A program made the translations under genes and the position numbers. Of a DNA stretch of 63,099 nt, positions 1-63,099 are shown in pieces. The stretch is from NCBI GenBank assembly GCA_003712055.1, contig RHLJ01000008.1, forward strand, positions 1 to 63,099. The letters run 5' to 3'. Below the pieces are notes generated by a model. It did no database searches, was not told where the DNA came from, and worked only from the letters and a program-made list of their open reading frames with translations. The stretch is from Balneola sp. Lineage in GTDB: Bacteria > Bacteroidota > Rhodothermia > Balneolales > Balneolaceae. The stretch's first letter is position 1; every line of letters starts with the position of its first letter.

Positions 1-126
1 GAACATTGAACATTGAACATTGAACATTGAACATTGAACATTGAACATTGAACATTGAACATTGAACATTGAACATTGAACATTGAACATTGAACATTGA
101 ACATTGAACATTGAACATTGAACATT
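1..126. repeat. Heptamer tandem repeat, 18 perfect copies of GAACATT
   Basis: The window opens inside a perfect tandem array of the 7-bp unit GAACATT, 18 copies in register up to base 126, and may continue to the left. It lies beyond the 3' end of umuC. The same heptamer, on the opposite strand, forms a 22-copy tract at 48934-49087, and single copies build the inverted repeat at 21821-21884. The unit carries no internal palindrome. Expansion by replication slippage is the obvious origin; no function can be assigned. Confidence 0.97.
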
Positions 127-181
127 GTTCTCTTTTCAATATTTTTATTTCCTTATTCCTTGTTGAATATTCTTAATTCGA

Positions 182-1522
182 TCATAAAGATAGCTTCGTT
201 TTAGCTACCAAAAGTTCATCCCAGCGTGTGGTATATCTGTTACTGAGATGGTTTTGATTCATCAGCCACTTATTTCGATGATCTCCCTTTTTATGTAGGC
301 CTGTAGCTGCAAATGCAGCGTAATTACGTCCAAACTTAGAATTGATACGGTCCATACATTCCATTAAACGGTGCTGTTTTTTGGTATATAATTCCGGATC
401 AAAAAGATCCATTTGAACTTCACTATTAGGCACAATACCCGTCAGCATCACAGCAGCCTTTTTATATTTTCGGCCTTCCTCGAATGCTTTTTGGGTGAGC
501 ATTTTACCAACATGGATAAGGGTGGGGGTATGGGCGGTGGGAACTCTCAGGGCATACCCAGCTCCAAATTTATATTTCCCGCGAATATTATCGTATTTAT
601 CTCCAATAAGATTAATACTGATATTTGACGCTACCGAATGTTGGGCTCGTAGTTTTTCAGTTGCACGACTTACGAAGGTAGCTACTGCTTCCTGAACATC
701 TCCTAAATCATATAGTGGTTTACCAAACATTCGGGAAGTGAGGATGCCTTTTCGAGAGTCTCTTCCTGTTCCAAGTCCTGAACACGGGATTCCGTTTAAT
801 TCTAACACAGTTCTTAATCCCGTTATAGCCAGGTGCTTTCGAACCCATTTTCGGTTGTTGATCGTTTCTTTAAGCTGGAATGCATTTTCGATTCCAAATC
901 GATTAATACGAATGGTTAATCCTTGTCCAATGCCCCAAATATTTTGTACTGGTGTTTGTTTTAGAAACTCATTCAGATTGGGGTGGGTAGTTAAATCTAA
1001 TACTCCATCAAACGGTTTATTCTTCTTGGCAATATGATTGGCAATTTTAGCGAGGGTTTTACTTGGAGCTATTCCAACTGAAACAGGAAGCCCGGTCCAC
1101 TTGAAAATAGTTTGTCTCAGCACTTGGCCATAGGTAGTCAGTTGGGGGTAAATATTAGTGGAAAGTTCGGCAAAGGCTTCGTCAATACTATATATCTCAA
1201 TATCGTGAGTGAGGGAGCGAAGAGTTTCCATCACCCGATGGCTCATGTCTCCATAAAGTGCGTAATTGGAAGATCGAATCTGGACCCTCTTTTCTTTGAA
1301 TTCCTTTCGGTATTTGAATTCCGGAGCTCCCATAGGTATGCCAGCTTCTTTTGCTTCCTCTGAACGTGCGATTACGCAACCATCATTATTCGAAAGGATA
1401 GCTATTGGTTTACCAATTAAGGTTGGATCAAATGCTCGTTCACAAGAGGCATAGAAATTATTGCAGTCGATCATGGCATAAGCCAGCCCTGACGGATTTG
1501 ATGTAGGGGCTTTTAAAAACAT
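182..1522 (-). CDS. umuC: UmuC-type Y-family DNA polymerase (Pol V catalytic subunit)
   Basis: Translesion DNA polymerase of the UmuC class, 446 residues, about the usual length. The palm carboxylates are visible as D19 in IDCNNFYASCE and D114-E115 in YSIDEAF, and the steric-gate region NNFY follows directly. A clamp-binding motif QMDLF lies at 370-374, as in UmuC proteins. The chosen ATG gives a 16-residue extension before the conserved start of the family; the internal M17 is an alternative. It lies 24 bp downstream of umuD on the same strand, so the two form a umuDC operon, probably DNA-damage induced through the palindromic site ahead of umuD. It acts at stalled replication forks with the beta clamp. 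Family assignment is secure. Confidence 0.95.
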   Translation of the reverse strand: MFLKAPTSNPSGLAYAMIDCNNFYASCERAFDPTLIGKPIAILSNNDGCVIARSEEAKEAGIPMGAPEFKYRKEFKEKRVQIRSSNYALYGDMSHRVMETLRSLTHDIEIYSIDEAFAELSTNIYPQLTTYGQVLRQTIFKWTGLPVSVGIAPSKTLAKIANHIAKKNKPFDGVLDLTTHPNLNEFLKQTPVQNIWGIGQGLTIRINRFGIENAFQLKETINNRKWVRKHLAITGLRTVLELNGIPCSGLGTGRDSRKGILTSRMFGKPLYDLGDVQEAVATFVSRATEKLRAQHSVASNISINLIGDKYDNIRGKYKFGAGYALRVPTAHTPTLIHVGKMLTQKAFEEGRKYKKAAVMLTGIVPNSEVQMDLFDPELYTKKQHRLMECMDRINSKFGRNYAAFAATGLHKKGDHRNKWLMNQNHLSNRYTTRWDELLVAKTKLSL

Positions 1523-1546
1523 TTTGGAAAAAATTTTGATTCGATA

Positions 1547-2026
1547 TTAATCCACTTCATAAACAGGCTCTTGTTTCGATTCTGCTTCATCTACCGGGCG
1601 AAAACGATGAATTAAATGAGTGACTATTCCCCAAATCATCCAGTTTGTATCCTGAGAAATAAAGATAGGCGGGTGTTTAATATCTCCAGTGGTTAAGAAG
1701 GTATTCGCTCCTTTTATGACAAGTCTCCGGATAATGATTTCTTCCTCATAAGAAGCTATGATAATAGATCCGTTTTGTGGAGTAAGAGAACGGTCTACCA
1801 CTAAGATATCTTGATGATAAATACCAGCAGCTTTCATGGCATTTCCATCGGCTCGCACATAAAATGTAGAAGTAGGTCTTTGTACAATCAGCTCTTCCAG
1901 GCTTAATGCTTTTTCCAAATGATCTCCGGCGGGAGAAGGGAAGCCGGTTTCAATTTTTCGGGAAAGCTTGAGTAGCTCAGAATTATTTTGAGGTGCTATG
2001 GGAGAATAAGAGGGTAATCCGGACAT
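1547..2026 (-). CDS. umuD: UmuD-like protein lacking the Ser/Lys catalytic dyad
   Basis: UmuD/LexA-fold (peptidase S24) protein of 159 residues, the normal UmuD length, preceding umuC. Alignment by eye to E. coli UmuD is unambiguous: GFPSPAGDH at 28-36, then VRADGNAMKAAGI where UmuD has VKASGDSMIDGGI, and EIIIRRL where UmuD has EFTVKKL. The nucleophilic Ser60 is therefore Ala63 and the general-base Lys97 is Arg100. The scissile C24-G25 pair is T27-G28. I checked the codons at 1839-1850 (gga aat gcc atg) and they do encode GNAM. The protein should be unable to cleave itself. It may serve as a fixed structural partner of UmuC. Frame and length are intact, so this is not a simple pseudogene. There is no DNA-binding domain. 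Confidence 0.9.
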   Translation of the reverse strand: MSGLPSYSPIAPQNNSELLKLSRKIETGFPSPAGDHLEKALSLEELIVQRPTSTFYVRADGNAMKAAGIYHQDILVVDRSLTPQNGSIIIASYEEEIIIRRLVIKGANTFLTTGDIKHPPIFISQDTNWMIWGIVTHLIHRFRPVDEAESKQEPVYEVD

Positions 2027-2030
2027 AAAA

Positions 2031-2084
2031 AATGCACATATATAAATATATGTGCATTATATGTGTATTCAATAAGAAAGTAAA
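2031..2084 (-). promoter_or_regulatory. umuDC promoter with overlapping 28-bp palindromic operator
   Basis: Bases 2031-2058 form a perfect inverted repeat: 13-bp arms (AATGCACATATAT and its complement) around a 2-bp centre, ending 5 bp before the umuD start codon. On the minus strand a TATAAT (2056-2061) and a TTTACT (2079-2084), 17 bp apart, read as a sigma70-like promoter, so the palindrome overlaps the -10 and the likely start point. This is the geometry of a repressor site. A LexA-type SOS repressor is the natural candidate because of the genes it controls, but I do not know this group's LexA consensus. Confidence 0.6.
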
Positions 2085-2126
2085 CTGATTTATAGTATTT
2101 AGATTAAAATTAATCGACTAGATATA

Positions 2127-2822
2127 TCAGTTATTTAAAGCAAGAGACTCTGCATATTTGAACATAAGTGCTAAATGCTCATCATCTTTGAAATCCAGCT
2201 TATTCTCTTTTGCGTAAGTATCGACAGCCTTGCGATTGTCATCAAATAGTCGGAGGACATTTCTCTTTCTCATTTTAACGCGATCAAACTTTCCATCTTT
2301 AATGACATAGTAAGCAGTGTACTGAATAAAGGCGTCTGTTTTAGTAGCTGTTGAATAAGAGGAAACATCCTTTTGCAGACTAACCCCTGTATGCTTTAAA
2401 AAGGTAACATTATCACCTTCATGAATAACTTTGAATAATGAGTACTTGTTAAGGTCGTCTTTTCCACCTGTTTGGAAACCGTTTTTAAAGGTTAACGAAG
2501 GCGTCATAATCTTAATGGCAGATACCGCAGAATTTTCAATACCAATAAGTTTGTTTCCTCTGTTCACTAAAATACGGTTATTGGCCAGGTCGATGTTGAG
2601 GTTAACAGGTACAGTTTGCGAATTACCTGAAACCAAAACCCCTCTTACAAATTCATCAAAAAGTAATGGGTTTCCTTCAACTTCAGTGGCTTGAAATGCA
2701 TAGATAGTGGTACCATCCATAGCTTCTCCGACCTGGCTTACATAATCATCAAATTCGATTTGAGCAAAACTTAACTGAGTAATAAAAAGAGCAGAGATTG
2801 TAAGTAGTATTTTTTTGGTCAT
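2127..2822 (-). CDS. Secreted protein of unknown function
   Basis: 231 residues. The N-terminus is a clear Sec signal peptide (MTKKILLTISALFITQLSFA, cleavage probably after A20, before QIEFDD). The mature part is soluble, with alternating beta-like stretches and a helical, charged C-terminus (residues ~190-231), and no further membrane segment, lipobox or cysteine cluster. I do not recognise the family. It is transcribed alone, away from dnaE, and is separated from umuD by about 100 bp that contain the umuDC promoter. A periplasmic location is inferred from the signal peptide only. Confidence 0.75.
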   Translation of the reverse strand: MTKKILLTISALFITQLSFAQIEFDDYVSQVGEAMDGTTIYAFQATEVEGNPLLFDEFVRGVLVSGNSQTVPVNLNIDLANNRILVNRGNKLIGIENSAVSAIKIMTPSLTFKNGFQTGGKDDLNKYSLFKVIHEGDNVTFLKHTGVSLQKDVSSYSTATKTDAFIQYTAYYVIKDGKFDRVKMRKRNVLRLFDDNRKAVDTYAKENKLDFKDDEHLALMFKYAESLALNN

Positions 2823-2896
2823 TGTATTTTCCCTTCTTTAAAATTTATCATGTAATGGTAACAAATTTGGAGCTTTTAAACATGAATTACGTTATT

Positions 2897-2917
2897 CTGT
2901 TACAGCTTTTATAACAG
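2897..2917. promoter_or_regulatory. Palindrome in the dnaE / secreted-protein divergent gap
   Basis: CTGTTA and TAACAG are 6-bp inverted arms around a 9-bp centre, in the 122-bp gap between divergently transcribed genes and 27 bp before the dnaE start. It could be an operator or chance; nothing else supports it. Confidence 0.2.
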
Positions 2918-2944
2918 ATTAGACACTGAAAAAGTATTATTTGT

Positions 2945-5900
2945 ATGTATCTGATTTTTGATACTGAAACTACGGGGCTTCCCCGTGATTATTCGGCACC
3001 CATAACTGACTTAGATAACTGGCCAAGACTCGTTCAATTAGCCTGGCAGCTGCACGATCATACCGGGAAGTTGATGAGTAGTGGGAACTATATCGTAAAA
3101 CCGGAAGGCTTTACGATCCCATTTAATTCAGAAAAAATTCATGGCATTTCTACTAAAAGAGCGATGGAAGAAGGTCATGATCTTGAGTTTGTTTTGCTTG
3201 AATTCCGAAAGGACATTAATAAAGCCCATTTCTTAATCGGGCATAATGTCTCTTTTGATGAAAAAGTAATGGGAGCAGAATTTCTTCGGAAAAAGGTGGC
3301 TTCCGGGATCATGGATACTCCAAAAATAGACACGAAAGATGAGAGTACAGAATATTGTGCCATACCAGGTGCCCGGGGATATAAATGGCCCACGTTAACT
3401 GAACTCCACAAGAAATTATTTGGGGTAGATTTTGATGATGCTCATGACGCAGCTGCTGATGTTGAGGCTACCACTCGCTCTTTCTTGGAGCTGGTACGCT
3501 TGGGGGTTATCAATATTAATTTTCCGTTGGATGCTAAGCTATACGAATCCTCTCAAAGCTACATTGTAAGAGATCATTACATAGATCTGGTTTCGCCTTC
3601 TCGTATAAAAAAAAAAGAAGACCAAGGAAATGAAGCGGGAGGAGACAGAGAGAAGGATTTACGCTCTGAGGTAGTACTTGATGAAGATGTAGTTTTTACC
3701 CATTTACACTGTCATTCAAAATACTCGGTATTGCAAGCAACTGCGGGCGTGAAAGAATTGGTGGCAAAAGCTAAGAACCTCGGGATGCCTGCTGTGGCCC
3801 TCACGGATAAAGGCAACATGTATGGTGCTTTTGCATTCGCGTCTGCAGCACATGCTGTAGAAATAAAGCCAATTTTAGGTTGTGAGTTTTATGTAGTTGA
3901 CGATCGCCATCAAAAGAAATTTACACGCGAAAAGAAAGATCGTCGATACCAAATACCTTTTTTGGCGAAAAACCAGGAAGGATATAAGAACCTTACCAAA
4001 TTATGCTCGATAGGATTTACCGAAGGTTATTACTATAAATTTCCCAGGGTTGATAAAGAAGTCATTAAACAACATAGTGAGCATCTCATTTGTTTAAGTG
4101 GAAATACGAGGGGTCTTTTAGGGGACTTAATACTTAATAAAGGTGAACAATTCGCGGAAGAAGAGTTAGCCTGGTGGATGGAGGTGTTTGGAGATGATTT
4201 CTATCTGGAAGTGGTTAATCATGGCCTTGATGAGGAACACCGGGTAAATGAGATCTTCAAAGAATTTTCTCAAAAGTATGGGGTAAAGCTTGTAGCTAGT
4301 AATAATGTGTTTTATCTGGAAGAGGAGGATGCCAAAGCACACGACGCACTCATATGTATTGATGATGGAACATTGGTGAGTACTCCTATTGGCAAAGGCC
4401 GGGAATTTAGGTATGGCTTTCCTAATGAGGAATTTTATTTCAAAGATACTGAGGCAATGACGGCATTATTTGCCGATATGCCCGAAGCTATTATAAACTC
4501 ACAGGAGATAGTCGATAAAATAGAACCTATTAAACTGGCAAGAGAGGTAATCTTACCAAAATTTGATATCCCGGAAGGTTTTGATAATGAAGACGATTAT
4601 TTAAGACATCTCACTTTAGAAGGAGCTAAAAGCCGATACCCAGATTTTTCAGATGAGGTAAAGGAACGGATCGACCTCGAGCTTGGAATTATAAAAGACA
4701 TGGGTTTCCCCGGCTACTTTCTGATTGTTCAGGACTTTATTGCCGCTGCCAGAGATATGGGGGTGTATGTAGGGCCTGGAAGAGGGTCTGCTGCTGGTTC
4801 GGTAGTAGCCTATTGTACAGGGATCACAAATATTGACCCTCTTACTTACGATTTACTTTTTGAGCGTTTTTTAAATCCAGAACGTGTATCTATGCCTGAT
4901 ATCGACATCGATTTTGATGACGACGGCAGGCAAAAAGTAATCGAGTATGTGGTGAATAAATATGGAAAAGATCAGGTAGCCCATATCATTACCTTTGGTT
5001 CTATGGCCGCTCGTTCATCGGTACGAGATGTAGCACGGGTGCTGGACCTTCCGCTTTCTGATGCAGACCGAATTGCCAAACTGGTTCCGGAACGCCCTGG
5101 TACCTCACTTGATGACGCGTTTTCTGAAGTAAAAGAACTGCGTGAAATAAAAGCAGGAGAAGGCTTAGAAGCAGAGACCCTGAAAATGGCTCATGTATTA
5201 GAAGGGTCAGTGAGAAATACCGGAATTCATGCCGCAGGAATTATCATTGCTCCGGATGATTTAACTGAATATATCCCTGTAAGTACAGCCAAAGATGCCG
5301 ACTTAACAGTAACTCAGTTTGATGGTAGCGTTATTGAAAATGCCGGGATGTTGAAAATGGATTTTCTTGGCCTTAAAACATTATCCATTTTAAAAACGGC
5401 AATAGGGTATGTAAAAGAGAATCATGGAAAAGAATATAACTTAGATGATGTTCCTCTTGATGATCCTGTTACCTATAAACTTTATCAAAAAGGTGGGACA
5501 CTAGGTACTTTTCAGTTTGAAAGTGAAGGGATGAGAAAATATCTAAAGGATTTGAAGCCTAGCGATGTTAATGATCTCATTGCGATGAACGCTCTCTATC
5601 GGCCGGGGCCGATGCAGTTTATTCCCAATTATATTGAGAGGAAACATGGACGTGAAAAGGTAGAATACGATCATGATGATCTGATTCCATTGCTTGAAAA
5701 TACCTATGGGATTATGATTTATCAGGAGCAGATCATGAAAGTGGCTCAGCAAATGGGAGGATATACCTTAGGAGAAGCCGACGTATTGCGGCGGATTATG
5801 GGTAAGAAGAAGCCACAACTATTGCCCCCTGAGGAAGAGAAGTTTGTGAGGCAAGCCAAAGAACTTGGCTATGATGAAAAAACTGCCAAAGAAGTTTTTG

Positions 5901-7150
5901 ACAAAATGGCCATGTTTGCCGGCTACGGATTTAACAAGTCCCACTCCGCTGCTTATTCCGTAGTAGCGTATCACACCATGTATTTTAAGGCAAATTATCC
6001 TGCGGAATATATGGCCTCAGTAATGAGCCACAATATGAGTGACATCAAAAAAGTAGCTGCTTTTATCGAGGAATGTCAAAAGATGAATATACCTGTAGAT
6101 GCTCCAAACATTAACACTGCTCGAGGTAAGTTTGTAGCAAAAGAAGGACGTGTTCAATATGGTATGTCAGCAATTAAGGGAGTGGGGTCTTCAGCCATCC
6201 AACATATTGTTAAAGAGCGTGAAGAGAACGGCTTATATCAAAGCGTATTCGATTTTGCGGCCAGGGTTGACCTTCGGGTATGTAATAGAAGAACGTTGGA
6301 AAGCTTGATACAAGCAGGTGCTTTTGATGCTTTGGACGAAAATCGGGCTCAGCTACTATTCGGGATTGATGATATTCTAGCGTACGCTTCTCGTAAGCAG
6401 GAAGAAAAACGTCGTAATCAGGTAAACCTGTTCGGAGGTGCTTCGGGAGGAGGAGTGTTCCAAGAGCCGAAGTTAAAATCGGTGCCTAAATGGAGTAGTA
6501 TTGAGCGCTTGAACAAAGAGCGAGAACTCATCGGTTTTTATCTGAGTGGACATCCTTTAAATCGGTTTAAAGAAGATATTCGTTTATTTGGGAAGCAGAA
6601 TTTAAGCGAAGAATGCTTGGGTAAACTTGTCCATGATAGCGAATTACGTTTTATCGCGATTATTACTTCAAAACGTCAAGCAACAGATAAGAAGGGAAGG
6701 CCCATTGCTTTTCTACAGGTAGAAGATCTGAATTCCTCGCTGGAAGTTGCTGTATTTAGTCGGGAGTTCGACAAATTTTCGGCACTGATTGAAGTGGATA
6801 ATGTAGTTTATATTACCGGAAGATTTACCAAAAGAGATCGTGGCAATAGTATGATTGTTACAAACATGGAGAGGGTTGAGAATCTTCGGGAGAAATTTCA
6901 GGACCGATTGCGATTAAAACTGGATGTGGTCACTGAAGCACTAACCAAGCAGGATATTGCACAAATGGAAACCTTGTTTGAGTTGAACAGGGGAAATACC
7001 ATTGTAAAAATGGATGTACATAGTAGAGAAGCAGAAACACCTATAAAGATGAACCTTCGCAATTTTGTGGTTGATCCGAATGATGAGTTACTAAAAGGCT
7101 TGAAAGAAGTGTTAGGGGAACAGGCAGTTGAGTTAACCCTTGCTAATTAA
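2945..7150 (+). CDS. dnaE: DNA polymerase III alpha subunit with fused DEDDh proofreading exonuclease
   Basis: Replicative polymerase of 1401 residues, about 240 longer than E. coli DnaE because of an N-terminal exonuclease. Exonuclease (1-185): D6/E8 in FDTETTG, D105 in NVSFD, H167 and D172 in HDAAADVEAT, a complete DEDDh set. PHP domain (~250-480): HLHCHS at 253-258 is kept, but the later metal motifs read TDKG (H replaced by K289) and NNVF where active PHP domains have NDVH, so PHP nuclease activity is probably lost. Polymerase: D652 and D654 in PDIDID and D806 in KMDFLG. Clamp-binding motif QVNLF at 1159-1163, followed by an OB-fold domain. It is monocistronic, and its 3' end overlaps the convergent DUF3667 gene by 8 bp. 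The start is fixed by the exonuclease motif beginning at residue 3. Confidence 0.97.
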   Translation: MYLIFDTETTGLPRDYSAPITDLDNWPRLVQLAWQLHDHTGKLMSSGNYIVKPEGFTIPFNSEKIHGISTKRAMEEGHDLEFVLLEFRKDINKAHFLIGHNVSFDEKVMGAEFLRKKVASGIMDTPKIDTKDESTEYCAIPGARGYKWPTLTELHKKLFGVDFDDAHDAAADVEATTRSFLELVRLGVININFPLDAKLYESSQSYIVRDHYIDLVSPSRIKKKEDQGNEAGGDREKDLRSEVVLDEDVVFTHLHCHSKYSVLQATAGVKELVAKAKNLGMPAVALTDKGNMYGAFAFASAAHAVEIKPILGCEFYVVDDRHQKKFTREKKDRRYQIPFLAKNQEGYKNLTKLCSIGFTEGYYYKFPRVDKEVIKQHSEHLICLSGNTRGLLGDLILNKGEQFAEEELAWWMEVFGDDFYLEVVNHGLDEEHRVNEIFKEFSQKYGVKLVASNNVFYLEEEDAKAHDALICIDDGTLVSTPIGKGREFRYGFPNEEFYFKDTEAMTALFADMPEAIINSQEIVDKIEPIKLAREVILPKFDIPEGFDNEDDYLRHLTLEGAKSRYPDFSDEVKERIDLELGIIKDMGFPGYFLIVQDFIAAARDMGVYVGPGRGSAAGSVVAYCTGITNIDPLTYDLLFERFLNPERVSMPDIDIDFDDDGRQKVIEYVVNKYGKDQVAHIITFGSMAARSSVRDVARVLDLPLSDADRIAKLVPERPGTSLDDAFSEVKELREIKAGEGLEAETLKMAHVLEGSVRNTGIHAAGIIIAPDDLTEYIPVSTAKDADLTVTQFDGSVIENAGMLKMDFLGLKTLSILKTAIGYVKENHGKEYNLDDVPLDDPVTYKLYQKGGTLGTFQFESEGMRKYLKDLKPSDVNDLIAMNALYRPGPMQFIPNYIERKHGREKVEYDHDDLIPLLENTYGIMIYQEQIMKVAQQMGGYTLGEADVLRRIMGKKKPQLLPPEEEKFVRQAKELGYDEKTAKEVFDKMAMFAGYGFNKSHSAAYSVVAYHTMYFKANYPAEYMASVMSHNMSDIKKVAAFIEECQKMNIPVDAPNINTARGKFVAKEGRVQYGMSAIKGVGSSAIQHIVKEREENGLYQSVFDFAARVDLRVCNRRTLESLIQAGAFDALDENRAQLLFGIDDILAYASRKQEEKRRNQVNLFGGASGGGVFQEPKLKSVPKWSSIERLNKERELIGFYLSGHPLNRFKEDIRLFGKQNLSEECLGKLVHDSELRFIAIITSKRQATDKKGRPIAFLQVEDLNSSLEVAVFSREFDKFSALIEVDNVVYITGRFTKRDRGNSMIVTNMERVENLREKFQDRLRLKLDVVTEALTKQDIAQMETLFELNRGNTIVKMDVHSREAETPIKMNLRNFVVDPNDELLKGLKEVLGEQAVELTLAN

Positions 7151-8006
7151 ATAGCTTCATCCAACCCAATGTGAAGAATAGTAGGATAAAACGGTAGAGT
7201 TGCATAAGAGGGATAAACAGGAAGTTTAAGAGCAGCCACTTAAAACCATTCATAGCTTTGGAGCCTGAAAAGAAATTTCTGTACAGAAAAAAACCGAATA
7301 CGTTCAGTAATAAAGTCAGGTAAACGGTGGTCGAAATCTCTGTAATCCCCTGGATCATTAGCTCAGAATTAGTAAGATCAGCGATTAACATATATAGTCC
7401 TGGAACAGCTGAAATACCAAAGAATATCATAAATGCATACAACGTAAAGCTGTAGTTAAAGTGATGAAGAAGGGGTTTAATTTTCCTTGAAGAAAGATTC
7501 AATAGCAAGGTCAGGCCTCCGAAAAGAAAGGGAAGAATTATTAGTATGGCTTTTGAGATGACAGTTGTTACTTCATCATATTGTAGCTGGTATGCTTCAT
7601 ACTCCATTCCGGAAGTTGCTATCTGAGCCTGAATGAAATCGTAAGTGAGATCGCTTTGTAGTAGTCTGTGAAGCTGAGTATTTAATGTGGTTTTAAAAGT
7701 GTCAAAGACAGGGAAGAAGAAATAAAAAGCATTCGCGATAAGGAAGAGTTTGATCGGGGAAATATATTTCTTTCGTGCTCCGCCTACATATTCCTGAACA
7801 TATTTACCAGGCTTTAGAACAAATGTTTTAATACTCCTGATAAGTTTGCCATCAGATTCCAGCAAAAAAGACAAAGCATCTCCGACTAGTATAGTTATTG
7901 AGGAGTCTTTTTCAGTAAGTCGGCGTTCCCCACAATTTGGGCAATAAGGAGTATTAAATGGTTTGCTACGCGTTGGGCAATTTTCAGTAGCTAAAATATC
8001 TGACAT
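7143..8006 (-). CDS. DUF3667-type membrane protein
   Basis: 287 residues. A short cysteine-bearing head (C10, C22, C25 in PYCPNCGE) resembles the zinc-ribbon start of DUF3667 proteins, but the first CxxC pair is reduced to one cysteine. It is followed by the family-like stretch around GKYVQEYVGGARKKYISPIKLFLI and four or five hydrophobic segments (~83-105, 150-170, 185-205, 225-245, 255-280). Role unknown in the family. It overlaps the upstream decarboxylase by 16 bp, so the two are probably cotranscribed, and its stop overlaps the end of dnaE on the other strand. Confidence 0.75.
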   Translation of the reverse strand: MSDILATENCPTRSKPFNTPYCPNCGERRLTEKDSSITILVGDALSFLLESDGKLIRSIKTFVLKPGKYVQEYVGGARKKYISPIKLFLIANAFYFFFPVFDTFKTTLNTQLHRLLQSDLTYDFIQAQIATSGMEYEAYQLQYDEVTTVISKAILIILPFLFGGLTLLLNLSSRKIKPLLHHFNYSFTLYAFMIFFGISAVPGLYMLIADLTNSELMIQGITEISTTVYLTLLLNVFGFFLYRNFFSGSKAMNGFKWLLLNFLFIPLMQLYRFILLFFTLGWMKLFN

Positions 8007-9355
8007 TGTTCTACTTCCCGTTCAATTCTTGCAACCAGTTCTTCTATAAAATCAGCTTGTTCAGGTCGCATGAGTACGCTTCTCAGGATAGTAACAGTTT
8101 CGGTATTTACCTCAAAATTCGGATGGAATTCAGTAAAACTATCAGCAGGTACTTTATATAAGGAGAGATAGAATTTTCTGGTGTTCATTCCAGCATCAAA
8201 TACCTTTTTAGAGATAGAAGATATCTGCTCAGTAGTTCTTATTTCATTCGTTTTTGGGAAATAAGTAAGGATATCGAGCTGGGGCATTTTGTAAGGGGTC
8301 AAAAAAGGGCAGGTCTCCATTAATGAGAACCCTTTAAGCGCTGCTTGCCTGCATCTAGCCAAAATAGGGCCAAAACCCTCGCGCTCTTTTAAAGGGAAAC
8401 ATTGTAATGTTGCCCAAAAAGCAACAGCGGCAGCTCCGGCTCTGGAGCATTCGAGACTAATTTCTCCAAGGTGTAAATCATCAGAAGTAAAATAGGTATA
8501 TGGAGAATCATGCTTATAGAAACTACCCACATCCGGATTCTTAAAAAGAATGGCGCCACAACCATAGGGCTGAAGGCCATGTTTGTGAGGGTCTACTACA
8601 ATACTGTCAGCCTCCTGCATTAATTTCCAGCAGGTGCCATCGATGAGTTCGGAATCTTTTAATGCTCTAAAGAAGCCGCCATAAGCAGAATCGATATGAA
8701 TTCGGATATCATGTTTCTTTGCCCAGGGCAAAATAACATCCAATGGTTCAACTTCTCCAAGACCAGTGGTTCCCAAAGTGACAATGATAGTTCCTATCTC
8801 TGAAGCGTTTATACTTTTCAGGTCAAAATTTCCATCGGGTTTAACGGGAATTTTAACTCCTTCTATTCCTAATACCTCGCACATCCTTTCATGGGTGTAA
8901 TGTGCATGTTCAGAAAAGGCGATCTTTTTTCCCGGATGAGACTTTCGTGCTACCCAAAGTGCTTCCAGATTTGCGATGGTACCACTGGAAGTAAGGTGAC
9001 CTAAATATTGATCTCCATATCCAAAGAACCCAGCTAACAACTTTATGACTTCCTTTTCCATCTCAGAAGAAGGTGGCCCACCATCAAGTGCATGGTTGTT
9101 AGGGTTTATGTGCATTGCCAGCGAATACGCAGCCTGGGCTATATAATGGGGTGGTTTAAGCATTTGTCCGGCGTATACCGGATGATGGAAGGGGTAATTT
9201 CCTTCCATTCGCGAAGCTAGTTCCTGGAATACGTTGGAAATTTTTTCTTCAGAAACAGAAAGCGTGGGATCTATCTCCCACGCTCCATAAGAATCGCGCC
9301 ATTGTTTAAGGCTGTCAAGAGCCTGATTAAATACTCTTTCAACCTTTTCTGCCAT
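7991..9355 (-). CDS. PLP-dependent group II amino-acid decarboxylase
   Basis: 454 residues, fold type I PLP enzyme of the aromatic-L-amino-acid/glutamate decarboxylase family. Visible landmarks: TSSGTIANLEAL (122-133, phosphate-binding loop), HIDSAYGG with D222 (pyridine-nitrogen partner) and DPHKHG with K258 as the Schiff-base lysine. It decarboxylates an amino acid to the amine and CO2 in the cytoplasm; whether the substrate is tyrosine, tryptophan, aspartate or glutamate cannot be told by reading. Its start codon shares one base with the stop of the upstream barrel gene (TAATG), indicating translational coupling in a three-gene unit with DUF3078 and DUF3667. Confidence 0.85.
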   Translation of the reverse strand: MAEKVERVFNQALDSLKQWRDSYGAWEIDPTLSVSEEKISNVFQELASRMEGNYPFHHPVYAGQMLKPPHYIAQAAYSLAMHINPNNHALDGGPPSSEMEKEVIKLLAGFFGYGDQYLGHLTSSGTIANLEALWVARKSHPGKKIAFSEHAHYTHERMCEVLGIEGVKIPVKPDGNFDLKSINASEIGTIIVTLGTTGLGEVEPLDVILPWAKKHDIRIHIDSAYGGFFRALKDSELIDGTCWKLMQEADSIVVDPHKHGLQPYGCGAILFKNPDVGSFYKHDSPYTYFTSDDLHLGEISLECSRAGAAAVAFWATLQCFPLKEREGFGPILARCRQAALKGFSLMETCPFLTPYKMPQLDILTYFPKTNEIRTTEQISSISKKVFDAGMNTRKFYLSLYKVPADSFTEFHPNFEVNTETVTILRSVLMRPEQADFIEELVARIEREVEQCQIF

Positions 9356-10227
9356 TATCTCAGATTTACAAGAAATCCTACTGCAAGAACCTGCTTGGTT
9401 TGTAGTTCTGTGGTAACATCGTCGTCATATACCAACTCGAACTGGAAGGACGCTGTTAAATACTGATTGATTCTACCGGAAAGTTCATTGGCCCAGGATA
9501 CATCCGTTCTGTCAAAGCTATTATTCAGGTTGGTGAAGGTTTCAAAACGACTAGTGTAGGTTACATTCGCTAGTATCTCTTTGTTGAAACTAATACCCGT
9601 TGTCAAACCACCCTCAGCAAATACATTCTCTCCAACATCAACCCCGTAGCTAGGCAGTAAATCTTCATCTCCTACGTAGGTTTGTTTAAGTCCCAAACCT
9701 GCTTCAAATGAGATATAATCAGCAGGAGTATATGCATAACCGATAGTTTGTGAAAAATAACCCGGAGCCATGAAGTTAGAGATTCTTGTTCTTGGATCAG
9801 TCGAATAGTCGTATCCGTCATAGAACTGAGTTACAAATGACACCTCCGCGAATGCATTCATTGTGTTTTCATCATTTAAGATGTAAGCTAATCGGTGTTT
9901 GGTAGCAATTCGGTCATCTGTTTTCCGGCTGTCTTCTCCCTCAATATTTGTAAGGCCATATCTAAGGTTAAAAACATATCCATAGGTCAGTTTACCCTTT
10001 CTGTAGGCACCATTTAATCTGGTGAAGAAAGTTGCGGCAATGTTATTCTGGCCACCAGCCGCCCAATTGTTATAAGTTGCCTGTGAACCATTAATACCAG
10101 CTACCCATGTCGTTGCCCACTCATTGTCGAGTGTATCCGGGATAATGATAGTTTCTTGTGCAGATGATGAATAGGTAATGCCCAGGGCAAAAAAAACGGG
10201 CAAAATTCTGCCTACTAATGTTTTCAT
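9355..10227 (-). CDS. DUF3078-type outer-membrane beta-barrel protein
   Basis: 290 residues with a signal peptide (~1-23, ending SSAQ) and a mature part rich in alternating aromatic/polar strands typical of a small outer-membrane barrel. The stretch WVAGINGSQATYNNWAAGGQNNIA matches my memory of DUF3078 proteins of Bacteroidota. The last residue is preceded by hydrophobic alternation (VGFLVNLR), as expected of a terminal beta strand. Function unknown. It is the first gene of the minus-strand unit with the decarboxylase and lies 23 bp from pyrR, which may head the same transcript. Confidence 0.8.
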   Translation of the reverse strand: MKTLVGRILPVFFALGITYSSSAQETIIIPDTLDNEWATTWVAGINGSQATYNNWAAGGQNNIAATFFTRLNGAYRKGKLTYGYVFNLRYGLTNIEGEDSRKTDDRIATKHRLAYILNDENTMNAFAEVSFVTQFYDGYDYSTDPRTRISNFMAPGYFSQTIGYAYTPADYISFEAGLGLKQTYVGDEDLLPSYGVDVGENVFAEGGLTTGISFNKEILANVTYTSRFETFTNLNNSFDRTDVSWANELSGRINQYLTASFQFELVYDDDVTTELQTKQVLAVGFLVNLR

Positions 10228-10250
10228 TCTTTACTTGATTGGTTTTGATT

Positions 10251-10748
10251 CTAATTATTCTTGAACAAAATCACTTGTTCTAGAGAGTCATTGTTAAGTA
10301 TCACCTCAATATGCTCTCCAAATTTTGTTGGAACCTCTATGCCGGTAAGTTCAGAAAGTACCGGATATTTACGATGCCCTCGATCTACCAAGGTAAGCAC
10401 TTCAATGGTTTCGGGTTCATTAGAAAAACATATAGTTGAGAGTGCATTGAACATGGTTTTACCTGAAAAGATAACATCATCAATAATAAGCACTTTCTTT
10501 TCAGTACAGTTCGGGAGATTTTTTTTGGGACCAATATCCTGAACAAAAAACTGATGTACTTCAAACTCTCTCTTAGATATGGATTTAAGATAAGAGTTCA
10601 GCATAGTTGCAGTAGCAAAGCCTCGTTCATTTAATCCAATGAGTATGAGTTCACCTTCCTCACTTAGTGTCTCCCAAACCTGAATAGCTAACCGTTTGAG
10701 TGTGCGGGAAATTTGATCCCGGTTCATTAACGTAATTTGTTCTGGCAT
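10251..10748 (-). CDS. pyrR: PyrR-like phosphoribosyltransferase
   Basis: 165 residues, type I phosphoribosyltransferase. The PRPP-binding loop is VLIIDDVIFSGKT (~86-98), preceded by the flexible-loop region, and the later LVDRGHRKYPV (~126-136) is typical of PyrR. In Firmicutes PyrR binds pyr mRNA and has weak uracil phosphoribosyltransferase activity. Here there is no pyr operon beside it (pyrF lies 10 kb away), so an RNA-binding role is not supported by context and a nucleobase-salvage role is equally possible. Separated from the divergent YtxH gene by 121 bp. Confidence 0.85.
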   Translation of the reverse strand: MPEQITLMNRDQISRTLKRLAIQVWETLSEEGELILIGLNERGFATATMLNSYLKSISKREFEVHQFFVQDIGPKKNLPNCTEKKVLIIDDVIFSGKTMFNALSTICFSNEPETIEVLTLVDRGHRKYPVLSELTGIEVPTKFGEHIEVILNNDSLEQVILFKNN

Positions 10749-10822
10749 AGCAAGATTTTGAATTGTTTTAAATGTACCATTTTATTTATCTATTTAGGAA
10801 GCTTTGCTTTAAATTGAAGAGT

Positions 10823-10843
10823 CACTGTTTTACATTAACAGTG
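10823..10843. promoter_or_regulatory. Palindrome in the pyrR / YtxH divergent gap
   Basis: Perfect 7-bp inverted arms CACTGTT and AACAGTG around a 7-bp centre, in the middle of the divergent intergenic region. Possible operator; no regulator can be named. Confidence 0.25.
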
Positions 10844-10869
10844 TTAACCTAAACATTTTATCTGAAGCT

Positions 10870-11154
10870 ATGAGTTCAAAAGGAGATGCGCTTTTAGCAT
10901 TAATAAGTGGGTTTATTGCCGGTACAATAACTGGGTTGTTATTGGCTCCAAAATCAGGCAGGGAAAGTCGCCAATGGATTTCAGAACATACTGGTGAGGC
11001 GAAAGACTGGGTTGAAAGTCGGGGAACCCGCATAATCAAAGAAAGCGAACAAAAGATTAAGAATATATCACAGGGAGTAAAAGACGCATTACCTGATCTG
11101 TATGAAGCCACCTCAGATATCCATTTTGAGGATGATGAACTAGAAGATGCCTGA
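10870..11154 (+). CDS. YtxH-domain small membrane protein
   Basis: 94 residues. One N-terminal hydrophobic glycine-rich segment (~8-27, ending GLLLAPKSG) followed by a charged amphipathic helix, the signature of YtxH/gas-vesicle-protein-like stress proteins. The acidic C-terminus reads HFEDDELEDA. The biochemical role of the family is unclear. Its 3' end overlaps the DUF2851 gene by 8 bp. Confidence 0.8.
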   Translation: MSSKGDALLALISGFIAGTITGLLLAPKSGRESRQWISEHTGEAKDWVESRGTRIIKESEQKIKNISQGVKDALPDLYEATSDIHFEDDELEDA

Positions 11155-12295
11155 AAAGGAGCATCTTTTACAGTGGATTTGGGAGCAGCTTCTTTTTGAT
11201 ACAACTTCCTTGAAAACTACAGAGGGGAAAGCTCTTCGCATTCTCAATCAAGGGTTGCGCAATTCAACGGACGGTCCTGATTTTTTGCAGGCTACCATAC
11301 AAATAGGAACTTTAGTGTGGAGTGGAGCTATTGAGATTCATATCAACTCTTCTTCTTGGTATCATCATGCTCATCATCTGGATGAAGCTTATAACCAGGT
11401 AGTACTTCATGTGGTCTTTGAAGAGCGCCCAAAAAAAGTTTATTGTCAGAATGGTAGTTGCCCGCCAACTTTAAACTTACAACCTTACCTGGCCCAGGAG
11501 TTACAACAGCTACTCAAACATGCTAATGATGCTGTTGCATCCTGTTCAGGAAAACTTTCGTTCATCTCAAAAGAAGCTTTCGATGAACAATTGAGGCGTG
11601 CTCATCTTGAATACCTCGAGAAGAAGGGAAATGATATACTATCCTTCTATAATCCTGACCAAATTCCTTCCTTAGCCTGGAAACATGCTCTTATTCTGGC
11701 TTTATTCGATGGCTTTGGTATTGTTCATAATAGAAGTCAAATGGTTGAAGTTGGAAGGTTTGTTTTGGATCGTTTAGAATTGTCCATAAAAGAGATTACA
11801 GATCAAGCAAATACCTTTGCAGGTTTTCGAGCTGGGGAGCCAGGGCTTTCATGGAACCTGAAGGGAGTGTATCCGGCTAGTCATCCACAAAAAAGAATTC
11901 CCCAGGCAATAGAGTTTGCCAAATCTATTATTGATACTCCATTCGAACTATTTCTCAAACAGCATCCCAGATCCATTTGGAAATCCTGGATTGAAAAGGT
12001 GTGTATATCAAATGGTTCTAAGGCTAAGATTCTGTACAGTACGGTGTTCATTCCAGCGCTACATATGTTAGGTACTTTATTTGCATCAGAAAAAGTAACA
12101 CGCCATGCCCTTGAAGAGTGGAACTCAATTTGTATACCCCTGCCATCCTCAACCAGGCAATATTTTAGTCAAATGGTTGAGCCTCATGAGTTTCAAAGGT
12201 TTGCAACCCCTGGGTTAATTCATCAGCATCGCAGCTATTGTTCCAGGCTCAATTGTCATCATTGCATTGTACTTAAAAAAGCAATTTCATCTTGA
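11147..12295 (+). CDS. DUF2851 family protein
   Basis: 382 residues, cytoplasmic. The opening MPEKEHLLQWIWEQLLFD, the segment GLRNSTDGPDFLQATIQIG and the histidine-rich WSGAIEIHINSSSWYHHAHH (~64-83) are typical of DUF2851, a Bacteroidota-enriched family without a known activity. The C-terminus has cysteines and histidines (YCSRLNCHHC, ~365-374) that could bind a metal. The ATG lies inside the end of the YtxH gene, so translation is probably coupled. A tRNA-Gln gene follows 49 bp after the stop. Confidence 0.8.
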   Translation: MPEKEHLLQWIWEQLLFDTTSLKTTEGKALRILNQGLRNSTDGPDFLQATIQIGTLVWSGAIEIHINSSSWYHHAHHLDEAYNQVVLHVVFEERPKKVYCQNGSCPPTLNLQPYLAQELQQLLKHANDAVASCSGKLSFISKEAFDEQLRRAHLEYLEKKGNDILSFYNPDQIPSLAWKHALILALFDGFGIVHNRSQMVEVGRFVLDRLELSIKEITDQANTFAGFRAGEPGLSWNLKGVYPASHPQKRIPQAIEFAKSIIDTPFELFLKQHPRSIWKSWIEKVCISNGSKAKILYSTVFIPALHMLGTLFASEKVTRHALEEWNSICIPLPSSTRQYFSQMVEPHEFQRFATPGLIHQHRSYCSRLNCHHCIVLKKAISS

Positions 12296-12344
12296 TTGCG
12301 TTTTAAAGTGTCCCTATCTTTTAAGTCTGTCGATGACACGATAT

Positions 12345-12415
12345 TGCCCGGTCGTCTAATGGCAGGACACCTGGTTTTGGTCCAGTATGTGGGGGTTCGA
12401 GTCCTCCCCGGGCAA
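12345..12415 (+). tRNA. tRNA-Gln (anticodon TTG)
   Basis: 71-nt cloverleaf. Acceptor stem TGCCCGG (12345-12351) pairs with CCGGGCA (12408-12414), discriminator A12415, 3' CCA not encoded. D arm around TCTAATGGCAGGA, anticodon loop TTTTGGT with TTG at positions 34-36, T arm GGGGGTTCGAGTCCTCC. The 27-43 pair of the anticodon stem is a C/T mismatch. A TATCTTTT at 12315-12322, similar to the Bacteroidota -7 element, sits about 22 bp upstream. Confidence 0.95.
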
Positions 12416-12495
12416 CAACACTCAGAAGAATGGATGGGATACACTCTTCTGTTTTATGTAATCCTGAATAACTTCAGTGCTAGCAACAAAATAAC

Positions 12496-13428
12496 TTGGA
12501 TAGTCCTCTCGCAATATTTTCCGGTACCAGTAATCCGGCTCTAGCTCGAGCTATAGCAAAGGAATATGGAACTACTTTGGGTAAAGTTACCACCAAGCAA
12601 TTCTCTGATGGAGAGCTGTACGTAAAGTTCCAGCAAAGCATCCGTGGCGAAGATATTTTTATTATTCAGCCAACTCCTCCTCCGGGCGATAATATCATTG
12701 AACTTCTTTTGATGCTTGATGCAGCTAAAAGAGCTTCTGTAAAAAGAGTGACTGCCGTAATTCCCTATTTTGGATATGCTCGTCAAGATCGAAAAGATCA
12801 ACCGCGGGTATCGATAGGCTCAAAACTCATGGCTAACCTTTTGGTTGAGGCCGGCGCCGATCGAATCCTTACCATGGACTTACATGCTGCACAGATTCAG
12901 GGTTTCTTCGATATACCACTCGACCATTTATATGCGAGTCGAGTATTTATCGATCACTTCACTAAAGATCCTATTGATAATCTGGTAGTTGTTGCTCCTG
13001 ATGTTGGAAGTCTTAAAATGGCTCGCTCTTATGCTAAAAAGCTGGGGGCTTCACTTGCCTTTATCGACAAAAGACGTCCTGAGCAGAATAAGTCAGAGAT
13101 CATGAACATTATTGGTGAGGTGGAAGGCAAGAACGTGTTAATAGTTGATGACTTAATCGACACGGCCGGTACATTGACAAATGCGGCAGCAGCTATGAAA
13201 GAACGCGGAGCATTAAATATCTCCGCCATTTGCTCTCATCCGATTTTATCAGGTCCGGCTTTTCAGCGAATTGATGATTCGCCCATTGATGAATTATTGG
13301 TAACAGATACTGTGCCTCTGCGCCAGCCATCTGACAAGATTAAAGTATTAAGTGTGGCAAATATTTTTGCTGAAGCGATACAACGTATTCATACCAATGA
13401 TACCATCAGTGCACTGTTTGATAATTAA
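12496..13428 (+). CDS. prs: Ribose-phosphate pyrophosphokinase (PRPP synthetase)
   Basis: 310 residues, full length. Makes PRPP from ribose 5-phosphate and ATP for nucleotide, His and Trp synthesis in the cytoplasm. Landmarks: IFSGTSNPALA at the N-terminus, the catalytic flexible-loop lysine/arginine region with KQFSDGELYVK, YARQDRKDQPR, the metal site TMDLHAAQIQGFFD, and the PRPP loop VLIVDDLIDTAGT. The only start that keeps the conserved N-terminus is TTG (ttggatagtcct); no upstream in-frame ATG fits. It begins a run prs-rplY-pth with short gaps (20 and 23 bp), a widely conserved gene order. Confidence 0.96.
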   Translation: MDSPLAIFSGTSNPALARAIAKEYGTTLGKVTTKQFSDGELYVKFQQSIRGEDIFIIQPTPPPGDNIIELLLMLDAAKRASVKRVTAVIPYFGYARQDRKDQPRVSIGSKLMANLLVEAGADRILTMDLHAAQIQGFFDIPLDHLYASRVFIDHFTKDPIDNLVVVAPDVGSLKMARSYAKKLGASLAFIDKRRPEQNKSEIMNIIGEVEGKNVLIVDDLIDTAGTLTNAAAAMKERGALNISAICSHPILSGPAFQRIDDSPIDELLVTDTVPLRQPSDKIKVLSVANIFAEAIQRIHTNDTISALFDN

Positions 13429-13448
13429 TGAGATAAGAAAAAATAAAA

Positions 13449-14120
13449 ATGGCATATCCAGAATTAGTAAAACTTGACGGAACTGTTCGCGAACTAAGCA
13501 AACAGACTAATAAAGCACTTCGTGCTGAAAAACGAGTTCCTGCAGTTCTTTATGGTCCTGAAGTTGAAGAGAATATTCATTTTTCAATTGATGAGCTTGA
13601 GCTTGAAAAGATCCTAAGAAAGGCTCAAACCAAATTACAAGAACTTACCATAGACGGGAAAACGTATAAGACTCTGTTAAAAAGAACTGAGTTTGATCCG
13701 GTTACAGATCGTCCCATCCATGCAGACTTTTATGTGCTTTCTGACAATCATAAGGTAACTCTTAGAGTACCAATCAGAATTGCTGGAGCAGCTCGTGGAG
13801 TAGTTGAAGGCGGTGGTAGATTATTTCAACCTATGAAGTTCCTCAGAATTCGAGTACTACCTAAATTTATCGTAGCCCAGTTTGAGGTAGACGTTACTCC
13901 ATTACAAATAGGTAATTCTTTCCACGTTTCAGACCTAGACTTAGAAGGGATTGTACCATTAGATCCGCTAAGCAGAACTATTGTGACTATTCGACCTCCA
14001 AAAGGCAAGCTGATGAGTGAAGTACTTGGCGAACAGGAAGCAGCGGCTGAAGGAGAAGAAGGCGCAGAAGCTACAGAAGCAGCTGCTGACGCAGGAACTG
14101 AAGAAACTTCAGAAGAATAA
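13449..14120 (+). CDS. rplY: 50S ribosomal protein L25/general stress protein Ctc
   Basis: 223 residues, the long (TL5/Ctc) form. The N-terminal L25 domain (~1-95, RVPAVLYGPEVEENI) binds 5S rRNA. A beta-rich C-terminal domain (~96-190) is followed by a low-complexity Glu/Ala tail (EEGAEATEAAADAG). Located between prs and pth as in many bacteria, 20 bp after prs. Confidence 0.95.
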   Translation: MAYPELVKLDGTVRELSKQTNKALRAEKRVPAVLYGPEVEENIHFSIDELELEKILRKAQTKLQELTIDGKTYKTLLKRTEFDPVTDRPIHADFYVLSDNHKVTLRVPIRIAGAARGVVEGGGRLFQPMKFLRIRVLPKFIVAQFEVDVTPLQIGNSFHVSDLDLEGIVPLDPLSRTIVTIRPPKGKLMSEVLGEQEAAAEGEEGAEATEAAADAGTEETSEE

Positions 14121-14143
14121 GCTGATATACCGGCGGTTACCTC

Positions 14144-14701
14144 ATGTTTATTATTGTTGGATTGGGAAATATCGGACAGGAATATGATGGTACTCGCCAC
14201 AACATCGGCTTTGATGTAATTGACTTATTGGCAAAAACACTTTCAGTGGACTTCAAATCCGGTAGCGGTCCTTATGTGGTTGCTGAAGGGAGGCATAAAG
14301 GCAGAAAAATAGCGCTGATTAAACCCACTAATTATATGAATAGAAGTGGTACAGCCGTAAAAAAAGCTCTTGCTAATTTTAAAACAGCAAAAGAAAACTG
14401 CCTGGTTATTTATGATGACCTAAACCTTCCCGTAGGCACTACCAGGATGAAAGCAAAAGGAAGTGATGGAGGACATAATGGTGTGGCAGATATCAACGAA
14501 AAGCTTGGGAGTAATGATTACCCTCGACTCAGAATTGGTATCGGAAATGATTTTAGAAGGGGAAGGCAGATCGATTTTGTATTGTCACCCTTCGAAGAAT
14601 CAGAAATGGAAGAAGTAAAAATTTCCATTCAAAAAGCTCATGATGCTGCTCTTGCATTTGTGGGTATTGGCGTTGAAAGAGCAATGAATTTTTTTAATTA
14701 A
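14144..14701 (+). CDS. pth: Peptidyl-tRNA hydrolase
   Basis: 185 residues, normal length. Releases peptides from peptidyl-tRNA dropped by stalled ribosomes. GLGNIGQEYDGTRHNIGFD contains the catalytic His20; YDDLNLPVG holds the conserved Asp, and KPTNYMNRSG the substrate-binding Asn. Lies 23 bp after rplY. Confidence 0.97.
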   Translation: MFIIVGLGNIGQEYDGTRHNIGFDVIDLLAKTLSVDFKSGSGPYVVAEGRHKGRKIALIKPTNYMNRSGTAVKKALANFKTAKENCLVIYDDLNLPVGTTRMKAKGSDGGHNGVADINEKLGSNDYPRLRIGIGNDFRRGRQIDFVLSPFEESEMEEVKISIQKAHDAALAFVGIGVERAMNFFN

Positions 14702-14748
14702 GCAACCCGGATAAACGGGATAAAACGTAAACTAACATATACGGAGTT

Positions 14749-16959
14749 ATGCAAAACATAATCTTTTTCTCATTAGCGGCTGGAGTTATTGCTCTTCTTT
14801 TTACCGCTTTAAAATCTTCCTGGGTGACTAAGCAGGAAGTAGGTACCGAAAGAATGGGACGTATTGCTGACAGTATTGCTGCAGGGGCTATGGCTTTTCT
14901 TAAAGCTGAATATCGTGTACTGGCAATTTTTGTAGTAATAGTAGCAGTAATTTTAGCAGTTAGCGCAGATGCAGCTACCTCAAGCTGGATGGTAGCAATA
15001 TCATTTATTGTCGGAGCAATCTGTTCTGGTCTGGCTGGATTTATAGGGATGAGAGTTGCTACTAAAGCGAATGTAAGAACCACAAATGCTGCTCGAGAAA
15101 GTTTAGGCAAAGGGCTTGAAGTAGCTTTTGCAGGTGGCTCCGTAATGGGGCTTGGAGTAGTTGGCCTTGGAGTTCTAGGTCTTTCAAGCTTGTTTCTTCT
15201 TTTCTCAAACATTTTTGGGATTGAAGGTGCAGATGCTGTAAACAGAGTACTTGCTGTAGTAACAGGGTTTTCATTTGGTGCATCCTCTATAGCTCTTTTC
15301 GCTCGTGTTGGAGGTGGCATTTATACCAAAGCAGCAGACGTTGGAGCAGACCTTGTAGGTAAGGTAGAAGCTGGTATCCCTGAAGATCACCCACTAAACC
15401 CTGCAACTATTGCCGATAACGTGGGAGATAACGTAGGTGACGTAGCTGGTATGGGTGCTGACCTTTTCGAATCCTATGTTGGTTCAATTATCGGAACCAT
15501 GGTTCTTGGTGCTGCATTTATGACTGCCACAGGATGGGCAGATGATTTTGCTGGGCTTTCAGCTGTTCTATTGCCTTTGGTTCTGGCAGGTACAGGAATT
15601 GTGACTTCGATATTAGGAACATTCCTGGTTAGAGTGAAGGAAGGTGGAGATCCACAAAAAGCATTAAACATGGGCGAATTTGCTTCTGCAATTGTGATGC
15701 TTGTAGCTTCATTCTTCATCATTCGATGGATGCTTCCAGCAACATGGACTTTCGGAGGAAGCGAATTCACTAGTATGGGTGTTTTCTGGGCTACTATTTT
15801 CGGATTGGCTTCAGGTCTATTAATTGGTCTTATAACAGAACACTATACTGGTACAGGTACAAAGCCAGTTCTCTCTATTGTAAAGCAGTCAGTTACAGGT
15901 TCTGCTACTAACATCATTGCGGGTCTGGGAGTAGGAATGATTTCTACTGCGATTCCTATCATTATTATCGCAGTTGCTATTATCGGAGCGTATAGTTTTG
16001 CAGGTCTTTATGGTATTGCAATTGCTGCTGTAGGTATGCTTGCAAATACTGGAATTCAGTTAGCAGTTGATGCTTATGGTCCTGTTTCTGATAATGCTGG
16101 TGGTATTGCTGAAATGGCAGAGCTTGAGCCTGAAGTGCGTGAGCGAACTGATAAGCTGGACGCAGTTGGTAACACTACAGCTGCAATCGGTAAGGGTTTT
16201 GCAATCGGTTCTGCAGCGCTTACAGCATTGGCACTTTTTGCTGCTTTCATTACTGCATATGAGGCTGCTAATCCGGGTTTAGAAGTAATAATCAACGTTA
16301 CAAATCCTTTTGTAATGGCAGCTCTTTTTGTAGGAGCCATGCTTCCATTCCTTTTCTCTGCATTATCTATGAATGCGGTAGGTCGTGCGGCAATGAGTAT
16401 GATTGAAGAAGTTCGCCGTCAGTTCAAAGATATTCCTGAGTTAAGAGCAGCTCTGGATGTAATGAATAAGAACGAAGGAAAGGAAATGGAAGAGTGGTCG
16501 AAAGAAGACCAGGACACTTTTCATGCAGCAGATGGAAAGGCTGAATATGAAAAATGTGTAGAGATTTCTACCACTGCTTCTATCCGAGAGATGGTTGTTC
16601 CTGGACTTCTTGCTGTAATTGTTCCGGTACTATTTGGATTTGTACCAGGCTTTATCAGTGATGATCCTACACTTGGAGCAAAAATGCTTGGTGGTTTACT
16701 TGCAGGTGTTACTTCAGCAGGTGTGTTAATGGCACTATTCCAATCCAACGCAGGTGGAGCATGGGATAACGCTAAGAAAATGATTGAAGAAGGTGTAACC
16801 ATTGATGGTGTGCAATATGGAAAAGGCTCTGAGCCTCATAAAGCAGGTGTGGTTGGTGATACTGTAGGTGATCCATTCAAGGATACTTCAGGACCATCAC
16901 TTAACATCCTTCTTAAGTTGATGTCGGTTGTTGCTCTTGTTATCGCAACAATGATTTAA
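14749..16959 (+). CDS. hppA: Membrane-bound, probably K+-dependent, ion-pumping pyrophosphatase
   Basis: 736 residues with about 16 hydrophobic segments. Couples PPi hydrolysis to pumping H+ and/or Na+ across the membrane. The PPi/Mg site is visible as [11 protein letters not shown] (197-207) and [19 protein letters not shown] just after it, and [13 protein letters not shown] near the C-terminus. [10 protein letters not shown] at 474-483 has Ala at the position that is Lys in K+-independent enzymes, so the enzyme should be K+-dependent; that subfamily contains Na+, H+ and dual pumps and I cannot decide which. Lies 47 bp after pth and ends at a strong terminator. Confidence 0.95.
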
Positions 16960-16979
16960 TCGAACCGATTTGTAATTTT

Positions 16980-17017
16980 AATCCCGGTTACATTTTTTGT
17001 TACCGGGATTTTTTTTG
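16980..17017 (+). terminator. Rho-independent terminator of hppA
   Basis: Stem AATCCCGGT / ACCGGGATT (16980-16988, 17002-17010) followed by TTTTTTG; 20 bp after the hppA stop. Confidence 0.9.
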
Positions 17018-17018
17018 C

Positions 17019-17100
17019 TTGTCATCCTAAGCATACTTGCGAAGGATCCACAGGGTATTCAATTTGATTAGATCCTTCGGCAGTAGCCTCAGGATGACAA
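17019..17100. repeat. 82-bp palindromic REP-like element
   Basis: Outer arms TTGTCATCCT and AGGATGACAA (17019-17028, 17091-17100) enclose inner arms GAAGGATC and GATCCTTC (17041-17048, 17071-17078). This looks like the dispersed 'GTCATCCT...GAAGGATC' intergenic palindromes I associate with Bacteroidota genomes. It lies directly after the hppA terminator, and an open frame running through it should not be used to extend the next gene. Confidence 0.7.
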
Positions 17101-17120
17101 TAGAAAGAAAAAGAAGCAAG

Positions 17121-17744
17121 ATGCCTCAGACAGAACTCTTAAAACTGATATTTCATCACGATCAAAGAATGGATCAACTCGCTCCATCAGGCGATGATTC
17201 CTTTGATCCGCTGGCAATGTTTACAAAGCCAGATCCTACATTTTCGACTTTATATTTTAGCGGTACTTTACTGAAAGGTCAAAAATTTGGGTTAAGCTTA
17301 TTTCAGAGATACCCCCAGATTTTATCATTGTTTGAGCGTGCTTTCGATACTTCCTTTTTTAAAGGTGATGCATCAAAAGAAAGCATGGCCGATACTCTGG
17401 AGTCGATGAATCCAGATGAATCCATCCTAATCAATCCTGTATTCAAAACTATAGAGACTAAAACTTTTCCCTCAGGAGAGACATTGAGAAAGGCACTGGA
17501 AGAAGAGGGAGTTGTGATTTTTAAACGAGCAAACCAGGATGGCTTTGATCTCGAAGTTTTTAGCAAGGAAAATATCTACCTGCTTTTCTTCTATCACTTA
17601 CAGGCAATGCTTGAGCCAGGCTTTAGATTTTTTAGCATTAACGGGAAAAGAGTGCATAGTGAGAGACACTTTTATTTCGAAATATGGAGCCTTGAAAAAC
17701 CACCGCACGGTTTTGAAGAAGTTTTCCCGGAAACAGTACTTTGA
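17121..17744 (+). CDS. Hypothetical cytoplasmic protein
   Basis: 207 residues from the ATG at 17121 (MPQTELLKLIF), which has a purine-rich stretch just upstream. A longer frame begins at 17037 but its extra codons come from the palindromic repeat, so I reject it. No signal peptide or membrane segment. The sequence is rich in Phe and acidic residues, with no motif I recognise. It lies ahead of the feo operon but its 58-bp spacing and the feo operator make independent control likely. Confidence 0.65.
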   Translation: MPQTELLKLIFHHDQRMDQLAPSGDDSFDPLAMFTKPDPTFSTLYFSGTLLKGQKFGLSLFQRYPQILSLFERAFDTSFFKGDASKESMADTLESMNPDESILINPVFKTIETKTFPSGETLRKALEEEGVVIFKRANQDGFDLEVFSKENIYLLFFYHLQAMLEPGFRFFSINGKRVHSERHFYFEIWSLEKPPHGFEEVFPETVL

Positions 17745-17772
17745 CCGGTTCACTCTTAGCAAATTAATGGCT

Positions 17773-17799
17773 ATCTTTATTTAGATTATTTTTAAATAA
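17773..17799 (+). promoter_or_regulatory. Putative iron-responsive operator/promoter of feo operon
   Basis: TATCTTTA at 17773-17780 resembles the Bacteroidota -7 box. Overlapping it, TTATTTA (17777-17783) and TAAATAA (17793-17799) form an inverted repeat with a 9-bp centre, 2 bp before the first feoA start. The AT-rich palindrome is compatible with a DtxR-like or Fur-like box, but matches no consensus exactly. Confidence 0.35.
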
Positions 17800-17801
17800 C
17801 T

Positions 17802-18023
17802 ATGATACATCCATTAAGTATTGGGAAAGAAGGTGACGAAGTCGTGGTTAAATGCTTCGATTGCCATTGTGACGATGTTTGTCGTTTGAATGAATTGGGA
17901 TGTATTGAAGGGGCAAAAGGAACGATTATTTCCAATCAGAAAAATATCATCCTGCAAGTTGGTGAAGCCCGGTTAGCGATAGCTGCCACACTTGCGAAAT
18001 CCATATTAGTCAGCCCGCAATAA
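17802..18023 (+). CDS. feoA: FeoA-domain protein (first copy)
   Basis: 73 residues, SH3-like FeoA domain that binds and modulates FeoB on the cytoplasmic side. The core is recognisable in CRLNELGCIEGAKGTI and the terminal KSILVSP. Unlike the second copy it has a cysteine-rich patch (CFDCHCDDVC, ~25-34), which might bind a metal or Fe-S cluster. Separated from the second feoA by 3 bp. Confidence 0.85.
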   Translation: MIHPLSIGKEGDEVVVKCFDCHCDDVCRLNELGCIEGAKGTIISNQKNIILQVGEARLAIAATLAKSILVSPQ

Positions 18024-18026
18024 CAC

Positions 18027-18257
18027 ATGGGTTTCTTACTTTCTGAAATAAAAAAAGCAGGCACATTTAGGGTTTCGTCTATTCATGGCTCGGAAGCTAC
18101 AAGAATTTTGGAAATGGGTATTACCCCTGGTACTTCTCTGCAAGTGGTCCGAAAAGCGCCAACCGGCTTTCCTATAGAAATAAAGGTAAGAGGTTACTTA
18201 CTAACATTGAGAGAGGCAGAGGCCGCTTCCATTCAATTAGAAGGAGAGGATGAGTAG
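18027..18257 (+). CDS. feoA: FeoA-domain protein (second copy)
   Basis: 76 residues. FeoA signature ATRILEMGITPGTSLQVV, then PIEIKVRGYLLTLREAEA. No cysteines, unlike its neighbour, so the pair has diverged. Overlaps feoB by 8 bp, consistent with tight coupling of expression. Confidence 0.9.
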   Translation: MGFLLSEIKKAGTFRVSSIHGSEATRILEMGITPGTSLQVVRKAPTGFPIEIKVRGYLLTLREAEAASIQLEGEDE

Positions 18258-20379
18258 TGAGCCGTTAACGATAGCATTAGTAGGAAATCCGAATACCGGA
18301 AAATCCACGATCTTTAATGCTCTGACTGGGTTAAGGCAGAAAATTGCTAATTATCCCGGTATAACGGTAGAACGAAAAGCAGGCACTACCATTATCGGAG
18401 GGGTACTACACAAAGTTATTGATCTTCCAGGTGCATATAGCCTCAACTATAAAAAACTGGATGAGAAGATTGCTTATGAAACCCTGGTTGGTACCTATGA
18501 GCATGAAGAAGTACCTGACCTAGTACTCATCATAGTTGATTCAAGTAATTTAGATAGAAATCTATACCTGGCTTCTCAGGTTATGGATTTGAATCTGCCA
18601 GTATTGATCGTTCTGAATATGAGCGATGTGGCAAGCCAAAAAGGTATTTCAGTTAATGCTGAGGCTATTTCAAAAACAATGAAAGTGCCTGCCATCTCCA
18701 TTTCTGCTAAAGATAAAGGTGGTATTGAAGAGCTTAAGAAAGCAATAGAAGCTCATGATCTTTCAGCTCCTGATCCTTTACTTTGGAAACCAGATTCCTC
18801 TCTGCAAGAATCAATGGACCTCATTATAAAAGAATGGATTGAGCCACATACTAATATCCCCAAAAGGGCCCAACACATTGAGGCACTTAGGTTAATTAGT
18901 GAAGGAGAATTTATTGGAGCTTTCTATGAATTTGAAGAAGTAGAAACTGGGAAAAAAACAATTACCAAAGCCCGTGGCCTTATTGAACAGGAGGGGGGAA
19001 ATCCTATGGCTTTGGAGGTGTTGAAGCGCTATGATTTTGTAGGTGAAGCAACTTCTGGAGCAGCAATTCAAGGAGACAATGGAAAGAAATCAATCACCGA
19101 TTCTATAGATGCGGTGGTTACTCATAAAGTGGCGGGCCCTGCAATTTTCGCGCTAATTCTGCTTTTCATGTTCCAGGCTATTTTCTCCTGGGCTACTCCA
19201 TTTATGGACATGATTGATCTCCTATTTGTTGAAGGGGGAAACTGGGTCGCTAATACCCTTCCTGATGGTATGCTAAATGACTTGTTGGTAGATGGAGTAA
19301 TTGCCGGACTTGGAGGAGTGGTCATATTCCTGCCTCAAATCCTGTTCCTGTTTTTCTTTATTTATGTATTGGAAGGAACGGGATATATGGCCAGAGCCGC
19401 GTTTGTTATGGACGGGTTTATGACGAAAGTAGGTTTGCATGGACGTTCTGTAGTTCCACTAATGTCGGGCTTTGCATGTGCTATCCCAGGCATTATGGCC
19501 ACGCGCACTATTGAAAATTGGAGAGACAGGATCATCACCATTATGGTGCTTCCATTTATGGCATGTTCGGCCCGCCTGCCTGTATATGCGTTATTGATTG
19601 CAGCTTTTGTTCCATCTACTACCATCCTTGGAGTATTTACCTTACAAGGGGTAACCTTTTTTGGTCTATACATTTTTGGAATTGTAATGGCAGTATTGGC
19701 TGCTGCTATAATGAAGAAAATCTTTCCTTCAGGCCAGCAAACTCCGTTTATTATGGAGCTTCCGGAATATAAAATGCCCAAGTGGTCGGTGGTATTCCAA
19801 AACACTATAGAGCGAGGTAAAATATTTATCACAGAAGCTGGGAAAATAATTGTGGCGATTTCTATTGTACTATGGTTTGCAGCTTCCTTTCCTCATGTAA
19901 ACCCTGAAAGCTATGAACCATGTCATCCCGATTCTGAAACTTGTGAATCCATTGAGTCTTATCAACTAAGGCATAGTTTTGCTGGTAAATTCGGAAAGAT
20001 TATAGAGCCAACTATTGAGCCTCTAGGCTTTGACTGGAAAATAGGTATCGGTCTACTAACTTCCTTTGCTGCTCGTGAGGTAATGGTAGGGACTCTGAAT
20101 ACTATCTATAGTATCGAAGAGGAAGATGGCGAAAATGCTACTCTCAAAGAAAAGCTCATCAATGATATAAACCCCGAGACCGGAGAAAGAGTCTATTCAC
20201 TGGCAACTGCTTTATCTCTCATGATTTTCTTTGCACTTGCTATGCAATGTATGAGTACTATTGCTATTGTGAGGCGGGAAACCAACTCATGGAAATGGCC
20301 TACAGCCATGTTCGTATATATGAGTGTACTGGCTTATGTATGCTCATTGATCACCTTCCAAATTGCTAGTAACTTATAG
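18250..20379 (+). CDS. feoB: Ferrous iron transporter FeoB
   Basis: 709 residues. N-terminal G domain: G1 GNPNTGKST (12-20), G3 DLPG (~58-61), G4 NMSD (~122-125); then a GDI-like helical region and a membrane domain with about ten segments from ~290 on, including the conserved GMSGFACAIPGIMATR-type motif (here PLMSGFACAIPG) and the second gate AAREVMVGTLNTIYS. Imports Fe2+ through the inner membrane. Full length. Followed 1 bp later by a small Cys-rich membrane protein gene. Confidence 0.96.
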   Translation: MSSEPLTIALVGNPNTGKSTIFNALTGLRQKIANYPGITVERKAGTTIIGGVLHKVIDLPGAYSLNYKKLDEKIAYETLVGTYEHEEVPDLVLIIVDSSNLDRNLYLASQVMDLNLPVLIVLNMSDVASQKGISVNAEAISKTMKVPAISISAKDKGGIEELKKAIEAHDLSAPDPLLWKPDSSLQESMDLIIKEWIEPHTNIPKRAQHIEALRLISEGEFIGAFYEFEEVETGKKTITKARGLIEQEGGNPMALEVLKRYDFVGEATSGAAIQGDNGKKSITDSIDAVVTHKVAGPAIFALILLFMFQAIFSWATPFMDMIDLLFVEGGNWVANTLPDGMLNDLLVDGVIAGLGGVVIFLPQILFLFFFIYVLEGTGYMARAAFVMDGFMTKVGLHGRSVVPLMSGFACAIPGIMATRTIENWRDRIITIMVLPFMACSARLPVYALLIAAFVPSTTILGVFTLQGVTFFGLYIFGIVMAVLAAAIMKKIFPSGQQTPFIMELPEYKMPKWSVVFQNTIERGKIFITEAGKIIVAISIVLWFAASFPHVNPESYEPCHPDSETCESIESYQLRHSFAGKFGKIIEPTIEPLGFDWKIGIGLLTSFAAREVMVGTLNTIYSIEEEDGENATLKEKLINDINPETGERVYSLATALSLMIFFALAMQCMSTIAIVRRETNSWKWPTAMFVYMSVLAYVCSLITFQIASNL

Positions 20380-20380
20380 C

Positions 20381-20515
20381 ATGGATCTACAAACCATTAT
20401 AGCAGTATTGCTTCTTATAATAGGAGCGGGTTACCTGGTAGCCCGGTTTGTGGTTAAACCTTTCCGGAAAGCATCAGCCAAGCATGATTGTGGTCCGGAT
20501 TGTAATTGTTCCTAA
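20381..20515 (+). CDS. FeoB-associated Cys-rich small membrane protein
   Basis: 44 residues, starting with ATG 1 bp after the feoB stop and ending TAA at 20513-20515. One transmembrane segment (residues ~4-22, QTIIAVLLLIIGAGYLVAR), a basic stretch (KPFRKASAKH), then DCGPDCNCS with three cysteines. This is the layout of the FeoB-associated Cys-rich membrane proteins that accompany FeoB in many bacteria lacking FeoC. Probably a membrane-anchored metal- or FeoB-binding accessory. It was found by reading the gap between feoB and pyrF. Confidence 0.8.
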   Translation: MDLQTIIAVLLLIIGAGYLVARFVVKPFRKASAKHDCGPDCNCS

Positions 20516-20520
20516 CACCA

Positions 20521-21360
20521 ATGACCTATTTAGAAAAGCTGAAAACAGCCGTCAAATCGTCAAACTCTACACTATGTGTAGGGCTTGATCCGAATTTGGA
20601 CAGGCTACCCAGAGCCGTGTTGGAAAAATTTTCCTCACCGGAAGAACAGGTGAGTTTTTTTTGCAAGATGGTTATTGATTACACCGCTGAACATGCTGCA
20701 GCCTTCAAGCCAAACCTGGCTTTTTTTGAATCTTTGGGAGCTAATGGGTTGGCCGTTTTCCAGGATGTTGTAAATCACATCCCAAAGGATAGAATTGTTA
20801 TCGCCGATGCGAAGCGTGGAGATATAAGCACTACTGCTGAACATTATAAAAAAGCATTCTACGAGCAATTCAATATCGATGCTATCACTTTGAATCCGCT
20901 TATGGGGTTTGAGACCTTGAATGCTTTTGCCAACAACGAAGAGAAAGCAATTTATATACTAACTCTTACTTCAAATCCGGGCGCGAATGACTTTCTGAAA
21001 AAGCCTTTCGAAGGCTTTAATACAATGGCTGAATATATAGCTCATGAGGTTTTTGAGTTATCAGTAACAGTAGAATCACACCTTGGGATGGTAGTAGGTG
21101 CTACACAAGCTGAAGAGGCCGAACCTGTAATCAAACAACATGGTACTGCTAGTTTATTGATCCCGGGAATTGGTGCACAGGGTGGTTCAATCGAGGATCT
21201 GGCAAGAGTATTAGAAACACATGAAGGTATCCCACTGATAAACTCAAGCAGAGGTGTAATTTATGCTGGTGCTGATCAGGAAAATTGGGTGGAATATGTA
21301 GCTAGAAGCGCCAGTGATACAAAAGATAAACTCGATATCATAACCAGGCATTATGTCTAA
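20521..21360 (+). CDS. pyrF: Orotidine 5'-phosphate decarboxylase
   Basis: 279 residues from the ATG at 20521, 5 bp after the Cys-rich gene; a TTG 15 bp earlier would overlap that gene and is not needed. Catalyses the last step of UMP synthesis. Of the longer, type-2 class: CVGLDPNLDRLP at the N-terminus, FKPNLAFFES, and the catalytic IADAKRGDI (Lys-x-x-Asp). Phosphate loop IPGIGAQGG and NSSRGV near the end. Its last codons overlap rnhA by 8 bp. Confidence 0.95.
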   Translation: MTYLEKLKTAVKSSNSTLCVGLDPNLDRLPRAVLEKFSSPEEQVSFFCKMVIDYTAEHAAAFKPNLAFFESLGANGLAVFQDVVNHIPKDRIVIADAKRGDISTTAEHYKKAFYEQFNIDAITLNPLMGFETLNAFANNEEKAIYILTLTSNPGANDFLKKPFEGFNTMAEYIAHEVFELSVTVESHLGMVVGATQAEEAEPVIKQHGTASLLIPGIGAQGGSIEDLARVLETHEGIPLINSSRGVIYAGADQENWVEYVARSASDTKDKLDIITRHYV

Positions 21361-21796
21361 ATTTCCTGTTGTTGATGTATATACCGATGGGGCATGCAGC
21401 GGTAACCCAGGTCCGGGGGGATGGGGAGCTATCCTGATTTATAAAGGAAAGGAAAAAGAGATCTCGGGTGGAGAGGCCAATACCACCAATAACCGAATGG
21501 AGATGAAAGCGGTTATAGAAGCATTGAAGGCAATGAAAAAGCCATGTCATGTTAAAATCCATAGCGATAGTGCACTCATCATAAACGCAATGACAAAAGG
21601 TTGGATTGAAAACTGGCAAAAGAAGGGATGGAAGAAAGCAGATAAGAAGCCCGTGGAGAATAGAGAGCTATGGGAGGAGATGCTTAAAGCGATGAATGGG
21701 CATACTGTTGAATGGATAAAAGTAAAAGCTCATGTGGGCATTGAACTAAATGAGCGCGTAGATCAACTGGCTGTAGCCGAGAGCAAGAAGTTCTGA
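21353..21796 (+). CDS. rnhA: Ribonuclease HI
   Basis: 147 residues. Degrades RNA in RNA-DNA hybrids. Active-site carboxylates: D10 in VYTDGACSGNPGPGGWG, E48 in NNRMEMKAV, D70 in IHSDSALI, and the late Asp in LNERVDQLA. The basic KKGWKKADKKPVEN handle is present. Ends the feo-pyrF-rnhA run; a hairpin made of the heptamer sequence follows. Confidence 0.97.
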   Translation: MSKFPVVDVYTDGACSGNPGPGGWGAILIYKGKEKEISGGEANTTNNRMEMKAVIEALKAMKKPCHVKIHSDSALIINAMTKGWIENWQKKGWKKADKKPVENRELWEEMLKAMNGHTVEWIKVKAHVGIELNERVDQLAVAESKKF

Positions 21797-21820
21797 ATAA
21801 AAAAGAACATCGAACAGGTA

Positions 21821-21884
21821 AACAATAGAACATTGAACTTCGAACGTTCAACGTTGTGTGTTTAATGTTCAATGTTCCATTGTT
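21821..21884. terminator. Inverted repeat built from the GAACATT heptamer between convergent genes
   Basis: AACAATAGAACATTGAA (21821-21837) pairs with TTCAATGTTCCATTGTT (21868-21884) with one mismatch in 17 bp, 30-bp loop. It sits between the rnhA stop and the convergent ATPase 2 stop, where a bidirectional 3' hairpin would be useful, but there is no clean T run on either strand. The arms share the heptamer of the two tandem tracts. Confidence 0.5.
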
Positions 21885-22570
21885 CAACTACTTAGATAAG
21901 GGAAATTCTCAACCAGCATTCCATCTTGCATATTGATGATCCTGCTACCATAAGATGCCATTTTCTCGGAATGGGTCACCTGAACAATGGTTACACCATC
22001 TTCCTGGTTTAGTTTTTGGAAAATTTCCATGATTTCTGCTGCCTGGTCCGAATGCAGGTTACCGGTCGGTTCATCCGCAAGGATTAATTTAGGACTTCCG
22101 ATAAGTGCTCTTGCAACTCCAACTAATTGTTGTTGACCCCCTGAAAGTTGATTAGGGAAAAGGTCTTTTTTCGCAACGATATTAAATCGATCGAGCATTT
22201 CAGCTACCATCCCTTTTCTTTCGCTCCCCTTTACTTTTCTATAGAGCAAAGGCATTTCAATATTCTCATACACTGTCAATTCATCAATGAGGTGGTAAGC
22301 CTGAAATACAAAGCCAATATGGCTTTTATGATATTCTGATTTTTTCTTTTCAGAGAGATTGTGAACAGGTTCATCAAAGAAGTGGTATTCCCCGCTATTC
22401 GCATCATCCAGAAAACCCAGGATATTCAAAAGGGTAGATTTTCCCGCTCCGCTAGGTCCCATGATGGAGGCGAATTCACCTTCCTTTAATTCCAGATTAA
22501 TATCCTTTAGGATAAAAGTGCGCTGGAACTTCTTCTCCAGGTATTTATCAATGTTGGTTAATTTGATCAT
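21884..22570 (-). CDS. ABC transporter ATP-binding protein 2 (MacB/LolD type)
   Basis: 228 residues, complete nucleotide-binding domain: Walker A GPSGAGKST, Q-loop VFQAYHLIDELT, signature LSGGQQQLVGVARAL, Walker [12 protein letters not shown]-loop VTHSEKMA. It supplies ATP hydrolysis to FtsX/MacB-type permeases. The signature departs from the usual [14 protein letters not shown] (Arg to Leu, Ala-Ile to Gly-Val), unlike ATPase 1 at the other end of the array. Last gene of transcription unit IV, 6 bp after the relic permease. All key residues are intact, so it is probably active. Confidence 0.93.
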   Translation of the reverse strand: MIKLTNIDKYLEKKFQRTFILKDINLELKEGEFASIMGPSGAGKSTLLNILGFLDDANSGEYHFFDEPVHNLSEKKKSEYHKSHIGFVFQAYHLIDELTVYENIEMPLLYRKVKGSERKGMVAEMLDRFNIVAKKDLFPNQLSGGQQQLVGVARALIGSPKLILADEPTGNLHSDQAAEIMEIFQKLNQEDGVTIVQVTHSEKMASYGSRIINMQDGMLVENFPYLSS

Positions 22571-22576
22571 AAATTT

Positions 22577-22774
22577 TTATTCGGTTTTTAAGCTTTCAAC
22601 AGGATTAGCAAGTGATGCTTTAATGGACTGCCAACTCACAGTGAGCAAAGCTATGGAAATTGCAAATACCCCGGAAAGTATAAAAATACCTGCCTCGAGT
22701 TCAATTCGATATGCAAACTCAGAGATCTGTCCGTTCCAAGGAAACCATGCTATTTTGAAATAATTCCTAAACAT
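22577..22774 (-). pseudogene. In-frame internally deleted permease relic (65 residues)
   Basis: The first ten residues (MFRNYFKIAW) are the standard start of the array permeases, and the remaining 55 (SEFAYRIEL...ISIALLTVSWQ...ANPVESLKTE) are their standard end with the last transmembrane helix. About 740 central residues are missing while the frame is kept. The junction falls at an Ala-Trp codon pair that occurs in full-length members both near the start (KIAW) and near the end (VAWY), so deletion between GCNTGG microhomologies is a likely mechanism. A good ribosome site (AGCAGGA) precedes the ATG, and the stop is intact, so a one-helix peptide may still be made. Remnant of an eleventh permease. 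Confidence 0.85.
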
Positions 22775-22797
22775 TGATTCCTGCTTTGAGTTTATTT

Positions 22798-25233
22798 CTA
22801 TTCACTTCTAAGATTAGATACAGGGTCATGTAAGGCGGCTTTTATAGATTGGTAACTTACCGTTAGAACTGAAATGGTAAGAGCTACTACTCCAGATAGC
22901 ACAAATACCCATCCACTTATTTCAATTCGATAAGCAAATTCTTTCAACCAATTATTCATTACGTACCAAGCCACTGGACTGGCAACAAAAATGGAGAATA
23001 GTACAAGCTTGGCAAAACTAGAAGTTAGCATTAGCGTTATTCCAGATGTAGTAGCTCCAAGAACTTTACGGATGCCAATTTCTTTTTGACGCTGAACAGC
23101 TATCAACCCGGCAAGACCGAAGAGCCCGAGACAAGAAATTAATATGGCCAGATAGGAACTATAGCTTACTATTCTTAGCCATCGGTCTTGTTCTATGTAA
23201 AGGTTGTTCATGTCGTCATCCAGGAAGCTATATTCAAAGGGGATTTCATTCGTAATAGAAGCCCATGTCTCTTCCAGGTCGGCAATTGTTTCTCGAACCT
23301 GTTCCGGACGAAGTCTTACCATCAGGTTACGAATTGGATCTCTTGGATTCATATAAATAATAACAGGAGCAATTTCATTCTCAAGAGATTGGTAATTGAA
23401 ATCCTCAACAACACCTATAATAGTCGGATTAACCATCCATCCCCAATCAATAGGAAATGATTGGCCTATAACAGAATTATCCAGTCCATGGGTATCCAAA
23501 AAAGTGTGGTTTACAATGATACTCTGAGTTGAGTCTGAAGACAATCTAACATCAAAATCACGGCCAGCTGTAAGATTCATTTCCATGGTTTCAATGTAAT
23601 TTGGAGCTACTCTAAATACAGCAGCCTGATGAACTTCATCATTATAACGATATCCTCTCCTCCAAAGTCCACTGGCAAAAGAGATGTTCGCACCTGAAAT
23701 GCTGACAATACTGGAAGTATTCCTGTATTCATTCTGATAAATGTCCAGTACCCTCTCTCCATCAAGCCCGTCTGTAGGAATTACCACTAATTGTTCCTCA
23801 GTAAAACCAAGATTTCTTTCCTGCATAAATTTTAATTGATTAGTCATAATCAATGTGGCGGTCAAAAAGAATATGGTAAGTCCGAACTGTATTACAATTA
23901 AGCCTTTTGTAAAACTATTAGCTCCTTTAGTGCTTATTCGTTGCTTTAAAGAATCTATCGGAGCAAAATTGGCCAGAACTAGAGATGGGTAACTGCCAGC
24001 AATAAGCCCTGTAAAAAGGAATAATAGAACAAGACCAACTATGATAGTTGGATGTAAGAATAAATCGCCTAACTGAAGGCTTTTATCCGAAAGTTCATTA
24101 AAAATGGGTAGGATAAGGTCCACAAAAACTATCCCGGCTATAAAGGCCAGGAAGGTGATTACAAATGCTTCTCCCCAAAATTGAGTCATTAATTGGGAGC
24201 GATGCGCACCTATTACTTTTCGAAGCCCAACTTCTTTGACTCGTTTCGCTGACCGGCCAATAGCAAGTATCATGAAATTAAAGCAGGCTATAAGTAATAC
24301 GGCTAGTGCTATTCCTCCAAAAATAAATGAATATTGAGGATCACTGGTAGCTTGAAAAGCTCCCGGAATGGCTGGATTTAAATGGATATCAAGCAGGGGT
24401 TGGAGATTGTAATACGAAGGAATTTCATTGGCACCAAGATCGCCTCTTTCTCGCATTGTGTTGAACATCGGACCCATATACTTTTCCATGAACTCAGGAA
24501 GTTTTGGCGAGAGAGACTCTGGGTTCGCATTGTCAAAAAGCTTAACAAAGGTTACGGCCCTTGTTCCAAACCAATTATCTTGCATAGATGCATAGCGTTC
24601 ATAGTTATCAAAAATAGTTTGAATAGGCAGTAAAAGGGTAAACTGAATAGAAGAATTACCAGGAATATTTTTAAGCACTCCGCTTATTGAAAAGCTCTGA
24701 TACTCTTCAGCAACACGGATTGAGAGAGTCTCACCAACTACATCAGTTTTATTGAAATACTTCTGAGCAACTTCTTCAGAAATTACTATAGAGGTAGGGT
24801 TTTCAAGTGCAGAGGCAGCATTCCCATATAGTAAAGGAAAAGTAAACATTGTAAGTGTGGCAGGATCAGCAAATGCAAATCCTGCTTCTTCTATTAGCTC
24901 ACCATCATCTGTTCTGATAACAAAACTTCCAAAAGGAATAATTCGTGCAAATTCCTCTACCTCAGGAAAGTCATCCTTCATTGCCTGACCTAAAGGAAGG
25001 GGGGTAAATTGACTTACTGTGAAAGGTGTATTTTCTAAGATTGGCTGACGGTATACTTGGTATATATCAGCTTTGTCCTCGTGAAAGTGATCATATCTGA
25101 TTTCGTCAGAAATAAATAAAATGACTAATACAGAGAATGCTATTCCTGAAGCAAGCCCAAATACATTTATAAAGCTATAGAGTTTTTGCTTCGATAAATT
25201 TCGCAAGGCTATTTTAAAGTAATTGTAGAACAT
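22798..25233 (-). CDS. FtsX/MacB-type ABC permease A
   Basis: 811 residues; it shows the plan shared by the array. TM1 ~20-42, first periplasmic MacB-like core domain ~45-295, TM2 ~301-325, coupling motif KEVGLRKVIGA 333-343, TM3 ~356-378, TM4 ~398-420, TM5 ~444-464, second periplasmic domain ~470-685, TM6 ~692-714, second coupling motif KEIGIRKVLGA 717-727, TM7 ~740-762, TM8 ~774-796, ending DPVSNLRSE. Two permease halves are thus fused in one chain, so a single protein could pair with an ATPase dimer. In family members these move lipids, lipoproteins, peptides or drugs from the periplasmic side using mechanical coupling. Unit IV, 28 bp after permease B. Substrate unknown. Confidence 0.92.
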   Translation of the reverse strand: MFYNYFKIALRNLSKQKLYSFINVFGLASGIAFSVLVILFISDEIRYDHFHEDKADIYQVYRQPILENTPFTVSQFTPLPLGQAMKDDFPEVEEFARIIPFGSFVIRTDDGELIEEAGFAFADPATLTMFTFPLLYGNAASALENPTSIVISEEVAQKYFNKTDVVGETLSIRVAEEYQSFSISGVLKNIPGNSSIQFTLLLPIQTIFDNYERYASMQDNWFGTRAVTFVKLFDNANPESLSPKLPEFMEKYMGPMFNTMRERGDLGANEIPSYYNLQPLLDIHLNPAIPGAFQATSDPQYSFIFGGIALAVLLIACFNFMILAIGRSAKRVKEVGLRKVIGAHRSQLMTQFWGEAFVITFLAFIAGIVFVDLILPIFNELSDKSLQLGDLFLHPTIIVGLVLLFLFTGLIAGSYPSLVLANFAPIDSLKQRISTKGANSFTKGLIVIQFGLTIFFLTATLIMTNQLKFMQERNLGFTEEQLVVIPTDGLDGERVLDIYQNEYRNTSSIVSISGANISFASGLWRRGYRYNDEVHQAAVFRVAPNYIETMEMNLTAGRDFDVRLSSDSTQSIIVNHTFLDTHGLDNSVIGQSFPIDWGWMVNPTIIGVVEDFNYQSLENEIAPVIIYMNPRDPIRNLMVRLRPEQVRETIADLEETWASITNEIPFEYSFLDDDMNNLYIEQDRWLRIVSYSSYLAILISCLGLFGLAGLIAVQRQKEIGIRKVLGATTSGITLMLTSSFAKLVLFSIFVASPVAWYVMNNWLKEFAYRIEISGWVFVLSGVVALTISVLTVSYQSIKAALHDPVSNLRSE

Positions 25234-25261
25234 GTTTATAGATGTATAGAATTAATAGTCA

Positions 25262-27676
25262 TCACTCACTTCTAAGGCTCTCCACAGGATTTCGCAAAGC
25301 AGCTTTTACCGTCTGATAGCTTATTGTTACCCAGGCTAGTATGAGCACAAAAAGGGAGCTCAAAAGGAACAATCCAATGGATATGTCAATCCTCTCGGTA
25401 AAATTGTTAAGCCACGAGTTGGTCAGGAGATACGCAACAGGCAATGAGACAAGAAGCGAGACAGCAATCAAAATGGTGATTTCCTTTCCTAGCAGGGTAA
25501 CAATAGTTGCGATCCTGGCTCCAAGAACTTTCCGTATCCCAATCTCTTTTACTTTCTGTTCAGTGCTATAAGAAGCAAGTCCAAATAACCCTAAACAGGC
25601 AATTACCACAGCCAGTACAGCAAATGATCTAAATATTTTGCTCAACCTACTTTCCGATCGGTACAAGGCTTCAAAGGTATCATCAAGAAAAGCATATTCC
25701 ATTGGGCGTTCAGGATTAAAGACTGCCCATTTCTCCTCAATTTCTGCAATTGTATCCTGGATATTGTTTGTAGCTAGTTTTACAGCCAGATAGTCGTGAT
25801 AATAAGTGCTAGGCAATACATGAATAACTACTGGGTCAATGGATTGACGTAATGAGTTATACTGGAAGTTGCTTACAACTCCGATCACATTTCCTGTTTT
25901 TGGGACACGTTCCGACAACCAATAATTTAGGGTGAGTTCCTCGTTCAAAGGATCGTCCCATCCAAAAAATTCTGCAGCTTGTTCATTTATTATAAACGCT
26001 GAAGTTTCATCGGTCCCAAACTCTTCAGAGAAAGCTCTTCCCTGTAGAATCTCCAAACCTAGTGTTTCTACATAATCAAAGTCGACAGTAAGGGTTTGAA
26101 CAATGCCAGAATCAGCTTCATTACTCTCAGGTATTGCGGTAAATCCATGAATCCCTGCCCCTATACCTGGTGCTCCGGATGTAGCAGAAGCTTGTTGTAC
26201 TCCAGGGATGGTAAGTAGCTCAGTTTTCAGCGAATTAGCGTCAAACTGATTTTGGGTTTCTCGCAAATGGAGCAACATTACTTGTTCCTTATCGAAACCA
26301 AGTCTTGAATTCTGAAGGAAATCGAGCTGCTTGGTGATTATAATGGTTGAGAAAATCAGGGCAGTAGAAATGAAGAACTGGAAAACGACTAATCCGCGCC
26401 GTAATACTTTTCCTGAACCACCTTGTTTTTCTGTATTTCCTTTTAGGCTTTTAATCGGGCTAAATGAAGAAAGGAAGAAGGCCGGGTAACTTCCGGAGAA
26501 GATTCCTACCACAACCACCAGACCAAATAAAAGCAATATAGACTCAATATTTGAGAACAAATCCAGGGATAGGGATTTCCCCGAAATAGCATTGAAATAA
26601 GGCAAGAGTGCTTCCACTAGCAGCACTGAGAAAAACAAACCAAGTGCAGCCATAATTACGGCCTCACTTAAAAACTGTCCGATTAACTGGGGGCGAACAG
26701 CTCCCAGAGTTTTACGCATTCCAACTTCTCTTGCTCGTCTAAGAGAACGGGCTGTAGCCAGATTCATAAAGTTGATACATGCTATGATCAGAATAAAAAT
26801 AGATACTGCTCCAAATAAATAGAGGTAAGTGATATCAAACCCGGTGGATAATTCATTCTGAATCGTTGATTTTAAATGGATATCTCCAAAAGGCTGAAAA
26901 CCAAAGCTGTTTTCTTCTCCAAGCTCATTTCCATAATAAGCCCGGGTAAATTCATCTAATCGAGCTTCAATACTTTCTACTTTCTCAGAACTACTAACCA
27001 AAGCATAAGTATACATTGGAGGGTAGTACTGCGAATTATACTCCCATGGTCTCATGGTTTGCAGGCTTTCGTAAGATATGAGATAGTTAAACTGTATGTG
27101 AGAGTTTGAAGGAGGAGCTTCTACAACACCGGTGATTTCAAAATCGATGGTATTTCTTGCATCTTTAAAACTCAACGTTCTGCCGATTGGATCACTTTCC
27201 CCAAAAAACTTTGCAGCTATAATTGGAGTGATGACCATGCTAGCAGGTTTGTTTAGCACTTCTGTTGAATTACCACGCAAAAGAGTAAAGGAGAACATAT
27301 CGAAGAATGCACTATCGACGATCATAATCCCATCTTCCTGGTACTTTTGATTATCAGGACCTACTATCAATCCTGAGTTAGGGTAAATGTGGGTTATTGC
27401 ATCAATTTCTTCGAAATAGAAATCCAGAGATGGAGCAAGGGCAGCGTACGTACTAGCATAGGTTTCTGTACCATCATCCACAACCATTGATTCGGTAACG
27501 CGGTACAGATTATCATAGTTCGTGTGGAATTTATCATACGACCATTCATGGGAAACATAGATGGTAATTAAAATGAAGCAGGTTAGGCCCACTGCTAATC
27601 CGAATATATTTAGAAAGGCATACGATTTATTTCGGAGTAGATTTCTCCAGGCGATTTTCAAATAGTTTTTAAACAT
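25262..27676 (-). CDS. FtsX/MacB-type ABC permease B
   Basis: 804 residues, full length, start MFKNYLKIAWRNL. First coupling motif REVGMRKTLGA at about residue 316, second KEIGIRKVLGA at about 708, both intact, C-terminus RNPVESLRSE. Between the halves a Gly-rich linker (KQGGSGKVLRRG, ~413-424) precedes TM5. The second periplasmic domain carries the unusually Gly/Ala-rich SGAPGIGAGIHGF. Lies 14 bp after permease C and 28 bp before permease A in unit IV. It has the same predicted topology as permease A but differs throughout the periplasmic domains, the part likely to contact substrate. Confidence 0.92.
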   Translation of the reverse strand: MFKNYLKIAWRNLLRNKSYAFLNIFGLAVGLTCFILITIYVSHEWSYDKFHTNYDNLYRVTESMVVDDGTETYASTYAALAPSLDFYFEEIDAITHIYPNSGLIVGPDNQKYQEDGIMIVDSAFFDMFSFTLLRGNSTEVLNKPASMVITPIIAAKFFGESDPIGRTLSFKDARNTIDFEITGVVEAPPSNSHIQFNYLISYESLQTMRPWEYNSQYYPPMYTYALVSSSEKVESIEARLDEFTRAYYGNELGEENSFGFQPFGDIHLKSTIQNELSTGFDITYLYLFGAVSIFILIIACINFMNLATARSLRRAREVGMRKTLGAVRPQLIGQFLSEAVIMAALGLFFSVLLVEALLPYFNAISGKSLSLDLFSNIESILLLFGLVVVVGIFSGSYPAFFLSSFSPIKSLKGNTEKQGGSGKVLRRGLVVFQFFISTALIFSTIIITKQLDFLQNSRLGFDKEQVMLLHLRETQNQFDANSLKTELLTIPGVQQASATSGAPGIGAGIHGFTAIPESNEADSGIVQTLTVDFDYVETLGLEILQGRAFSEEFGTDETSAFIINEQAAEFFGWDDPLNEELTLNYWLSERVPKTGNVIGVVSNFQYNSLRQSIDPVVIHVLPSTYYHDYLAVKLATNNIQDTIAEIEEKWAVFNPERPMEYAFLDDTFEALYRSESRLSKIFRSFAVLAVVIACLGLFGLASYSTEQKVKEIGIRKVLGARIATIVTLLGKEITILIAVSLLVSLPVAYLLTNSWLNNFTERIDISIGLFLLSSLFVLILAWVTISYQTVKAALRNPVESLRSE

Positions 27677-27690
27677 CGTTGTACTCCTGT

Positions 27691-30150
27691 CTATTCATTT
27701 TTTAGACTTTCTACCGGATTGATGGTGGCAGCTTTGAATGATTGATAACCTACTGTGAGCCATGCTATAATGAGCGTAATACCTCCGGCTAAAAACATAG
27801 TCCAGATATTAATATTGATCCTGTATGCAAATTCAGATAACCAGCTACTCATCCCATACCAAATAATAGGAGTTGATACTATCATAGCGGCAAGCATTAG
27901 CATGGTGAACTCTCTATTTATGAGATAGATAATCCGACTGGAAGAGGCGCCCAGCACCTTTCGAACTCCTATCTCTTTTGTTCGCCTCACAACGGTTAGC
28001 GAGGCAAGGCCAAATAATCCGAGGCAGGCAATAAGGATGGCAAATCCAGCTCCAAAAGTGGCAATTTTACTTAACCTCTCTTCCTGTCGATAGCGGCTGT
28101 CTACCGCTTGATCCAAAAAGATATAATTGAAAGGTTCACCGCCAGAAACAGATTCCCAACTTGTCTCAAGTGCAGCTATTGTCCGTGGAACATCCGCGCT
28201 GGAAATTCTCAGGTTAATATTAGGGGACGTACCTCCAAGACCTACATTATCTACACCAGAGAAAATAATGGCGGGGTTAATTACCAAAGCTAATGGTTCA
28301 ATTTCATTTCGCAGTGATGCATAGTTGAAGTCTTTAACAACTCCTACAATTTCATGAGCGCTAAAATCCGGGCTGGCAAACTGTCCATTTAGCGCATCAT
28401 CCCAACCATGTAATTTTACGAACGCTTCATTAACAATTATCGCCTGCTGTTCATCAGAGCTCATTTGATCTGAAAAAGAACGACCTTCTACAAATTCTAA
28501 TCCCATTAACTCCGGATAGTCGGCATCAACGATATTTACATTGAAATCATAGATTGTACCCTCGCTATCTCGGTAGTCCACGTTCATCCACACATTATCA
28601 GCAGGGGTGAATAAGGAAGAAGATATATCAAGGATTCCCGGAATAGAATTTATCTGTGATCGAAGGCGGTCTTCTTTTTGGGAGGTTCTTTCCATGAGCC
28701 CCATGAAGCCTGTTTCCTGATTGGGATTGTCATCAACCTGCAATACTAAGAGGTGCTCCTTCTGGAAACCCAAGTCTCTCGATTGTAAGTAATCAAGTTG
28801 ATCCGTAATAGTAAAAGTAGCAGCAATTAGAAATATGCTGAGGGAAAACTGAAAAACAACCATACCGGTTCTGAACCAGCTTTTGTCTTTTTTCACCTGG
28901 ATTTTTCCTTTCAGTACTTCAATGGGTTTAAAACCGGAAAGAATAAGCGCGGGGTATATTCCAGCTATTAAACTAATGAATGCAGTAAGTCCCAAAACCA
29001 GAAGTATCGTATCCAGGCTTGTGGAAATATCGAGTTGTGTACCTGCTAGTTCATTGAAATAGGGGAGCATTAATTCGGAAGCGATTAATCCGACTACTAT
29101 AGAAAAGAGAGTCATTAAAATAGCCTCTCCCCAAAATTGGTACATTAGGTGGGTTCTTTCGGCTCCAATCGTTTTTCTTATTCCAACTTCTTTTGCTCTT
29201 GAGGTAGATCTACTGATCGACAGGGTAATGAAATTAACACAAGCAATAAGTAAGACGAGAAAAGCTATACCGGATAAAATGTAAAGATAGTCCGGGTCGA
29301 TAACTGTGGCTATTCCAGCCGGAATATCCGGATTATGACGGATATCGGTAATTGATTGTAAACCGATTGTATATTGGCTTCGATTCCACTCTTCTTCACC
29401 CATTAAGCGCTTTGCTGTTGTGATAAGAGATTGCTCAACCTGACTGATATCAGCATTCTGGGTAAACTGAACATAGGTTTCAGGGATGACAGAGTACCAG
29501 GCATCAAAAGCCCCAGGGCTAAACAATTTAGAAGCGTTCTCCATTGGGATAAGCAACTCAAAGCGTAAACTGGAATTAGATGGCGCTTCTTCAATGATTC
29601 CTGAAACAGTGAAAGGTTGAAACTCATCTCCCATTTTAACTAACAACGTTTTGTTCATGGGATTTTCTTCTCCAAAAAACCTCTTTGCTGAAGAAGGGGT
29701 AAGCACCACATTGGTGGGTTGCGCAAATACTGAAGACGAGGAGCCTTCAATCAGCTCAAAATCAAACATTTCAAAAAACTCAGGATCTACCAGCTGCACA
29801 GGTTCTGAAAATCCTTCCTCCTGGTTTTCGATACGAACCAGATCATTGTAGATATAGCGCCTGGCTACAAGTTCAGCTTCGGGAATATTGTCCTCGAAGA
29901 GTTCTTTAAAGCGAAGAGGACTTGTTGTACTCCAATATTCTCCGCCATCATCATAGCTTTCAAGTACCCAGGAGCGATAAATTCTGTCGGAATCAGTATG
30001 GAATCTATCATAACTGAATTCATTTACCAGATACAAAAGGATAAGCAAGCAACAAGCTACCCCAACCGAGAGTCCAAAAATATTTATCGCTGAATAGCTT
30101 TTGTATTTGAAGAGATTCCTGAAGGCGATTTTCAAATAATTTTTAAACAT
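27691..30150 (-). CDS. FtsX/MacB-type ABC permease C
   Basis: 819 residues, the longest of the ten. Coupling motifs KEVGIRKTIGA (~318) and KEIGVRKVLGA (~723); C-terminus INPVESLKNE. Extra length lies in the second periplasmic domain, which contains a long charged stretch (ERTSQKEDRLRSQI) and NPAIIFSGVDNVGLGG. First gene of unit IV: the sigma54 -12 element lies 38 bp before its start codon. Therefore its expression, with B, A, the relic and ATPase 2, should depend on the neighbouring response regulator. Confidence 0.92.
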   Translation of the reverse strand: MFKNYLKIAFRNLFKYKSYSAINIFGLSVGVACCLLILLYLVNEFSYDRFHTDSDRIYRSWVLESYDDGGEYWSTTSPLRFKELFEDNIPEAELVARRYIYNDLVRIENQEEGFSEPVQLVDPEFFEMFDFELIEGSSSSVFAQPTNVVLTPSSAKRFFGEENPMNKTLLVKMGDEFQPFTVSGIIEEAPSNSSLRFELLIPMENASKLFSPGAFDAWYSVIPETYVQFTQNADISQVEQSLITTAKRLMGEEEWNRSQYTIGLQSITDIRHNPDIPAGIATVIDPDYLYILSGIAFLVLLIACVNFITLSISRSTSRAKEVGIRKTIGAERTHLMYQFWGEAILMTLFSIVVGLIASELMLPYFNELAGTQLDISTSLDTILLVLGLTAFISLIAGIYPALILSGFKPIEVLKGKIQVKKDKSWFRTGMVVFQFSLSIFLIAATFTITDQLDYLQSRDLGFQKEHLLVLQVDDNPNQETGFMGLMERTSQKEDRLRSQINSIPGILDISSSLFTPADNVWMNVDYRDSEGTIYDFNVNIVDADYPELMGLEFVEGRSFSDQMSSDEQQAIIVNEAFVKLHGWDDALNGQFASPDFSAHEIVGVVKDFNYASLRNEIEPLALVINPAIIFSGVDNVGLGGTSPNINLRISSADVPRTIAALETSWESVSGGEPFNYIFLDQAVDSRYRQEERLSKIATFGAGFAILIACLGLFGLASLTVVRRTKEIGVRKVLGASSSRIIYLINREFTMLMLAAMIVSTPIIWYGMSSWLSEFAYRININIWTMFLAGGITLIIAWLTVGYQSFKAATINPVESLKNE

Positions 30151-30188
30151 TTGGACTCCGTGTTAAAAGTGTACTTATAATGCCTTAT

Positions 30189-30294
30189 GCCAACAACCGT
30201 ACCAAACTATAGAAATAGTTAAATAACACTTAAAAACGACGATTTAGATCAAAAATATGTCCGTTATGATACAGGCAGTGTACGCTAACGAACA
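30189..30294 (-). promoter_or_regulatory. Sigma54 promoter with twin upstream activator sites, unit IV
   Basis: On the minus strand TGGTACGGTTGTTGGC (30189-30204) matches the -24/-12 pattern TGGCAC-N5-TTGC with two differences (T for C at the fourth base, TTGG for TTGC), keeping the diagnostic GG. Upstream lie two 16-bp sites, TGTCCGTTATGATACA (30258-30273) and TGTACGCTAACGAACA (30279-30294), whose starts are 21 bp apart; the first begins 54 bp from the end of the -24 box. The same geometry recurs at three other places in the array. Likely activator: the response regulator at 50626-52002. Confidence 0.8.
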
Positions 30295-30318
30295 GTGACG
30301 TAAGTGTCGCTCTTAATG

Positions 30319-30416
30319 ACCCACCCCTCAATCCCCTCCGATGGAGGGGAAGCTCTTTGTTTAAGAATCTTATCTAACTATAAGAGTTCCCCTCTTGGGA
30401 GGGGACAGGGGTGGGT
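30319..30416. repeat. 98-bp palindromic element (ACCCACCCCT type)
   Basis: Outer arms ACCCACCCCT (30319-30328) and AGGGGTGGGT (30407-30416); internal hairpins CCCCTCC/GGAGGGG and CCCCTC/GAGGGG. Same family as 35709-35838. Sits in the 515-bp gap between permease D's stop and the unit IV activator sites; it may act as a 3' structure for unit III. Confidence 0.8.
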
Positions 30417-30423
30417 AAAGGTC

Positions 30424-30478
30424 TAGCCACAAAAAATACAGGACCACTGATTTTTGTGTGTTAGTGTCTTTGTGGCTG
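30424..30478. repeat. AGCCACAAA-type inverted repeat
   Basis: TAGCCACAAA (30424-30433) is answered by TTTGTGGCT (30469-30477), an imperfect palindrome directly following the ACCCACCCCT element. A related copy is at 35619-35674. From 30479 to 30560 I see nothing recognisable. Confidence 0.65.
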
Positions 30479-30560
30479 GTAAAAAGCGCTACCTGCTCCG
30501 TCTTAAAAGTATCTTGTGTAGATAAGGGGTATGTCTTTGTAGGTTTAAATAAAACCTAAT

Positions 30561-30655
30561 ATTTCCCTCCCATGGAGTGGATTAAGGGGTGGGTGAAGGT
30601 CTATCCACAAAACCACCGAACCAATAACTTTGTGTTTTAGAGTTTTTATGGCTCG
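30561..30655. repeat. Degenerate second copy of the composite repeat module
   Basis: TTCCCTCCCATGGAG and AAGGGGTGGGTGAAGGTCTA repeat the right half of the 30319-30416 element, followed by TCCACAAAACCACCGAACC...TTTGTGTTTT...ATGGCT, a worn version of the AGCCACAAA repeat. It ends about 10 bp after the permease D stop codon. Confidence 0.6.
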
Positions 30656-30665
30656 CAAAAACTGC

Positions 30666-33017
30666 TTACTCGCTCTTTAAACTCTTAACCGGGTTAGCTA
30701 TAGCTGCTTTTATGGACTGCCAGCTCACTGTAATCCATGCTATAATGAGTGCTGAAATCCCAGCTGCTCCGAAAGCCCACCATTCAATTCCGGAACTATA
30801 GGCATAGTCCGATAGCCACTGATTCATTAAATACCAGGAAACTGGGGTGGAAATAGCAATGGAGACTAATACCAACTTGGTAAAGTCGCCTGATAGAAGG
30901 AGTACCAGACTATGTACCGTTGCTCCAAGAACTTTCCGAACACCAATTTCTTTTGCCCGTTGCTCAGCCGTAAATGCAGAGAGGCCAAATAAACCTAAGC
31001 AGGAAATAAAGATGGCTATAATGGAGAAATAACGTGCAAGTGCTCCAATGCGCATTTCGCTTTGATATAAGGTGGCGTACTGGTCATCCATAAAATGGTA
31101 ATTGAATGGATACGTAGGATTGAAGGATGTATAAGTTTCCTCAATTTGAGCAATCGTATTTGTGATATTGGCAGATTCAAGACGGACAAAAGCTCTCCAT
31201 CCAAAATCGGGGGTAAGGCGGAAGAAAACGGGATTAACTTCAGTGCGAAAACTTTGAAAATGGAAATCCTTAGCTACTCCAATGATTTCTCTTTCTTCAT
31301 CCCATAAGGTGATTACTTTTCCTATAGGATCCTCAAGTCCCATTGCTGCTATACCTGTCTCATTGAAAATAATTTTCGAAGAATCTGCTCCATAATCATC
31401 AGAAAAGCTACGTCCTTCAATAATCTCAATATCCATGGTATTAATGAGTCCGTAGTCCATTCCAATATTTTCAAATAAGATGCGAGTTTCGGGATCTTTA
31501 TCCGGCCAGTCTAAACCCATTGTATTATTATGTTGATACAAGAAGGAGTGCGTGGATCTGGAAGTACTTATAACCCCCGGAATATTCTCAATCTGTTCAC
31601 GGAATGTATCCCACTGTTCGCCAACCTCGTCCTCTGTAGTAAAGTAAATAAGATTCTCTTTGGTATATCCCAGGTTTTGATTGAGCGTAAACTGAATCTG
31701 GCGATAAACAATAATGGTGGAAACGATGAGAATAATTGAAAGACTGAATTGGAAAACAACCAAACCCTTCCGTGCAAACGCCTCTTTACCTGAGGATTTA
31801 AGAGATCCTTTGAGAGTTTTAACGGCCTCCATTGATGAAAGGTAAAAAGCAGGATAACTACCAGAAACCAATCCGGTGATCAGAACAGTACCTATAAAAA
31901 TGGCAAGCAGGGCTGGGTTTGAATAATCAACAGAAATTGCCTTGTCGGTCAGATCGTTAAAAATAGGAAGGGATATTTCTACCATTAGAAGGGAAACAAA
32001 CAGGGAGAAGAAACTGATGATCATAGACTCACCAATGAACTGTCCTATCAATGATCCTTTACCTGCTCCAATAGACTTTCTTATGCCAACTTCTTTTGAA
32101 CGTTTAGCAGCTTTTGCAGTGCTTAGGTTCATAAAGTTGATACAGGCGATTAGTAAAATAAAGATGGCTACAATGGTAAATAGTCTCACATATTCTATTC
32201 TTCCACCTACAACTACTTTATTCTCAAACTGGCTGAAGAGATATCTTTCCGTGAATGGGTACACGAAGAGATCAACATGTGATCCTTCATTCTTGGTTTT
32301 TACATACCCTTCAATCTTCTCATTAAGTGCGGCTACATCCGTTCCGGGAATTAATTTTGAAATCGCACGGGGACCATTATTACCCCATTCTGTTGCCCAT
32401 TCACTTTCCAGTAACCAATCATCATATCTGAGCAGGCAATCAAATTGGAACGTAGAGTTACTAGGCATATTTGCGAATACCCCGGTAATGGTTAACTCCT
32501 GGTCATTATCCAGGGTTATTCCCTCTCCAACCGGGTTTCTTTCTCCGAAATATTTTTTTGCCATATCCTCAGATATAACAACTGTATTCGGATTAACAAG
32601 AAGTTCCTCACGGTTACCATAAATCAGATCTATGCTAAGAATTTGAAAGAAGTCATTTTCTACATAAATGCCTTGCTCTCTAAACGATTGATTATCCTTC
32701 GTAAATAAGTAATCTATACTCCATGTATAATTGGAAGCATATTCAAACTCAGGAAATTCTTCTTTTATGTTTCGAGCTACGATACCCGGTGTAGAAAGGG
32801 TAGTGGAGATGTCATCTGAATAGTTTTGGTGTTCCATTATCTGGTAGATGCGATCTGAATCAGCATGATATTTATCTACACTCAGCTCATCCATTACCCA
32901 TAAAAAAATGAGGAAGCTACAGGCTAAGCCAATGGAAAGACCAGCCACATTGATAAAGAAGGAACTTTTTTGGCGCCTAAATCCCCGAAGCGCAGTTTTC
33001 AAATAATTTTTTAGCAT
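30666..33017 (-). CDS. FtsX/MacB-type ABC permease D
   Basis: 783 residues, the shortest of the ten. Starts MLKNYLKTALRGFRRQKSSF, more basic than its paralogues. Coupling motifs KEVGIRKSIGA (~306) and KEIGVRKVLGA (~686) are intact; C-terminus ANPVKSLKSE. The region before the last helix (SDYAYSSGIEWWAFGA) departs from the SEFAYRI consensus of the others. Second gene of unit III, 67 bp after permease E, the largest spacing inside a unit, but I find no promoter in that gap. Confidence 0.92.
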   Translation of the reverse strand: MLKNYLKTALRGFRRQKSSFFINVAGLSIGLACSFLIFLWVMDELSVDKYHADSDRIYQIMEHQNYSDDISTTLSTPGIVARNIKEEFPEFEYASNYTWSIDYLFTKDNQSFREQGIYVENDFFQILSIDLIYGNREELLVNPNTVVISEDMAKKYFGERNPVGEGITLDNDQELTITGVFANMPSNSTFQFDCLLRYDDWLLESEWATEWGNNGPRAISKLIPGTDVAALNEKIEGYVKTKNEGSHVDLFVYPFTERYLFSQFENKVVVGGRIEYVRLFTIVAIFILLIACINFMNLSTAKAAKRSKEVGIRKSIGAGKGSLIGQFIGESMIISFFSLFVSLLMVEISLPIFNDLTDKAISVDYSNPALLAIFIGTVLITGLVSGSYPAFYLSSMEAVKTLKGSLKSSGKEAFARKGLVVFQFSLSIILIVSTIIVYRQIQFTLNQNLGYTKENLIYFTTEDEVGEQWDTFREQIENIPGVISTSRSTHSFLYQHNNTMGLDWPDKDPETRILFENIGMDYGLINTMDIEIIEGRSFSDDYGADSSKIIFNETGIAAMGLEDPIGKVITLWDEEREIIGVAKDFHFQSFRTEVNPVFFRLTPDFGWRAFVRLESANITNTIAQIEETYTSFNPTYPFNYHFMDDQYATLYQSEMRIGALARYFSIIAIFISCLGLFGLSAFTAEQRAKEIGVRKVLGATVHSLVLLLSGDFTKLVLVSIAISTPVSWYLMNQWLSDYAYSSGIEWWAFGAAGISALIIAWITVSWQSIKAAIANPVKSLKSE

Positions 33018-33084
33018 ATGATATCCTTGTAAACCTCTTTTCGTAACACTTAAAGCGTTCTGTAGAGTTACATTAAAATTTCAT

Positions 33085-35466
33085 TTATTCGCTTTTCAAG
33101 CTATCTACGGGATTAGCTAAAGCAGCTTTAATGGCCTGGTAACCAATAGTTAACAGGGCTACTCCGATAATCGCAATACCGGAACCGGCGAAAACAACTA
33201 TTCCGGGAGTGGTGCTAAAGGCAAAACTATTCAGCCATTGTTGAATCAGGAAGTAGGCAAGGGGCGCGCCAATTAAAAAGCCGATTACTACAAGCTTTAA
33301 AAAGTCAAAAGATATAGACTGCACTATACTTGCTACAGAAGCACCCAATACTTTCCGAATACCGATTTCCTTTCTTCTGTTAATTACAGAAAATGAAACC
33401 AAACCTAGTAGTCCTAAGCAGGCAATAAATATGGTGAGGTATGCGAAGTAGCGAAGCATCTCTCCAATTACTTCCTCAGTGGTATAATCGGTAGCAATAT
33501 CCTCTTCCAGGTAGTAATACCATACCGGAACTCCACTGTTGAATGCTTTCAAAGCATCCGAGATTTGAGTAGCTACCCCATCAAAATCGGCGCTGCTCAC
33601 CTTTACCGTAATATCAAAAAAGCTTTCCGGATCATAGCGAATAATCAGGGGGGCAATTCTTGAGTGTAGGGTTTCATAATTGAAATCTTTGACTACACCT
33701 ACCACGGTATATAGAATCTCTTCGCCATCTATTCTGCGGGTTATTGTCTTACCTACCGGATCATCCCATCCAAATCTTGAAGCCGCTGCTTCATTAATAA
33801 TCAGGGAATTGCTTGATCCGCTTTCTATGTCTGAACTGAAATCTCGACCCTGGAGTAATTCGAGGTTGAATTGAGAAATAAAATATTCATCAATAGAATA
33901 GGTGTTTACCAGAGTGCCATCTTCTGAAAATGTACCCTCGGGATAAAACTGAACTCTATTTCCGGATTCGTTACCTGGAGTATTTGAACTAAAAGATACA
34001 TTGGAAACACCGGGTATTTTGAACAGCTCTTCACGTACAAGATTATGACCGTTTTCAGACAAAGCATCAGGAACACCAACTACAAGTATATTATTCTTGT
34101 CGAATCCGAGGTCCTTATTTTTTAGATAGGATAATTGTCTATCAACGGCCAGTGTACTAACGATCATAAAAATAGCGACCGTAAATTGTGTAACTACAAG
34201 TGCTGTTCTAAGGAAGGATTTCCCTCCGGTTCCCGTCTTTTCCCCTTTCAATACGGCAGCTGGTTTAAACGCTGAAAGCACGAATGCAGGATATCCCCCG
34301 GCCAATACCCCCACAAGTACTACCACTAAAAAGATAGCGATTAAATAAAGTGGGTTAGACAGGTATGTAGCTTCTACACTCCATTCGGCGATATCATTAA
34401 ACCATGGAAGGGCCACCTCTACAAGTACCAGACTAATTAGAACACCAAAAATTGAAAGAATCACTGCTTCGGCCAGGAATTGGAATACCAATTGGCCTTT
34501 AAATGCTCCCATCACTTTTCGAACGCCCACTTCTTTGGATCTCTTTAATCCTTGAGCGGTTGATAAGTTTACAAAGTTAATACAGGCTATTATCAAGATG
34601 AGTAAACCCAAAGCCATGAAAATATAGATGTAAGCAATTTCAAGGCTGTCGCCATGTTCGGCATACAGGTTAGAGTGCAAAAAGAGGTCGGTTAGAGGTT
34701 GTAGATGAATGTCGTAGCGCTGTACAAATTCTTCTCCAATATGACGATTTACAAAAGCAGGAAATTTTGCTTCTAGTGCGGCTATATCTGTGCCTTCCTG
34801 GAGTAACAAATAAGTATAAAGATTATGAGATCGCCAATCGTTTAGAGAAGCATAGTCTTCTTCTGTTACTGAAGAGAAGGGAACCAGGGAATTAAACATA
34901 AAACTAGACCTTGGGTTCAATTTCTGAAGTACCCCGGTAACTTCGAATGGCTCTTTATCGAGAAGTAGTGTTCTGCCTATTGGGTTTTCCTCCCCGAAAT
35001 ACCGAACGGACATTTGTTCGGTAAGTACAATACTGGATGGATTGGCTAACGCTCCTTCCGGGTTCCCATATTTAAAGTCATAAGAAAACACATCAAAGAT
35101 TCCTTCATCAACATAGGTAATACCCTGTCGGAGAATTTTATTTTCATACTGTATGGCAGCACCACGCCCCATAAAGCGAACGGCATCTTCCACTTCCGGA
35201 AAGTCATCGACCATTGCCTGACCCCATGGGCTTGCTGAAATCGCAACATCAAGAATACTGCCATTCTGTTGAGTGATTTTATCTGCAACTCTATAGATGC
35301 GATCCGAATTCTCATGGTAGCGATCGTAAGTGAATGCATATTGCATGAGCAAAAAAAGGAAGAGGCAGATACCCATTCCAATAGCTAAACCAACTGTATT
35401 GATGAAAGCATATCCCTTTTGCTTAGAGATGTTTCTGAACGCGATTTTGATGTAGTTTTTAAGCAT
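33085..35466 (-). CDS. FtsX/MacB-type ABC permease E
   Basis: 793 residues. Coupling motifs KEVGVRKVMGA (~309) and KEIGIRKVLGA (~698); C-terminus ANPVDSLKSE. TM1 is particularly Met/Leu rich (GLAIGMGICLFLFLLMQYAF). The last helices read FAFSTTPGIVVFAGSG instead of the FAYRIEI type. First gene of unit III: the sigma54 -12 element is 34 bp before the ATG. The linker before TM5 is KTGTGGKSFLRTA. Confidence 0.92.
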   Translation of the reverse strand: MLKNYIKIAFRNISKQKGYAFINTVGLAIGMGICLFLFLLMQYAFTYDRYHENSDRIYRVADKITQQNGSILDVAISASPWGQAMVDDFPEVEDAVRFMGRGAAIQYENKILRQGITYVDEGIFDVFSYDFKYGNPEGALANPSSIVLTEQMSVRYFGEENPIGRTLLLDKEPFEVTGVLQKLNPRSSFMFNSLVPFSSVTEEDYASLNDWRSHNLYTYLLLQEGTDIAALEAKFPAFVNRHIGEEFVQRYDIHLQPLTDLFLHSNLYAEHGDSLEIAYIYIFMALGLLILIIACINFVNLSTAQGLKRSKEVGVRKVMGAFKGQLVFQFLAEAVILSIFGVLISLVLVEVALPWFNDIAEWSVEATYLSNPLYLIAIFLVVVLVGVLAGGYPAFVLSAFKPAAVLKGEKTGTGGKSFLRTALVVTQFTVAIFMIVSTLAVDRQLSYLKNKDLGFDKNNILVVGVPDALSENGHNLVREELFKIPGVSNVSFSSNTPGNESGNRVQFYPEGTFSEDGTLVNTYSIDEYFISQFNLELLQGRDFSSDIESGSSNSLIINEAAASRFGWDDPVGKTITRRIDGEEILYTVVGVVKDFNYETLHSRIAPLIIRYDPESFFDITVKVSSADFDGVATQISDALKAFNSGVPVWYYYLEEDIATDYTTEEVIGEMLRYFAYLTIFIACLGLLGLVSFSVINRRKEIGIRKVLGASVASIVQSISFDFLKLVVIGFLIGAPLAYFLIQQWLNSFAFSTTPGIVVFAGSGIAIIGVALLTIGYQAIKAALANPVDSLKSE

Positions 35467-35500
35467 GGCTAATCCGTTTAGTATTGTCTAAGGATACAAT

Positions 35501-35606
35501 GCCAATAACTGTACCAAACTTGGAATAAGAGTCTAAATCCCCTAAAACAGAAGGTTTTAAGGGATTATATGTTCGATATTATACAGGGGGTGTTCGATAT
35601 CGGACG
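35501..35606 (-). promoter_or_regulatory. Sigma54 promoter with twin upstream activator sites, unit III
   Basis: Minus strand TGGTACAGTTATTGGC (35501-35516) as -24/-12. Activator sites TGTTCGATATTATACA (35570-35585) and TGTTCGATATCGGACG (35591-35606) start 21 bp apart, the first 54 bp from the end of the -24 box, separated by GGGGG. Identical geometry to the other three promoters. Confidence 0.8.
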
Positions 35607-35618
35607 GTAAATGAAGAT

Positions 35619-35674
35619 TAGCCACAAAAACATAGCACCACCACCAACTTTGTGCGATGGAGTCTTCGTGGCTG
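35619..35674. repeat. AGCCACAAA-type inverted repeat
   Basis: TAGCCAC (35619-35625) pairs with GTGGCTG (35668-35674), relative of 30424-30478. Located just upstream of the unit III activator sites, in the 432-bp gap between permeases E and F. Confidence 0.6.
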
Positions 35675-35708
35675 GTAAGAGTCATGATTAGAGTCCAAAA
35701 TTAGTTTA

Positions 35709-35838
35709 ACCCACCCCTCAATCCCCTCCAATGGAGGGGAGGTTTTCTTCCACAGTACTGTATTCGAAGATATTATTGTTGTTTTGAATCAAATGTAGAT
35801 CAAAGAGTTCCCCTCTAGGGAGGGGAAAGGGGGTGGGT
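35709..35838. repeat. 130-bp palindromic element (ACCCACCCCT type)
   Basis: Outer arms ACCCACCCCT (35709-35718) and AGGGGGTGGGT (35828-35838), inner CCCCTCC/GGAGGGG and CCCCTCT/AGGGAGGGG hairpins. Second copy of the family at 30319-30416, with a longer and different centre. Confidence 0.8.
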
Positions 35839-35843
35839 AGAGA

Positions 35844-35890
35844 TTAGCCATAGAAACACAGAACCACTAATTCTGTGTTTCTATGGCTAA
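35844..35890. terminator. Perfect 20-bp-arm hairpin after permease F
   Basis: TTAGCCATAGAAACACAGAA (35844-35863), 7-nt loop, and its exact complement (35871-35890), starting 8 bp past the permease F stop. It belongs to the AGCCACAAA repeat family, but the perfect stem suggests a recent insertion or selection as a 3' hairpin ending unit II. No T run follows on the minus strand, so factor-independent termination is uncertain. Confidence 0.6.
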
Positions 35891-35898
35891 TAAATTAC

Positions 35899-38277
35899 TT
35901 ACTCTGTTTTCAAGCTATCCACAGGATTTGCTAAGGCAGCTTTGGTAGAATTGAAAACGACGGTTATCAAGGCGATGGATATAGAAGCAAAACCCGCTAA
36001 CAAAAATATGCCCACTCCAATTTCTATTCGGTAGGCAAATTCGGCAAGCCATTCATTCATTGCATACCAGGCAACTGGTATTGATATCGCAAAACCTAAT
36101 CCGACAAGTAATAAATACTCTCTAGATAATAATGTGAGTAAATCTTTTAGTGAAGCTCCCAGTACTTTTCTGATACCAATTTCCTTGGTTCTGCGCTGGG
36201 TAGAATAGGTGACTAACCCAAACAAGCCCATACAAGCAATAAATATGGCAATTCCCGCAAAGGTCATGAACGCATAGCTAAGCTTTCTGTCTGTTTCATA
36301 TAACTCGGCAAAACGATCTTCCAGAAAGCGATAATCTAGGGGAGAAGCTGGACTCAGTTTTGCCCATTCCTCTTGCAAATAGGCAATAAGTGGTTGTACC
36401 TCTTCAGCATTAAACTTGATTGCAATCTGGCTGTAGTTTTGATACCTGGAGTCGTGATCTCCCATTTGGAGTAGGAGAGAGCCTATTTCGGAATGCAGTG
36501 ATTTGAAATTAAAATCTGAAACTACCCCAATCACTTCACTGCTATCTACAAAGACCTTACCAATAGCTTCTTCAGGACCAGCCCACCCTAAGGCAGTAAC
36601 CATAGCTTCATTAATTACTCGTGCTTTTTCTAAATCCGAAGGGTAATTCTCATCGAAAAAGCGTCCAGCTTTCATAGTTAAACCAAGTACCTCATCATAA
36701 TCCTCATCTGCCCGAATTACCGAAGTCTGAAGGTTAAGATCAGGTTGAGATGGATCAAAGCTCATGCCCATGGATAGGCTTATACGCCCGGGTAAATCGG
36801 TAGCAGCTGATGCGTTAATGACAGCAGAATGCTGAAGTATATTTTCCTTGAACACATCAATTTGATCGGAGATTTGATAGGCATTGATAAACATAACCTG
36901 TTCACTTTTGAAACCAAGGTCTTTGTTTAGCAAAAAGCGAAGCTGAGAAAAAGCTACAATTGTGCTTATTATCAGCACGGTAGACACGGTAAACTGAGTA
37001 ACAACCAGCGCCTTTCGGAATGAGAACTTTGCATTAAGATTTTTAACCGATCCTTTTAGAGCTCGAGATGGGTTAAATCGAGATAAGTAGAAGGCCGGAT
37101 ATGCACCCGAACCAATTCCGATGCAAATTGAGATTAAGAATAGTGCTGCTATAAACTGCCAGTCGGTAGAAAAGTTCAATACTAGATTGTGATCTAGCAG
37201 CGAATTGAAATACGGCAGTGCAAACTCAACGAGTAGAAGGCTAAATAAAAACGAAACTACTGTAACAATGATAGCTTCGCTGAGGAATTGCATTATGAGT
37301 TGCTTTTTCTCAGCACCTACTACTTTTCTTACCCCAACTTCTAAAGAACGCATGGTGGCTCTGGATGTAGCAAGGTTCATATAGTTGATGGAGGCCAAGA
37401 GCAATATGAAAATACCTATAGCGGAAAAGATATAGATATATTTCATATCCCCTTTGAACCCGGTACTGGATACAAACTCAGAGAAATACAGATCGGTTAA
37501 CGGAATCGAAAAGAAACTGGAATTTGATTCTTCTCCAAGGTACTTAGAAGTCACTTCCTCAAGTTTAGGCTGTACCTGATCCCAATCGGTATCAGGGTAA
37601 AGTTTAACATAGGTGTTAAACATGCTTGCGCCCCAGGCTTCTTCCAGATTTATATATGAATTATTGCCTTTTATAGACGCAACTACATCAAACCGGACGT
37701 AGGAATTTTCTCCTATATCTTTAGCAACTCCTGAAATCACTAATTCATTATCTCCGTAATATTTTACATAAATCGTTTTTCCGATCGGGTTTTCATTAGG
37801 AAAGTATTTTTCTGCTATGCTTTGAGCGATCACTACTGAATTTGGGTCAGCCAGTACAGTTTTTGGATCTCCTGTTTTTAAGGGGAATGAAAAGATTTCA
37901 AAAAACTGCTCAGAGCTCATTAAAATCCGCGTATCTCCGAAAAACTCTTCTCCATCAATACTGATCTGACCATTTCCAGGCCAAAGAGTAGTCACATGCT
38001 GTTTTACTTCAGGAATCTCTTGTTCCATTGAAGCACCTAAGGGCCTTGGAGTACTCAACCCTTTGTTAGATGATTCCCCATATCGGCTTTCTAAACCCAA
38101 ATAGTGGATCTGTTCGCTATCCTCATGGAATTTGTCATAACTCAATTCCTCAGTTACAAATAGGGATATGAGCACCAGGCAGGCTAAACCCAAAGAGAGG
38201 CCTAAAATATTTATTACAGAGTAAGATTTATTTCGGAGGAAGTTTCTCCAGGCAATCTTCAAATAATTAGAGAACAT
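35899..38277 (-). CDS. FtsX/MacB-type ABC permease F
   Basis: 792 residues. Coupling motifs LEVGVRKVVGA (~311) and KEIGIRKVLGA (~696); the first replaces the usual Lys by Leu in the leading position. C-terminus ANPVDSLKTE. The first periplasmic domain contains WPGNGQISIDGEEFFGDTRIL. Last gene of unit II, 13 bp after permease G; followed by the perfect hairpin at 35844-35890. Confidence 0.92.
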   Translation of the reverse strand: MFSNYLKIAWRNFLRNKSYSVINILGLSLGLACLVLISLFVTEELSYDKFHEDSEQIHYLGLESRYGESSNKGLSTPRPLGASMEQEIPEVKQHVTTLWPGNGQISIDGEEFFGDTRILMSSEQFFEIFSFPLKTGDPKTVLADPNSVVIAQSIAEKYFPNENPIGKTIYVKYYGDNELVISGVAKDIGENSYVRFDVVASIKGNNSYINLEEAWGASMFNTYVKLYPDTDWDQVQPKLEEVTSKYLGEESNSSFFSIPLTDLYFSEFVSSTGFKGDMKYIYIFSAIGIFILLLASINYMNLATSRATMRSLEVGVRKVVGAEKKQLIMQFLSEAIIVTVVSFLFSLLLVEFALPYFNSLLDHNLVLNFSTDWQFIAALFLISICIGIGSGAYPAFYLSRFNPSRALKGSVKNLNAKFSFRKALVVTQFTVSTVLIISTIVAFSQLRFLLNKDLGFKSEQVMFINAYQISDQIDVFKENILQHSAVINASAATDLPGRISLSMGMSFDPSQPDLNLQTSVIRADEDYDEVLGLTMKAGRFFDENYPSDLEKARVINEAMVTALGWAGPEEAIGKVFVDSSEVIGVVSDFNFKSLHSEIGSLLLQMGDHDSRYQNYSQIAIKFNAEEVQPLIAYLQEEWAKLSPASPLDYRFLEDRFAELYETDRKLSYAFMTFAGIAIFIACMGLFGLVTYSTQRRTKEIGIRKVLGASLKDLLTLLSREYLLLVGLGFAISIPVAWYAMNEWLAEFAYRIEIGVGIFLLAGFASISIALITVVFNSTKAALANPVDSLKTE

Positions 38278-38290
38278 ATCAGCAAGTTTT

Positions 38291-40705
38291 TTATTCGGTT
38301 TTGAGGCTATCTACAGGATTTGCTAATGCGGCGGATATTGATCGATAACCTATAGTAAGGCAGGCGATAATAAGAGTGCCTGTTAATGATATAAGAAATA
38401 TTCCGACCCCTAACTCAATTTTATATGCAAAATCTTCAAGCCATCTTTGCATCAAATACCAGGATAGCGGGGCTGCCAGAAGGAAAGAAAACCCTATCAA
38501 AAGCCCGAGCTCGTAGCCAAATATCTTGAGGATATCCATGATATTAGCTCCGAGCACTTTTCGAACCCCGATCTCTTTTGTTCTGGTAGCAGCCATGTAG
38601 GATACCAATCCAAATAGTCCAAGGCATCCAATAATCACTGCGATGACAGCAAAGATATTCATGATGCTAGCAATATCACGTTCCTGTCCATACATATCCG
38701 CTATAGAATCTTCCAGGAAAGTGTATTCAAACACCGCTTCGGGGAAAGCCTCATTATAAGCTTCTTCTAAAGTTGCAAGAGCTTCCGGGATCATGGCGGT
38801 ATTTATTTTTATGGCTCCAAGCCATTTGCTGGATGCCCTGGCCGCAAGCACCACAGGCCTTAATTCCTGATGGAGTGAGGAAGTATGAAAATCGTTTACC
38901 ACTCCGACTATGGTAGCCTCATCTCCCCAAAAACTTAGTTCTTTGCCGAGAATAGCATCGTAATCGTCTCCAAAGCCTGCTTGCTTTACTAGTGATTCAC
39001 TAACCAGGAACATATTCACAGTATCGGATGGCTGTATATTTGAGCCAGCTAAAAGTTTAATGCCATAAGTATCCAAAAAGTCGACGTCGATATACTTTAC
39101 ATCTGAGCTGTTTTCAATCCTTGTAGAATCATACTCAATCACATAATTGCCACCCCAAACATTTCCAAATGTTGTTCCTGTATTTGAATAAGTAACATTA
39201 AGTATACTGGCTTCGCTTTTAAGTCGGTTTTTTAAAGTTTCCAAAGTGACTTTATCTCTGTCGGGAATATCAATCTGTACAACAGCTTCTTGTTCGAATC
39301 CTAATTCCTGTTGATTGAAATGTTTGATTTGGGTAGCTATAACCAGAGTGCCAATAATCAAAATTTGGGTAATGGTGAATTGAACGATGATCAAGGTCCT
39401 GCGAAGTGCTAATCCCTGCCCATAGCTTGAATTCATTTTATTCCTGATGGCCTCAATAGGATTAAATCCTGATAAATGGTGTGCCGGGTACCAGCCTGCA
39501 GCAAGAGTTATCACCAGAAACAAAATACCTAAAAACACAACAAGCAGAGGGTTGTTCATTAAATCCAGTTCGGGGGTAAATCCGATAATATCATCGATAT
39601 TAAGAAGTGCGAACTCAGTAACACCCATACCAATCAAAATCGAGATAAGTGTAATGAATGCAGTTTCCCCTAAAAAATGGAAGGATAGTTGAGTTCTTGA
39701 TCCTCCAAGCGTTTTTCTTAAGCCTACTTCCTTTGAGCGATTAACAGCGATAGCTGTATTCAAATTGATAAAATTTATGCAGGCAGTTATCAGCAATAAG
39801 AAGCCAATAATACCCATAGCAAATAGCGTTCTTTTTTCTAATATCCGTCCGGAATAGTTTCCATAGCGGCTATCAAAATGAATTTCAGATAGAGGTTGTA
39901 GAGAGAACTCCATCACTTCTGCACGTTCTTCGCTGCTATGTTTTACAAGTAAAGGATCGAATTGTGGATTTATATCCTCAGGAGTGACATTAGGCAGAAG
40001 TTTAACATAAGTCTGAATAGAGCTTGAAGTACCACTCCAATTGTCATTTCCTATTTGAACTCCGGCTCGACTTTTTGAATTCTCATTGGCCAATGCAAAA
40101 AATGGAAAGTCTGAAGTTTCAGGAGGATCTTTCACAAGGCCGGTTACTGTTAAGTCGTATTGTGATCCGGTTTGAATGGTAAACTCTCTGCCTAAAACAT
40201 CGATCGTCCCAAATATTCTTTTTGCGAACTCTTCGGTAATAACCACGGTATTTGGGTTGTCGAAGAATGAATCAGGATCACCTGCCATCCAACGATAAGT
40301 AAAAATGTCGAAGTACTCTTTCTCAACAAATGCCACATCGTCTTCTTTAAATTTCGTTTGAATAATGCCATTCTCCTGATAGCTGATAATTGGGGTATTT
40401 GCAGAATTAGTATTAACCCTGGTTACAAACTCTAAGCCGGTTACTTCCTCTTCAACAACCTCTGCGAAAGGGTAAGGAGCGCCAGTATCAGTAGAGATAT
40501 CTCCAAACTCATTATCCTCTCTTACCACCCTATATATTCGGTCGCTATCTTCATGCCAGGTATCAAAACTCATGTTATACTGGATTACCAAAAAGATGAC
40601 CAGCGCACATACAACTCCCAATGTAAGACCACCCACATTTATAGCTGTGTGACTCTTGTTCTTTATTAAATTCCGAAAGGCGATTTTGAGATAATTTTTA
40701 AACAT
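38291..40705 (-). CDS. FtsX/MacB-type ABC permease G
   Basis: 804 residues. Coupling motifs KEVGLRKTLGG (~323, final Gly instead of Ala) and KEIGVRKVLGA (~708); C-terminus ANPVDSLKTE. TM3-TM4 region reads GMGVTEFALLNIDDIIGF, shorter in polar residues than in the others, and TM5 has QFTITQILIIGTLVI. First gene of unit II, 34 bp after the -12 element of its own sigma54 promoter. Confidence 0.92.
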   Translation of the reverse strand: MFKNYLKIAFRNLIKNKSHTAINVGGLTLGVVCALVIFLVIQYNMSFDTWHEDSDRIYRVVREDNEFGDISTDTGAPYPFAEVVEEEVTGLEFVTRVNTNSANTPIISYQENGIIQTKFKEDDVAFVEKEYFDIFTYRWMAGDPDSFFDNPNTVVITEEFAKRIFGTIDVLGREFTIQTGSQYDLTVTGLVKDPPETSDFPFFALANENSKSRAGVQIGNDNWSGTSSSIQTYVKLLPNVTPEDINPQFDPLLVKHSSEERAEVMEFSLQPLSEIHFDSRYGNYSGRILEKRTLFAMGIIGFLLLITACINFINLNTAIAVNRSKEVGLRKTLGGSRTQLSFHFLGETAFITLISILIGMGVTEFALLNIDDIIGFTPELDLMNNPLLVVFLGILFLVITLAAGWYPAHHLSGFNPIEAIRNKMNSSYGQGLALRRTLIIVQFTITQILIIGTLVIATQIKHFNQQELGFEQEAVVQIDIPDRDKVTLETLKNRLKSEASILNVTYSNTGTTFGNVWGGNYVIEYDSTRIENSSDVKYIDVDFLDTYGIKLLAGSNIQPSDTVNMFLVSESLVKQAGFGDDYDAILGKELSFWGDEATIVGVVNDFHTSSLHQELRPVVLAARASSKWLGAIKINTAMIPEALATLEEAYNEAFPEAVFEYTFLEDSIADMYGQERDIASIMNIFAVIAVIIGCLGLFGLVSYMAATRTKEIGVRKVLGANIMDILKIFGYELGLLIGFSFLLAAPLSWYLMQRWLEDFAYKIELGVGIFLISLTGTLIIACLTIGYRSISAALANPVDSLKTE

Positions 40706-40739
40706 GGCTTTTGCTGTTATTAGTACTCAGGATGAATAT

Positions 40740-40845
40740 TTCAACAAGCGTGCCAAAATCCCAAAACCTCCTTAAAAGAGGTGTAAAGGCTGATTTTCTA
40801 ACATTGGATGCACGGTATAGTACACCAGGTGTTCGAAAACGAACA
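40740..40845 (-). promoter_or_regulatory. Sigma54 promoter with twin upstream activator sites, unit II
   Basis: Minus strand TGGCACGCTTGTTGAA (40740-40755): perfect -24 box, TTGA for TTGC at -12. Activator sites TGCACGGTATAGTACA (40809-40824) and TGTTCGAAAACGAACA (40830-40845), starts 21 bp apart, first 54 bp from the end of the -24 box. The second is a perfect TGTTCG-N4-CGAACA palindrome, the best of the eight. It ends 5 bp before the permease H stop codon, so the whole control region fits in a 145-bp gap. Confidence 0.88.
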
Positions 40846-40850
40846 ATGAT

Positions 40851-43265
40851 TTATTCGTTTTTTAAGCTATCAACTGGATTGGCTAGAGCTGCTTGAATTG
40901 CTTTTCCTGAAACTGTACCCAGAGCTATAATGAGTGCAAGGCTTCCTGCCATTAAAAAGACTCCTGCATTAAGAGAAGTAGCATAAGCGAAATTTGCTAG
41001 CCATTCGGTCATTATATACCAGGCAATTGGAGAAGAAATGATAAATGCGATAAGAACCAGTTTCAGAAAATCCTGAGATAGTAACATGGTAATATCCAAT
41101 ACAGTAGCGCCAAGTACTTTGCGTACACCAATTTCTTTAGTTCGAGCTGAAGCGGTATAAGCAGCTAATCCTAATAACCCAAGGCAAGCGATAAAAATGG
41201 CCAGTAGAGCTGAAACCTGAAAGAAATTGCTAAACCGGGTTTCCTGAACATATTGTTGGTCGTAGTTATCCTCAACAAAGAAGTATTCAAAAGGATTGCC
41301 AGGGAAGAAAGCATCGTAGGCCTGGCGTACTTCGGCAAGGTTTTGCTCAAGGTTGTTATTCGTGAATTGCATGGTATAGTAACCACTAGAGTTTTGAGGA
41401 ATAAAAACCATTGGTTCTATTGGTTGCTGGAGCGATACATGATGGTAATCTTCTACTACACCAATAATTCGATACTCATTCTCACCCCAAAAAAGAGATT
41501 TACCTAAAGCATCTTCAGTGGAAGAATATCCTAATTCGGCTACCGATTTTTCATTTACAATTAACTCATCTGAGTCCCAACCCGCATTAATGGCATTTTC
41601 ATCATAGTTGCGACCCGCAGCCAGTGTCAATTCATAAGCTTCAATGTAATATTGGTCGATAAATAATATAGCGTAGCTCTTCTTTTTTGCTTCTTCATCG
41701 TTGTTTTGACCATAAATACCTGATGCATTGAAGTTGTAGCCATTGCCAGGAACATTGTTTGAACCAGAATAGAGGTCGATAAAACTAAAATTTGCTAATT
41801 GATCTTTAAAAGCTTCACCCGATTGGTTTTGCCCATCTTTATTAATGGAGGCCCCACGCACTACGATTCTATTGTCGAGACTCATCCCAAGATCTCTTGT
41901 CTGCATAAAACTTAGTTGATCAGAAAAGACAAAGGTTACTACAATCAGAATGATGGAAATAGAGAACTGGAATACTACTAGCACCCGGCGCAGACGCAAA
42001 CCCTTAGTTGAGTTTTTGCTACTTCCTTTCAATACTTCACTCGGTTTAAGAGAGGTAATCACAAAAGCAACATAGCCTCCGGCCGCAATCGTACCTAGTA
42101 AAAAGTAAAGAGCTCCGAAAAGCCACACATTTTGACGATTAAGTAACTCTATGGAAAGTTCTCTGTTTATAAGTTGATTAAAGAAAGGTTGAAGCAACTC
42201 GACAACTACTATAGACAGAGAGAGGGCTAACAACGAAAAGAGAAAGGTCTCGGTTAGAAACTGTCCCATTAATTGAAGCTTGGATGCCCCGGATGTTTGC
42301 TGAATACCCACTTGTTTGGCGCGCTCTAATCCTTGCGCTGTAGAAAGGTTGATATAGTTCGCCCAACCGATAATCATAATCATGATTCCTACACATAAGA
42401 TGAGTAGTACTTGTCCCATACTTCCTGTGGTAGGGTTGGGATCAGAAACGCTTCCTCCTAAATGAACTTCATTAAATGGCTGAAGGGAGAAAGTTACTTT
42501 ATCATTTGGTCTCACCGTTTTAGATAGGTCGGTGATGGTTGCTGCAATGTCAGCTGGATTTACAGCATCTTCCAACACGAGGAAATGATGAGCGAACCCA
42601 CTGTCCCACCCATTAGGGTCAGACCAGCTTCCCGTGTTTTCGCTGAGAGTCGAAAAGGAAAGCATCATATTTGAATTAGTGCTGGATGCATCCGGAACAT
42701 CTTCAACTACTCCATTGATGGTAAATTCCTTTTCACCAAATTGGTTGTATACAATGAATACTTCTCCAGCCACATTTTCCTGACCAAAAAGCTTGGTTGC
42801 CAGGCTTTTTGTAATGACTGCTGTTCCTGGAGCCGAGAGATCTCTTTTACCATCGATTAATTCGGTTGTAAAAACCTCAAAGAACTCCTGGTCGGTATAC
42901 ATACAGGCATTTTCGCGAAAGGGGGTGGGTTCGTTGAGCGCAGGATTGACTGCTTCAACAATTCCGCTGCAAATGCCATCAGCAAAACGTGTTCCATGTT
43001 TTACACCAGCGACGTTTTCCTTTACTGCCGGAGCAAGAGCTGGGGGTAGAGACTCACTGATGTTTCCTCGCTCATTTTCTACCAGTATTCTATAGATATC
43101 CTCGCTGTTCTCGTGATACTTATTCACGCTAAACTCAAAAGCCACATACTGCAGAATAAAAATGAATGCAGAAATACCCAGTACGAGGCCAGTAGCAGTA
43201 ATTAAAGTAGAAACCTTTCTCCTCTGGATATTTCTAAATGCAATTTTGAGGTAATTCTTAAACAT
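40851..43265 (-). CDS. FtsX/MacB-type ABC permease H with eroded first coupling motif
   Basis: 804 residues. The second coupling motif KEIGVRKVLGA (~708) is normal, but the first reads KQVGIQQTSGA (~316), losing the Glu and the Arg-Lys pair kept in all nine paralogues. The first periplasmic domain is also the most divergent (SAPGTAVITKSLATKLFG in place of NPxSVVIxExxAxxYFG). TM3-TM4 and TM5 are present, C-terminus ANPVDSLKNE. One ATPase contact may therefore be weakened, making the two halves unequal. Last gene of unit I, 23 bp after permease I; its stop nearly touches the unit II activator sites. Confidence 0.9.
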   Translation of the reverse strand: MFKNYLKIAFRNIQRRKVSTLITATGLVLGISAFIFILQYVAFEFSVNKYHENSEDIYRILVENERGNISESLPPALAPAVKENVAGVKHGTRFADGICSGIVEAVNPALNEPTPFRENACMYTDQEFFEVFTTELIDGKRDLSAPGTAVITKSLATKLFGQENVAGEVFIVYNQFGEKEFTINGVVEDVPDASSTNSNMMLSFSTLSENTGSWSDPNGWDSGFAHHFLVLEDAVNPADIAATITDLSKTVRPNDKVTFSLQPFNEVHLGGSVSDPNPTTGSMGQVLLILCVGIMIMIIGWANYINLSTAQGLERAKQVGIQQTSGASKLQLMGQFLTETFLFSLLALSLSIVVVELLQPFFNQLINRELSIELLNRQNVWLFGALYFLLGTIAAGGYVAFVITSLKPSEVLKGSSKNSTKGLRLRRVLVVFQFSISIILIVVTFVFSDQLSFMQTRDLGMSLDNRIVVRGASINKDGQNQSGEAFKDQLANFSFIDLYSGSNNVPGNGYNFNASGIYGQNNDEEAKKKSYAILFIDQYYIEAYELTLAAGRNYDENAINAGWDSDELIVNEKSVAELGYSSTEDALGKSLFWGENEYRIIGVVEDYHHVSLQQPIEPMVFIPQNSSGYYTMQFTNNNLEQNLAEVRQAYDAFFPGNPFEYFFVEDNYDQQYVQETRFSNFFQVSALLAIFIACLGLLGLAAYTASARTKEIGVRKVLGATVLDITMLLSQDFLKLVLIAFIISSPIAWYIMTEWLANFAYATSLNAGVFLMAGSLALIIALGTVSGKAIQAALANPVDSLKNE

Positions 43266-43288
43266 GACTTGTAGGTATTTAAGCGTTT

Positions 43289-45703
43289 TTATTCATTCTT
43301 CAGGCTATTTACCGGATTCATTCTGGCTATGGAAAAGGCCTGCCAACCGATTGCTAAGAAGGCAATGATCGCGGTTAAAGTTCCCGATAAGATGAAGAGC
43401 CAAAGAGTTAGATCAATTTTATAAGCAAACTGTGTAAGCCATTGCTGGGTAGTATACCATGCAATAGGAGTGGCTATGAAAAAGCCAATTAAAACAGGTT
43501 TTAAGAAGTCTTTGGAAAGAAGTAACAGAATAGTAGAAGTAGTAGCTCCCAGTACTTTCCGGATACCAATTTCCTTAGTTCGTTGTGAAATGGTAAAGGT
43601 GGCCAGGCCTAATAACCCAAGACACGCTATTAAAAGCGCAAGCATGGTGAAATAGTTTAACAGCCTTGCAAACCTGTTTTCAGTTTGATACATAGTTTGA
43701 AAGGCATCATCCAAGAAAATAAACTCGAAGGGGTAGCCCGGAGAAAAAGTAGCTACCGTTTCTTCTATGTAAGCCAGAGTTGTTGGAACATCACTTGCAT
43801 CAATTTTCACAAATATCTTCTGGTACGGGAACCACCAATCTGTTTCAAGAAATAAAGCCAATGGTTCAATTGCCTGATGATAGGAATGGAAATTAAAGTC
43901 CTTTACTACACCAGTTATTCTTCCTTCTCTTCCTCTGAATGTAAACGATTTGTCGGTAGCAGTATCCCAACCAAGTTTTCGTTTCATGGCTTCATTAATA
44001 ATGATCCCTGTTTGTTCATCTGTAGCCATGTCTTTAGAAAAATCTCTTCCCTCAATAATCTCAAGGCCAAATAAGGAGATGAAATCATGCTGAATAGCCG
44101 AGCGGTAAACCGTTACTCTTCCTTCAGGTTCCATGCCTTCCCAACCTGTTGCAATGCTGGAGGCCTGGATGTTAATAGGATCAATTTGAGCAGCCGACAC
44201 CACTTGGATGCTGCTCTTTTTCTCTAATGCATCTTTTAAGATTTCATACTTTTGATACAGATCTCTGTCTTTAATCGAAATAGATACAATCTGCTCTCTT
44301 TCAAGTCCTGTAGTAGTTGAACTAATGAAGTTTAATTGCTTGTATATCACCAATGCACCAATTATGAGTGCAATGGTAGCCGTAAACTGAGCACTTACCA
44401 ATACCTTTTGTAGCATTGGTTTGCCTGATTTACTTACAGAATGTCCTTTAAGGGCTTTTATCGGGTTGAATCGGGACAATACAAAAGCCGGATAAACACC
44501 AGCCATGAGACTAACCAGCACACCAACTCCCAAAATGAGAAGAAGAATATAAGGAGCATGTGAAAAGGTCATGGAGATATCACGATTAACTAGAGATCCG
44601 AAGTACGGAAGGAATACCTGAACCAGGGCCAGTGCAATAATTACAGCGGCAGAGGTAATTAATAGCGATTCCGTTAGGAATTGGGTAGAAAGTTGCTGCT
44701 TCGAAGCACCAATCGACTTTCGAACACCAACCTCCTTAGCTCTTAAAAATGAACGTGCGACAGAAAGGTTAGTGTAGTTAATACAGGCTAATGCAATAAT
44801 AATTAAAGCAATTGCAGAAAACAGGTACACATATAGGATATTCCCATTAGCCTGGAATTCCCCATTCACTTTCGAGTAAAGATGAATGCCCTTTAAGGGC
44901 TGTATAAAATATGCCCCTTTTCGATTTTCTGATTGATCCGCGTGTTCTTGTTCATATTTTTCGGTAACAGCATTTATATTGCTTACCAGATCAGAAGAAG
45001 GGGTATTTGAAGCTGTTAGAATATAGGTCAGGTAGCTATTACTTCTCCAGCTTTCCAGGTAGTTGCTTAATTCATGTGAAGAAGTAACGGGTACTATGTA
45101 GTCAAAAGATAAATGGCTGTTGGCAGGTACATCACTAAATACCCCTTTTACAACCATAGTTAGTTCTCCGCTGAAATGACCACCTGAGTGAATCACCGAA
45201 AAGGCTTGTCCAACAGCATTGGTATTTCCGAAGTACTTTTGAGCTAGTGATTCAGAAAGAAAAATTCCATTTGGGTCTTCAATTCCATTTCCAGTATCTC
45301 CCTGAATCAGCTTAAAACTGAAAACATCAAAAAAATCACCAGCTGCAAAAATTCCCGATTCTTCTACACCCTGGTTATCCTTTTTGAAAAAAGAAGTCAC
45401 CTTTGTGATATTGGTAGCTGCTTTTATATCAGGGATCTCATTTACTAAAGCAGATGAAAGGGGAGCAGAGGTGCTTACCCATTCATCAGATCCAAGGAAC
45501 TCGGCAGTGAATCCTTTTTTACCTACCCGGTAGATATCTTCATAATTCTCATGGAAAGCATCATAACTCAACTCATGTTGGATGAATAACCCAATCAAAA
45601 GAAAAGAAGCCAGGCCTACAGAAAGCCCGAAAACGTTAATGAAAGAGTATCCAGGCTTTTTAAGAAGGTTTCTTAATCCAATTTTTAGATAATTCTTGAA
45701 CAT
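43289..45703 (-). CDS. FtsX/MacB-type ABC permease I
   Basis: 804 residues. Coupling motifs KEVGVRKSIGA (~322) and KEIGIRKVLGA (~708); C-terminus MNPVNSLKNE. TM1 reads GLSVGLASFLLIGLFI; the second periplasmic domain includes IQASSIATGWEGMEPEGRV. The last helix region (FAYKIDLTLWLFILSGTL) is followed by IGWQAFSIARMNPV, where the usual QxIKAAL(A)NP is changed. Spaced 23 bp from both neighbours in unit I. Confidence 0.92.
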   Translation of the reverse strand: MFKNYLKIGLRNLLKKPGYSFINVFGLSVGLASFLLIGLFIQHELSYDAFHENYEDIYRVGKKGFTAEFLGSDEWVSTSAPLSSALVNEIPDIKAATNITKVTSFFKKDNQGVEESGIFAAGDFFDVFSFKLIQGDTGNGIEDPNGIFLSESLAQKYFGNTNAVGQAFSVIHSGGHFSGELTMVVKGVFSDVPANSHLSFDYIVPVTSSHELSNYLESWRSNSYLTYILTASNTPSSDLVSNINAVTEKYEQEHADQSENRKGAYFIQPLKGIHLYSKVNGEFQANGNILYVYLFSAIALIIIALACINYTNLSVARSFLRAKEVGVRKSIGASKQQLSTQFLTESLLITSAAVIIALALVQVFLPYFGSLVNRDISMTFSHAPYILLLILGVGVLVSLMAGVYPAFVLSRFNPIKALKGHSVSKSGKPMLQKVLVSAQFTATIALIIGALVIYKQLNFISSTTTGLEREQIVSISIKDRDLYQKYEILKDALEKKSSIQVVSAAQIDPINIQASSIATGWEGMEPEGRVTVYRSAIQHDFISLFGLEIIEGRDFSKDMATDEQTGIIINEAMKRKLGWDTATDKSFTFRGREGRITGVVKDFNFHSYHQAIEPLALFLETDWWFPYQKIFVKIDASDVPTTLAYIEETVATFSPGYPFEFIFLDDAFQTMYQTENRFARLLNYFTMLALLIACLGLLGLATFTISQRTKEIGIRKVLGATTSTILLLLSKDFLKPVLIGFFIATPIAWYTTQQWLTQFAYKIDLTLWLFILSGTLTAIIAFLAIGWQAFSIARMNPVNSLKNE

Positions 45704-45726
45704 GACAGAGCTTTTTGAATAGTCGT

Positions 45727-48159
45727 TTATTCGTCTTTTAGAGTATGAGCCGGGTTTAACAGTGCAGATCTAATGGCTTGAAAGCTGATAGTAAAGAGGG
45801 CAATAGCTAAAGCAATTCCTCCACCAACCAAAAATATCCATACACTAATAGGTTTATAATAGGCGAAGCTTTCCAGCCATTTATTCATGCCGAAATAAGC
45901 AATGGGTGAAGCTAATAGGAAGGCGATAAGAACGAGTTTTGTGAAATTCGTAGACAGCAAATACACAATTTGAGAAACAGAAGCGCCTAATACTTTTCGG
46001 ATACCGATTTCCTTTACGCGTTGCTGAATGGTAAATGAAGCTAATCCAAAAAGTCCTAAAGCAGCTATTATGATGGCTAGCAAAGCGAAATAGCTAAATA
46101 CTTTTCCAAGGCGTTCTTCTCCTTCATATTGCCCGGCAAAATTATCTTCAATCAGATAATAATCGAATGGAAAGTTAGGACGGTAGTTGGCCCAGGTATT
46201 TTCGAGGTAAGCAATAGTTTCCTGCTCATAAGCTTCATTATACTTAACCGCAATAGTATTATTCCTTCCGCTCGATATCACAAATACGATTGGAGCGATA
46301 TCCTGATGAAGAGATTCAAAATGAAAATCGTTTACAACACCTGTAATAAAGCCCTGACGTCCACCATAATTGAATTGTTTCCCTATTGCGTCTTCTGAAG
46401 AACTATATCCTAATCGGTTTATAGACGATTCGTTAAGTATGAATGCTTCTGATGAATCACTGGCCAGATTGATGTCAAAATTTCTACCAGCAACTATTTC
46501 CAGTCCAAATAAATCAAGGAAGTTATGACTGATATGGATATCAGCAATTCTAAAGTTTACAGTAACAAGTTCTCCGTCTATTTCGGCTGATGCGCCCTGG
46601 GAATCGAGTAAGCGTCCGGATGGAACTCTGCTTTGCATTGATACATCGAGTATCCCCGGTTGTTGAAGCAATCGGTTTCTTATATCTGCATAATTCATCT
46701 CTATTTCAGGGCTAACCGGTACTACCGCAATGTTATCCTTATTGAAACCAAGCTCCTTTTCCTGGATGTAATCCAATTGATTGTAGACAACCCCCATGCT
46801 GGCAATTAAAGAAATTGAGATGGTGAATTGGAGAACTACTAATCCCGAACGAAACCATTTATGCTTTCCTCCTGATTTGAACGATCCTTTTAATACTACC
46901 GCAGGTTGGAAAGAAGAGAGGAACAGGGCAGGATAACTGCCAGCTACCAGGCCAATAAAAACGACAATACTCAGAAGTCCCAAAGTCCAACGCATATCAG
47001 AGAAATAATTCAGAACCAGCTCCTTTTCCACAAAATTATTGAAGTAGGGGATCAGGACTTCTATGAATATGATGCCAAGAACTAAAGCCATAAAGGCTAG
47101 AAGGAATGATTCGCCCATAAATTGACGAACCAACGAGGTACGTTCAGCTCCCATTACTTTTCTAAGTCCTACTTCATTTGCTCTTCTCGCAGATCGGGCA
47201 GTCGATAGGTTCATGAAATTGATGCACGCGATCAATAGGATAAAAATAGCTACCGCAGTATAGATATATACATACTCTATGTTTCCATTTGCTTCAATTT
47301 CAGAATCAAGATGAGAGTGAAGATGTATGTCGGTAACATTCATCAAATGGAGCTTCATAAAGTCTGATGCCTGAATCCCGTCATCAAATTGATCAGGAGG
47401 AAAAGCCTTGTTCATGATGGCAGGAAATTTGGCTTCCAGTTCTTCTGGATTGGTTTGTTCAGACAATAAGAGATAGGTTGAGAAATTATTACTTCCAAAG
47501 TTTTGCATCATCTGTTCATAGCCACCATAGAATTGAACAACTGGTTCCATAGAGGCTAGGAAATCAAATTTGAAGTGCGAGTTTTCAGGCACATCCTCAA
47601 TTACTCCATTAACCTGGAAAACCATTTCAGTACCTTGACTGGAGAAATCAAGCGCTTTACCTATTGGATCTTCATCGCCAAAATAAACTTCCGCCATACT
47701 TTGGGTTATCACTAACCCATCTGGTGAAGTCAAAGCAGTAGCAGGATTTCCTTTTACCATATTCCAGGAGAAGACTTCAAAAACATCATGATCAGCAAAA
47801 AAGAATCTATCCTGAACAAGGTTCTTATTTTGGTAGCTGATAAGTGGAGAAACATCAAAGAAGCGTACCGCATTAAGTACGTCATCCGGATACTCTTCTT
47901 TTATCATTTCTGCAAAGGGAGGAGCAACATGTCCAAGATGAAGACTTGTTTCTCCGTCTCGATTTTGCCACTCACGCGATACCCGGTAAATACGATCCGA
48001 GTCGTCATGATATTTATCATAACTCAATTCATCTGTAATGAACAGAAGAATGAGGATGAAGGCTGTGATTCCGAGAGCCAGTCCAAAAATATTTATGAAC
48101 GAATATCCCGGGTTTTTAATCAGATTTCGAATCGCAATTTTAAAGTAATTTTTGAGCAT
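45727..48159 (-). CDS. FtsX/MacB-type ABC permease J
   Basis: 810 residues. Coupling motifs NEVGLRKVMGA (~327) and KEIGIRKVLGA (~714); the C-terminal tag is NPAHTLKDE rather than NPVxSLKxE, and the helix before it reads FAYYKPISVWIFLVGGG. Lies 27 bp after ATPase 1, the first permease translated in unit I and probably the ancestral partner of ATPase 1 and the adaptor by position (inference). Confidence 0.92.
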   Translation of the reverse strand: MLKNYFKIAIRNLIKNPGYSFINIFGLALGITAFILILLFITDELSYDKYHDDSDRIYRVSREWQNRDGETSLHLGHVAPPFAEMIKEEYPDDVLNAVRFFDVSPLISYQNKNLVQDRFFFADHDVFEVFSWNMVKGNPATALTSPDGLVITQSMAEVYFGDEDPIGKALDFSSQGTEMVFQVNGVIEDVPENSHFKFDFLASMEPVVQFYGGYEQMMQNFGSNNFSTYLLLSEQTNPEELEAKFPAIMNKAFPPDQFDDGIQASDFMKLHLMNVTDIHLHSHLDSEIEANGNIEYVYIYTAVAIFILLIACINFMNLSTARSARRANEVGLRKVMGAERTSLVRQFMGESFLLAFMALVLGIIFIEVLIPYFNNFVEKELVLNYFSDMRWTLGLLSIVVFIGLVAGSYPALFLSSFQPAVVLKGSFKSGGKHKWFRSGLVVLQFTISISLIASMGVVYNQLDYIQEKELGFNKDNIAVVPVSPEIEMNYADIRNRLLQQPGILDVSMQSRVPSGRLLDSQGASAEIDGELVTVNFRIADIHISHNFLDLFGLEIVAGRNFDINLASDSSEAFILNESSINRLGYSSSEDAIGKQFNYGGRQGFITGVVNDFHFESLHQDIAPIVFVISSGRNNTIAVKYNEAYEQETIAYLENTWANYRPNFPFDYYLIEDNFAGQYEGEERLGKVFSYFALLAIIIAALGLFGLASFTIQQRVKEIGIRKVLGASVSQIVYLLSTNFTKLVLIAFLLASPIAYFGMNKWLESFAYYKPISVWIFLVGGGIALAIALFTISFQAIRSALLNPAHTLKDE

Positions 48160-48186
48160 GGCAGCAGAATCCTGGGTTAGTGTTTG

Positions 48187-48876
48187 TTACACATGAAAGC
48201 CTTCTTTCATGTTTTCTGTCACTACATGTCCATCGAAGAGGTGGATAATTCTGGTCGCAAAATCGGCGTCATGAGGAGAGTGAGTTACCATTACAATAGT
48301 AGTACCTGCTTCATTTAACTCTTCAAGAAGTTTCATCACTTCGTTGCCATGGTCCGAATCGAGGTTACCGGTAGGCTCATCGGCAAGAATAAGCTTGGCA
48401 TTAGCAACTACAGCCCGCGCAATAGCAACTCGCTGCTGTTGACCACCAGAAAGCTGTTGCGGAAAGTGATTTCTCCTGTGCATCATATTCATTCGCTCAA
48501 GAGCAGCTTCTGCTTTTTCTTTTCTTTCATTGGAATTCATGCCCAAATACAATAGGGGTAGCTCAACATTTTCAAATACTGTTAACTCATCAATCAAGTT
48601 GAAGCTTTGGAATACAAAACCGATGTTCCCTTTTCTGAGTTGAGCTCTTTCTCTTTCGCTGTAAGCAGAAACCTCATGTCCCAAAAAGTGATATTCACCT
48701 TCACTTGGGTTATCAAGAAGTCCCATGATATTCAAGAGGGTAGATTTACCACATCCCGAAGGTCCCATTATGGCTACGAATTCACCTTCCTTGATTTCAA
48801 CATTCACATTATTAAGAGCGGTAGTTTCCACATCTTCTGTTATGTATAGTTTTTTTAGATTTTTGGCCTGTATCAT
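48187..48876 (-). CDS. ABC transporter ATP-binding protein 1 (MacB/LolD type)
   Basis: 229 residues with canonical motifs: Walker [11 protein letters not shown]-loop [12 protein letters not shown], signature [15 protein letters not shown], Walker [16 protein letters not shown]-loop VTHSPHDAD. Energises FtsX/MacB-type permeases from the cytoplasm. The consensus signature and its position next to the adaptor make it the likely main motor for the array. Separated from the adaptor by a 214-bp gap mostly filled by the heptamer tract, the only large gap inside unit I. Confidence 0.95.
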
Positions 48877-48933
48877 TTTGAATCGGTTTGGTTGTTAATT
48901 TTTTTTGTATGAATTAGTTCGGATATAGTATCG

Positions 48934-49087
48934 TCAATGTTCAATGTTCAATGTTCAATGTTCAATGTTCAATGTTCAATGTTCAATGTTCAATGTTCAA
49001 TGTTCAATGTTCAATGTTCAATGTTCAATGTTCAATGTTCAATGTTCAATGTTCAATGTTCAATGTTCAATGTTCAATGTTCAATGT
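48934..49087. repeat. Heptamer tandem repeat, 22 copies of TCAATGT
   Basis: Perfect 7-bp array (unit TCAATGT on the plus strand, ACATTGA on the minus) from 48934 to 49087, starting 3 bp from the adaptor stop codon and ending 57 bp before the ATPase 1 start codon as transcribed. It is the reverse complement of the tract at 1-126. It lies inside the predicted unit I transcript. It is open in all plus-strand frames as a (MFNVQCS)n-like reading, which I regard as a by-product of a unit length not divisible by three and lacking stops in that direction. Confidence 0.97.
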
Positions 49088-49090
49088 TCA

Positions 49091-50347
49091 TCATTGCAAA
49101 TTGAGAACCTCGTTATCTCCAAAAGTGTCGTAACTCGAGATAATTACTTTGTCTCCGGGGCTTAATCCAGAAATGACTTCGAAGTAATCAGGGTTTTGCT
49201 GTCCCAACCTGATATTAGTTCGCACTGCTTGCTGTTCGTCTTCATCCAGTTTATACACCCAGCTTCCTCCCGAAGAGTTGAAGAAACCTCCTCGTTCTAA
49301 TAACACTGCAGTAGAAGTGTCTCCAAGTTCTAATCTAATCCGTACTCTTTGTCCTCTTCTTATCCTGGATGGGGTCTCGCCCTGGAATTCCATATCCACC
49401 TGAAATTGCCCATTGGCAATAACAGGATACACTTTTGTAATAGCCAGGTCGTAAGACTCGCCTGCAAAATCAAAGGATCCTCTAAGTCCTGTAGTAATTC
49501 TGGAAAGGTGAAATTCATCGACACCAACCCTTACTTTAAAGTTATCCAGCATATCTACCTGACCGATTCGCTCACTTCTATTTATAGATTGTCCTTGTTG
49601 TAACTCAATCGTGGTAAGTTGACCATCTATAGGAGCGGTGATTATTAAATTGTCTAAAATTTCTTGTACTGCATTTAGACTTCTCCACATCCTTTGTTCA
49701 GATTCATCCAGTTGTCGAAGTTGACTAATAGTTTGAAGGGAATCTTTTAAAAATGACTCATAGGTGAGCTCATATCTTTTTTCTTCGTATTTAAAATTCT
49801 CCTTAGTCTCTTCATATTCTTCTCTCGAGATCAGATTTTCATTGAAAAGCCTTTGTTGACGTTCGTAACGAGGACGTAGAACATCCAGCTGATACTCAGC
49901 ATTGGCTAGCTGTTCCTTGATTCGTAGACTATTTTGCTCAAGGTTAAGCCGTGAATTCCTCACATTGTTAATCTGATCATATAACCCGGCCTCTTGCTGC
50001 AAAACCTGTAGCTGGAGATTTGAATTCGATAGAACAACGATTGTATCTCCTGGTTGAACATTAGTACCCGTTTCCAGGACTACCCTTTGAACAGTACCAC
50101 CTTCAATGGCATCCAGAAAAATAGTATTGATTGGCTGGATGTTTCCGGTTACTTGGATGAACTCCTGAAAAGAGTCTTCCGCGATCGTAGTGATTGTAAG
50201 TTTTTCTCTGTCCACATTTAAGGTTGATCTGAAATCAGCGAACCAAAAACTATAAACAAAGAAAGCTATTACTACTACACCAAGTACCAGACCAATTATT
50301 CGATTGGTTGTCCAGGTTTTCTTTTTGATTTTTCTATCCATTCCCAT
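49091..50347 (-). CDS. MacA/HlyD-type periplasmic adaptor protein
   Basis: 418 residues. N-terminal membrane anchor (~17-36, IIGLVLGVVVIAFFVYSFWF), first half of the lipoyl/barrel-sandwich domain ~70-105, an alpha-helical coiled-coil hairpin ~108-225 rich in Leu/Gln/Glu, second lipoyl half with APIDGQLTTIELQQGQ (~240-255), then beta-barrel and membrane-proximal domains. Such adaptors link inner-membrane MacB-type permeases to a TolC-like outer-membrane channel; no TolC gene is in the window. First gene of unit I, 48 bp after the -12 element, and the only adaptor for ten permeases. Stop codon abuts the heptamer tract. Confidence 0.93.
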   Translation of the reverse strand: MGMDRKIKKKTWTTNRIIGLVLGVVVIAFFVYSFWFADFRSTLNVDREKLTITTIAEDSFQEFIQVTGNIQPINTIFLDAIEGGTVQRVVLETGTNVQPGDTIVVLSNSNLQLQVLQQEAGLYDQINNVRNSRLNLEQNSLRIKEQLANAEYQLDVLRPRYERQQRLFNENLISREEYEETKENFKYEEKRYELTYESFLKDSLQTISQLRQLDESEQRMWRSLNAVQEILDNLIITAPIDGQLTTIELQQGQSINRSERIGQVDMLDNFKVRVGVDEFHLSRITTGLRGSFDFAGESYDLAITKVYPVIANGQFQVDMEFQGETPSRIRRGQRVRIRLELGDTSTAVLLERGGFFNSSGGSWVYKLDEDEQQAVRTNIRLGQQNPDYFEVISGLSPGDKVIISSYDTFGDNEVLNLQ

Positions 50348-50395
50348 GATAAAATTGTAAACCGTTTGGTTTTAATATTTTCTTTATCGGCTTAA

Positions 50396-50501
50396 TTCAA
50401 CTACTGTGCCAAATGTAACCTACCATCATTAATGGGCATTAAAGGCCATATAGTGGTTTTTGATTGTACATTTTGATACACTTGGTGTCCGATTTCGAAC
50501 A
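50396..50501 (-). promoter_or_regulatory. Sigma54 promoter with twin upstream activator sites, unit I
   Basis: Minus strand TGGCACAGTAGTTGAA (50396-50411): perfect -24 box, N5, TTGA at -12. Activator sites TGTACATTTTGATACA (50465-50480) and TGTCCGATTTCGAACA (50486-50501) start 21 bp apart, the first 54 bp from the end of the -24 box. The sites also lie 125 bp before the divergent response-regulator gene, so autoregulation is possible, although I see no -24/-12 element facing that gene. Confidence 0.88.
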
Positions 50502-50625
50502 CCTCAGATTGACCAAAAGCTGGTTTAAAAAGAATTGAGGAAGATCAGGGTTCTAAAATCAAATTAGGTATAGTCTTTGTATTTCTGGAGGCGAAGTTCA
50601 AAGATCAAAAAGAAAACCAAAGAAC

Positions 50626-52002
50626 ATGGATGTAAAACAGGGCCGAATATTAGTTGTCGATGATGATACAGATGTACTTCAGGCAGCCAGGCTTTTTTTG
50701 AAACAACACGTAGCCTTGGTAGAGACTGAAAAGGATCCGAAATCGATACCAACCCTTCTCAAAAATGGTAGCTATGATCTAATCCTCCTGGACATGAATT
50801 TTACAGAAGACGTTAGCAGTGGAGAGGAAGGGTTTTACTGGCTCAATAAGATTCTTGAAATCGATTCTTCGATTGCTGTAATCCTGATCACTGCTTATGG
50901 TGATGTTGATAAAGCAGTTCGAGCGGTAAAGAACGGAGCAACTGATTTTGTTCTTAAACCCTGGCAAAATGAAAAACTGCTTACAACGGTTTCATCTGCA
51001 TTGAAACTTACTTCCAGTCTTAGGCAAGTGGTAGCGCTTAAGGAACAACAAAAACAACTCAGCAGTGATATTGATACACATTACAGAGATATCATAGGTC
51101 GCAGTCCAGCAATGATGGAAGTTTTTCAGACCATAGAAAAAGTTGCTTCAACAGATGCAAATGTGCTCATACTCGGTGAAAATGGAACGGGAAAAGAAAT
51201 GATAGCCCGAGCTCTCCATAGACGGTCTCAAAGAAAGGAGAATGTATTTATTAATGTAGATATGGGAGCTATATCTGAAAATCTTTTCGAAAGTGAACTA
51301 TTTGGATATGTTAAAGGAGCCTTTACCGATGCAAAAGAAGATCGGGCAGGGAGATTTGAAGTAGCTAATGGCGGGACACTTTTTTTGGATGAGATAGGTA
51401 ATCTTCCTCTTGCGTTGCAAGCCAAATTACTTACTGTGTTACAAAGTCGAAGAGTAAATCGGGTTGGCGCAGTTACATCAAAGCCTATAAATATTCGCTT
51501 GGTGTGTGCCACTAATCAGTCGGTGAATGATATGGTTTCCAAAGGGGAGTTTCGTCAGGACTTACTTTTTAGGATTAATACTATCGAGATTCATCTTCCT
51601 CCTCTGAGAGAAAGAAAAGAAGACGTCGAACTGCTTCTTAATCACTTTACAAAGTTGTACTCGAGCAAGTACAAAAAGAAAACGAAACTCATTGACAAGG
51701 CTACGCTCGCAAAGTTATCCAGCTATTCATGGCCGGGTAATGTACGAGAGCTTCAACACGCGGTTGAACGTGCGGTAATTATGGCTGAATCTGATGTACT
51801 GCTTCCATCAGACTTCCTATTGAATGATGTACAGGAAGAAACTGAACAGGTTCAAATTGAGGACTATAATCTTGAGGAAGTAGAAAAAATGGTACTCCGG
51901 AAGGCCTTAAGAAAGCACGAAGGTAATATTTCAAAAGCAGCTGAGGAATTGGGTTTAACCCGAGCTTCCCTATATAGAAGGTTAGAGAAATATGGCCTTT
52001 AA
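50626..52002 (+). CDS. NtrC-family sigma54-dependent response regulator
   Basis: 458 residues: receiver domain (1-~125, phospho-acceptor D56 in LILLDMN), AAA+ domain (~155-390; Walker A GENGTGKE 184-191, sigma54-contact loop GAFTDA 231-236, Walker B GGTLFLDEIGN), Fis-type helix-turn-helix (~415-458, NISKAAEELGLTRASLYRRLEKYGL region). The loop reads GAFTDA rather than GAFTGA, a variant I believe occurs in this phylum. It should bind palindromic sites and drive sigma54 promoters by ATP hydrolysis. Four such promoters are found in the divergent array, beginning 125 bp away. Cotranscribed with the kinase gene 15 bp downstream. Confidence 0.95.
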   Translation: MDVKQGRILVVDDDTDVLQAARLFLKQHVALVETEKDPKSIPTLLKNGSYDLILLDMNFTEDVSSGEEGFYWLNKILEIDSSIAVILITAYGDVDKAVRAVKNGATDFVLKPWQNEKLLTTVSSALKLTSSLRQVVALKEQQKQLSSDIDTHYRDIIGRSPAMMEVFQTIEKVASTDANVLILGENGTGKEMIARALHRRSQRKENVFINVDMGAISENLFESELFGYVKGAFTDAKEDRAGRFEVANGGTLFLDEIGNLPLALQAKLLTVLQSRRVNRVGAVTSKPINIRLVCATNQSVNDMVSKGEFRQDLLFRINTIEIHLPPLRERKEDVELLLNHFTKLYSSKYKKKTKLIDKATLAKLSSYSWPGNVRELQHAVERAVIMAESDVLLPSDFLLNDVQEETEQVQIEDYNLEEVEKMVLRKALRKHEGNISKAAEELGLTRASLYRRLEKYGL

Positions 52003-52017
52003 CCGGAGTATGAAAAC

Positions 52018-53385
52018 ATGATAGGCCGATTCAGGATAGGTGTTATTTTAAGAGTGCTCTTTCTCTTTGTAATGATGGGAGTATTTAGTGTACTCATATT
52101 CAGTACCGAGTATTATATAAGTAGTTCACTGATAGGGTTAATTGTCATTTTCCAGGTGTTTAATCTTGTCCGGTTTGTTGAGACAACTAATAAACAATTA
52201 CATCGTTTTTTTGAAGCCATCAGCTATAATGATTTTTCTCAGACTTTTACTAATCAGGAAAAGAATAATTCCTTTGCACAGCTAAATGATGCTTTTAATA
52301 CCATCATTGAAAAGTTTAAAAACGAAAGAGCAAAAGGAGAAGAAAGTTTCAGGTATCTACAAACGGTTGTACAACATATTGGAATTGGCTTATTCTCTTA
52401 TAATCAAAAAGGCGAGATAGAGCTTTTTAATACGGCAGCTAAACGGTTATTGGATACCTCTATATTCAGGAATATTGAACAGCTTAGAACGATTAATGAG
52501 GGATTATACAATACTATAACTGGGTTGAAGAGCGGATCCAGAACCTTACAAAACTGTAAGATTGGTGCCGATAAGCTTCAATTAGCTATTTACGCTACCG
52601 AGTTTAGGATGAAAGGAGATAACTACAAATTAATCTCTCTTCAAAATATTTCATCGGAACTAGATGAAAAAGAAATGGAGGCCTGGCAAAACCTGACCCA
52701 GGTATTGGCGCATGAAATCATGAATTCTATTACTCCAATAGCATCTCTTTCAGATACTGTTAACTCAATGTTGATGGGGGATGTATTTGGCTCTGAAGAT
52801 CCTGAACCCATACCACCAGAAACACTTCGGGATGTAAAAGATGCATTAGGCACTATAAATAAGAGAAGCCTTGGGCTAATGAGATTTGTGAACTCCTATC
52901 GGAATATCACCCAAATACCAACTCCCATTTTTGAAGTGCTTCTGGTTAAGGATATTCTTAATCGAGTACGTAACCTGATGAAGGGTGAAGCCGCTAAGCG
53001 AAGGGTAACCGTTGAAATTGAAGTTGAACCTGAAACCCTAGAAATAACAGCTGATTCCCAGCTCATAGATCAGGCACTTATTAACATTGTAAAAAATGCA
53101 TTTAAGGCACTTTCGGAAAGGTCTAACCCAAAGATCATTCTTCGCGGAAAGATAGATAGTTCAGGGAAGATTGTAATTGAGATTGAGGATAATGGACCAG
53201 GAATAAAAGACTCGGTTAAGGAGAAGATTTTCGTTCCCTTTTATACTACCAGCAAGTCTAATACAGAAAATGGTGGCTCAGGGATTGGCTTGAGTTTATC
53301 CCGTCAAATAATGAGAATGCACCGTGGAACTTTAAATGTTACAGAAAGCAGGGAAGGGTGTACTATATTTTCCTTAAGATTTTAG
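52018..53385 (+). CDS. NtrY-like sensor histidine kinase
   Basis: 455 residues: two N-terminal transmembrane segments (~9-28 and ~35-52) with almost no periplasmic loop, a HAMP/linker region, a PAS domain (~115-215), H-box LAHEIMNSITP with H232, N-box NIVKNAFKAL, G-boxes DNGPGI and GGSGIGLSL. With so little periplasmic sequence, the signal is probably intramembrane or cytoplasmic. It is the evident partner of the response regulator 15 bp upstream and so should control the permease array. Confidence 0.93.
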   Translation: MIGRFRIGVILRVLFLFVMMGVFSVLIFSTEYYISSSLIGLIVIFQVFNLVRFVETTNKQLHRFFEAISYNDFSQTFTNQEKNNSFAQLNDAFNTIIEKFKNERAKGEESFRYLQTVVQHIGIGLFSYNQKGEIELFNTAAKRLLDTSIFRNIEQLRTINEGLYNTITGLKSGSRTLQNCKIGADKLQLAIYATEFRMKGDNYKLISLQNISSELDEKEMEAWQNLTQVLAHEIMNSITPIASLSDTVNSMLMGDVFGSEDPEPIPPETLRDVKDALGTINKRSLGLMRFVNSYRNITQIPTPIFEVLLVKDILNRVRNLMKGEAAKRRVTVEIEVEPETLEITADSQLIDQALINIVKNAFKALSERSNPKIILRGKIDSSGKIVIEIEDNGPGIKDSVKEKIFVPFYTTSKSNTENGGSGIGLSLSRQIMRMHRGTLNVTESREGCTIFSLRF

Positions 53386-53490
53386 GATTGTGCATGATAA
53401 AATCCTACGTTAATAATTTTGTAAAACCAGTAACAATAGACTGCTGTCATCGTAGGGCATCGAGTTTGAATTCAATACAAAAATCGCATA

Positions 53491-56040
53491 GTGTTTAGTA
53501 AAGGTTCCTACATAATTTTCATAATTGGGGTAATTGGTGCCGTTGCTTTCTGGTTTCTTAGAGATCAGATAGACTTTAATGCGAATGGCCCGGTAAAACA
53601 AAGTGGTACTTCCATTGAGAATATGATTTTTGATATGTCCCCTATGTTGGGCTTCTCAATGGACAGCCTCGGGATTGCATCTACATTCCAACAGCATAGT
53701 GGATATATAAACAGTTTAAAAGATTCATTGGATGAAGAAATAACTCCTTCTCGAATGAATAAGAATAACGTTCATTCACAAAGTTGGGTGAGCGTTATTG
53801 CGCAAAAGGAGGGGCTCGGGCAATCAATTTTTGATCCTAACGGTGTATTTAGTCAGGGTAAGCTTACCATTCGCACCTCTAATTATGGAAGGGTAATACG
53901 CTTTCAAAATAATGAAGGTTTTTCGAATCCTACTTTTGTTCAGGGAGATTCAATTGAAGCAGTTGCTACCTCTGTGGTAGGGGATGTATTCGGCTATCCG
54001 CTAGATGATTATATACTGGTACAAAATCAGTATACCGATACGCTCTCACTGGAAAATTCTATTACTCTTGAAAATGAGATACAAACCGTTCCACAACTAA
54101 ATACTCAAAATGGTAATGGAGATAATGAAATAGAAATATCCTGGGTAAGGAAACCAGGAGTAACAAGTGGCCCCGAGCAGTTATCTATTTCTTTAACGAC
54201 TGTTGTGAAAGAGTTTGAGTCATTAAATGGGTTTACCACTCGTTTCGGGTATTCGATAAATAATTTTTCTGCCAAGAATGAACTTGAACCAGATAACTTA
54301 AATGTTGCTGGAGATGGCACTCTCAGTGCTTTTCAGATTGCGTTCTTTAGCACTGCTCTGCTGATTACAGTTCTGGTTTTTATAGTAGGCATTCGAAATA
54401 TTTTTAAAGGTAAGGTGGAATGGCGTAGAGCGTTATTCGTCTTTTTTGCCATCTCTATTACTTATTTGGGATGGCGCAGTATTTATTTTTGGAGTGTATT
54501 TGGCGATTTCCACGATACTAATACTGTATTTCTTTTAATACTCAATAACTTATTGACAGGCTTAATTTTGGGCCTGTATGCAGCAGTTGCCTATATAAGT
54601 TGGGAAGCTTTTGCAAGGAGCCAGAAAAATGGCCAGGTAGAATTAATGGATGCTTTCTGGCAGCGTAAGTTTTTTGTTCGGGAAACAGGAACAGCATTAG
54701 TTAATGGCTTCTTTATCGGGTGTATACTTCTTGGATTATTTGCACTGATTCTTTTTGTTCAGAATTCATATTTCAGCCAAAATGATAGTCAGTTCGGATT
54801 TACTGAAGCGGCAATTAAAGTGCGGATTTTAACCATTAATATGAGTGCCTGGTCTACTATCTGGTTGGTAGGATTTGCCCAAATTGGTTTTGTTTATGGT
54901 TTCTGTAAACATTGGATCAAAAACAGTTGGCTCTCAATCATTATTACTATTCTTTTCTCATCAATATCACTCACTGTGTTGGGAAGAGTGTTTGCTACCC
55001 CACTAACATTCTATGGTGATTTTTTAATTTTTATAGCTCTGGGATTCCTTCTGGTAATCGTTTACGAAAGGTATGGAATCATAACCGTGAATACAGCTTT
55101 ATGGGTATTTACAGCTGTTATTATGATGATGCCTTATGTAGGCTCAAGCGATATTGAAATGGCGTCCACATGGTGGGTGCAGGGCTTCTTGGTTGCCGGG
55201 GTTCCTCTATTTGGGTTTATAAGTCATAAGTATGGAATGCCTGTGGCTGAAGTTGGAGACTACATTCCGGAATATCAGGAGCGTATTGCCCAACATATGC
55301 GAGTCGAAAAGGAAATCGAAATTGCCAGGGAAAGCCAGTATAAGCTCATGCCTTTGCAGCCGCCATCAGGTGAAGGATTTGATGTATATGGTTTCTTTCT
55401 GCCTTCCTTTGAAGTAGGAGGAGATTACTTTGATTATGTTCTTACAAAAAACGAAGACGGTTCTCCCAATACTTTAACCATGGTTGTTGTAGATGTGTCT
55501 GGGAAAGCAATGCGAGCAGCAATGCCTGCCATTTTTACCAGCGGTTTATTGCTTTCCAGAATGAAGGATGACACTCCGGATCGGATACTTACAGATGTTA
55601 ATGAGCCAATTTTTACAAGAACGGATAAGCGTACATTTATCACATGTGCGATGGCCCAATACAACCTTGCCACGAAAACCATTTCAGTAGTTAATGCCGG
55701 GCATTGCAAACCAATTATTAAGAGAAACGGAGCTGCAGATTTTATTCAAACTCCAGAACCAAGGCTACCATTAGGGTTCAAATCAGATACAAAGTATCAT
55801 GCACAGGAATTCAAGCTAAAAAAGGGAGATGTATTCCTTCTCTATTCTGATGGCTTACCTGAAGCTGCTAATGAAAAAGGAGAACGCTTTGGCTTTGATG
55901 AAGTTCCGAGATTATTGGAACGGATTCATACTGAAAACTTGTCTTCTAACGAAATAGCCCAGGAGATAAAACGCACTGTTCAGAAATTCAGCAATTATCA
56001 ACTTGCTGATGATACAACAGTTATTTGCCTGAAAGTGTAA
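53491..56040 (+). CDS. Membrane-anchored SpoIIE/RsbU-type PP2C phosphatase
   Basis: 849 residues, start codon GTG. TM ~6-23, a periplasmic domain ~24-275, a multi-helix membrane region ~280-590, a coiled linker (RIAQHMRVEKEIEIARESQYKLMP) and a C-terminal PPM/SpoIIE phosphatase (~625-849) with GGDYFD (~643), VVDVSGKAM (~667), SDGLPEA (~785) and ADDTTVICL at the end, all metal-binding aspartates present. Such enzymes dephosphorylate anti-sigma-factor antagonists; none is nearby. TAATTTTG at 53414-53421 resembles a -7 box. It follows the kinase by 105 bp and may belong to the same stress circuit, but this is inferred from position only. Confidence 0.88.
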   Translation: MFSKGSYIIFIIGVIGAVAFWFLRDQIDFNANGPVKQSGTSIENMIFDMSPMLGFSMDSLGIASTFQQHSGYINSLKDSLDEEITPSRMNKNNVHSQSWVSVIAQKEGLGQSIFDPNGVFSQGKLTIRTSNYGRVIRFQNNEGFSNPTFVQGDSIEAVATSVVGDVFGYPLDDYILVQNQYTDTLSLENSITLENEIQTVPQLNTQNGNGDNEIEISWVRKPGVTSGPEQLSISLTTVVKEFESLNGFTTRFGYSINNFSAKNELEPDNLNVAGDGTLSAFQIAFFSTALLITVLVFIVGIRNIFKGKVEWRRALFVFFAISITYLGWRSIYFWSVFGDFHDTNTVFLLILNNLLTGLILGLYAAVAYISWEAFARSQKNGQVELMDAFWQRKFFVRETGTALVNGFFIGCILLGLFALILFVQNSYFSQNDSQFGFTEAAIKVRILTINMSAWSTIWLVGFAQIGFVYGFCKHWIKNSWLSIIITILFSSISLTVLGRVFATPLTFYGDFLIFIALGFLLVIVYERYGIITVNTALWVFTAVIMMMPYVGSSDIEMASTWWVQGFLVAGVPLFGFISHKYGMPVAEVGDYIPEYQERIAQHMRVEKEIEIARESQYKLMPLQPPSGEGFDVYGFFLPSFEVGGDYFDYVLTKNEDGSPNTLTMVVVDVSGKAMRAAMPAIFTSGLLLSRMKDDTPDRILTDVNEPIFTRTDKRTFITCAMAQYNLATKTISVVNAGHCKPIIKRNGAADFIQTPEPRLPLGFKSDTKYHAQEFKLKKGDVFLLYSDGLPEAANEKGERFGFDEVPRLLERIHTENLSSNEIAQEIKRTVQKFSNYQLADDTTVICLKV

Positions 56041-56128
56041 TTGGCATCTGCCAGTTTTACACCACCGGATACTTTGGCGTAATCTTTGGGATTGTAGTAC
56101 CAGTCAATCAACCTCAAAAACTAAATCG

Positions 56129-57127
56129 ATGGCTCAAGAACCTAATTTCGAACTCAATCTGCCTCCACAGTTTGAGCGAATTACCAAGAACATCCGGTTA
56201 ATCATTATTGGATTTATCGCGCTAGCCGCGGTCTTTTCCTCTTTCTTTACGGTCGAACCTGAAGAAGTAGGCATAATTACCCGTTTTGGAGAATATCAAA
56301 GACAAGCAGAACCGGGACTGAATTTTAAAATTCCGTTCATTGAAAATCTTCAGCTTGTACCAATCAGAAGACAATTAAAACAAGAATTCGGTTATCGAAC
56401 ACTAGAAGCAGGTGTTAATTCTACTTACCGAAAAGCTGGTTATGGTGGCGAATCCATCATGCTAACTGGTGATCTGAATTTGGGAGATGTAGAATGGGTG
56501 GTCCAATACCGAATAGACGACCCCTATAATTTCCTCTATAAAGTAAGGGAAAGTGAAGCTACACTTAGAGATGTATCAGAAGCTGCAATGCGACAAGTTG
56601 TTGGAGATCGGACGGTAGATGAAGTAATTACAGAAGGACGGGCTGAACTCGCAATCGCTGCTCAGGAAATTCTTCAGGAAATAGTTAAAGAATACGAAAT
56701 GGGGATCAAGATAGATCAGATCCTTATTCAAGATGTTAATCCTCCAGATCCGGTTAAGCCCTCTTATAATGGAGTAAACGAAGCGGAGCAACAAAGGGAA
56801 ACATTAATCAACCAGGCTCGGGCAGATTATAACCGTGTAATTCCTAGGGCATCAGGTGAAGCTGAGCAAACTATCCAACAAGCCGAAGGTTATGCGCTTG
56901 ATAGAGTAAATCGTGCTCAGGGTGAGGTTTCTCGTTTCAATGATATCTATGAAGAGTTTATTAAAGCACCAGAGATTACCAAGCAAAGGATTTTCTTAGA
57001 GACGATGGAAGATATACTTCCAAAAATGGGGCAGAAGATTATTACTGATGAAGAAGGTAATAGTGTGATTCCCTTATTACAGCTACAGATGCAAGGTGCC
57101 CGAAGTACCTCAGGAACTAACCAATAA
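56129..57127 (+). CDS. hflK: HflK-like band-7/SPFH membrane protein
   Basis: 332 residues. Cytoplasmic N-terminus, one TM (~23-42), then the SPFH domain opening with TVEPEEVGIITRFGEYQRQAEPGL, and a coiled-coil tail with AEGYALDRVNRAQGE. Forms with HflC the cage that surrounds and restrains the FtsH protease. Lies 18 bp before hflC. The gap before it (56041-56128) carries TGGCGTAATCTTTGGG, a poor sigma54 resemblance that I do not call. Confidence 0.93.
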   Translation: MAQEPNFELNLPPQFERITKNIRLIIIGFIALAAVFSSFFTVEPEEVGIITRFGEYQRQAEPGLNFKIPFIENLQLVPIRRQLKQEFGYRTLEAGVNSTYRKAGYGGESIMLTGDLNLGDVEWVVQYRIDDPYNFLYKVRESEATLRDVSEAAMRQVVGDRTVDEVITEGRAELAIAAQEILQEIVKEYEMGIKIDQILIQDVNPPDPVKPSYNGVNEAEQQRETLINQARADYNRVIPRASGEAEQTIQQAEGYALDRVNRAQGEVSRFNDIYEEFIKAPEITKQRIFLETMEDILPKMGQKIITDEEGNSVIPLLQLQMQGARSTSGTNQ

Positions 57128-57145
57128 TTTTCAAAAATTAAGATC

Positions 57146-58093
57146 ATGAAAGAATTAAAAGGTATAATCTTTTTAGTAGTTTTGGGAGTTTTAGCGTTAG
57201 TACTCTCTCAAACTTTGTACGTAGTAAGTGAGACCAATCAGGTTATAGTCACTCAATTTGGTAAGCCCACCGGAGAAGCTGTTACCAATCCAGGCTTACA
57301 CATTAAGATCCCATTTCTTCAAAAAGCGAACTATTTCGAAAAGCGATATTTAGAATGGGATGGTGATCCAAACCAGGTTCCAACCAAGGATAAAGTATTT
57401 ATCTTTGTTGATACCTATGCTCGTTGGAGAATTACCGATCCTCTCAGGTATTTTGAGCGATTAGGATTTGAGCAACAGGCACAATCCAGACTGGATGATA
57501 TTCTGGATGGGGAAACAAGAAATGCCGTGGCATCACATAATTTAATCGAATTGATACGGAACTCGAACAGGCCTCTTGAAGCATCTTCGGATATATCAGA
57601 TGTTGTTCAGGACACACTTCAATCAATAGTAGTAGGAAGGGAGGAAATTCAAGATCAGATTGTTGAACTTGCAAACCAACGTACTGCAGACCTTGGAATA
57701 GAAGTACTCGACTTTAGATTTAAGCGTATTAACTATGCTGAAGAAGTGCGACGTACAGTCTATGACCGAATGATTTCTGAACGAAACAGAATTGCAGATA
57801 AATTCAGATCGGAAGGCCAGGGTGAATCATCCCGAATAAATGGTGAGAAAGATCGTGAATTATTGCGCATTCAGTCGGAAGCATTTAGAGAAGCGGAGAC
57901 TATTAGAGGTAGGGCGGATGCTGAAGCCGCTGCTATTTATAATGAGGCTTACAATAAAACAGCTTCTGCTCGTGAGCTATATGCTTTTCTAAAAAGTATG
58001 GAGGCATATAGAAACACTATCGATTCCGAAACTTCATTGATTATTTCAACCGACAGTGAGTTTTATAAGTATTTAAACTCTATCGAAGACTAA
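57146..58093 (+). CDS. hflC: HflC-like band-7/SPFH membrane protein
   Basis: 315 residues. N-terminal TM (~5-24), SPFH domain starting VSETNQVIVTQFGKPTGEAVTNPGLH, a long helical region with RSEGQGESSRINGEKDRE (~222-239), and the terminal LIISTDSEFYKYL typical of HflC. Pairs with HflK upstream. Followed by a strong terminator. Confidence 0.95.
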   Translation: MKELKGIIFLVVLGVLALVLSQTLYVVSETNQVIVTQFGKPTGEAVTNPGLHIKIPFLQKANYFEKRYLEWDGDPNQVPTKDKVFIFVDTYARWRITDPLRYFERLGFEQQAQSRLDDILDGETRNAVASHNLIELIRNSNRPLEASSDISDVVQDTLQSIVVGREEIQDQIVELANQRTADLGIEVLDFRFKRINYAEEVRRTVYDRMISERNRIADKFRSEGQGESSRINGEKDRELLRIQSEAFREAETIRGRADAEAAAIYNEAYNKTASARELYAFLKSMEAYRNTIDSETSLIISTDSEFYKYLNSIED

Positions 58094-58112
58094 TACTCGG
58101 ATTGATATTCTT

Positions 58113-58146
58113 AAAAGCACGAATGACATCATTCGTGCTTTTTTTA
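58113..58146 (+). terminator. Rho-independent terminator of hflKC
   Basis: Perfect 13-bp stem AAAGCACGAATGA / TCATTCGTGCTTT (58114-58126, 58129-58141) with a 2-nt gap at the apex, followed by TTTTTATTTTTTT. Confidence 0.93.
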
Positions 58147-58200
58147 TTTTTTTCACTGTTACTCAAATAGCTATCTTGAATAAAAATAAGTTCGGCTATA

Positions 58201-59934
58201 GTGAATTTTAAAGAACTACTTCCTAAACTGGATCCAAATCTTAGGATTGAGTATCGGTTATTTGATATAACTCTTTTCCTTACCGTAGTAGTTTTTGCAT
58301 TTTGGACTATTTACTCGATTGCAGCAAACTACACCCCAATAATTAAGACAGTATATATTGTCTGTTTTATAATCTATACCGGGATTTATGTGTTCTATAA
58401 AATTGGTGTTTCGTTCAAAGTTGCTACTGCGGTTTACTATAGTTTTGCTCTCTTGATGCTGATATATGCCTGGTTACCTGCAGGAGGGATAACTGGTGCT
58501 ATTGTACAAATGTTTATTCTGGTTTTTGTTTCAGGTTTGATGGTGCTTCATCTTCGTGCCTATCTCGCATTTGTCGCAGCCTGTTTGGTTATTATTCTTA
58601 TCTATTCCTATCAGGAGATGACTGTCCCTAATCTGGCGGTTGCATATACCAGTGAAATAGCTCGTATAAGAGACTTATCGATAACAAGCTTTATCACATT
58701 ATGTGTGCTTGCTTATGCACTTTTCGTTTTTAAGAGAGCATATTCCAGAGACAGGAAAAAGCTTAAGGGAACTATCCTGGAACTAGCTGAAGAAAAAGAA
58801 AAGGCAATGTCGGCAGATAAAGCGAAGTCCGATTTTCTAGCTACAATCAGTCATGAAATGAGAACCCCTTTAAACGGGATTGTAGGATTATCAGAACTCT
58901 TACAAGAGACGTCTCTCGATGATGAGCAAAAAGATTTAGTATCCAGTTTGTCTTATAGCAGCGAGTTACTTCATAGTTTAATCAGTGATATCCTGGATGT
59001 AACCCTTATAGAAAGTGGAAAATTGGCATTTCAGGCAAGCGAGATTGAAGTTCAAAAAGATATTGAGCGTCTCATAAAACTGGTAAAACCAAGAGTAGAT
59101 AAAAAGGAAGGAAAGGTAGATCTGATTATTAATCATGACAAGAAAATCCCAAAAGTATTAATAGGAGATGTACTCCGGTTTCGTCAGATACTTCTCAATC
59201 TCATTAACAATGCTATCAAATTTACTAATGAAGGGCAGGTTACGATTAAGTCAGAATTGATAGACATCGCCGGGGAAAACGCAGAAATAAAATTCTCTGT
59301 AATTGATACTGGCGTTGGAATTTCGGAAGAAGCTCAAGCTAACTTATTCAGCAAATTTTATAAGGGTAGTACAGATAGAAATATTGAAGGAACTGGATTG
59401 GGATTATCTATTTCAAAAAAATTAGTATCATTAATGGGCGGTGAAATCGGCTTTGAATCTGAAGAAGGAGCAGGCTCTGAATTTTGGTTTCAGCTGCCGT
59501 TTATGATCGGCGAAGAAAAGAAGCTTGAGGTTGACAAACAACAATTGGAAGGACTAACTATGGAAACTTTGCAGATTTTAGTTGCAGAGGATGTGCGTAT
59601 TAATAGAATCGTAATTCGAAAGATGCTGGAAGGTTTTGGAATAGCAACCATTGATGAAGCAGAACATGGAGAAGAAGCAGTTCAAATGGCAAAATCTAAA
59701 GCTTATGATATCATTTTAATGGATATGCAGATGCCCGTTATGGACGGTTTTGAAGCTTCTGAATTAATTAAAAAAGATACCTCTGACAATAAGAAGCCGG
59801 TCATTTTAGCAATAACTGCTAATGCACTTATGAATGATCAGGAAAAATATACACGAGCTGGAATTGATGGTTTTGTGAGTAAACCTATAACAAAAGAAAT
59901 GCTCAAGGAAGCGTTAGGTAAGTACCTGAACTAA
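58201..59934 (+). CDS. Hybrid sensor histidine kinase with C-terminal receiver
   Basis: 577 residues, GTG start. Five or six transmembrane segments in ~20-180 form an integral membrane sensor without a large periplasmic domain. HisKA H-box SDFLATISHEMRTPLNG with H218, HATPase with NLINNAIKFTNEG, DTGVGIS and GTGLGLSISKKL, then a receiver domain with D508 in ILMDMQMPVMDG and the conserved Lys in VSKPIT. No cognate output regulator is adjacent; the TATCTTGA ~30 bp upstream may be its -7 box. Its stop overlaps the end of the convergent aarF-like gene by 4 bp. Confidence 0.93.
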   Translation: MNFKELLPKLDPNLRIEYRLFDITLFLTVVVFAFWTIYSIAANYTPIIKTVYIVCFIIYTGIYVFYKIGVSFKVATAVYYSFALLMLIYAWLPAGGITGAIVQMFILVFVSGLMVLHLRAYLAFVAACLVIILIYSYQEMTVPNLAVAYTSEIARIRDLSITSFITLCVLAYALFVFKRAYSRDRKKLKGTILELAEEKEKAMSADKAKSDFLATISHEMRTPLNGIVGLSELLQETSLDDEQKDLVSSLSYSSELLHSLISDILDVTLIESGKLAFQASEIEVQKDIERLIKLVKPRVDKKEGKVDLIINHDKKIPKVLIGDVLRFRQILLNLINNAIKFTNEGQVTIKSELIDIAGENAEIKFSVIDTGVGISEEAQANLFSKFYKGSTDRNIEGTGLGLSISKKLVSLMGGEIGFESEEGAGSEFWFQLPFMIGEEKKLEVDKQQLEGLTMETLQILVAEDVRINRIVIRKMLEGFGIATIDEAEHGEEAVQMAKSKAYDIILMDMQMPVMDGFEASELIKKDTSDNKKPVILAITANALMNDQEKYTRAGIDGFVSKPITKEMLKEALGKYLN

Positions 59935-61256
59935 ACGGCTGCATAGTTTTCAAATTCCATATCCAATAATTTACTGAGTACAATCTTAGCTCCCTTCGTA
60001 TTAATTTGAGCTCCGAGCTTAATTAGTATACTGTATAGTCCTGTATGAACACGGCTGGTATATAAGAAGTGTTTAGAGCCTCGCAACTCATTAGATAAAG
60101 GCGCTTCTTTTGTGAAATGCCGAATCTCCTCATCGAATTTAGGGTCACTGAAATCAAACACATCATATCTATATGGTTTAGAAAACATGATCCCATAATT
60201 TCGTGCGAAGTTATAGTATTCCTCTTCCCGTTCCTGTGTTTCTGATTCCGGATTAATAACATCCAGTTTGATATATAAATCTCTAATAGCTTCGAGATCG
60301 TTAGCCAGGTGAGTGGGGAGTAACTTTAAGTAATTTTTGAAGAACTCATCCGGGAAAAGCTTTACACATCCAAAATCGATCACTCCTAGTTTTCCATCGT
60401 AAGTGAATAGGAAATTACCTGGATGGGTATCTGCATGTACATACCCGCCTACTCTTATTTCTTCATGGAAAAAGTCCCATATCATTTGGCCAAAATGATT
60501 ACGCTCTTCCTGGGAAGGGTTTTCTTTTAGAAACTCGCCAAGGTGCCTTCCTTCAATAAAGCTCATGCAAAGCACTTTTTCAGTAGAATATTGTTGAATC
60601 CATTTTGGGATTTGTATGACTTCATTTCCGAATCTTCTCCTGAACTCATCAATTTGAGAACCCTCATGGATATAATCAGTCTCTTCCATCAAAGTATTTT
60701 TGATCTCATTAAAATAAGGGTCTATATCCTGCCCTTTTTTTATGATTCGTTTTGCTAAAGACTTAGCCACTGCCATATCGGAATTGATGGTTTCCCTTAC
60801 ATTTGGATACTGAATCTTTACAGCAACTTTTTGGCCATCTTTAAGTTCAGCACGATGTACCTGTCCAATAGAAGCTGCCGCAAATGCTTGGGTGTCAAAT
60901 TTCTTGAAGATCTTTTCCGGGTAGTCTCCTAGCTCTCTTTTGATTATAGTTCGAACCAGAGCCTTATTAATAGGAGGTACGGAATATTGTGCCTGGCTCA
61001 TTACCTCAGCGAATTCCTCTGGTAGAAAGCCCTGATCCATGCTCATTCCTTGGGCTATCTTGAGTGCAGTACCTCTTAGCTTAGTAAATTCCTTAAAAAC
61101 TTCTTTAGCGTTGTTTGTATGGAATTCTTTGTCATCTATTTCATTCCCTTTTACTTTCTTCTTTATATACCGCTGAGCATAATTAGTACCCACCTTAATA
61201 CCCGTCTTCGCGATTATTTTTCCTCGTTCAAATTTTGAGGATGGAAAATCACTCAT
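59931..61256 (-). CDS. ABC1/AarF (UbiB-like) atypical kinase
   Basis: 441 residues from the ATG at 61256 (MSDFPSSKFERGK); a GTG at 61271 would add five residues but GTGAGG sits about 10 bp before the ATG as a ribosome site. UbiB/ADCK-family kinase-like ATPase: N-terminal KxGQ-like motif in the variant form KIAQ (TALKIAQGMS), Ala-rich loop AAASIGQVHRA, HADTHPGNFL, and metal site VIDFGCVKL. Members support quinone or lipid metabolism. The ATG lies within the end of the TetR gene (8-bp overlap), so the two are coexpressed. Confidence 0.88.
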   Translation of the reverse strand: MSDFPSSKFERGKIIAKTGIKVGTNYAQRYIKKKVKGNEIDDKEFHTNNAKEVFKEFTKLRGTALKIAQGMSMDQGFLPEEFAEVMSQAQYSVPPINKALVRTIIKRELGDYPEKIFKKFDTQAFAAASIGQVHRAELKDGQKVAVKIQYPNVRETINSDMAVAKSLAKRIIKKGQDIDPYFNEIKNTLMEETDYIHEGSQIDEFRRRFGNEVIQIPKWIQQYSTEKVLCMSFIEGRHLGEFLKENPSQEERNHFGQMIWDFFHEEIRVGGYVHADTHPGNFLFTYDGKLGVIDFGCVKLFPDEFFKNYLKLLPTHLANDLEAIRDLYIKLDVINPESETQEREEEYYNFARNYGIMFSKPYRYDVFDFSDPKFDEEIRHFTKEAPLSNELRGSKHFLYTSRVHTGLYSILIKLGAQINTKGAKIVLSKLLDMEFENYAAV

Positions 61257-61959
61257 TATCAGTAACCTCACTTTTATTATCAGAAAACATGTCTTTTAAA
61301 CAATCTCCAAATAGAGGAATATTATCCCCCATTCCTATGGTGCCAAACATATACTTGGCAAGATCAAATCCCTTGTCTATGGCTTTATTGTAAATAGTTT
61401 CCTCAAAGAGAGAAGTTAGTTTATCGACAAGAGCTAGAGTGTTTTCTTTCTGATCTGACTTATCATTTAACCAGAATTTTACCAGGAATAAATATTGGCT
61501 GGTAAGCAGAGAGTAGAAATAATCCTTCATGAAAAAGCCTGCACTTACAGCAATATTTCCGTCGGAAGTGAGAAAATCTTTAAACAAAGCAGAAACTTCT
61601 TTATGAAATTCTGATCGTGAGCCCTTACTGAAGACAAATTTATGATAGGTATCATCAGCAAATCCACCTTCATCAGTTAGCATATCAAAAAGGGTATAAA
61701 TGAAGTTTGAAAACTTCTCAGAAATTGAATAGCTCTCAAAGTCCTCAATTTCCTCTATCATTGCCCAGTATTGGTAAATCAAAGCCGGGTAATAGAATGA
61801 TAGAATGGCATTTTTATTCGGGAAGTAAGAATAGATTTCAGATGCACTAAGTCCGGTTTTATCTACTAAATCCGGGATACTTAGTTTTTGTTTGGCTTCA
61901 TAAAGTTCTACCGCCGCCCAGGTAATCTCGATCTTCTTATTAATTTTCTCTGCACTCAT
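61249..61959 (-). CDS. TetR/AcrR-family transcriptional regulator
   Basis: 236 residues. N-terminal helix-turn-helix (~10-58) with LSIPDLVDKTGLSASEIYSYFPNKNAIL, the TetR recognition-helix pattern; the rest is an all-helical ligand domain. Overlaps the downstream ABC1 kinase gene and is divergent from the YhhQ transporter, with 108 bp between. TCGAACGTTAAC around 61972-61983 could be part of its operator, but I find no clean palindrome. Confidence 0.85.
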   Translation of the reverse strand: MSAEKINKKIEITWAAVELYEAKQKLSIPDLVDKTGLSASEIYSYFPNKNAILSFYYPALIYQYWAMIEEIEDFESYSISEKFSNFIYTLFDMLTDEGGFADDTYHKFVFSKGSRSEFHKEVSALFKDFLTSDGNIAVSAGFFMKDYFYSLLTSQYLFLVKFWLNDKSDQKENTLALVDKLTSLFEETIYNKAIDKGFDLAKYMFGTIGMGDNIPLFGDCLKDMFSDNKSEVTDNE

Positions 61960-62067
61960 GATGATTTAATTTCGAACGTTAACAAATCGATTACAACAGA
62001 AGTTCGTTCTGCATAAAAAATAGCGTACTTTACTTTCTTTAGTTCCAAAATTTAATTCATGTAGTCT

Positions 62068-62808
62068 ATGGATCATAAAAGAGATGCACTGTTTCTGACT
62101 CTTTCGGGTATTTTTCTAACCTCATTGGTACTGGGAAACGTAATTGGAACGACAAAGTTTGTAACTATTTTCACCATTGATATGCCTGGCTGGTTGCAGG
62201 CTATAACTCCTGAATTGGTGAGGAACGGGAGTATTTATTCAATGAGTGTTCCTGCCGGTTTGATTGCCTATCCGTTTACTTTTTTAGCGACAGATTTAAT
62301 CTCTGAATTATTTGGTCGGAAAAAGGCGCAACTCATTGTTTGGGTAGGATTTTCTATGAACTTCTTTATGCTATTCTTGATGTCAGTAAATCATTGGCTC
62401 CCAAATTCAGCAGGAGTTAGTGGTGGATTGGACTTATTCGAGGGAGTTTATGAGTTCATGGTTGGGAATGTAATTGCTAGTATGATCGCCTATCTAATTG
62501 CACAAAGTGTAGACGTTCGCCTTTTCCATTTTTGGAAGAAGAAAACAAAAGGAAAGCATCTTTGGTTACGAAATAATGGATCCACAATGTTTAGCCAATT
62601 GATCGATTCAACTGCCATTATTACTATTCTATATGTGGCAGGTAATTTAGGCGATAGTATCAATTCCATTCCGGCTGTAATAATTCTGATTCTCAACTCT
62701 TATCTCTTCAAGTTTTTCTTTGCCCTATTTGATACTCCATTAATGTATTTGGGAGTAAAATTGTTTAGCAGATTTGAAGAGGATCCTGAGGTAAGTCGAT
62801 CTTATTAG
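62068..62808 (+). CDS. YhhQ-type queuosine precursor transporter
   Basis: 246 residues with about six or seven membrane segments. VPAGLIAYPFTFLATDLISELFGRKKAQ is the conserved core of the YhhQ/QPTR (DUF165, vitamin-uptake-like) family, which imports 7-cyano- or 7-aminomethyl-7-deazaguanine for tRNA queuosine. SQLIDSTAIITILYV (~180-194) is the second family motif. Monocistronic. Confidence 0.9.
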   Translation: MDHKRDALFLTLSGIFLTSLVLGNVIGTTKFVTIFTIDMPGWLQAITPELVRNGSIYSMSVPAGLIAYPFTFLATDLISELFGRKKAQLIVWVGFSMNFFMLFLMSVNHWLPNSAGVSGGLDLFEGVYEFMVGNVIASMIAYLIAQSVDVRLFHFWKKKTKGKHLWLRNNGSTMFSQLIDSTAIITILYVAGNLGDSINSIPAVIILILNSYLFKFFFALFDTPLMYLGVKLFSRFEEDPEVSRSY

Positions 62809-62828
62809 CGGCTTATAAAAACATCTCT

Positions 62829-62855
62829 AAATTTTCTTCAAAAAAAAGAAAATTT
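62829..62855 (+). terminator. AT-rich hairpin after the YhhQ gene
   Basis: AAATTTTCTT and AAGAAAATTT (62829-62838, 62846-62855), perfect 10-bp stem with a CAAAAAA loop, 20 bp after the stop codon. Weak AU stem; could end transcription in either direction. Confidence 0.45.
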
Positions 62856-62868
62856 ATTCTCTTTTCGG

Positions 62869-62901
62869 TTTGCAAATTATAACAGCTTCGCCGTACCTTT
62901 G
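62869..62901 (+). promoter_or_regulatory. Bacteroidota-type promoter (TTTG-N21-TACCTTTG)
   Basis: TTTG at 62869-62872 and TACCTTTG at 62894-62901, spacing 21 bp, an exact match to the TAnnTTTG -7 consensus with its -33 TTTG. Predicted start near 62906-62908. It drives whatever follows to the right; no coding region is seen before the window end. Confidence 0.7.
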
Positions 62902-62905
62902 TAAT

Positions 62906-62961
62906 CCTTTCGAGGAAACGAAATCGCTGGTTTAAAACGCAAGTTTAGGTCAGCTTTTTTT
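62906..62961 (+). ncRNA. Candidate short structured RNA or attenuator leader
   Basis: From the predicted start, a small hairpin TTTCG-AGGAAA-CGAAA (62908-62923) is followed by a longer stem GCTGGTTTAAAAC / GTTTAGGTCAGC closed by a GCAA (GNRA) tetraloop (62926-62954) and TTTTTTT (62955-62961). This would release a ~55-nt RNA or attenuate a transcript continuing beyond the window. From 62962 to 63099 there is a further hairpin (GAGCTT/AAGCTC near 63019-63035) and no convincing gene; a start codon may occur at 63096. Confidence 0.45.
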
Positions 62962-63099
62962 GTCTCCGAAAGTTGTTCCTTGAAATAATGTAGAAGCAAA
63001 AAACAGATTGTTTGTGCGAGCTTTATATAAGCTCTGAAATTCTTTTGAATGAGGAGAGCGTAGGGTCGGCTCACAGAGTATAAATTTTTATTACAATGG

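Follow-up and report, generated by a model that had tools for sequence, protein, structure and literature searches.

A histidine kinase and sigma54 activator as the probable switch of a ten-permease MacB-like exporter array in Balneola

A large array of MacB-like exporter genes in Balneola sp. is interrupted by four sigma54 promoters, each with a pair of upstream activator sites in the same geometry. From the sequence we consider it likely, with a probability of about 0.85, that a histidine kinase and a sigma54 activator encoded beside the array switch on a tripartite, MacB-like exporter whose ten permeases would be alternatives to one another. One sensor system is proposed for the whole array because the same site pair recurs four times at the same spacing and because the sites are gained and lost with the regulator gene. 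The window, that is, the whole stretch of DNA analysed, comprises 63,099 nucleotides of contig RHLJ01000008.1 (assembly GCA_003712055.1); its relevant features are collected in Table 1.

Table 1. Features of the exporter array and its regulatory genes (window coordinates; sites are putative)
Feature	Coordinates	Strand	Sequence or description	Downstream genes
NtrC-type response regulator	50626..52002	+	receiver, Sigma54_activat, HTH_8; GAFTDA loop	
Histidine kinase	52018..53385	+	two predicted TM helices, ~8-residue loop	
Periplasmic adaptor	49091..50347	-	RND_mfp/HlyD type, DarC-like	
ABC ATPase 1	48187..48876	-	DarD/LolD/MacB type	
Three MacB_PCD+FtsX double permeases	40851..48159	-	45727-48159, 43289-45703, 40851-43265; Pfam on 40851 only	
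Two double permeases	35899..40705	-	38291-40705, 35899-38277; 29-39% identical to other permeases	
Two double permeases	30666..35466	-	33085-35466, 30666-33017; Pfam on 33085 only	
Three double permeases	22798..30150	-	27691-30150, 25262-27676, 22798-25233; Pfam on 27691 and 22798	
ABC ATPase 2	21884..22570	-	51% identical to ATPase 1	
P1 sigma54 promoter	50398..50411	-	TGGCACAGTAGTTG; element from 50411, TTTGGCACAGTAGTTGA	adaptor, ATPase 1, three permeases
P1 proximal activator site	50465..50480	-	TGTATCAAAATGTACA	
P1 distal activator site	50486..50501	-	TGTTCGAAATCGGACA	
P2 sigma54 promoter	40742..40755	-	TGGCACGCTTGTTG; element from 40755, TTTGGCACGCTTGTTGA	permeases 38291-40705 and 35899-38277
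P2 proximal activator site	40809..40824	-	TGTACTATACCGTGCA	
P2 distal activator site	40830..40845	-	TGTTCGTTTTCGAACA	
P3 sigma54 promoter	35503..35516	-	TGGTACAGTTATTG; element from 35516, TTTGGTACAGTTATTGG	permeases 33085-35466 and 30666-33017
P3 proximal activator site	35570..35585	-	TGTATAATATCGAACA	
P3 distal activator site	35591..35606	-	CGTCCGATATCGAACA; first base deviates	
P4 sigma54 promoter	30191..30204	-	TGGTACGGTTGTTG; element from 30204, TTTGGTACGGTTGTTGG	permeases 27691-30150, 25262-27676 and 22798-25233, then ATPase 2
P4 proximal activator site	30258..30273	-	TGTATCATAACGGACA	
P4 distal activator site	30279..30294	-	TGTTCGTTAGCGTACA	

All four -24/-12 elements have the form TGGYAC-N5-TTG, and the sigma54 units are positioned in the gaps that separate the permease runs. 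Upstream of each element lie two 16-bp TGT-N10-RCA sites whose starts are 21 bp apart (4/4). The gap between the proximal site and the TGG is exactly 53 nt at every promoter (54 start to start), and the distal site starts 90 bp from the -24 element. The distal site is a strong palindrome, TGTNCG-N4-CGNACA, and the proximal site is weaker; one outer base is missing in two of the eight sites (a C at 35606, and TGCA in place of TACA at the end of the 40809 site). The original prediction had placed every element and site correctly to the base, and its spacings of 54 and 21 bp hold at all four promoters. It had also called the twin sites identical, which is true of their spacing but not of their sequences.

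The regulator combines a receiver, a sigma54-activator AAA+ domain and a Fis-type HTH (PF00072, PF00158 and PF02954, respectively). Its GAFTDA loop, listed among the loop variants thought to retain activity (PMC4641369, in part), is invariant in 12 orthologs, and the receiver aspartate and the HTH are invariant as well. The genome also encodes rpoN (G000:C6:41032-41502, 181.5 bits). The predicted transmembrane helices of the kinase, at 9-27 and 36-54, come from hydropathy only. A divergent sigma54 promoter stands at the regulator in three relatives (G005, G019, G020) and at locus L083; for the window's own regulator, such a promoter was sought in the sequence at the expected distance and not found.

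The array might instead be transcribed mainly from vegetative promoters or by read-through, with the sigma54 units as minor modulators. We regard this as unlikely, since sigma70-like sites between 33000 and 51000 number 35 against a shuffle mean of 47.3, although the consensus scanned does not cover the vegetative promoters of this phylum, and since it is in the gaps separating the runs that the sigma54 units are found.

Across the genome of 3,634,728 bases, TGTNCGN4CGNACA occurs in three places, all in this array. The composite of twin sites and sigma54 element, allowing up to three mismatches, is found four times (with 0, 0, 1 and 1 mismatches), at the four array promoters and nowhere else, in agreement with the original prediction, which had proposed such a genome scan as a check; the reversed composite gives no match in the whole genome. 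The looser pair TGT-N10-RCA-N5-TGT-N10-RCA is present at five other places, none of which passes as a composite. A chance origin was rejected on the genome-wide composite search and the reversed controls.

We then turned to the relatives. In a set of 58 genomes the twin site was found in 12/12 genomes with a regulator ortholog versus 1/46 without, where regulator absence was called at E<=1e-100 from only 28 scored candidates in most of the genomes; the reversed one-mismatch pair pattern matched three times in the 58. Among 23 further family genomes the figures were 12/12 and 1/11, and pooling the family genomes gives 24/24 with the regulator and 2/34 without (23 from the first set and these 11). 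Both exceptions are single matches with one mismatch. In the 11 other regulator-bearing family genomes the pair stands 51-54 nt from a sigma54 element before the adaptor gene in every case, and before internal permease runs too in nine; in the stretches examined of the remaining two (G018, G028), only the adaptor promoter was seen. No composite was found in any of ten stretches that have the adaptor gene but lack the regulator. When the pair was not required, a scan of 30 stretches from the 12 regulator-bearing family genomes, window included, placed a second site at +21 in 39/40 cases, and in 39/45 the distance between first site and sigma54 element was 88-91 bp. The searches for the pair itself also gave twin-site matches at which the scan showed no sigma54 element, in G015 (L069), G019 (L040) and G029 (L053). 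Over 394 genomes of the phylum, a single strong site together with a sigma54 element was found at 49 sites in 28 genomes, and the reversed control gave 0.

On an adaptor tree of 21 rows (G051 was left out, its called adaptor ORF being too short), the regulator label requires four changes, at least three of them forced by well-supported branches, and twin-site status equals regulator status in 21/21 genomes. The connection of the sites to the regulator, which had been proposed from proximity only, is strengthened by the co-occurrence and by this repeated joint presence and absence. Together with the genome scan and the orthologous gaps, these results support the original prediction that one two-component system serves the adaptor, two ATPases and ten permeases.

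Outside the phylum, too, this operator precedes the corresponding adaptor gene. A matrix derived from the family, built after one of 44 composite rows was dropped (a 56-nt gap, on the strand opposite the true promoter), gives a significant operator match (p<0.05) at 42 of 47 distant adaptor loci with a regulator and none at the other five; L123 had too little upstream sequence for scoring. The regulator is divergently arranged in most distant loci. The operator is also present in 7/15 distant loci that have no regulator in the examined stretch, either because the contig ends too early or because the regulator is encoded at another place. These seven loci could be taken to mean that the sites belong to another regulator (a different enhancer-binding protein, or a factor of the CRP/FNR or GntR kind) and that the neighbouring gene is incidental; TGT-N10-ACA is indeed common to unrelated activators such as NifA (PMC2820453, in part), and several D. 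vulgaris enhancer-binding proteins use TGT/ACA half-sites 9, 11 or 12 bp apart (PMC4641369, in part). We consider this very unlikely given the family-wide counts, the ten regulator-less stretches without a composite and the divergent order with the regulator in distant loci.

A full twin at 48-58 nt is present in only 6/63 distant loci. Regulator and twin site occur together in the cultured, non-pathogenic Balneola sp. EhC07 (L077) and Fodinibius salsisoli (L081). At the distant loci with a near-perfect sigma54 element, the strong site lies 88-92 bp away in 23/38 and 68-70 bp away in four more, and the sequence upstream is unrelated. This bears on the proposal that the spacing is under selection. 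Within the genome that argument is weaker, for the 53-nt spacers of the four promoters are somewhat alike (two of them are on average 0.39 identical, where shuffles give 0.29 with a 95% point of 0.396), and the common spacing may thus owe something to duplication of the promoter; the distance kept between phyla restores it. That the geometry was merely inherited, the promoter block having been copied with the permeases, which are paralogs, and its spacing never selected, seems very unlikely in view of the distance and 21-bp offset kept across 12 family genomes and of the distant loci.

With the kinase-activator reading preferred, the mechanism can be outlined. The histidine kinase would phosphorylate the regulator, whose dimers would bind the strong distal palindrome and the weaker site two helical turns nearer the promoter. 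The AAA+ ring would assemble at the twin sites and remodel the RNA polymerase-sigma54 that waits at -24/-12, always the same loop length away, leading to activation. The four units would split the array into four transcripts, with co-transcription within runs. The first would carry the adaptor, ATPase 1 and three permeases, the second and third two permeases each, and the fourth three permeases with ATPase 2. The resulting tripartite exporter would combine a single adaptor and two ATPases with ten permease subunits as alternatives, all co-induced. Most speculatively, the signal may be stress on the membrane or envelope, or else a compound that acts on membranes, because the kinase has two transmembrane helices and almost no periplasmic loop.

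Several known systems resemble parts of this arrangement. MacAB and DarBCD likewise comprise an adaptor, a LolD-like ATPase and a MacB_PCD/FtsX permease (NCBIfam; PMC5985334, in part), but the array has ten permeases per adaptor and scores far under the curated cut-offs. It is not MacB proper, as its ATPases are proteins separate from the permeases and ATPase 1 falls short of PRK10535 (236.1, cut-off 966). Assignment to the darobactin exporter was rejected on scores of 276.5 for DarD (cut-off 375), 235.3 for DarC (450) and 139.1 for DarB (700), and assignment to the ADOP duplicated permeases on 251.3 bits for permease 22798-25233 against TIGR03434 (cut-off 622.3), although the match is full length. 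The Pfam search covered 4/10 permeases.

On the regulatory side, Bce-type modules are independent of sigma54 and use an OmpR-class regulator. Like the present set, they encode together an intramembrane-sensing kinase, a response regulator and an FtsX-type ABC transporter (PMC3023708, PMC10314905, both in part), and the kinase here shares, by hydropathy only, the two helices and very short extracytoplasmic loop. Unlike theirs, the regulator is of the NtrC class by its domains, with sigma54, and the set was not assigned to this group; the transporter, from a Gram-negative lineage, is a double permease of the MacB-like kind and comes with a periplasmic adaptor. The nif operons offer another parallel, with several operons of an island, -24/-12 promoters, TGT-N10-ACA upstream and a single activator, NifA (PMC2820453, in part). 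The upstream site has this form in the array, except that one site ends in RCA and another begins with C. However, the array's activator has a receiver in place of the GAF domain and a kinase partner, and scores 319.7 bits against NCBIfam nifA (cut-off 528.85), so it was not assigned to the NifA regulon; its sites have the core TGTNCG-N4-CGNACA and stand as twins 21 bp apart, and the target is transport, not nitrogen fixation. The comparative reconstruction of enhancer-binding-protein regulons in D. vulgaris also concerns sigma54 regulators and TGT/ACA half-site operators, but in other organisms and for other targets, and its excerpts name no such exporter regulon (PMC4641369, in part).

An earlier computation predicted sigma54 promoters and found them enriched upstream of permeases for ABC-type antimicrobial peptide transport (FtsX-like/COG0577) in several classes including Bacteroidia, a link presented as first evidence; for these genes, the excerpts of that prediction name neither an activator nor an operator or a spacing (PMC12316311, in part). 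The present analysis adds the activator, the operator and the geometry, and our literature searches found no description of this regulator-operator-exporter set.

A wider interpretation, which we offer tentatively and think somewhat doubtful, is that of an ancient cross-phylum envelope-sensing module. A kinase that senses within the membrane, and a sigma54 activator dedicated to this task and having an operator to itself (TGTNCG-N4-CGNACA), would range from Balneolaceae to Ignavibacteria, KSB1, Neomarinimicrobiota, Cloacimonadota, Zixibacteria and Aminicenantes, always before the same adaptor-ATPase-permease exporter. By analogy, it would act as a Bce module whose output runs through sigma54 and whose input is the exporter or its substrate, sensed in the membrane. 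In Balneolaceae the twin-site promoter may have been copied along a growing permease set and, in three genomes, also to a beta-lactamase-family serine hydrolase.

Altogether, the large and poorly understood MacB/FtsX double-permease arrays of Bacteroidota and neighbouring phyla gain a named candidate switch open to testing in cultured strains, and behind a statistical sigma54-FtsX link there now stands one particular regulator, paired with one operator in fixed geometry. The operator matrix makes the regulon readable from genome sequence, and the wide conservation of the pair lets one ask how activator-operator recognition lasts over long times. Compounds that induce these promoters would point to the substrates of the exporter.

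The four array gaps singled out in the original prediction each contain a sigma54 element (TGGYAC-N5-TTG) and, 53 nt upstream of it, a pair of 16-bp TGT-N10-RCA sites whose starts lie 21 bp apart, the distal site being the stronger. The positions and the spacing bear out that prediction for these gaps. The genome-wide scan for paired sites at fixed spacing that it proposed was also run: across the 3.63-Mb host genome the composite of pair and sigma54 element (≤3 mismatches) occurs at four places, all within the array, and its reversed control at none. Likewise, TGTNCGN4CGNACA is found at three places, all within the array; a loose form of the pair alone occurs at five further places, none of which passes as a composite. 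The pattern is therefore real and far beyond chance.

Coordinates of the array, its promoters and associated features (window of contig RHLJ01000008.1 unless a fetched stretch, L, is named; permeases are denoted by start coordinate)
Feature	Position	Strand	Remark
Exporter array	50347 down to 21884	minus	adaptor, ABC ATPase, ten double permeases, second ATPase, in that order
Promoter P1	50411	minus	reads into adaptor, ATPase 1, permeases 45727, 43289, 40851
Promoter P2	40755	minus	reads into permeases 38291, 35899
Promoter P3	35516	minus	reads into permeases 33085, 30666
Promoter P4	30204	minus	reads into permeases 27691, 25262, 22798, ATPase 2
NtrC-type regulator	50626-52002		divergent from adaptor
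Histidine kinase	52018-53385		divergent from adaptor
SpoIIE-type phosphatase, HflK, HflC	53491-58093		downstream of kinase
Perfect array TCAATGT x22.4	48934-49090		adaptor to ATPase 1
Perfect array GAACATT x18.1	1-127		same unit as TCAATGT array; very start of contig
65-codon ORF	22577-22774	minus	separates permease 22798 from ATPase 2
GC-rich palindromic segment (ACCCACCCC...CCCTCC...GGAGGGG...)	30319-30594		upstream of P4 sites
GC-rich palindromic segment, same type	35710-35830		upstream of P3 sites
PF00144 serine hydrolase	L058 8044-9396		twin-site sigma54 promoter
PF00144 serine hydrolase	L061 5612-6959		twin-site sigma54 promoter
PF00144 serine hydrolase	L035 18195-19527		twin-site sigma54 promoter
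Composite of genome G020	L072 762	minus	sites are two tandem TGTTTGTTTTCGAACA copies

The nearest named relatives are Balneolaceae bacteria, with 77-78% adaptor identity (L074, L075). The ten permeases, four of which were covered by the Pfam search, are 29-39% identical, each against the others. Intergenic gaps within the runs measure 13-67 bp, with two exceptions of 214 bp (a heptanucleotide array) and 227 bp (a permease remnant), and each run is probably a single transcript. The remnant, the 65-codon ORF at 22577-22774, joins a permease's first residues to a permease C-terminus and reads as what is left of an eleventh permease after internal deletion. Because the contig ends in a heptanucleotide array, an assembly break is suggested at its start; runs of at least three TCAATGT/GAACATT-type units were absent from 40 relatives' stretches. 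The palindromic segments resemble interspersed repeats, and terminator-like matches lie at 35722 and 35827, by the P3-side segment.

Orthologous gaps were compared in stretches from 11 other Balneolaceae genomes, all with the regulator. The composite is kept upstream of the adaptor in 11/11 and of at least one internal permease run in 9/11; G018 and G028 have the adaptor promoter only, within the stretches read. Allowing one mismatch and any gap of 48-58, a survey of 44 rows (window included) gave site-to-sigma54 gaps of 53 (30), 52 (10), 51 (3) and 56 (1), the last being spurious. As this survey required the pair, it was rerun from one strong site alone, all other requirements being dropped, on 30 stretches of regulator-bearing family genomes, the window included (599 kb), and 11 without the regulator (163 kb). 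In the former, a second TGT-N10-ACA was present 16-59 bp away in 40 cases, 39 of them at +21; of 45 strict sigma54 elements no more than 300 bp away, 39 stood at a distance of 88-91 bp. The latter held one strong palindrome, with neither second site nor sigma54 element.

Among 58 relatives (ortholog threshold E≤1e-100; one mismatch), the twin was present in 12/12 genomes with the regulator versus 1/46 without, 'absence' being tied to the cut-off and to 28 scored candidates per genome; the reversed control matched in three genomes. In 23 further family genomes, with absence again set by the cut-off, the figures were 12/12 versus 1/11, with no control match. The exceptions, G029 and G396, have one match each, with one mismatch. 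No composite was found in ten stretches with the adaptor and without the regulator. On a tree of 21 adaptors, partly unsure owing to long branches, the regulator label changes four times, at least three changes being forced by well-supported branches, and regulator status equals twin-site status in 21/21 genomes. This co-occurrence, with joint gain and loss, is the best available argument that the sites belong to the neighbouring regulator. In four cases (G005, G019, G020 and L083) one pair is shared with a divergent sigma54 element facing the regulator, which would amount to autoregulation. Twin matches for which the scan gave no sigma54 element were seen in L069, L040 and L053.

Outside the main array, G002, G014 and G005 each have a composite ahead of a beta-lactamase-family serine hydrolase gene (PF00144); the family name is no demonstration of resistance. 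In L058 and L061 the hydrolase is preceded by a small conserved ORF that matches no Pfam family; in L058 an MscS-type channel gene comes after the hydrolase. The ORF downstream of the L072 composite, which lies at the end of the stretch, likewise matches no Pfam family.

Across 394 genomes of the phylum, the strict single site plus sigma54 element was found 49 times, in 28 genomes, and its reversed control not once. Seven of the 28 lie outside the family, and all seven, selected for already having a site match, encode a close regulator match (E≤4.1e-146). We also fetched 80 named adaptor loci, 17 close (L074-L090) and 63 distant, 62 of the latter scorable. The close loci, several from genomes already counted in the family comparisons, carried the composite in 10/10 cases with the regulator and 0/7 without. 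In distant loci, a matrix trained solely on family sites detected the operator (p<0.05) in 42/47 with the regulator and in 7/15 without it in the fetched stretch. The positive loci with the regulator include some titled Calditrichaceae, KSB1, Neomarinimicrobiota, Cloacimonadota, Krumholzibacteriia, Zixibacteria, Ignavibacteria and Aminicenantes. A near-perfect sigma54 element accompanies the site in 38 of the 48 distant loci where that site is good, at 88-92 bp in 23 and 68-70 bp in four, as for the distal and the proximal site, respectively, in the window. The best second-site offset is +21 (9/48 with at least five of six outer bases). The full twin composite is rarer in the distant loci (6/63); the strong site is therefore more widely conserved than the pair.

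By hydropathy, the kinase has two predicted transmembrane helices about eight residues apart, as do the ten complete family kinases of the fetched stretches and most distant kinases adjoining the regulator, a few of the latter having one predicted helix. L109, L115, L122 and L127, all distant, have two tandem kinases of this type beside one regulator. In predicted helices and short loop the window kinase resembles intramembrane-sensing kinases, which in Firmicutes partner FtsX-type transporters (PMC3023708). The regulator loop is GAFTDA, not GAFTGA, and invariant in 12 orthologs; a D. vulgaris study counts GAFTDA as one of the loop variants expected to remain active (PMC4641369).

A 2025 study already reports sigma54 promoters enriched upstream of COG0577 permeases in Bacteroidia and presents this as the first evidence of its kind (PMC12316311). 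TGT-N10-ACA is given as the NifA site in PMC2820453, and sigma54 control of the bacterial exterior is argued as a theme in PMC3162934. To this the present analysis adds an identified regulator with its operator, the constant geometry of the twin sites, the gain and loss of sites and regulator together, and the broad spread of the pattern. The order SpoIIE-type phosphatase, HflK, HflC after the kinase, common to the G001, G002, G014 and G019 stretches, suggests a membrane-quality theme. The more novel reading, a cross-phylum membrane-sensing export module, is tentative, and we would give it about one chance in three.
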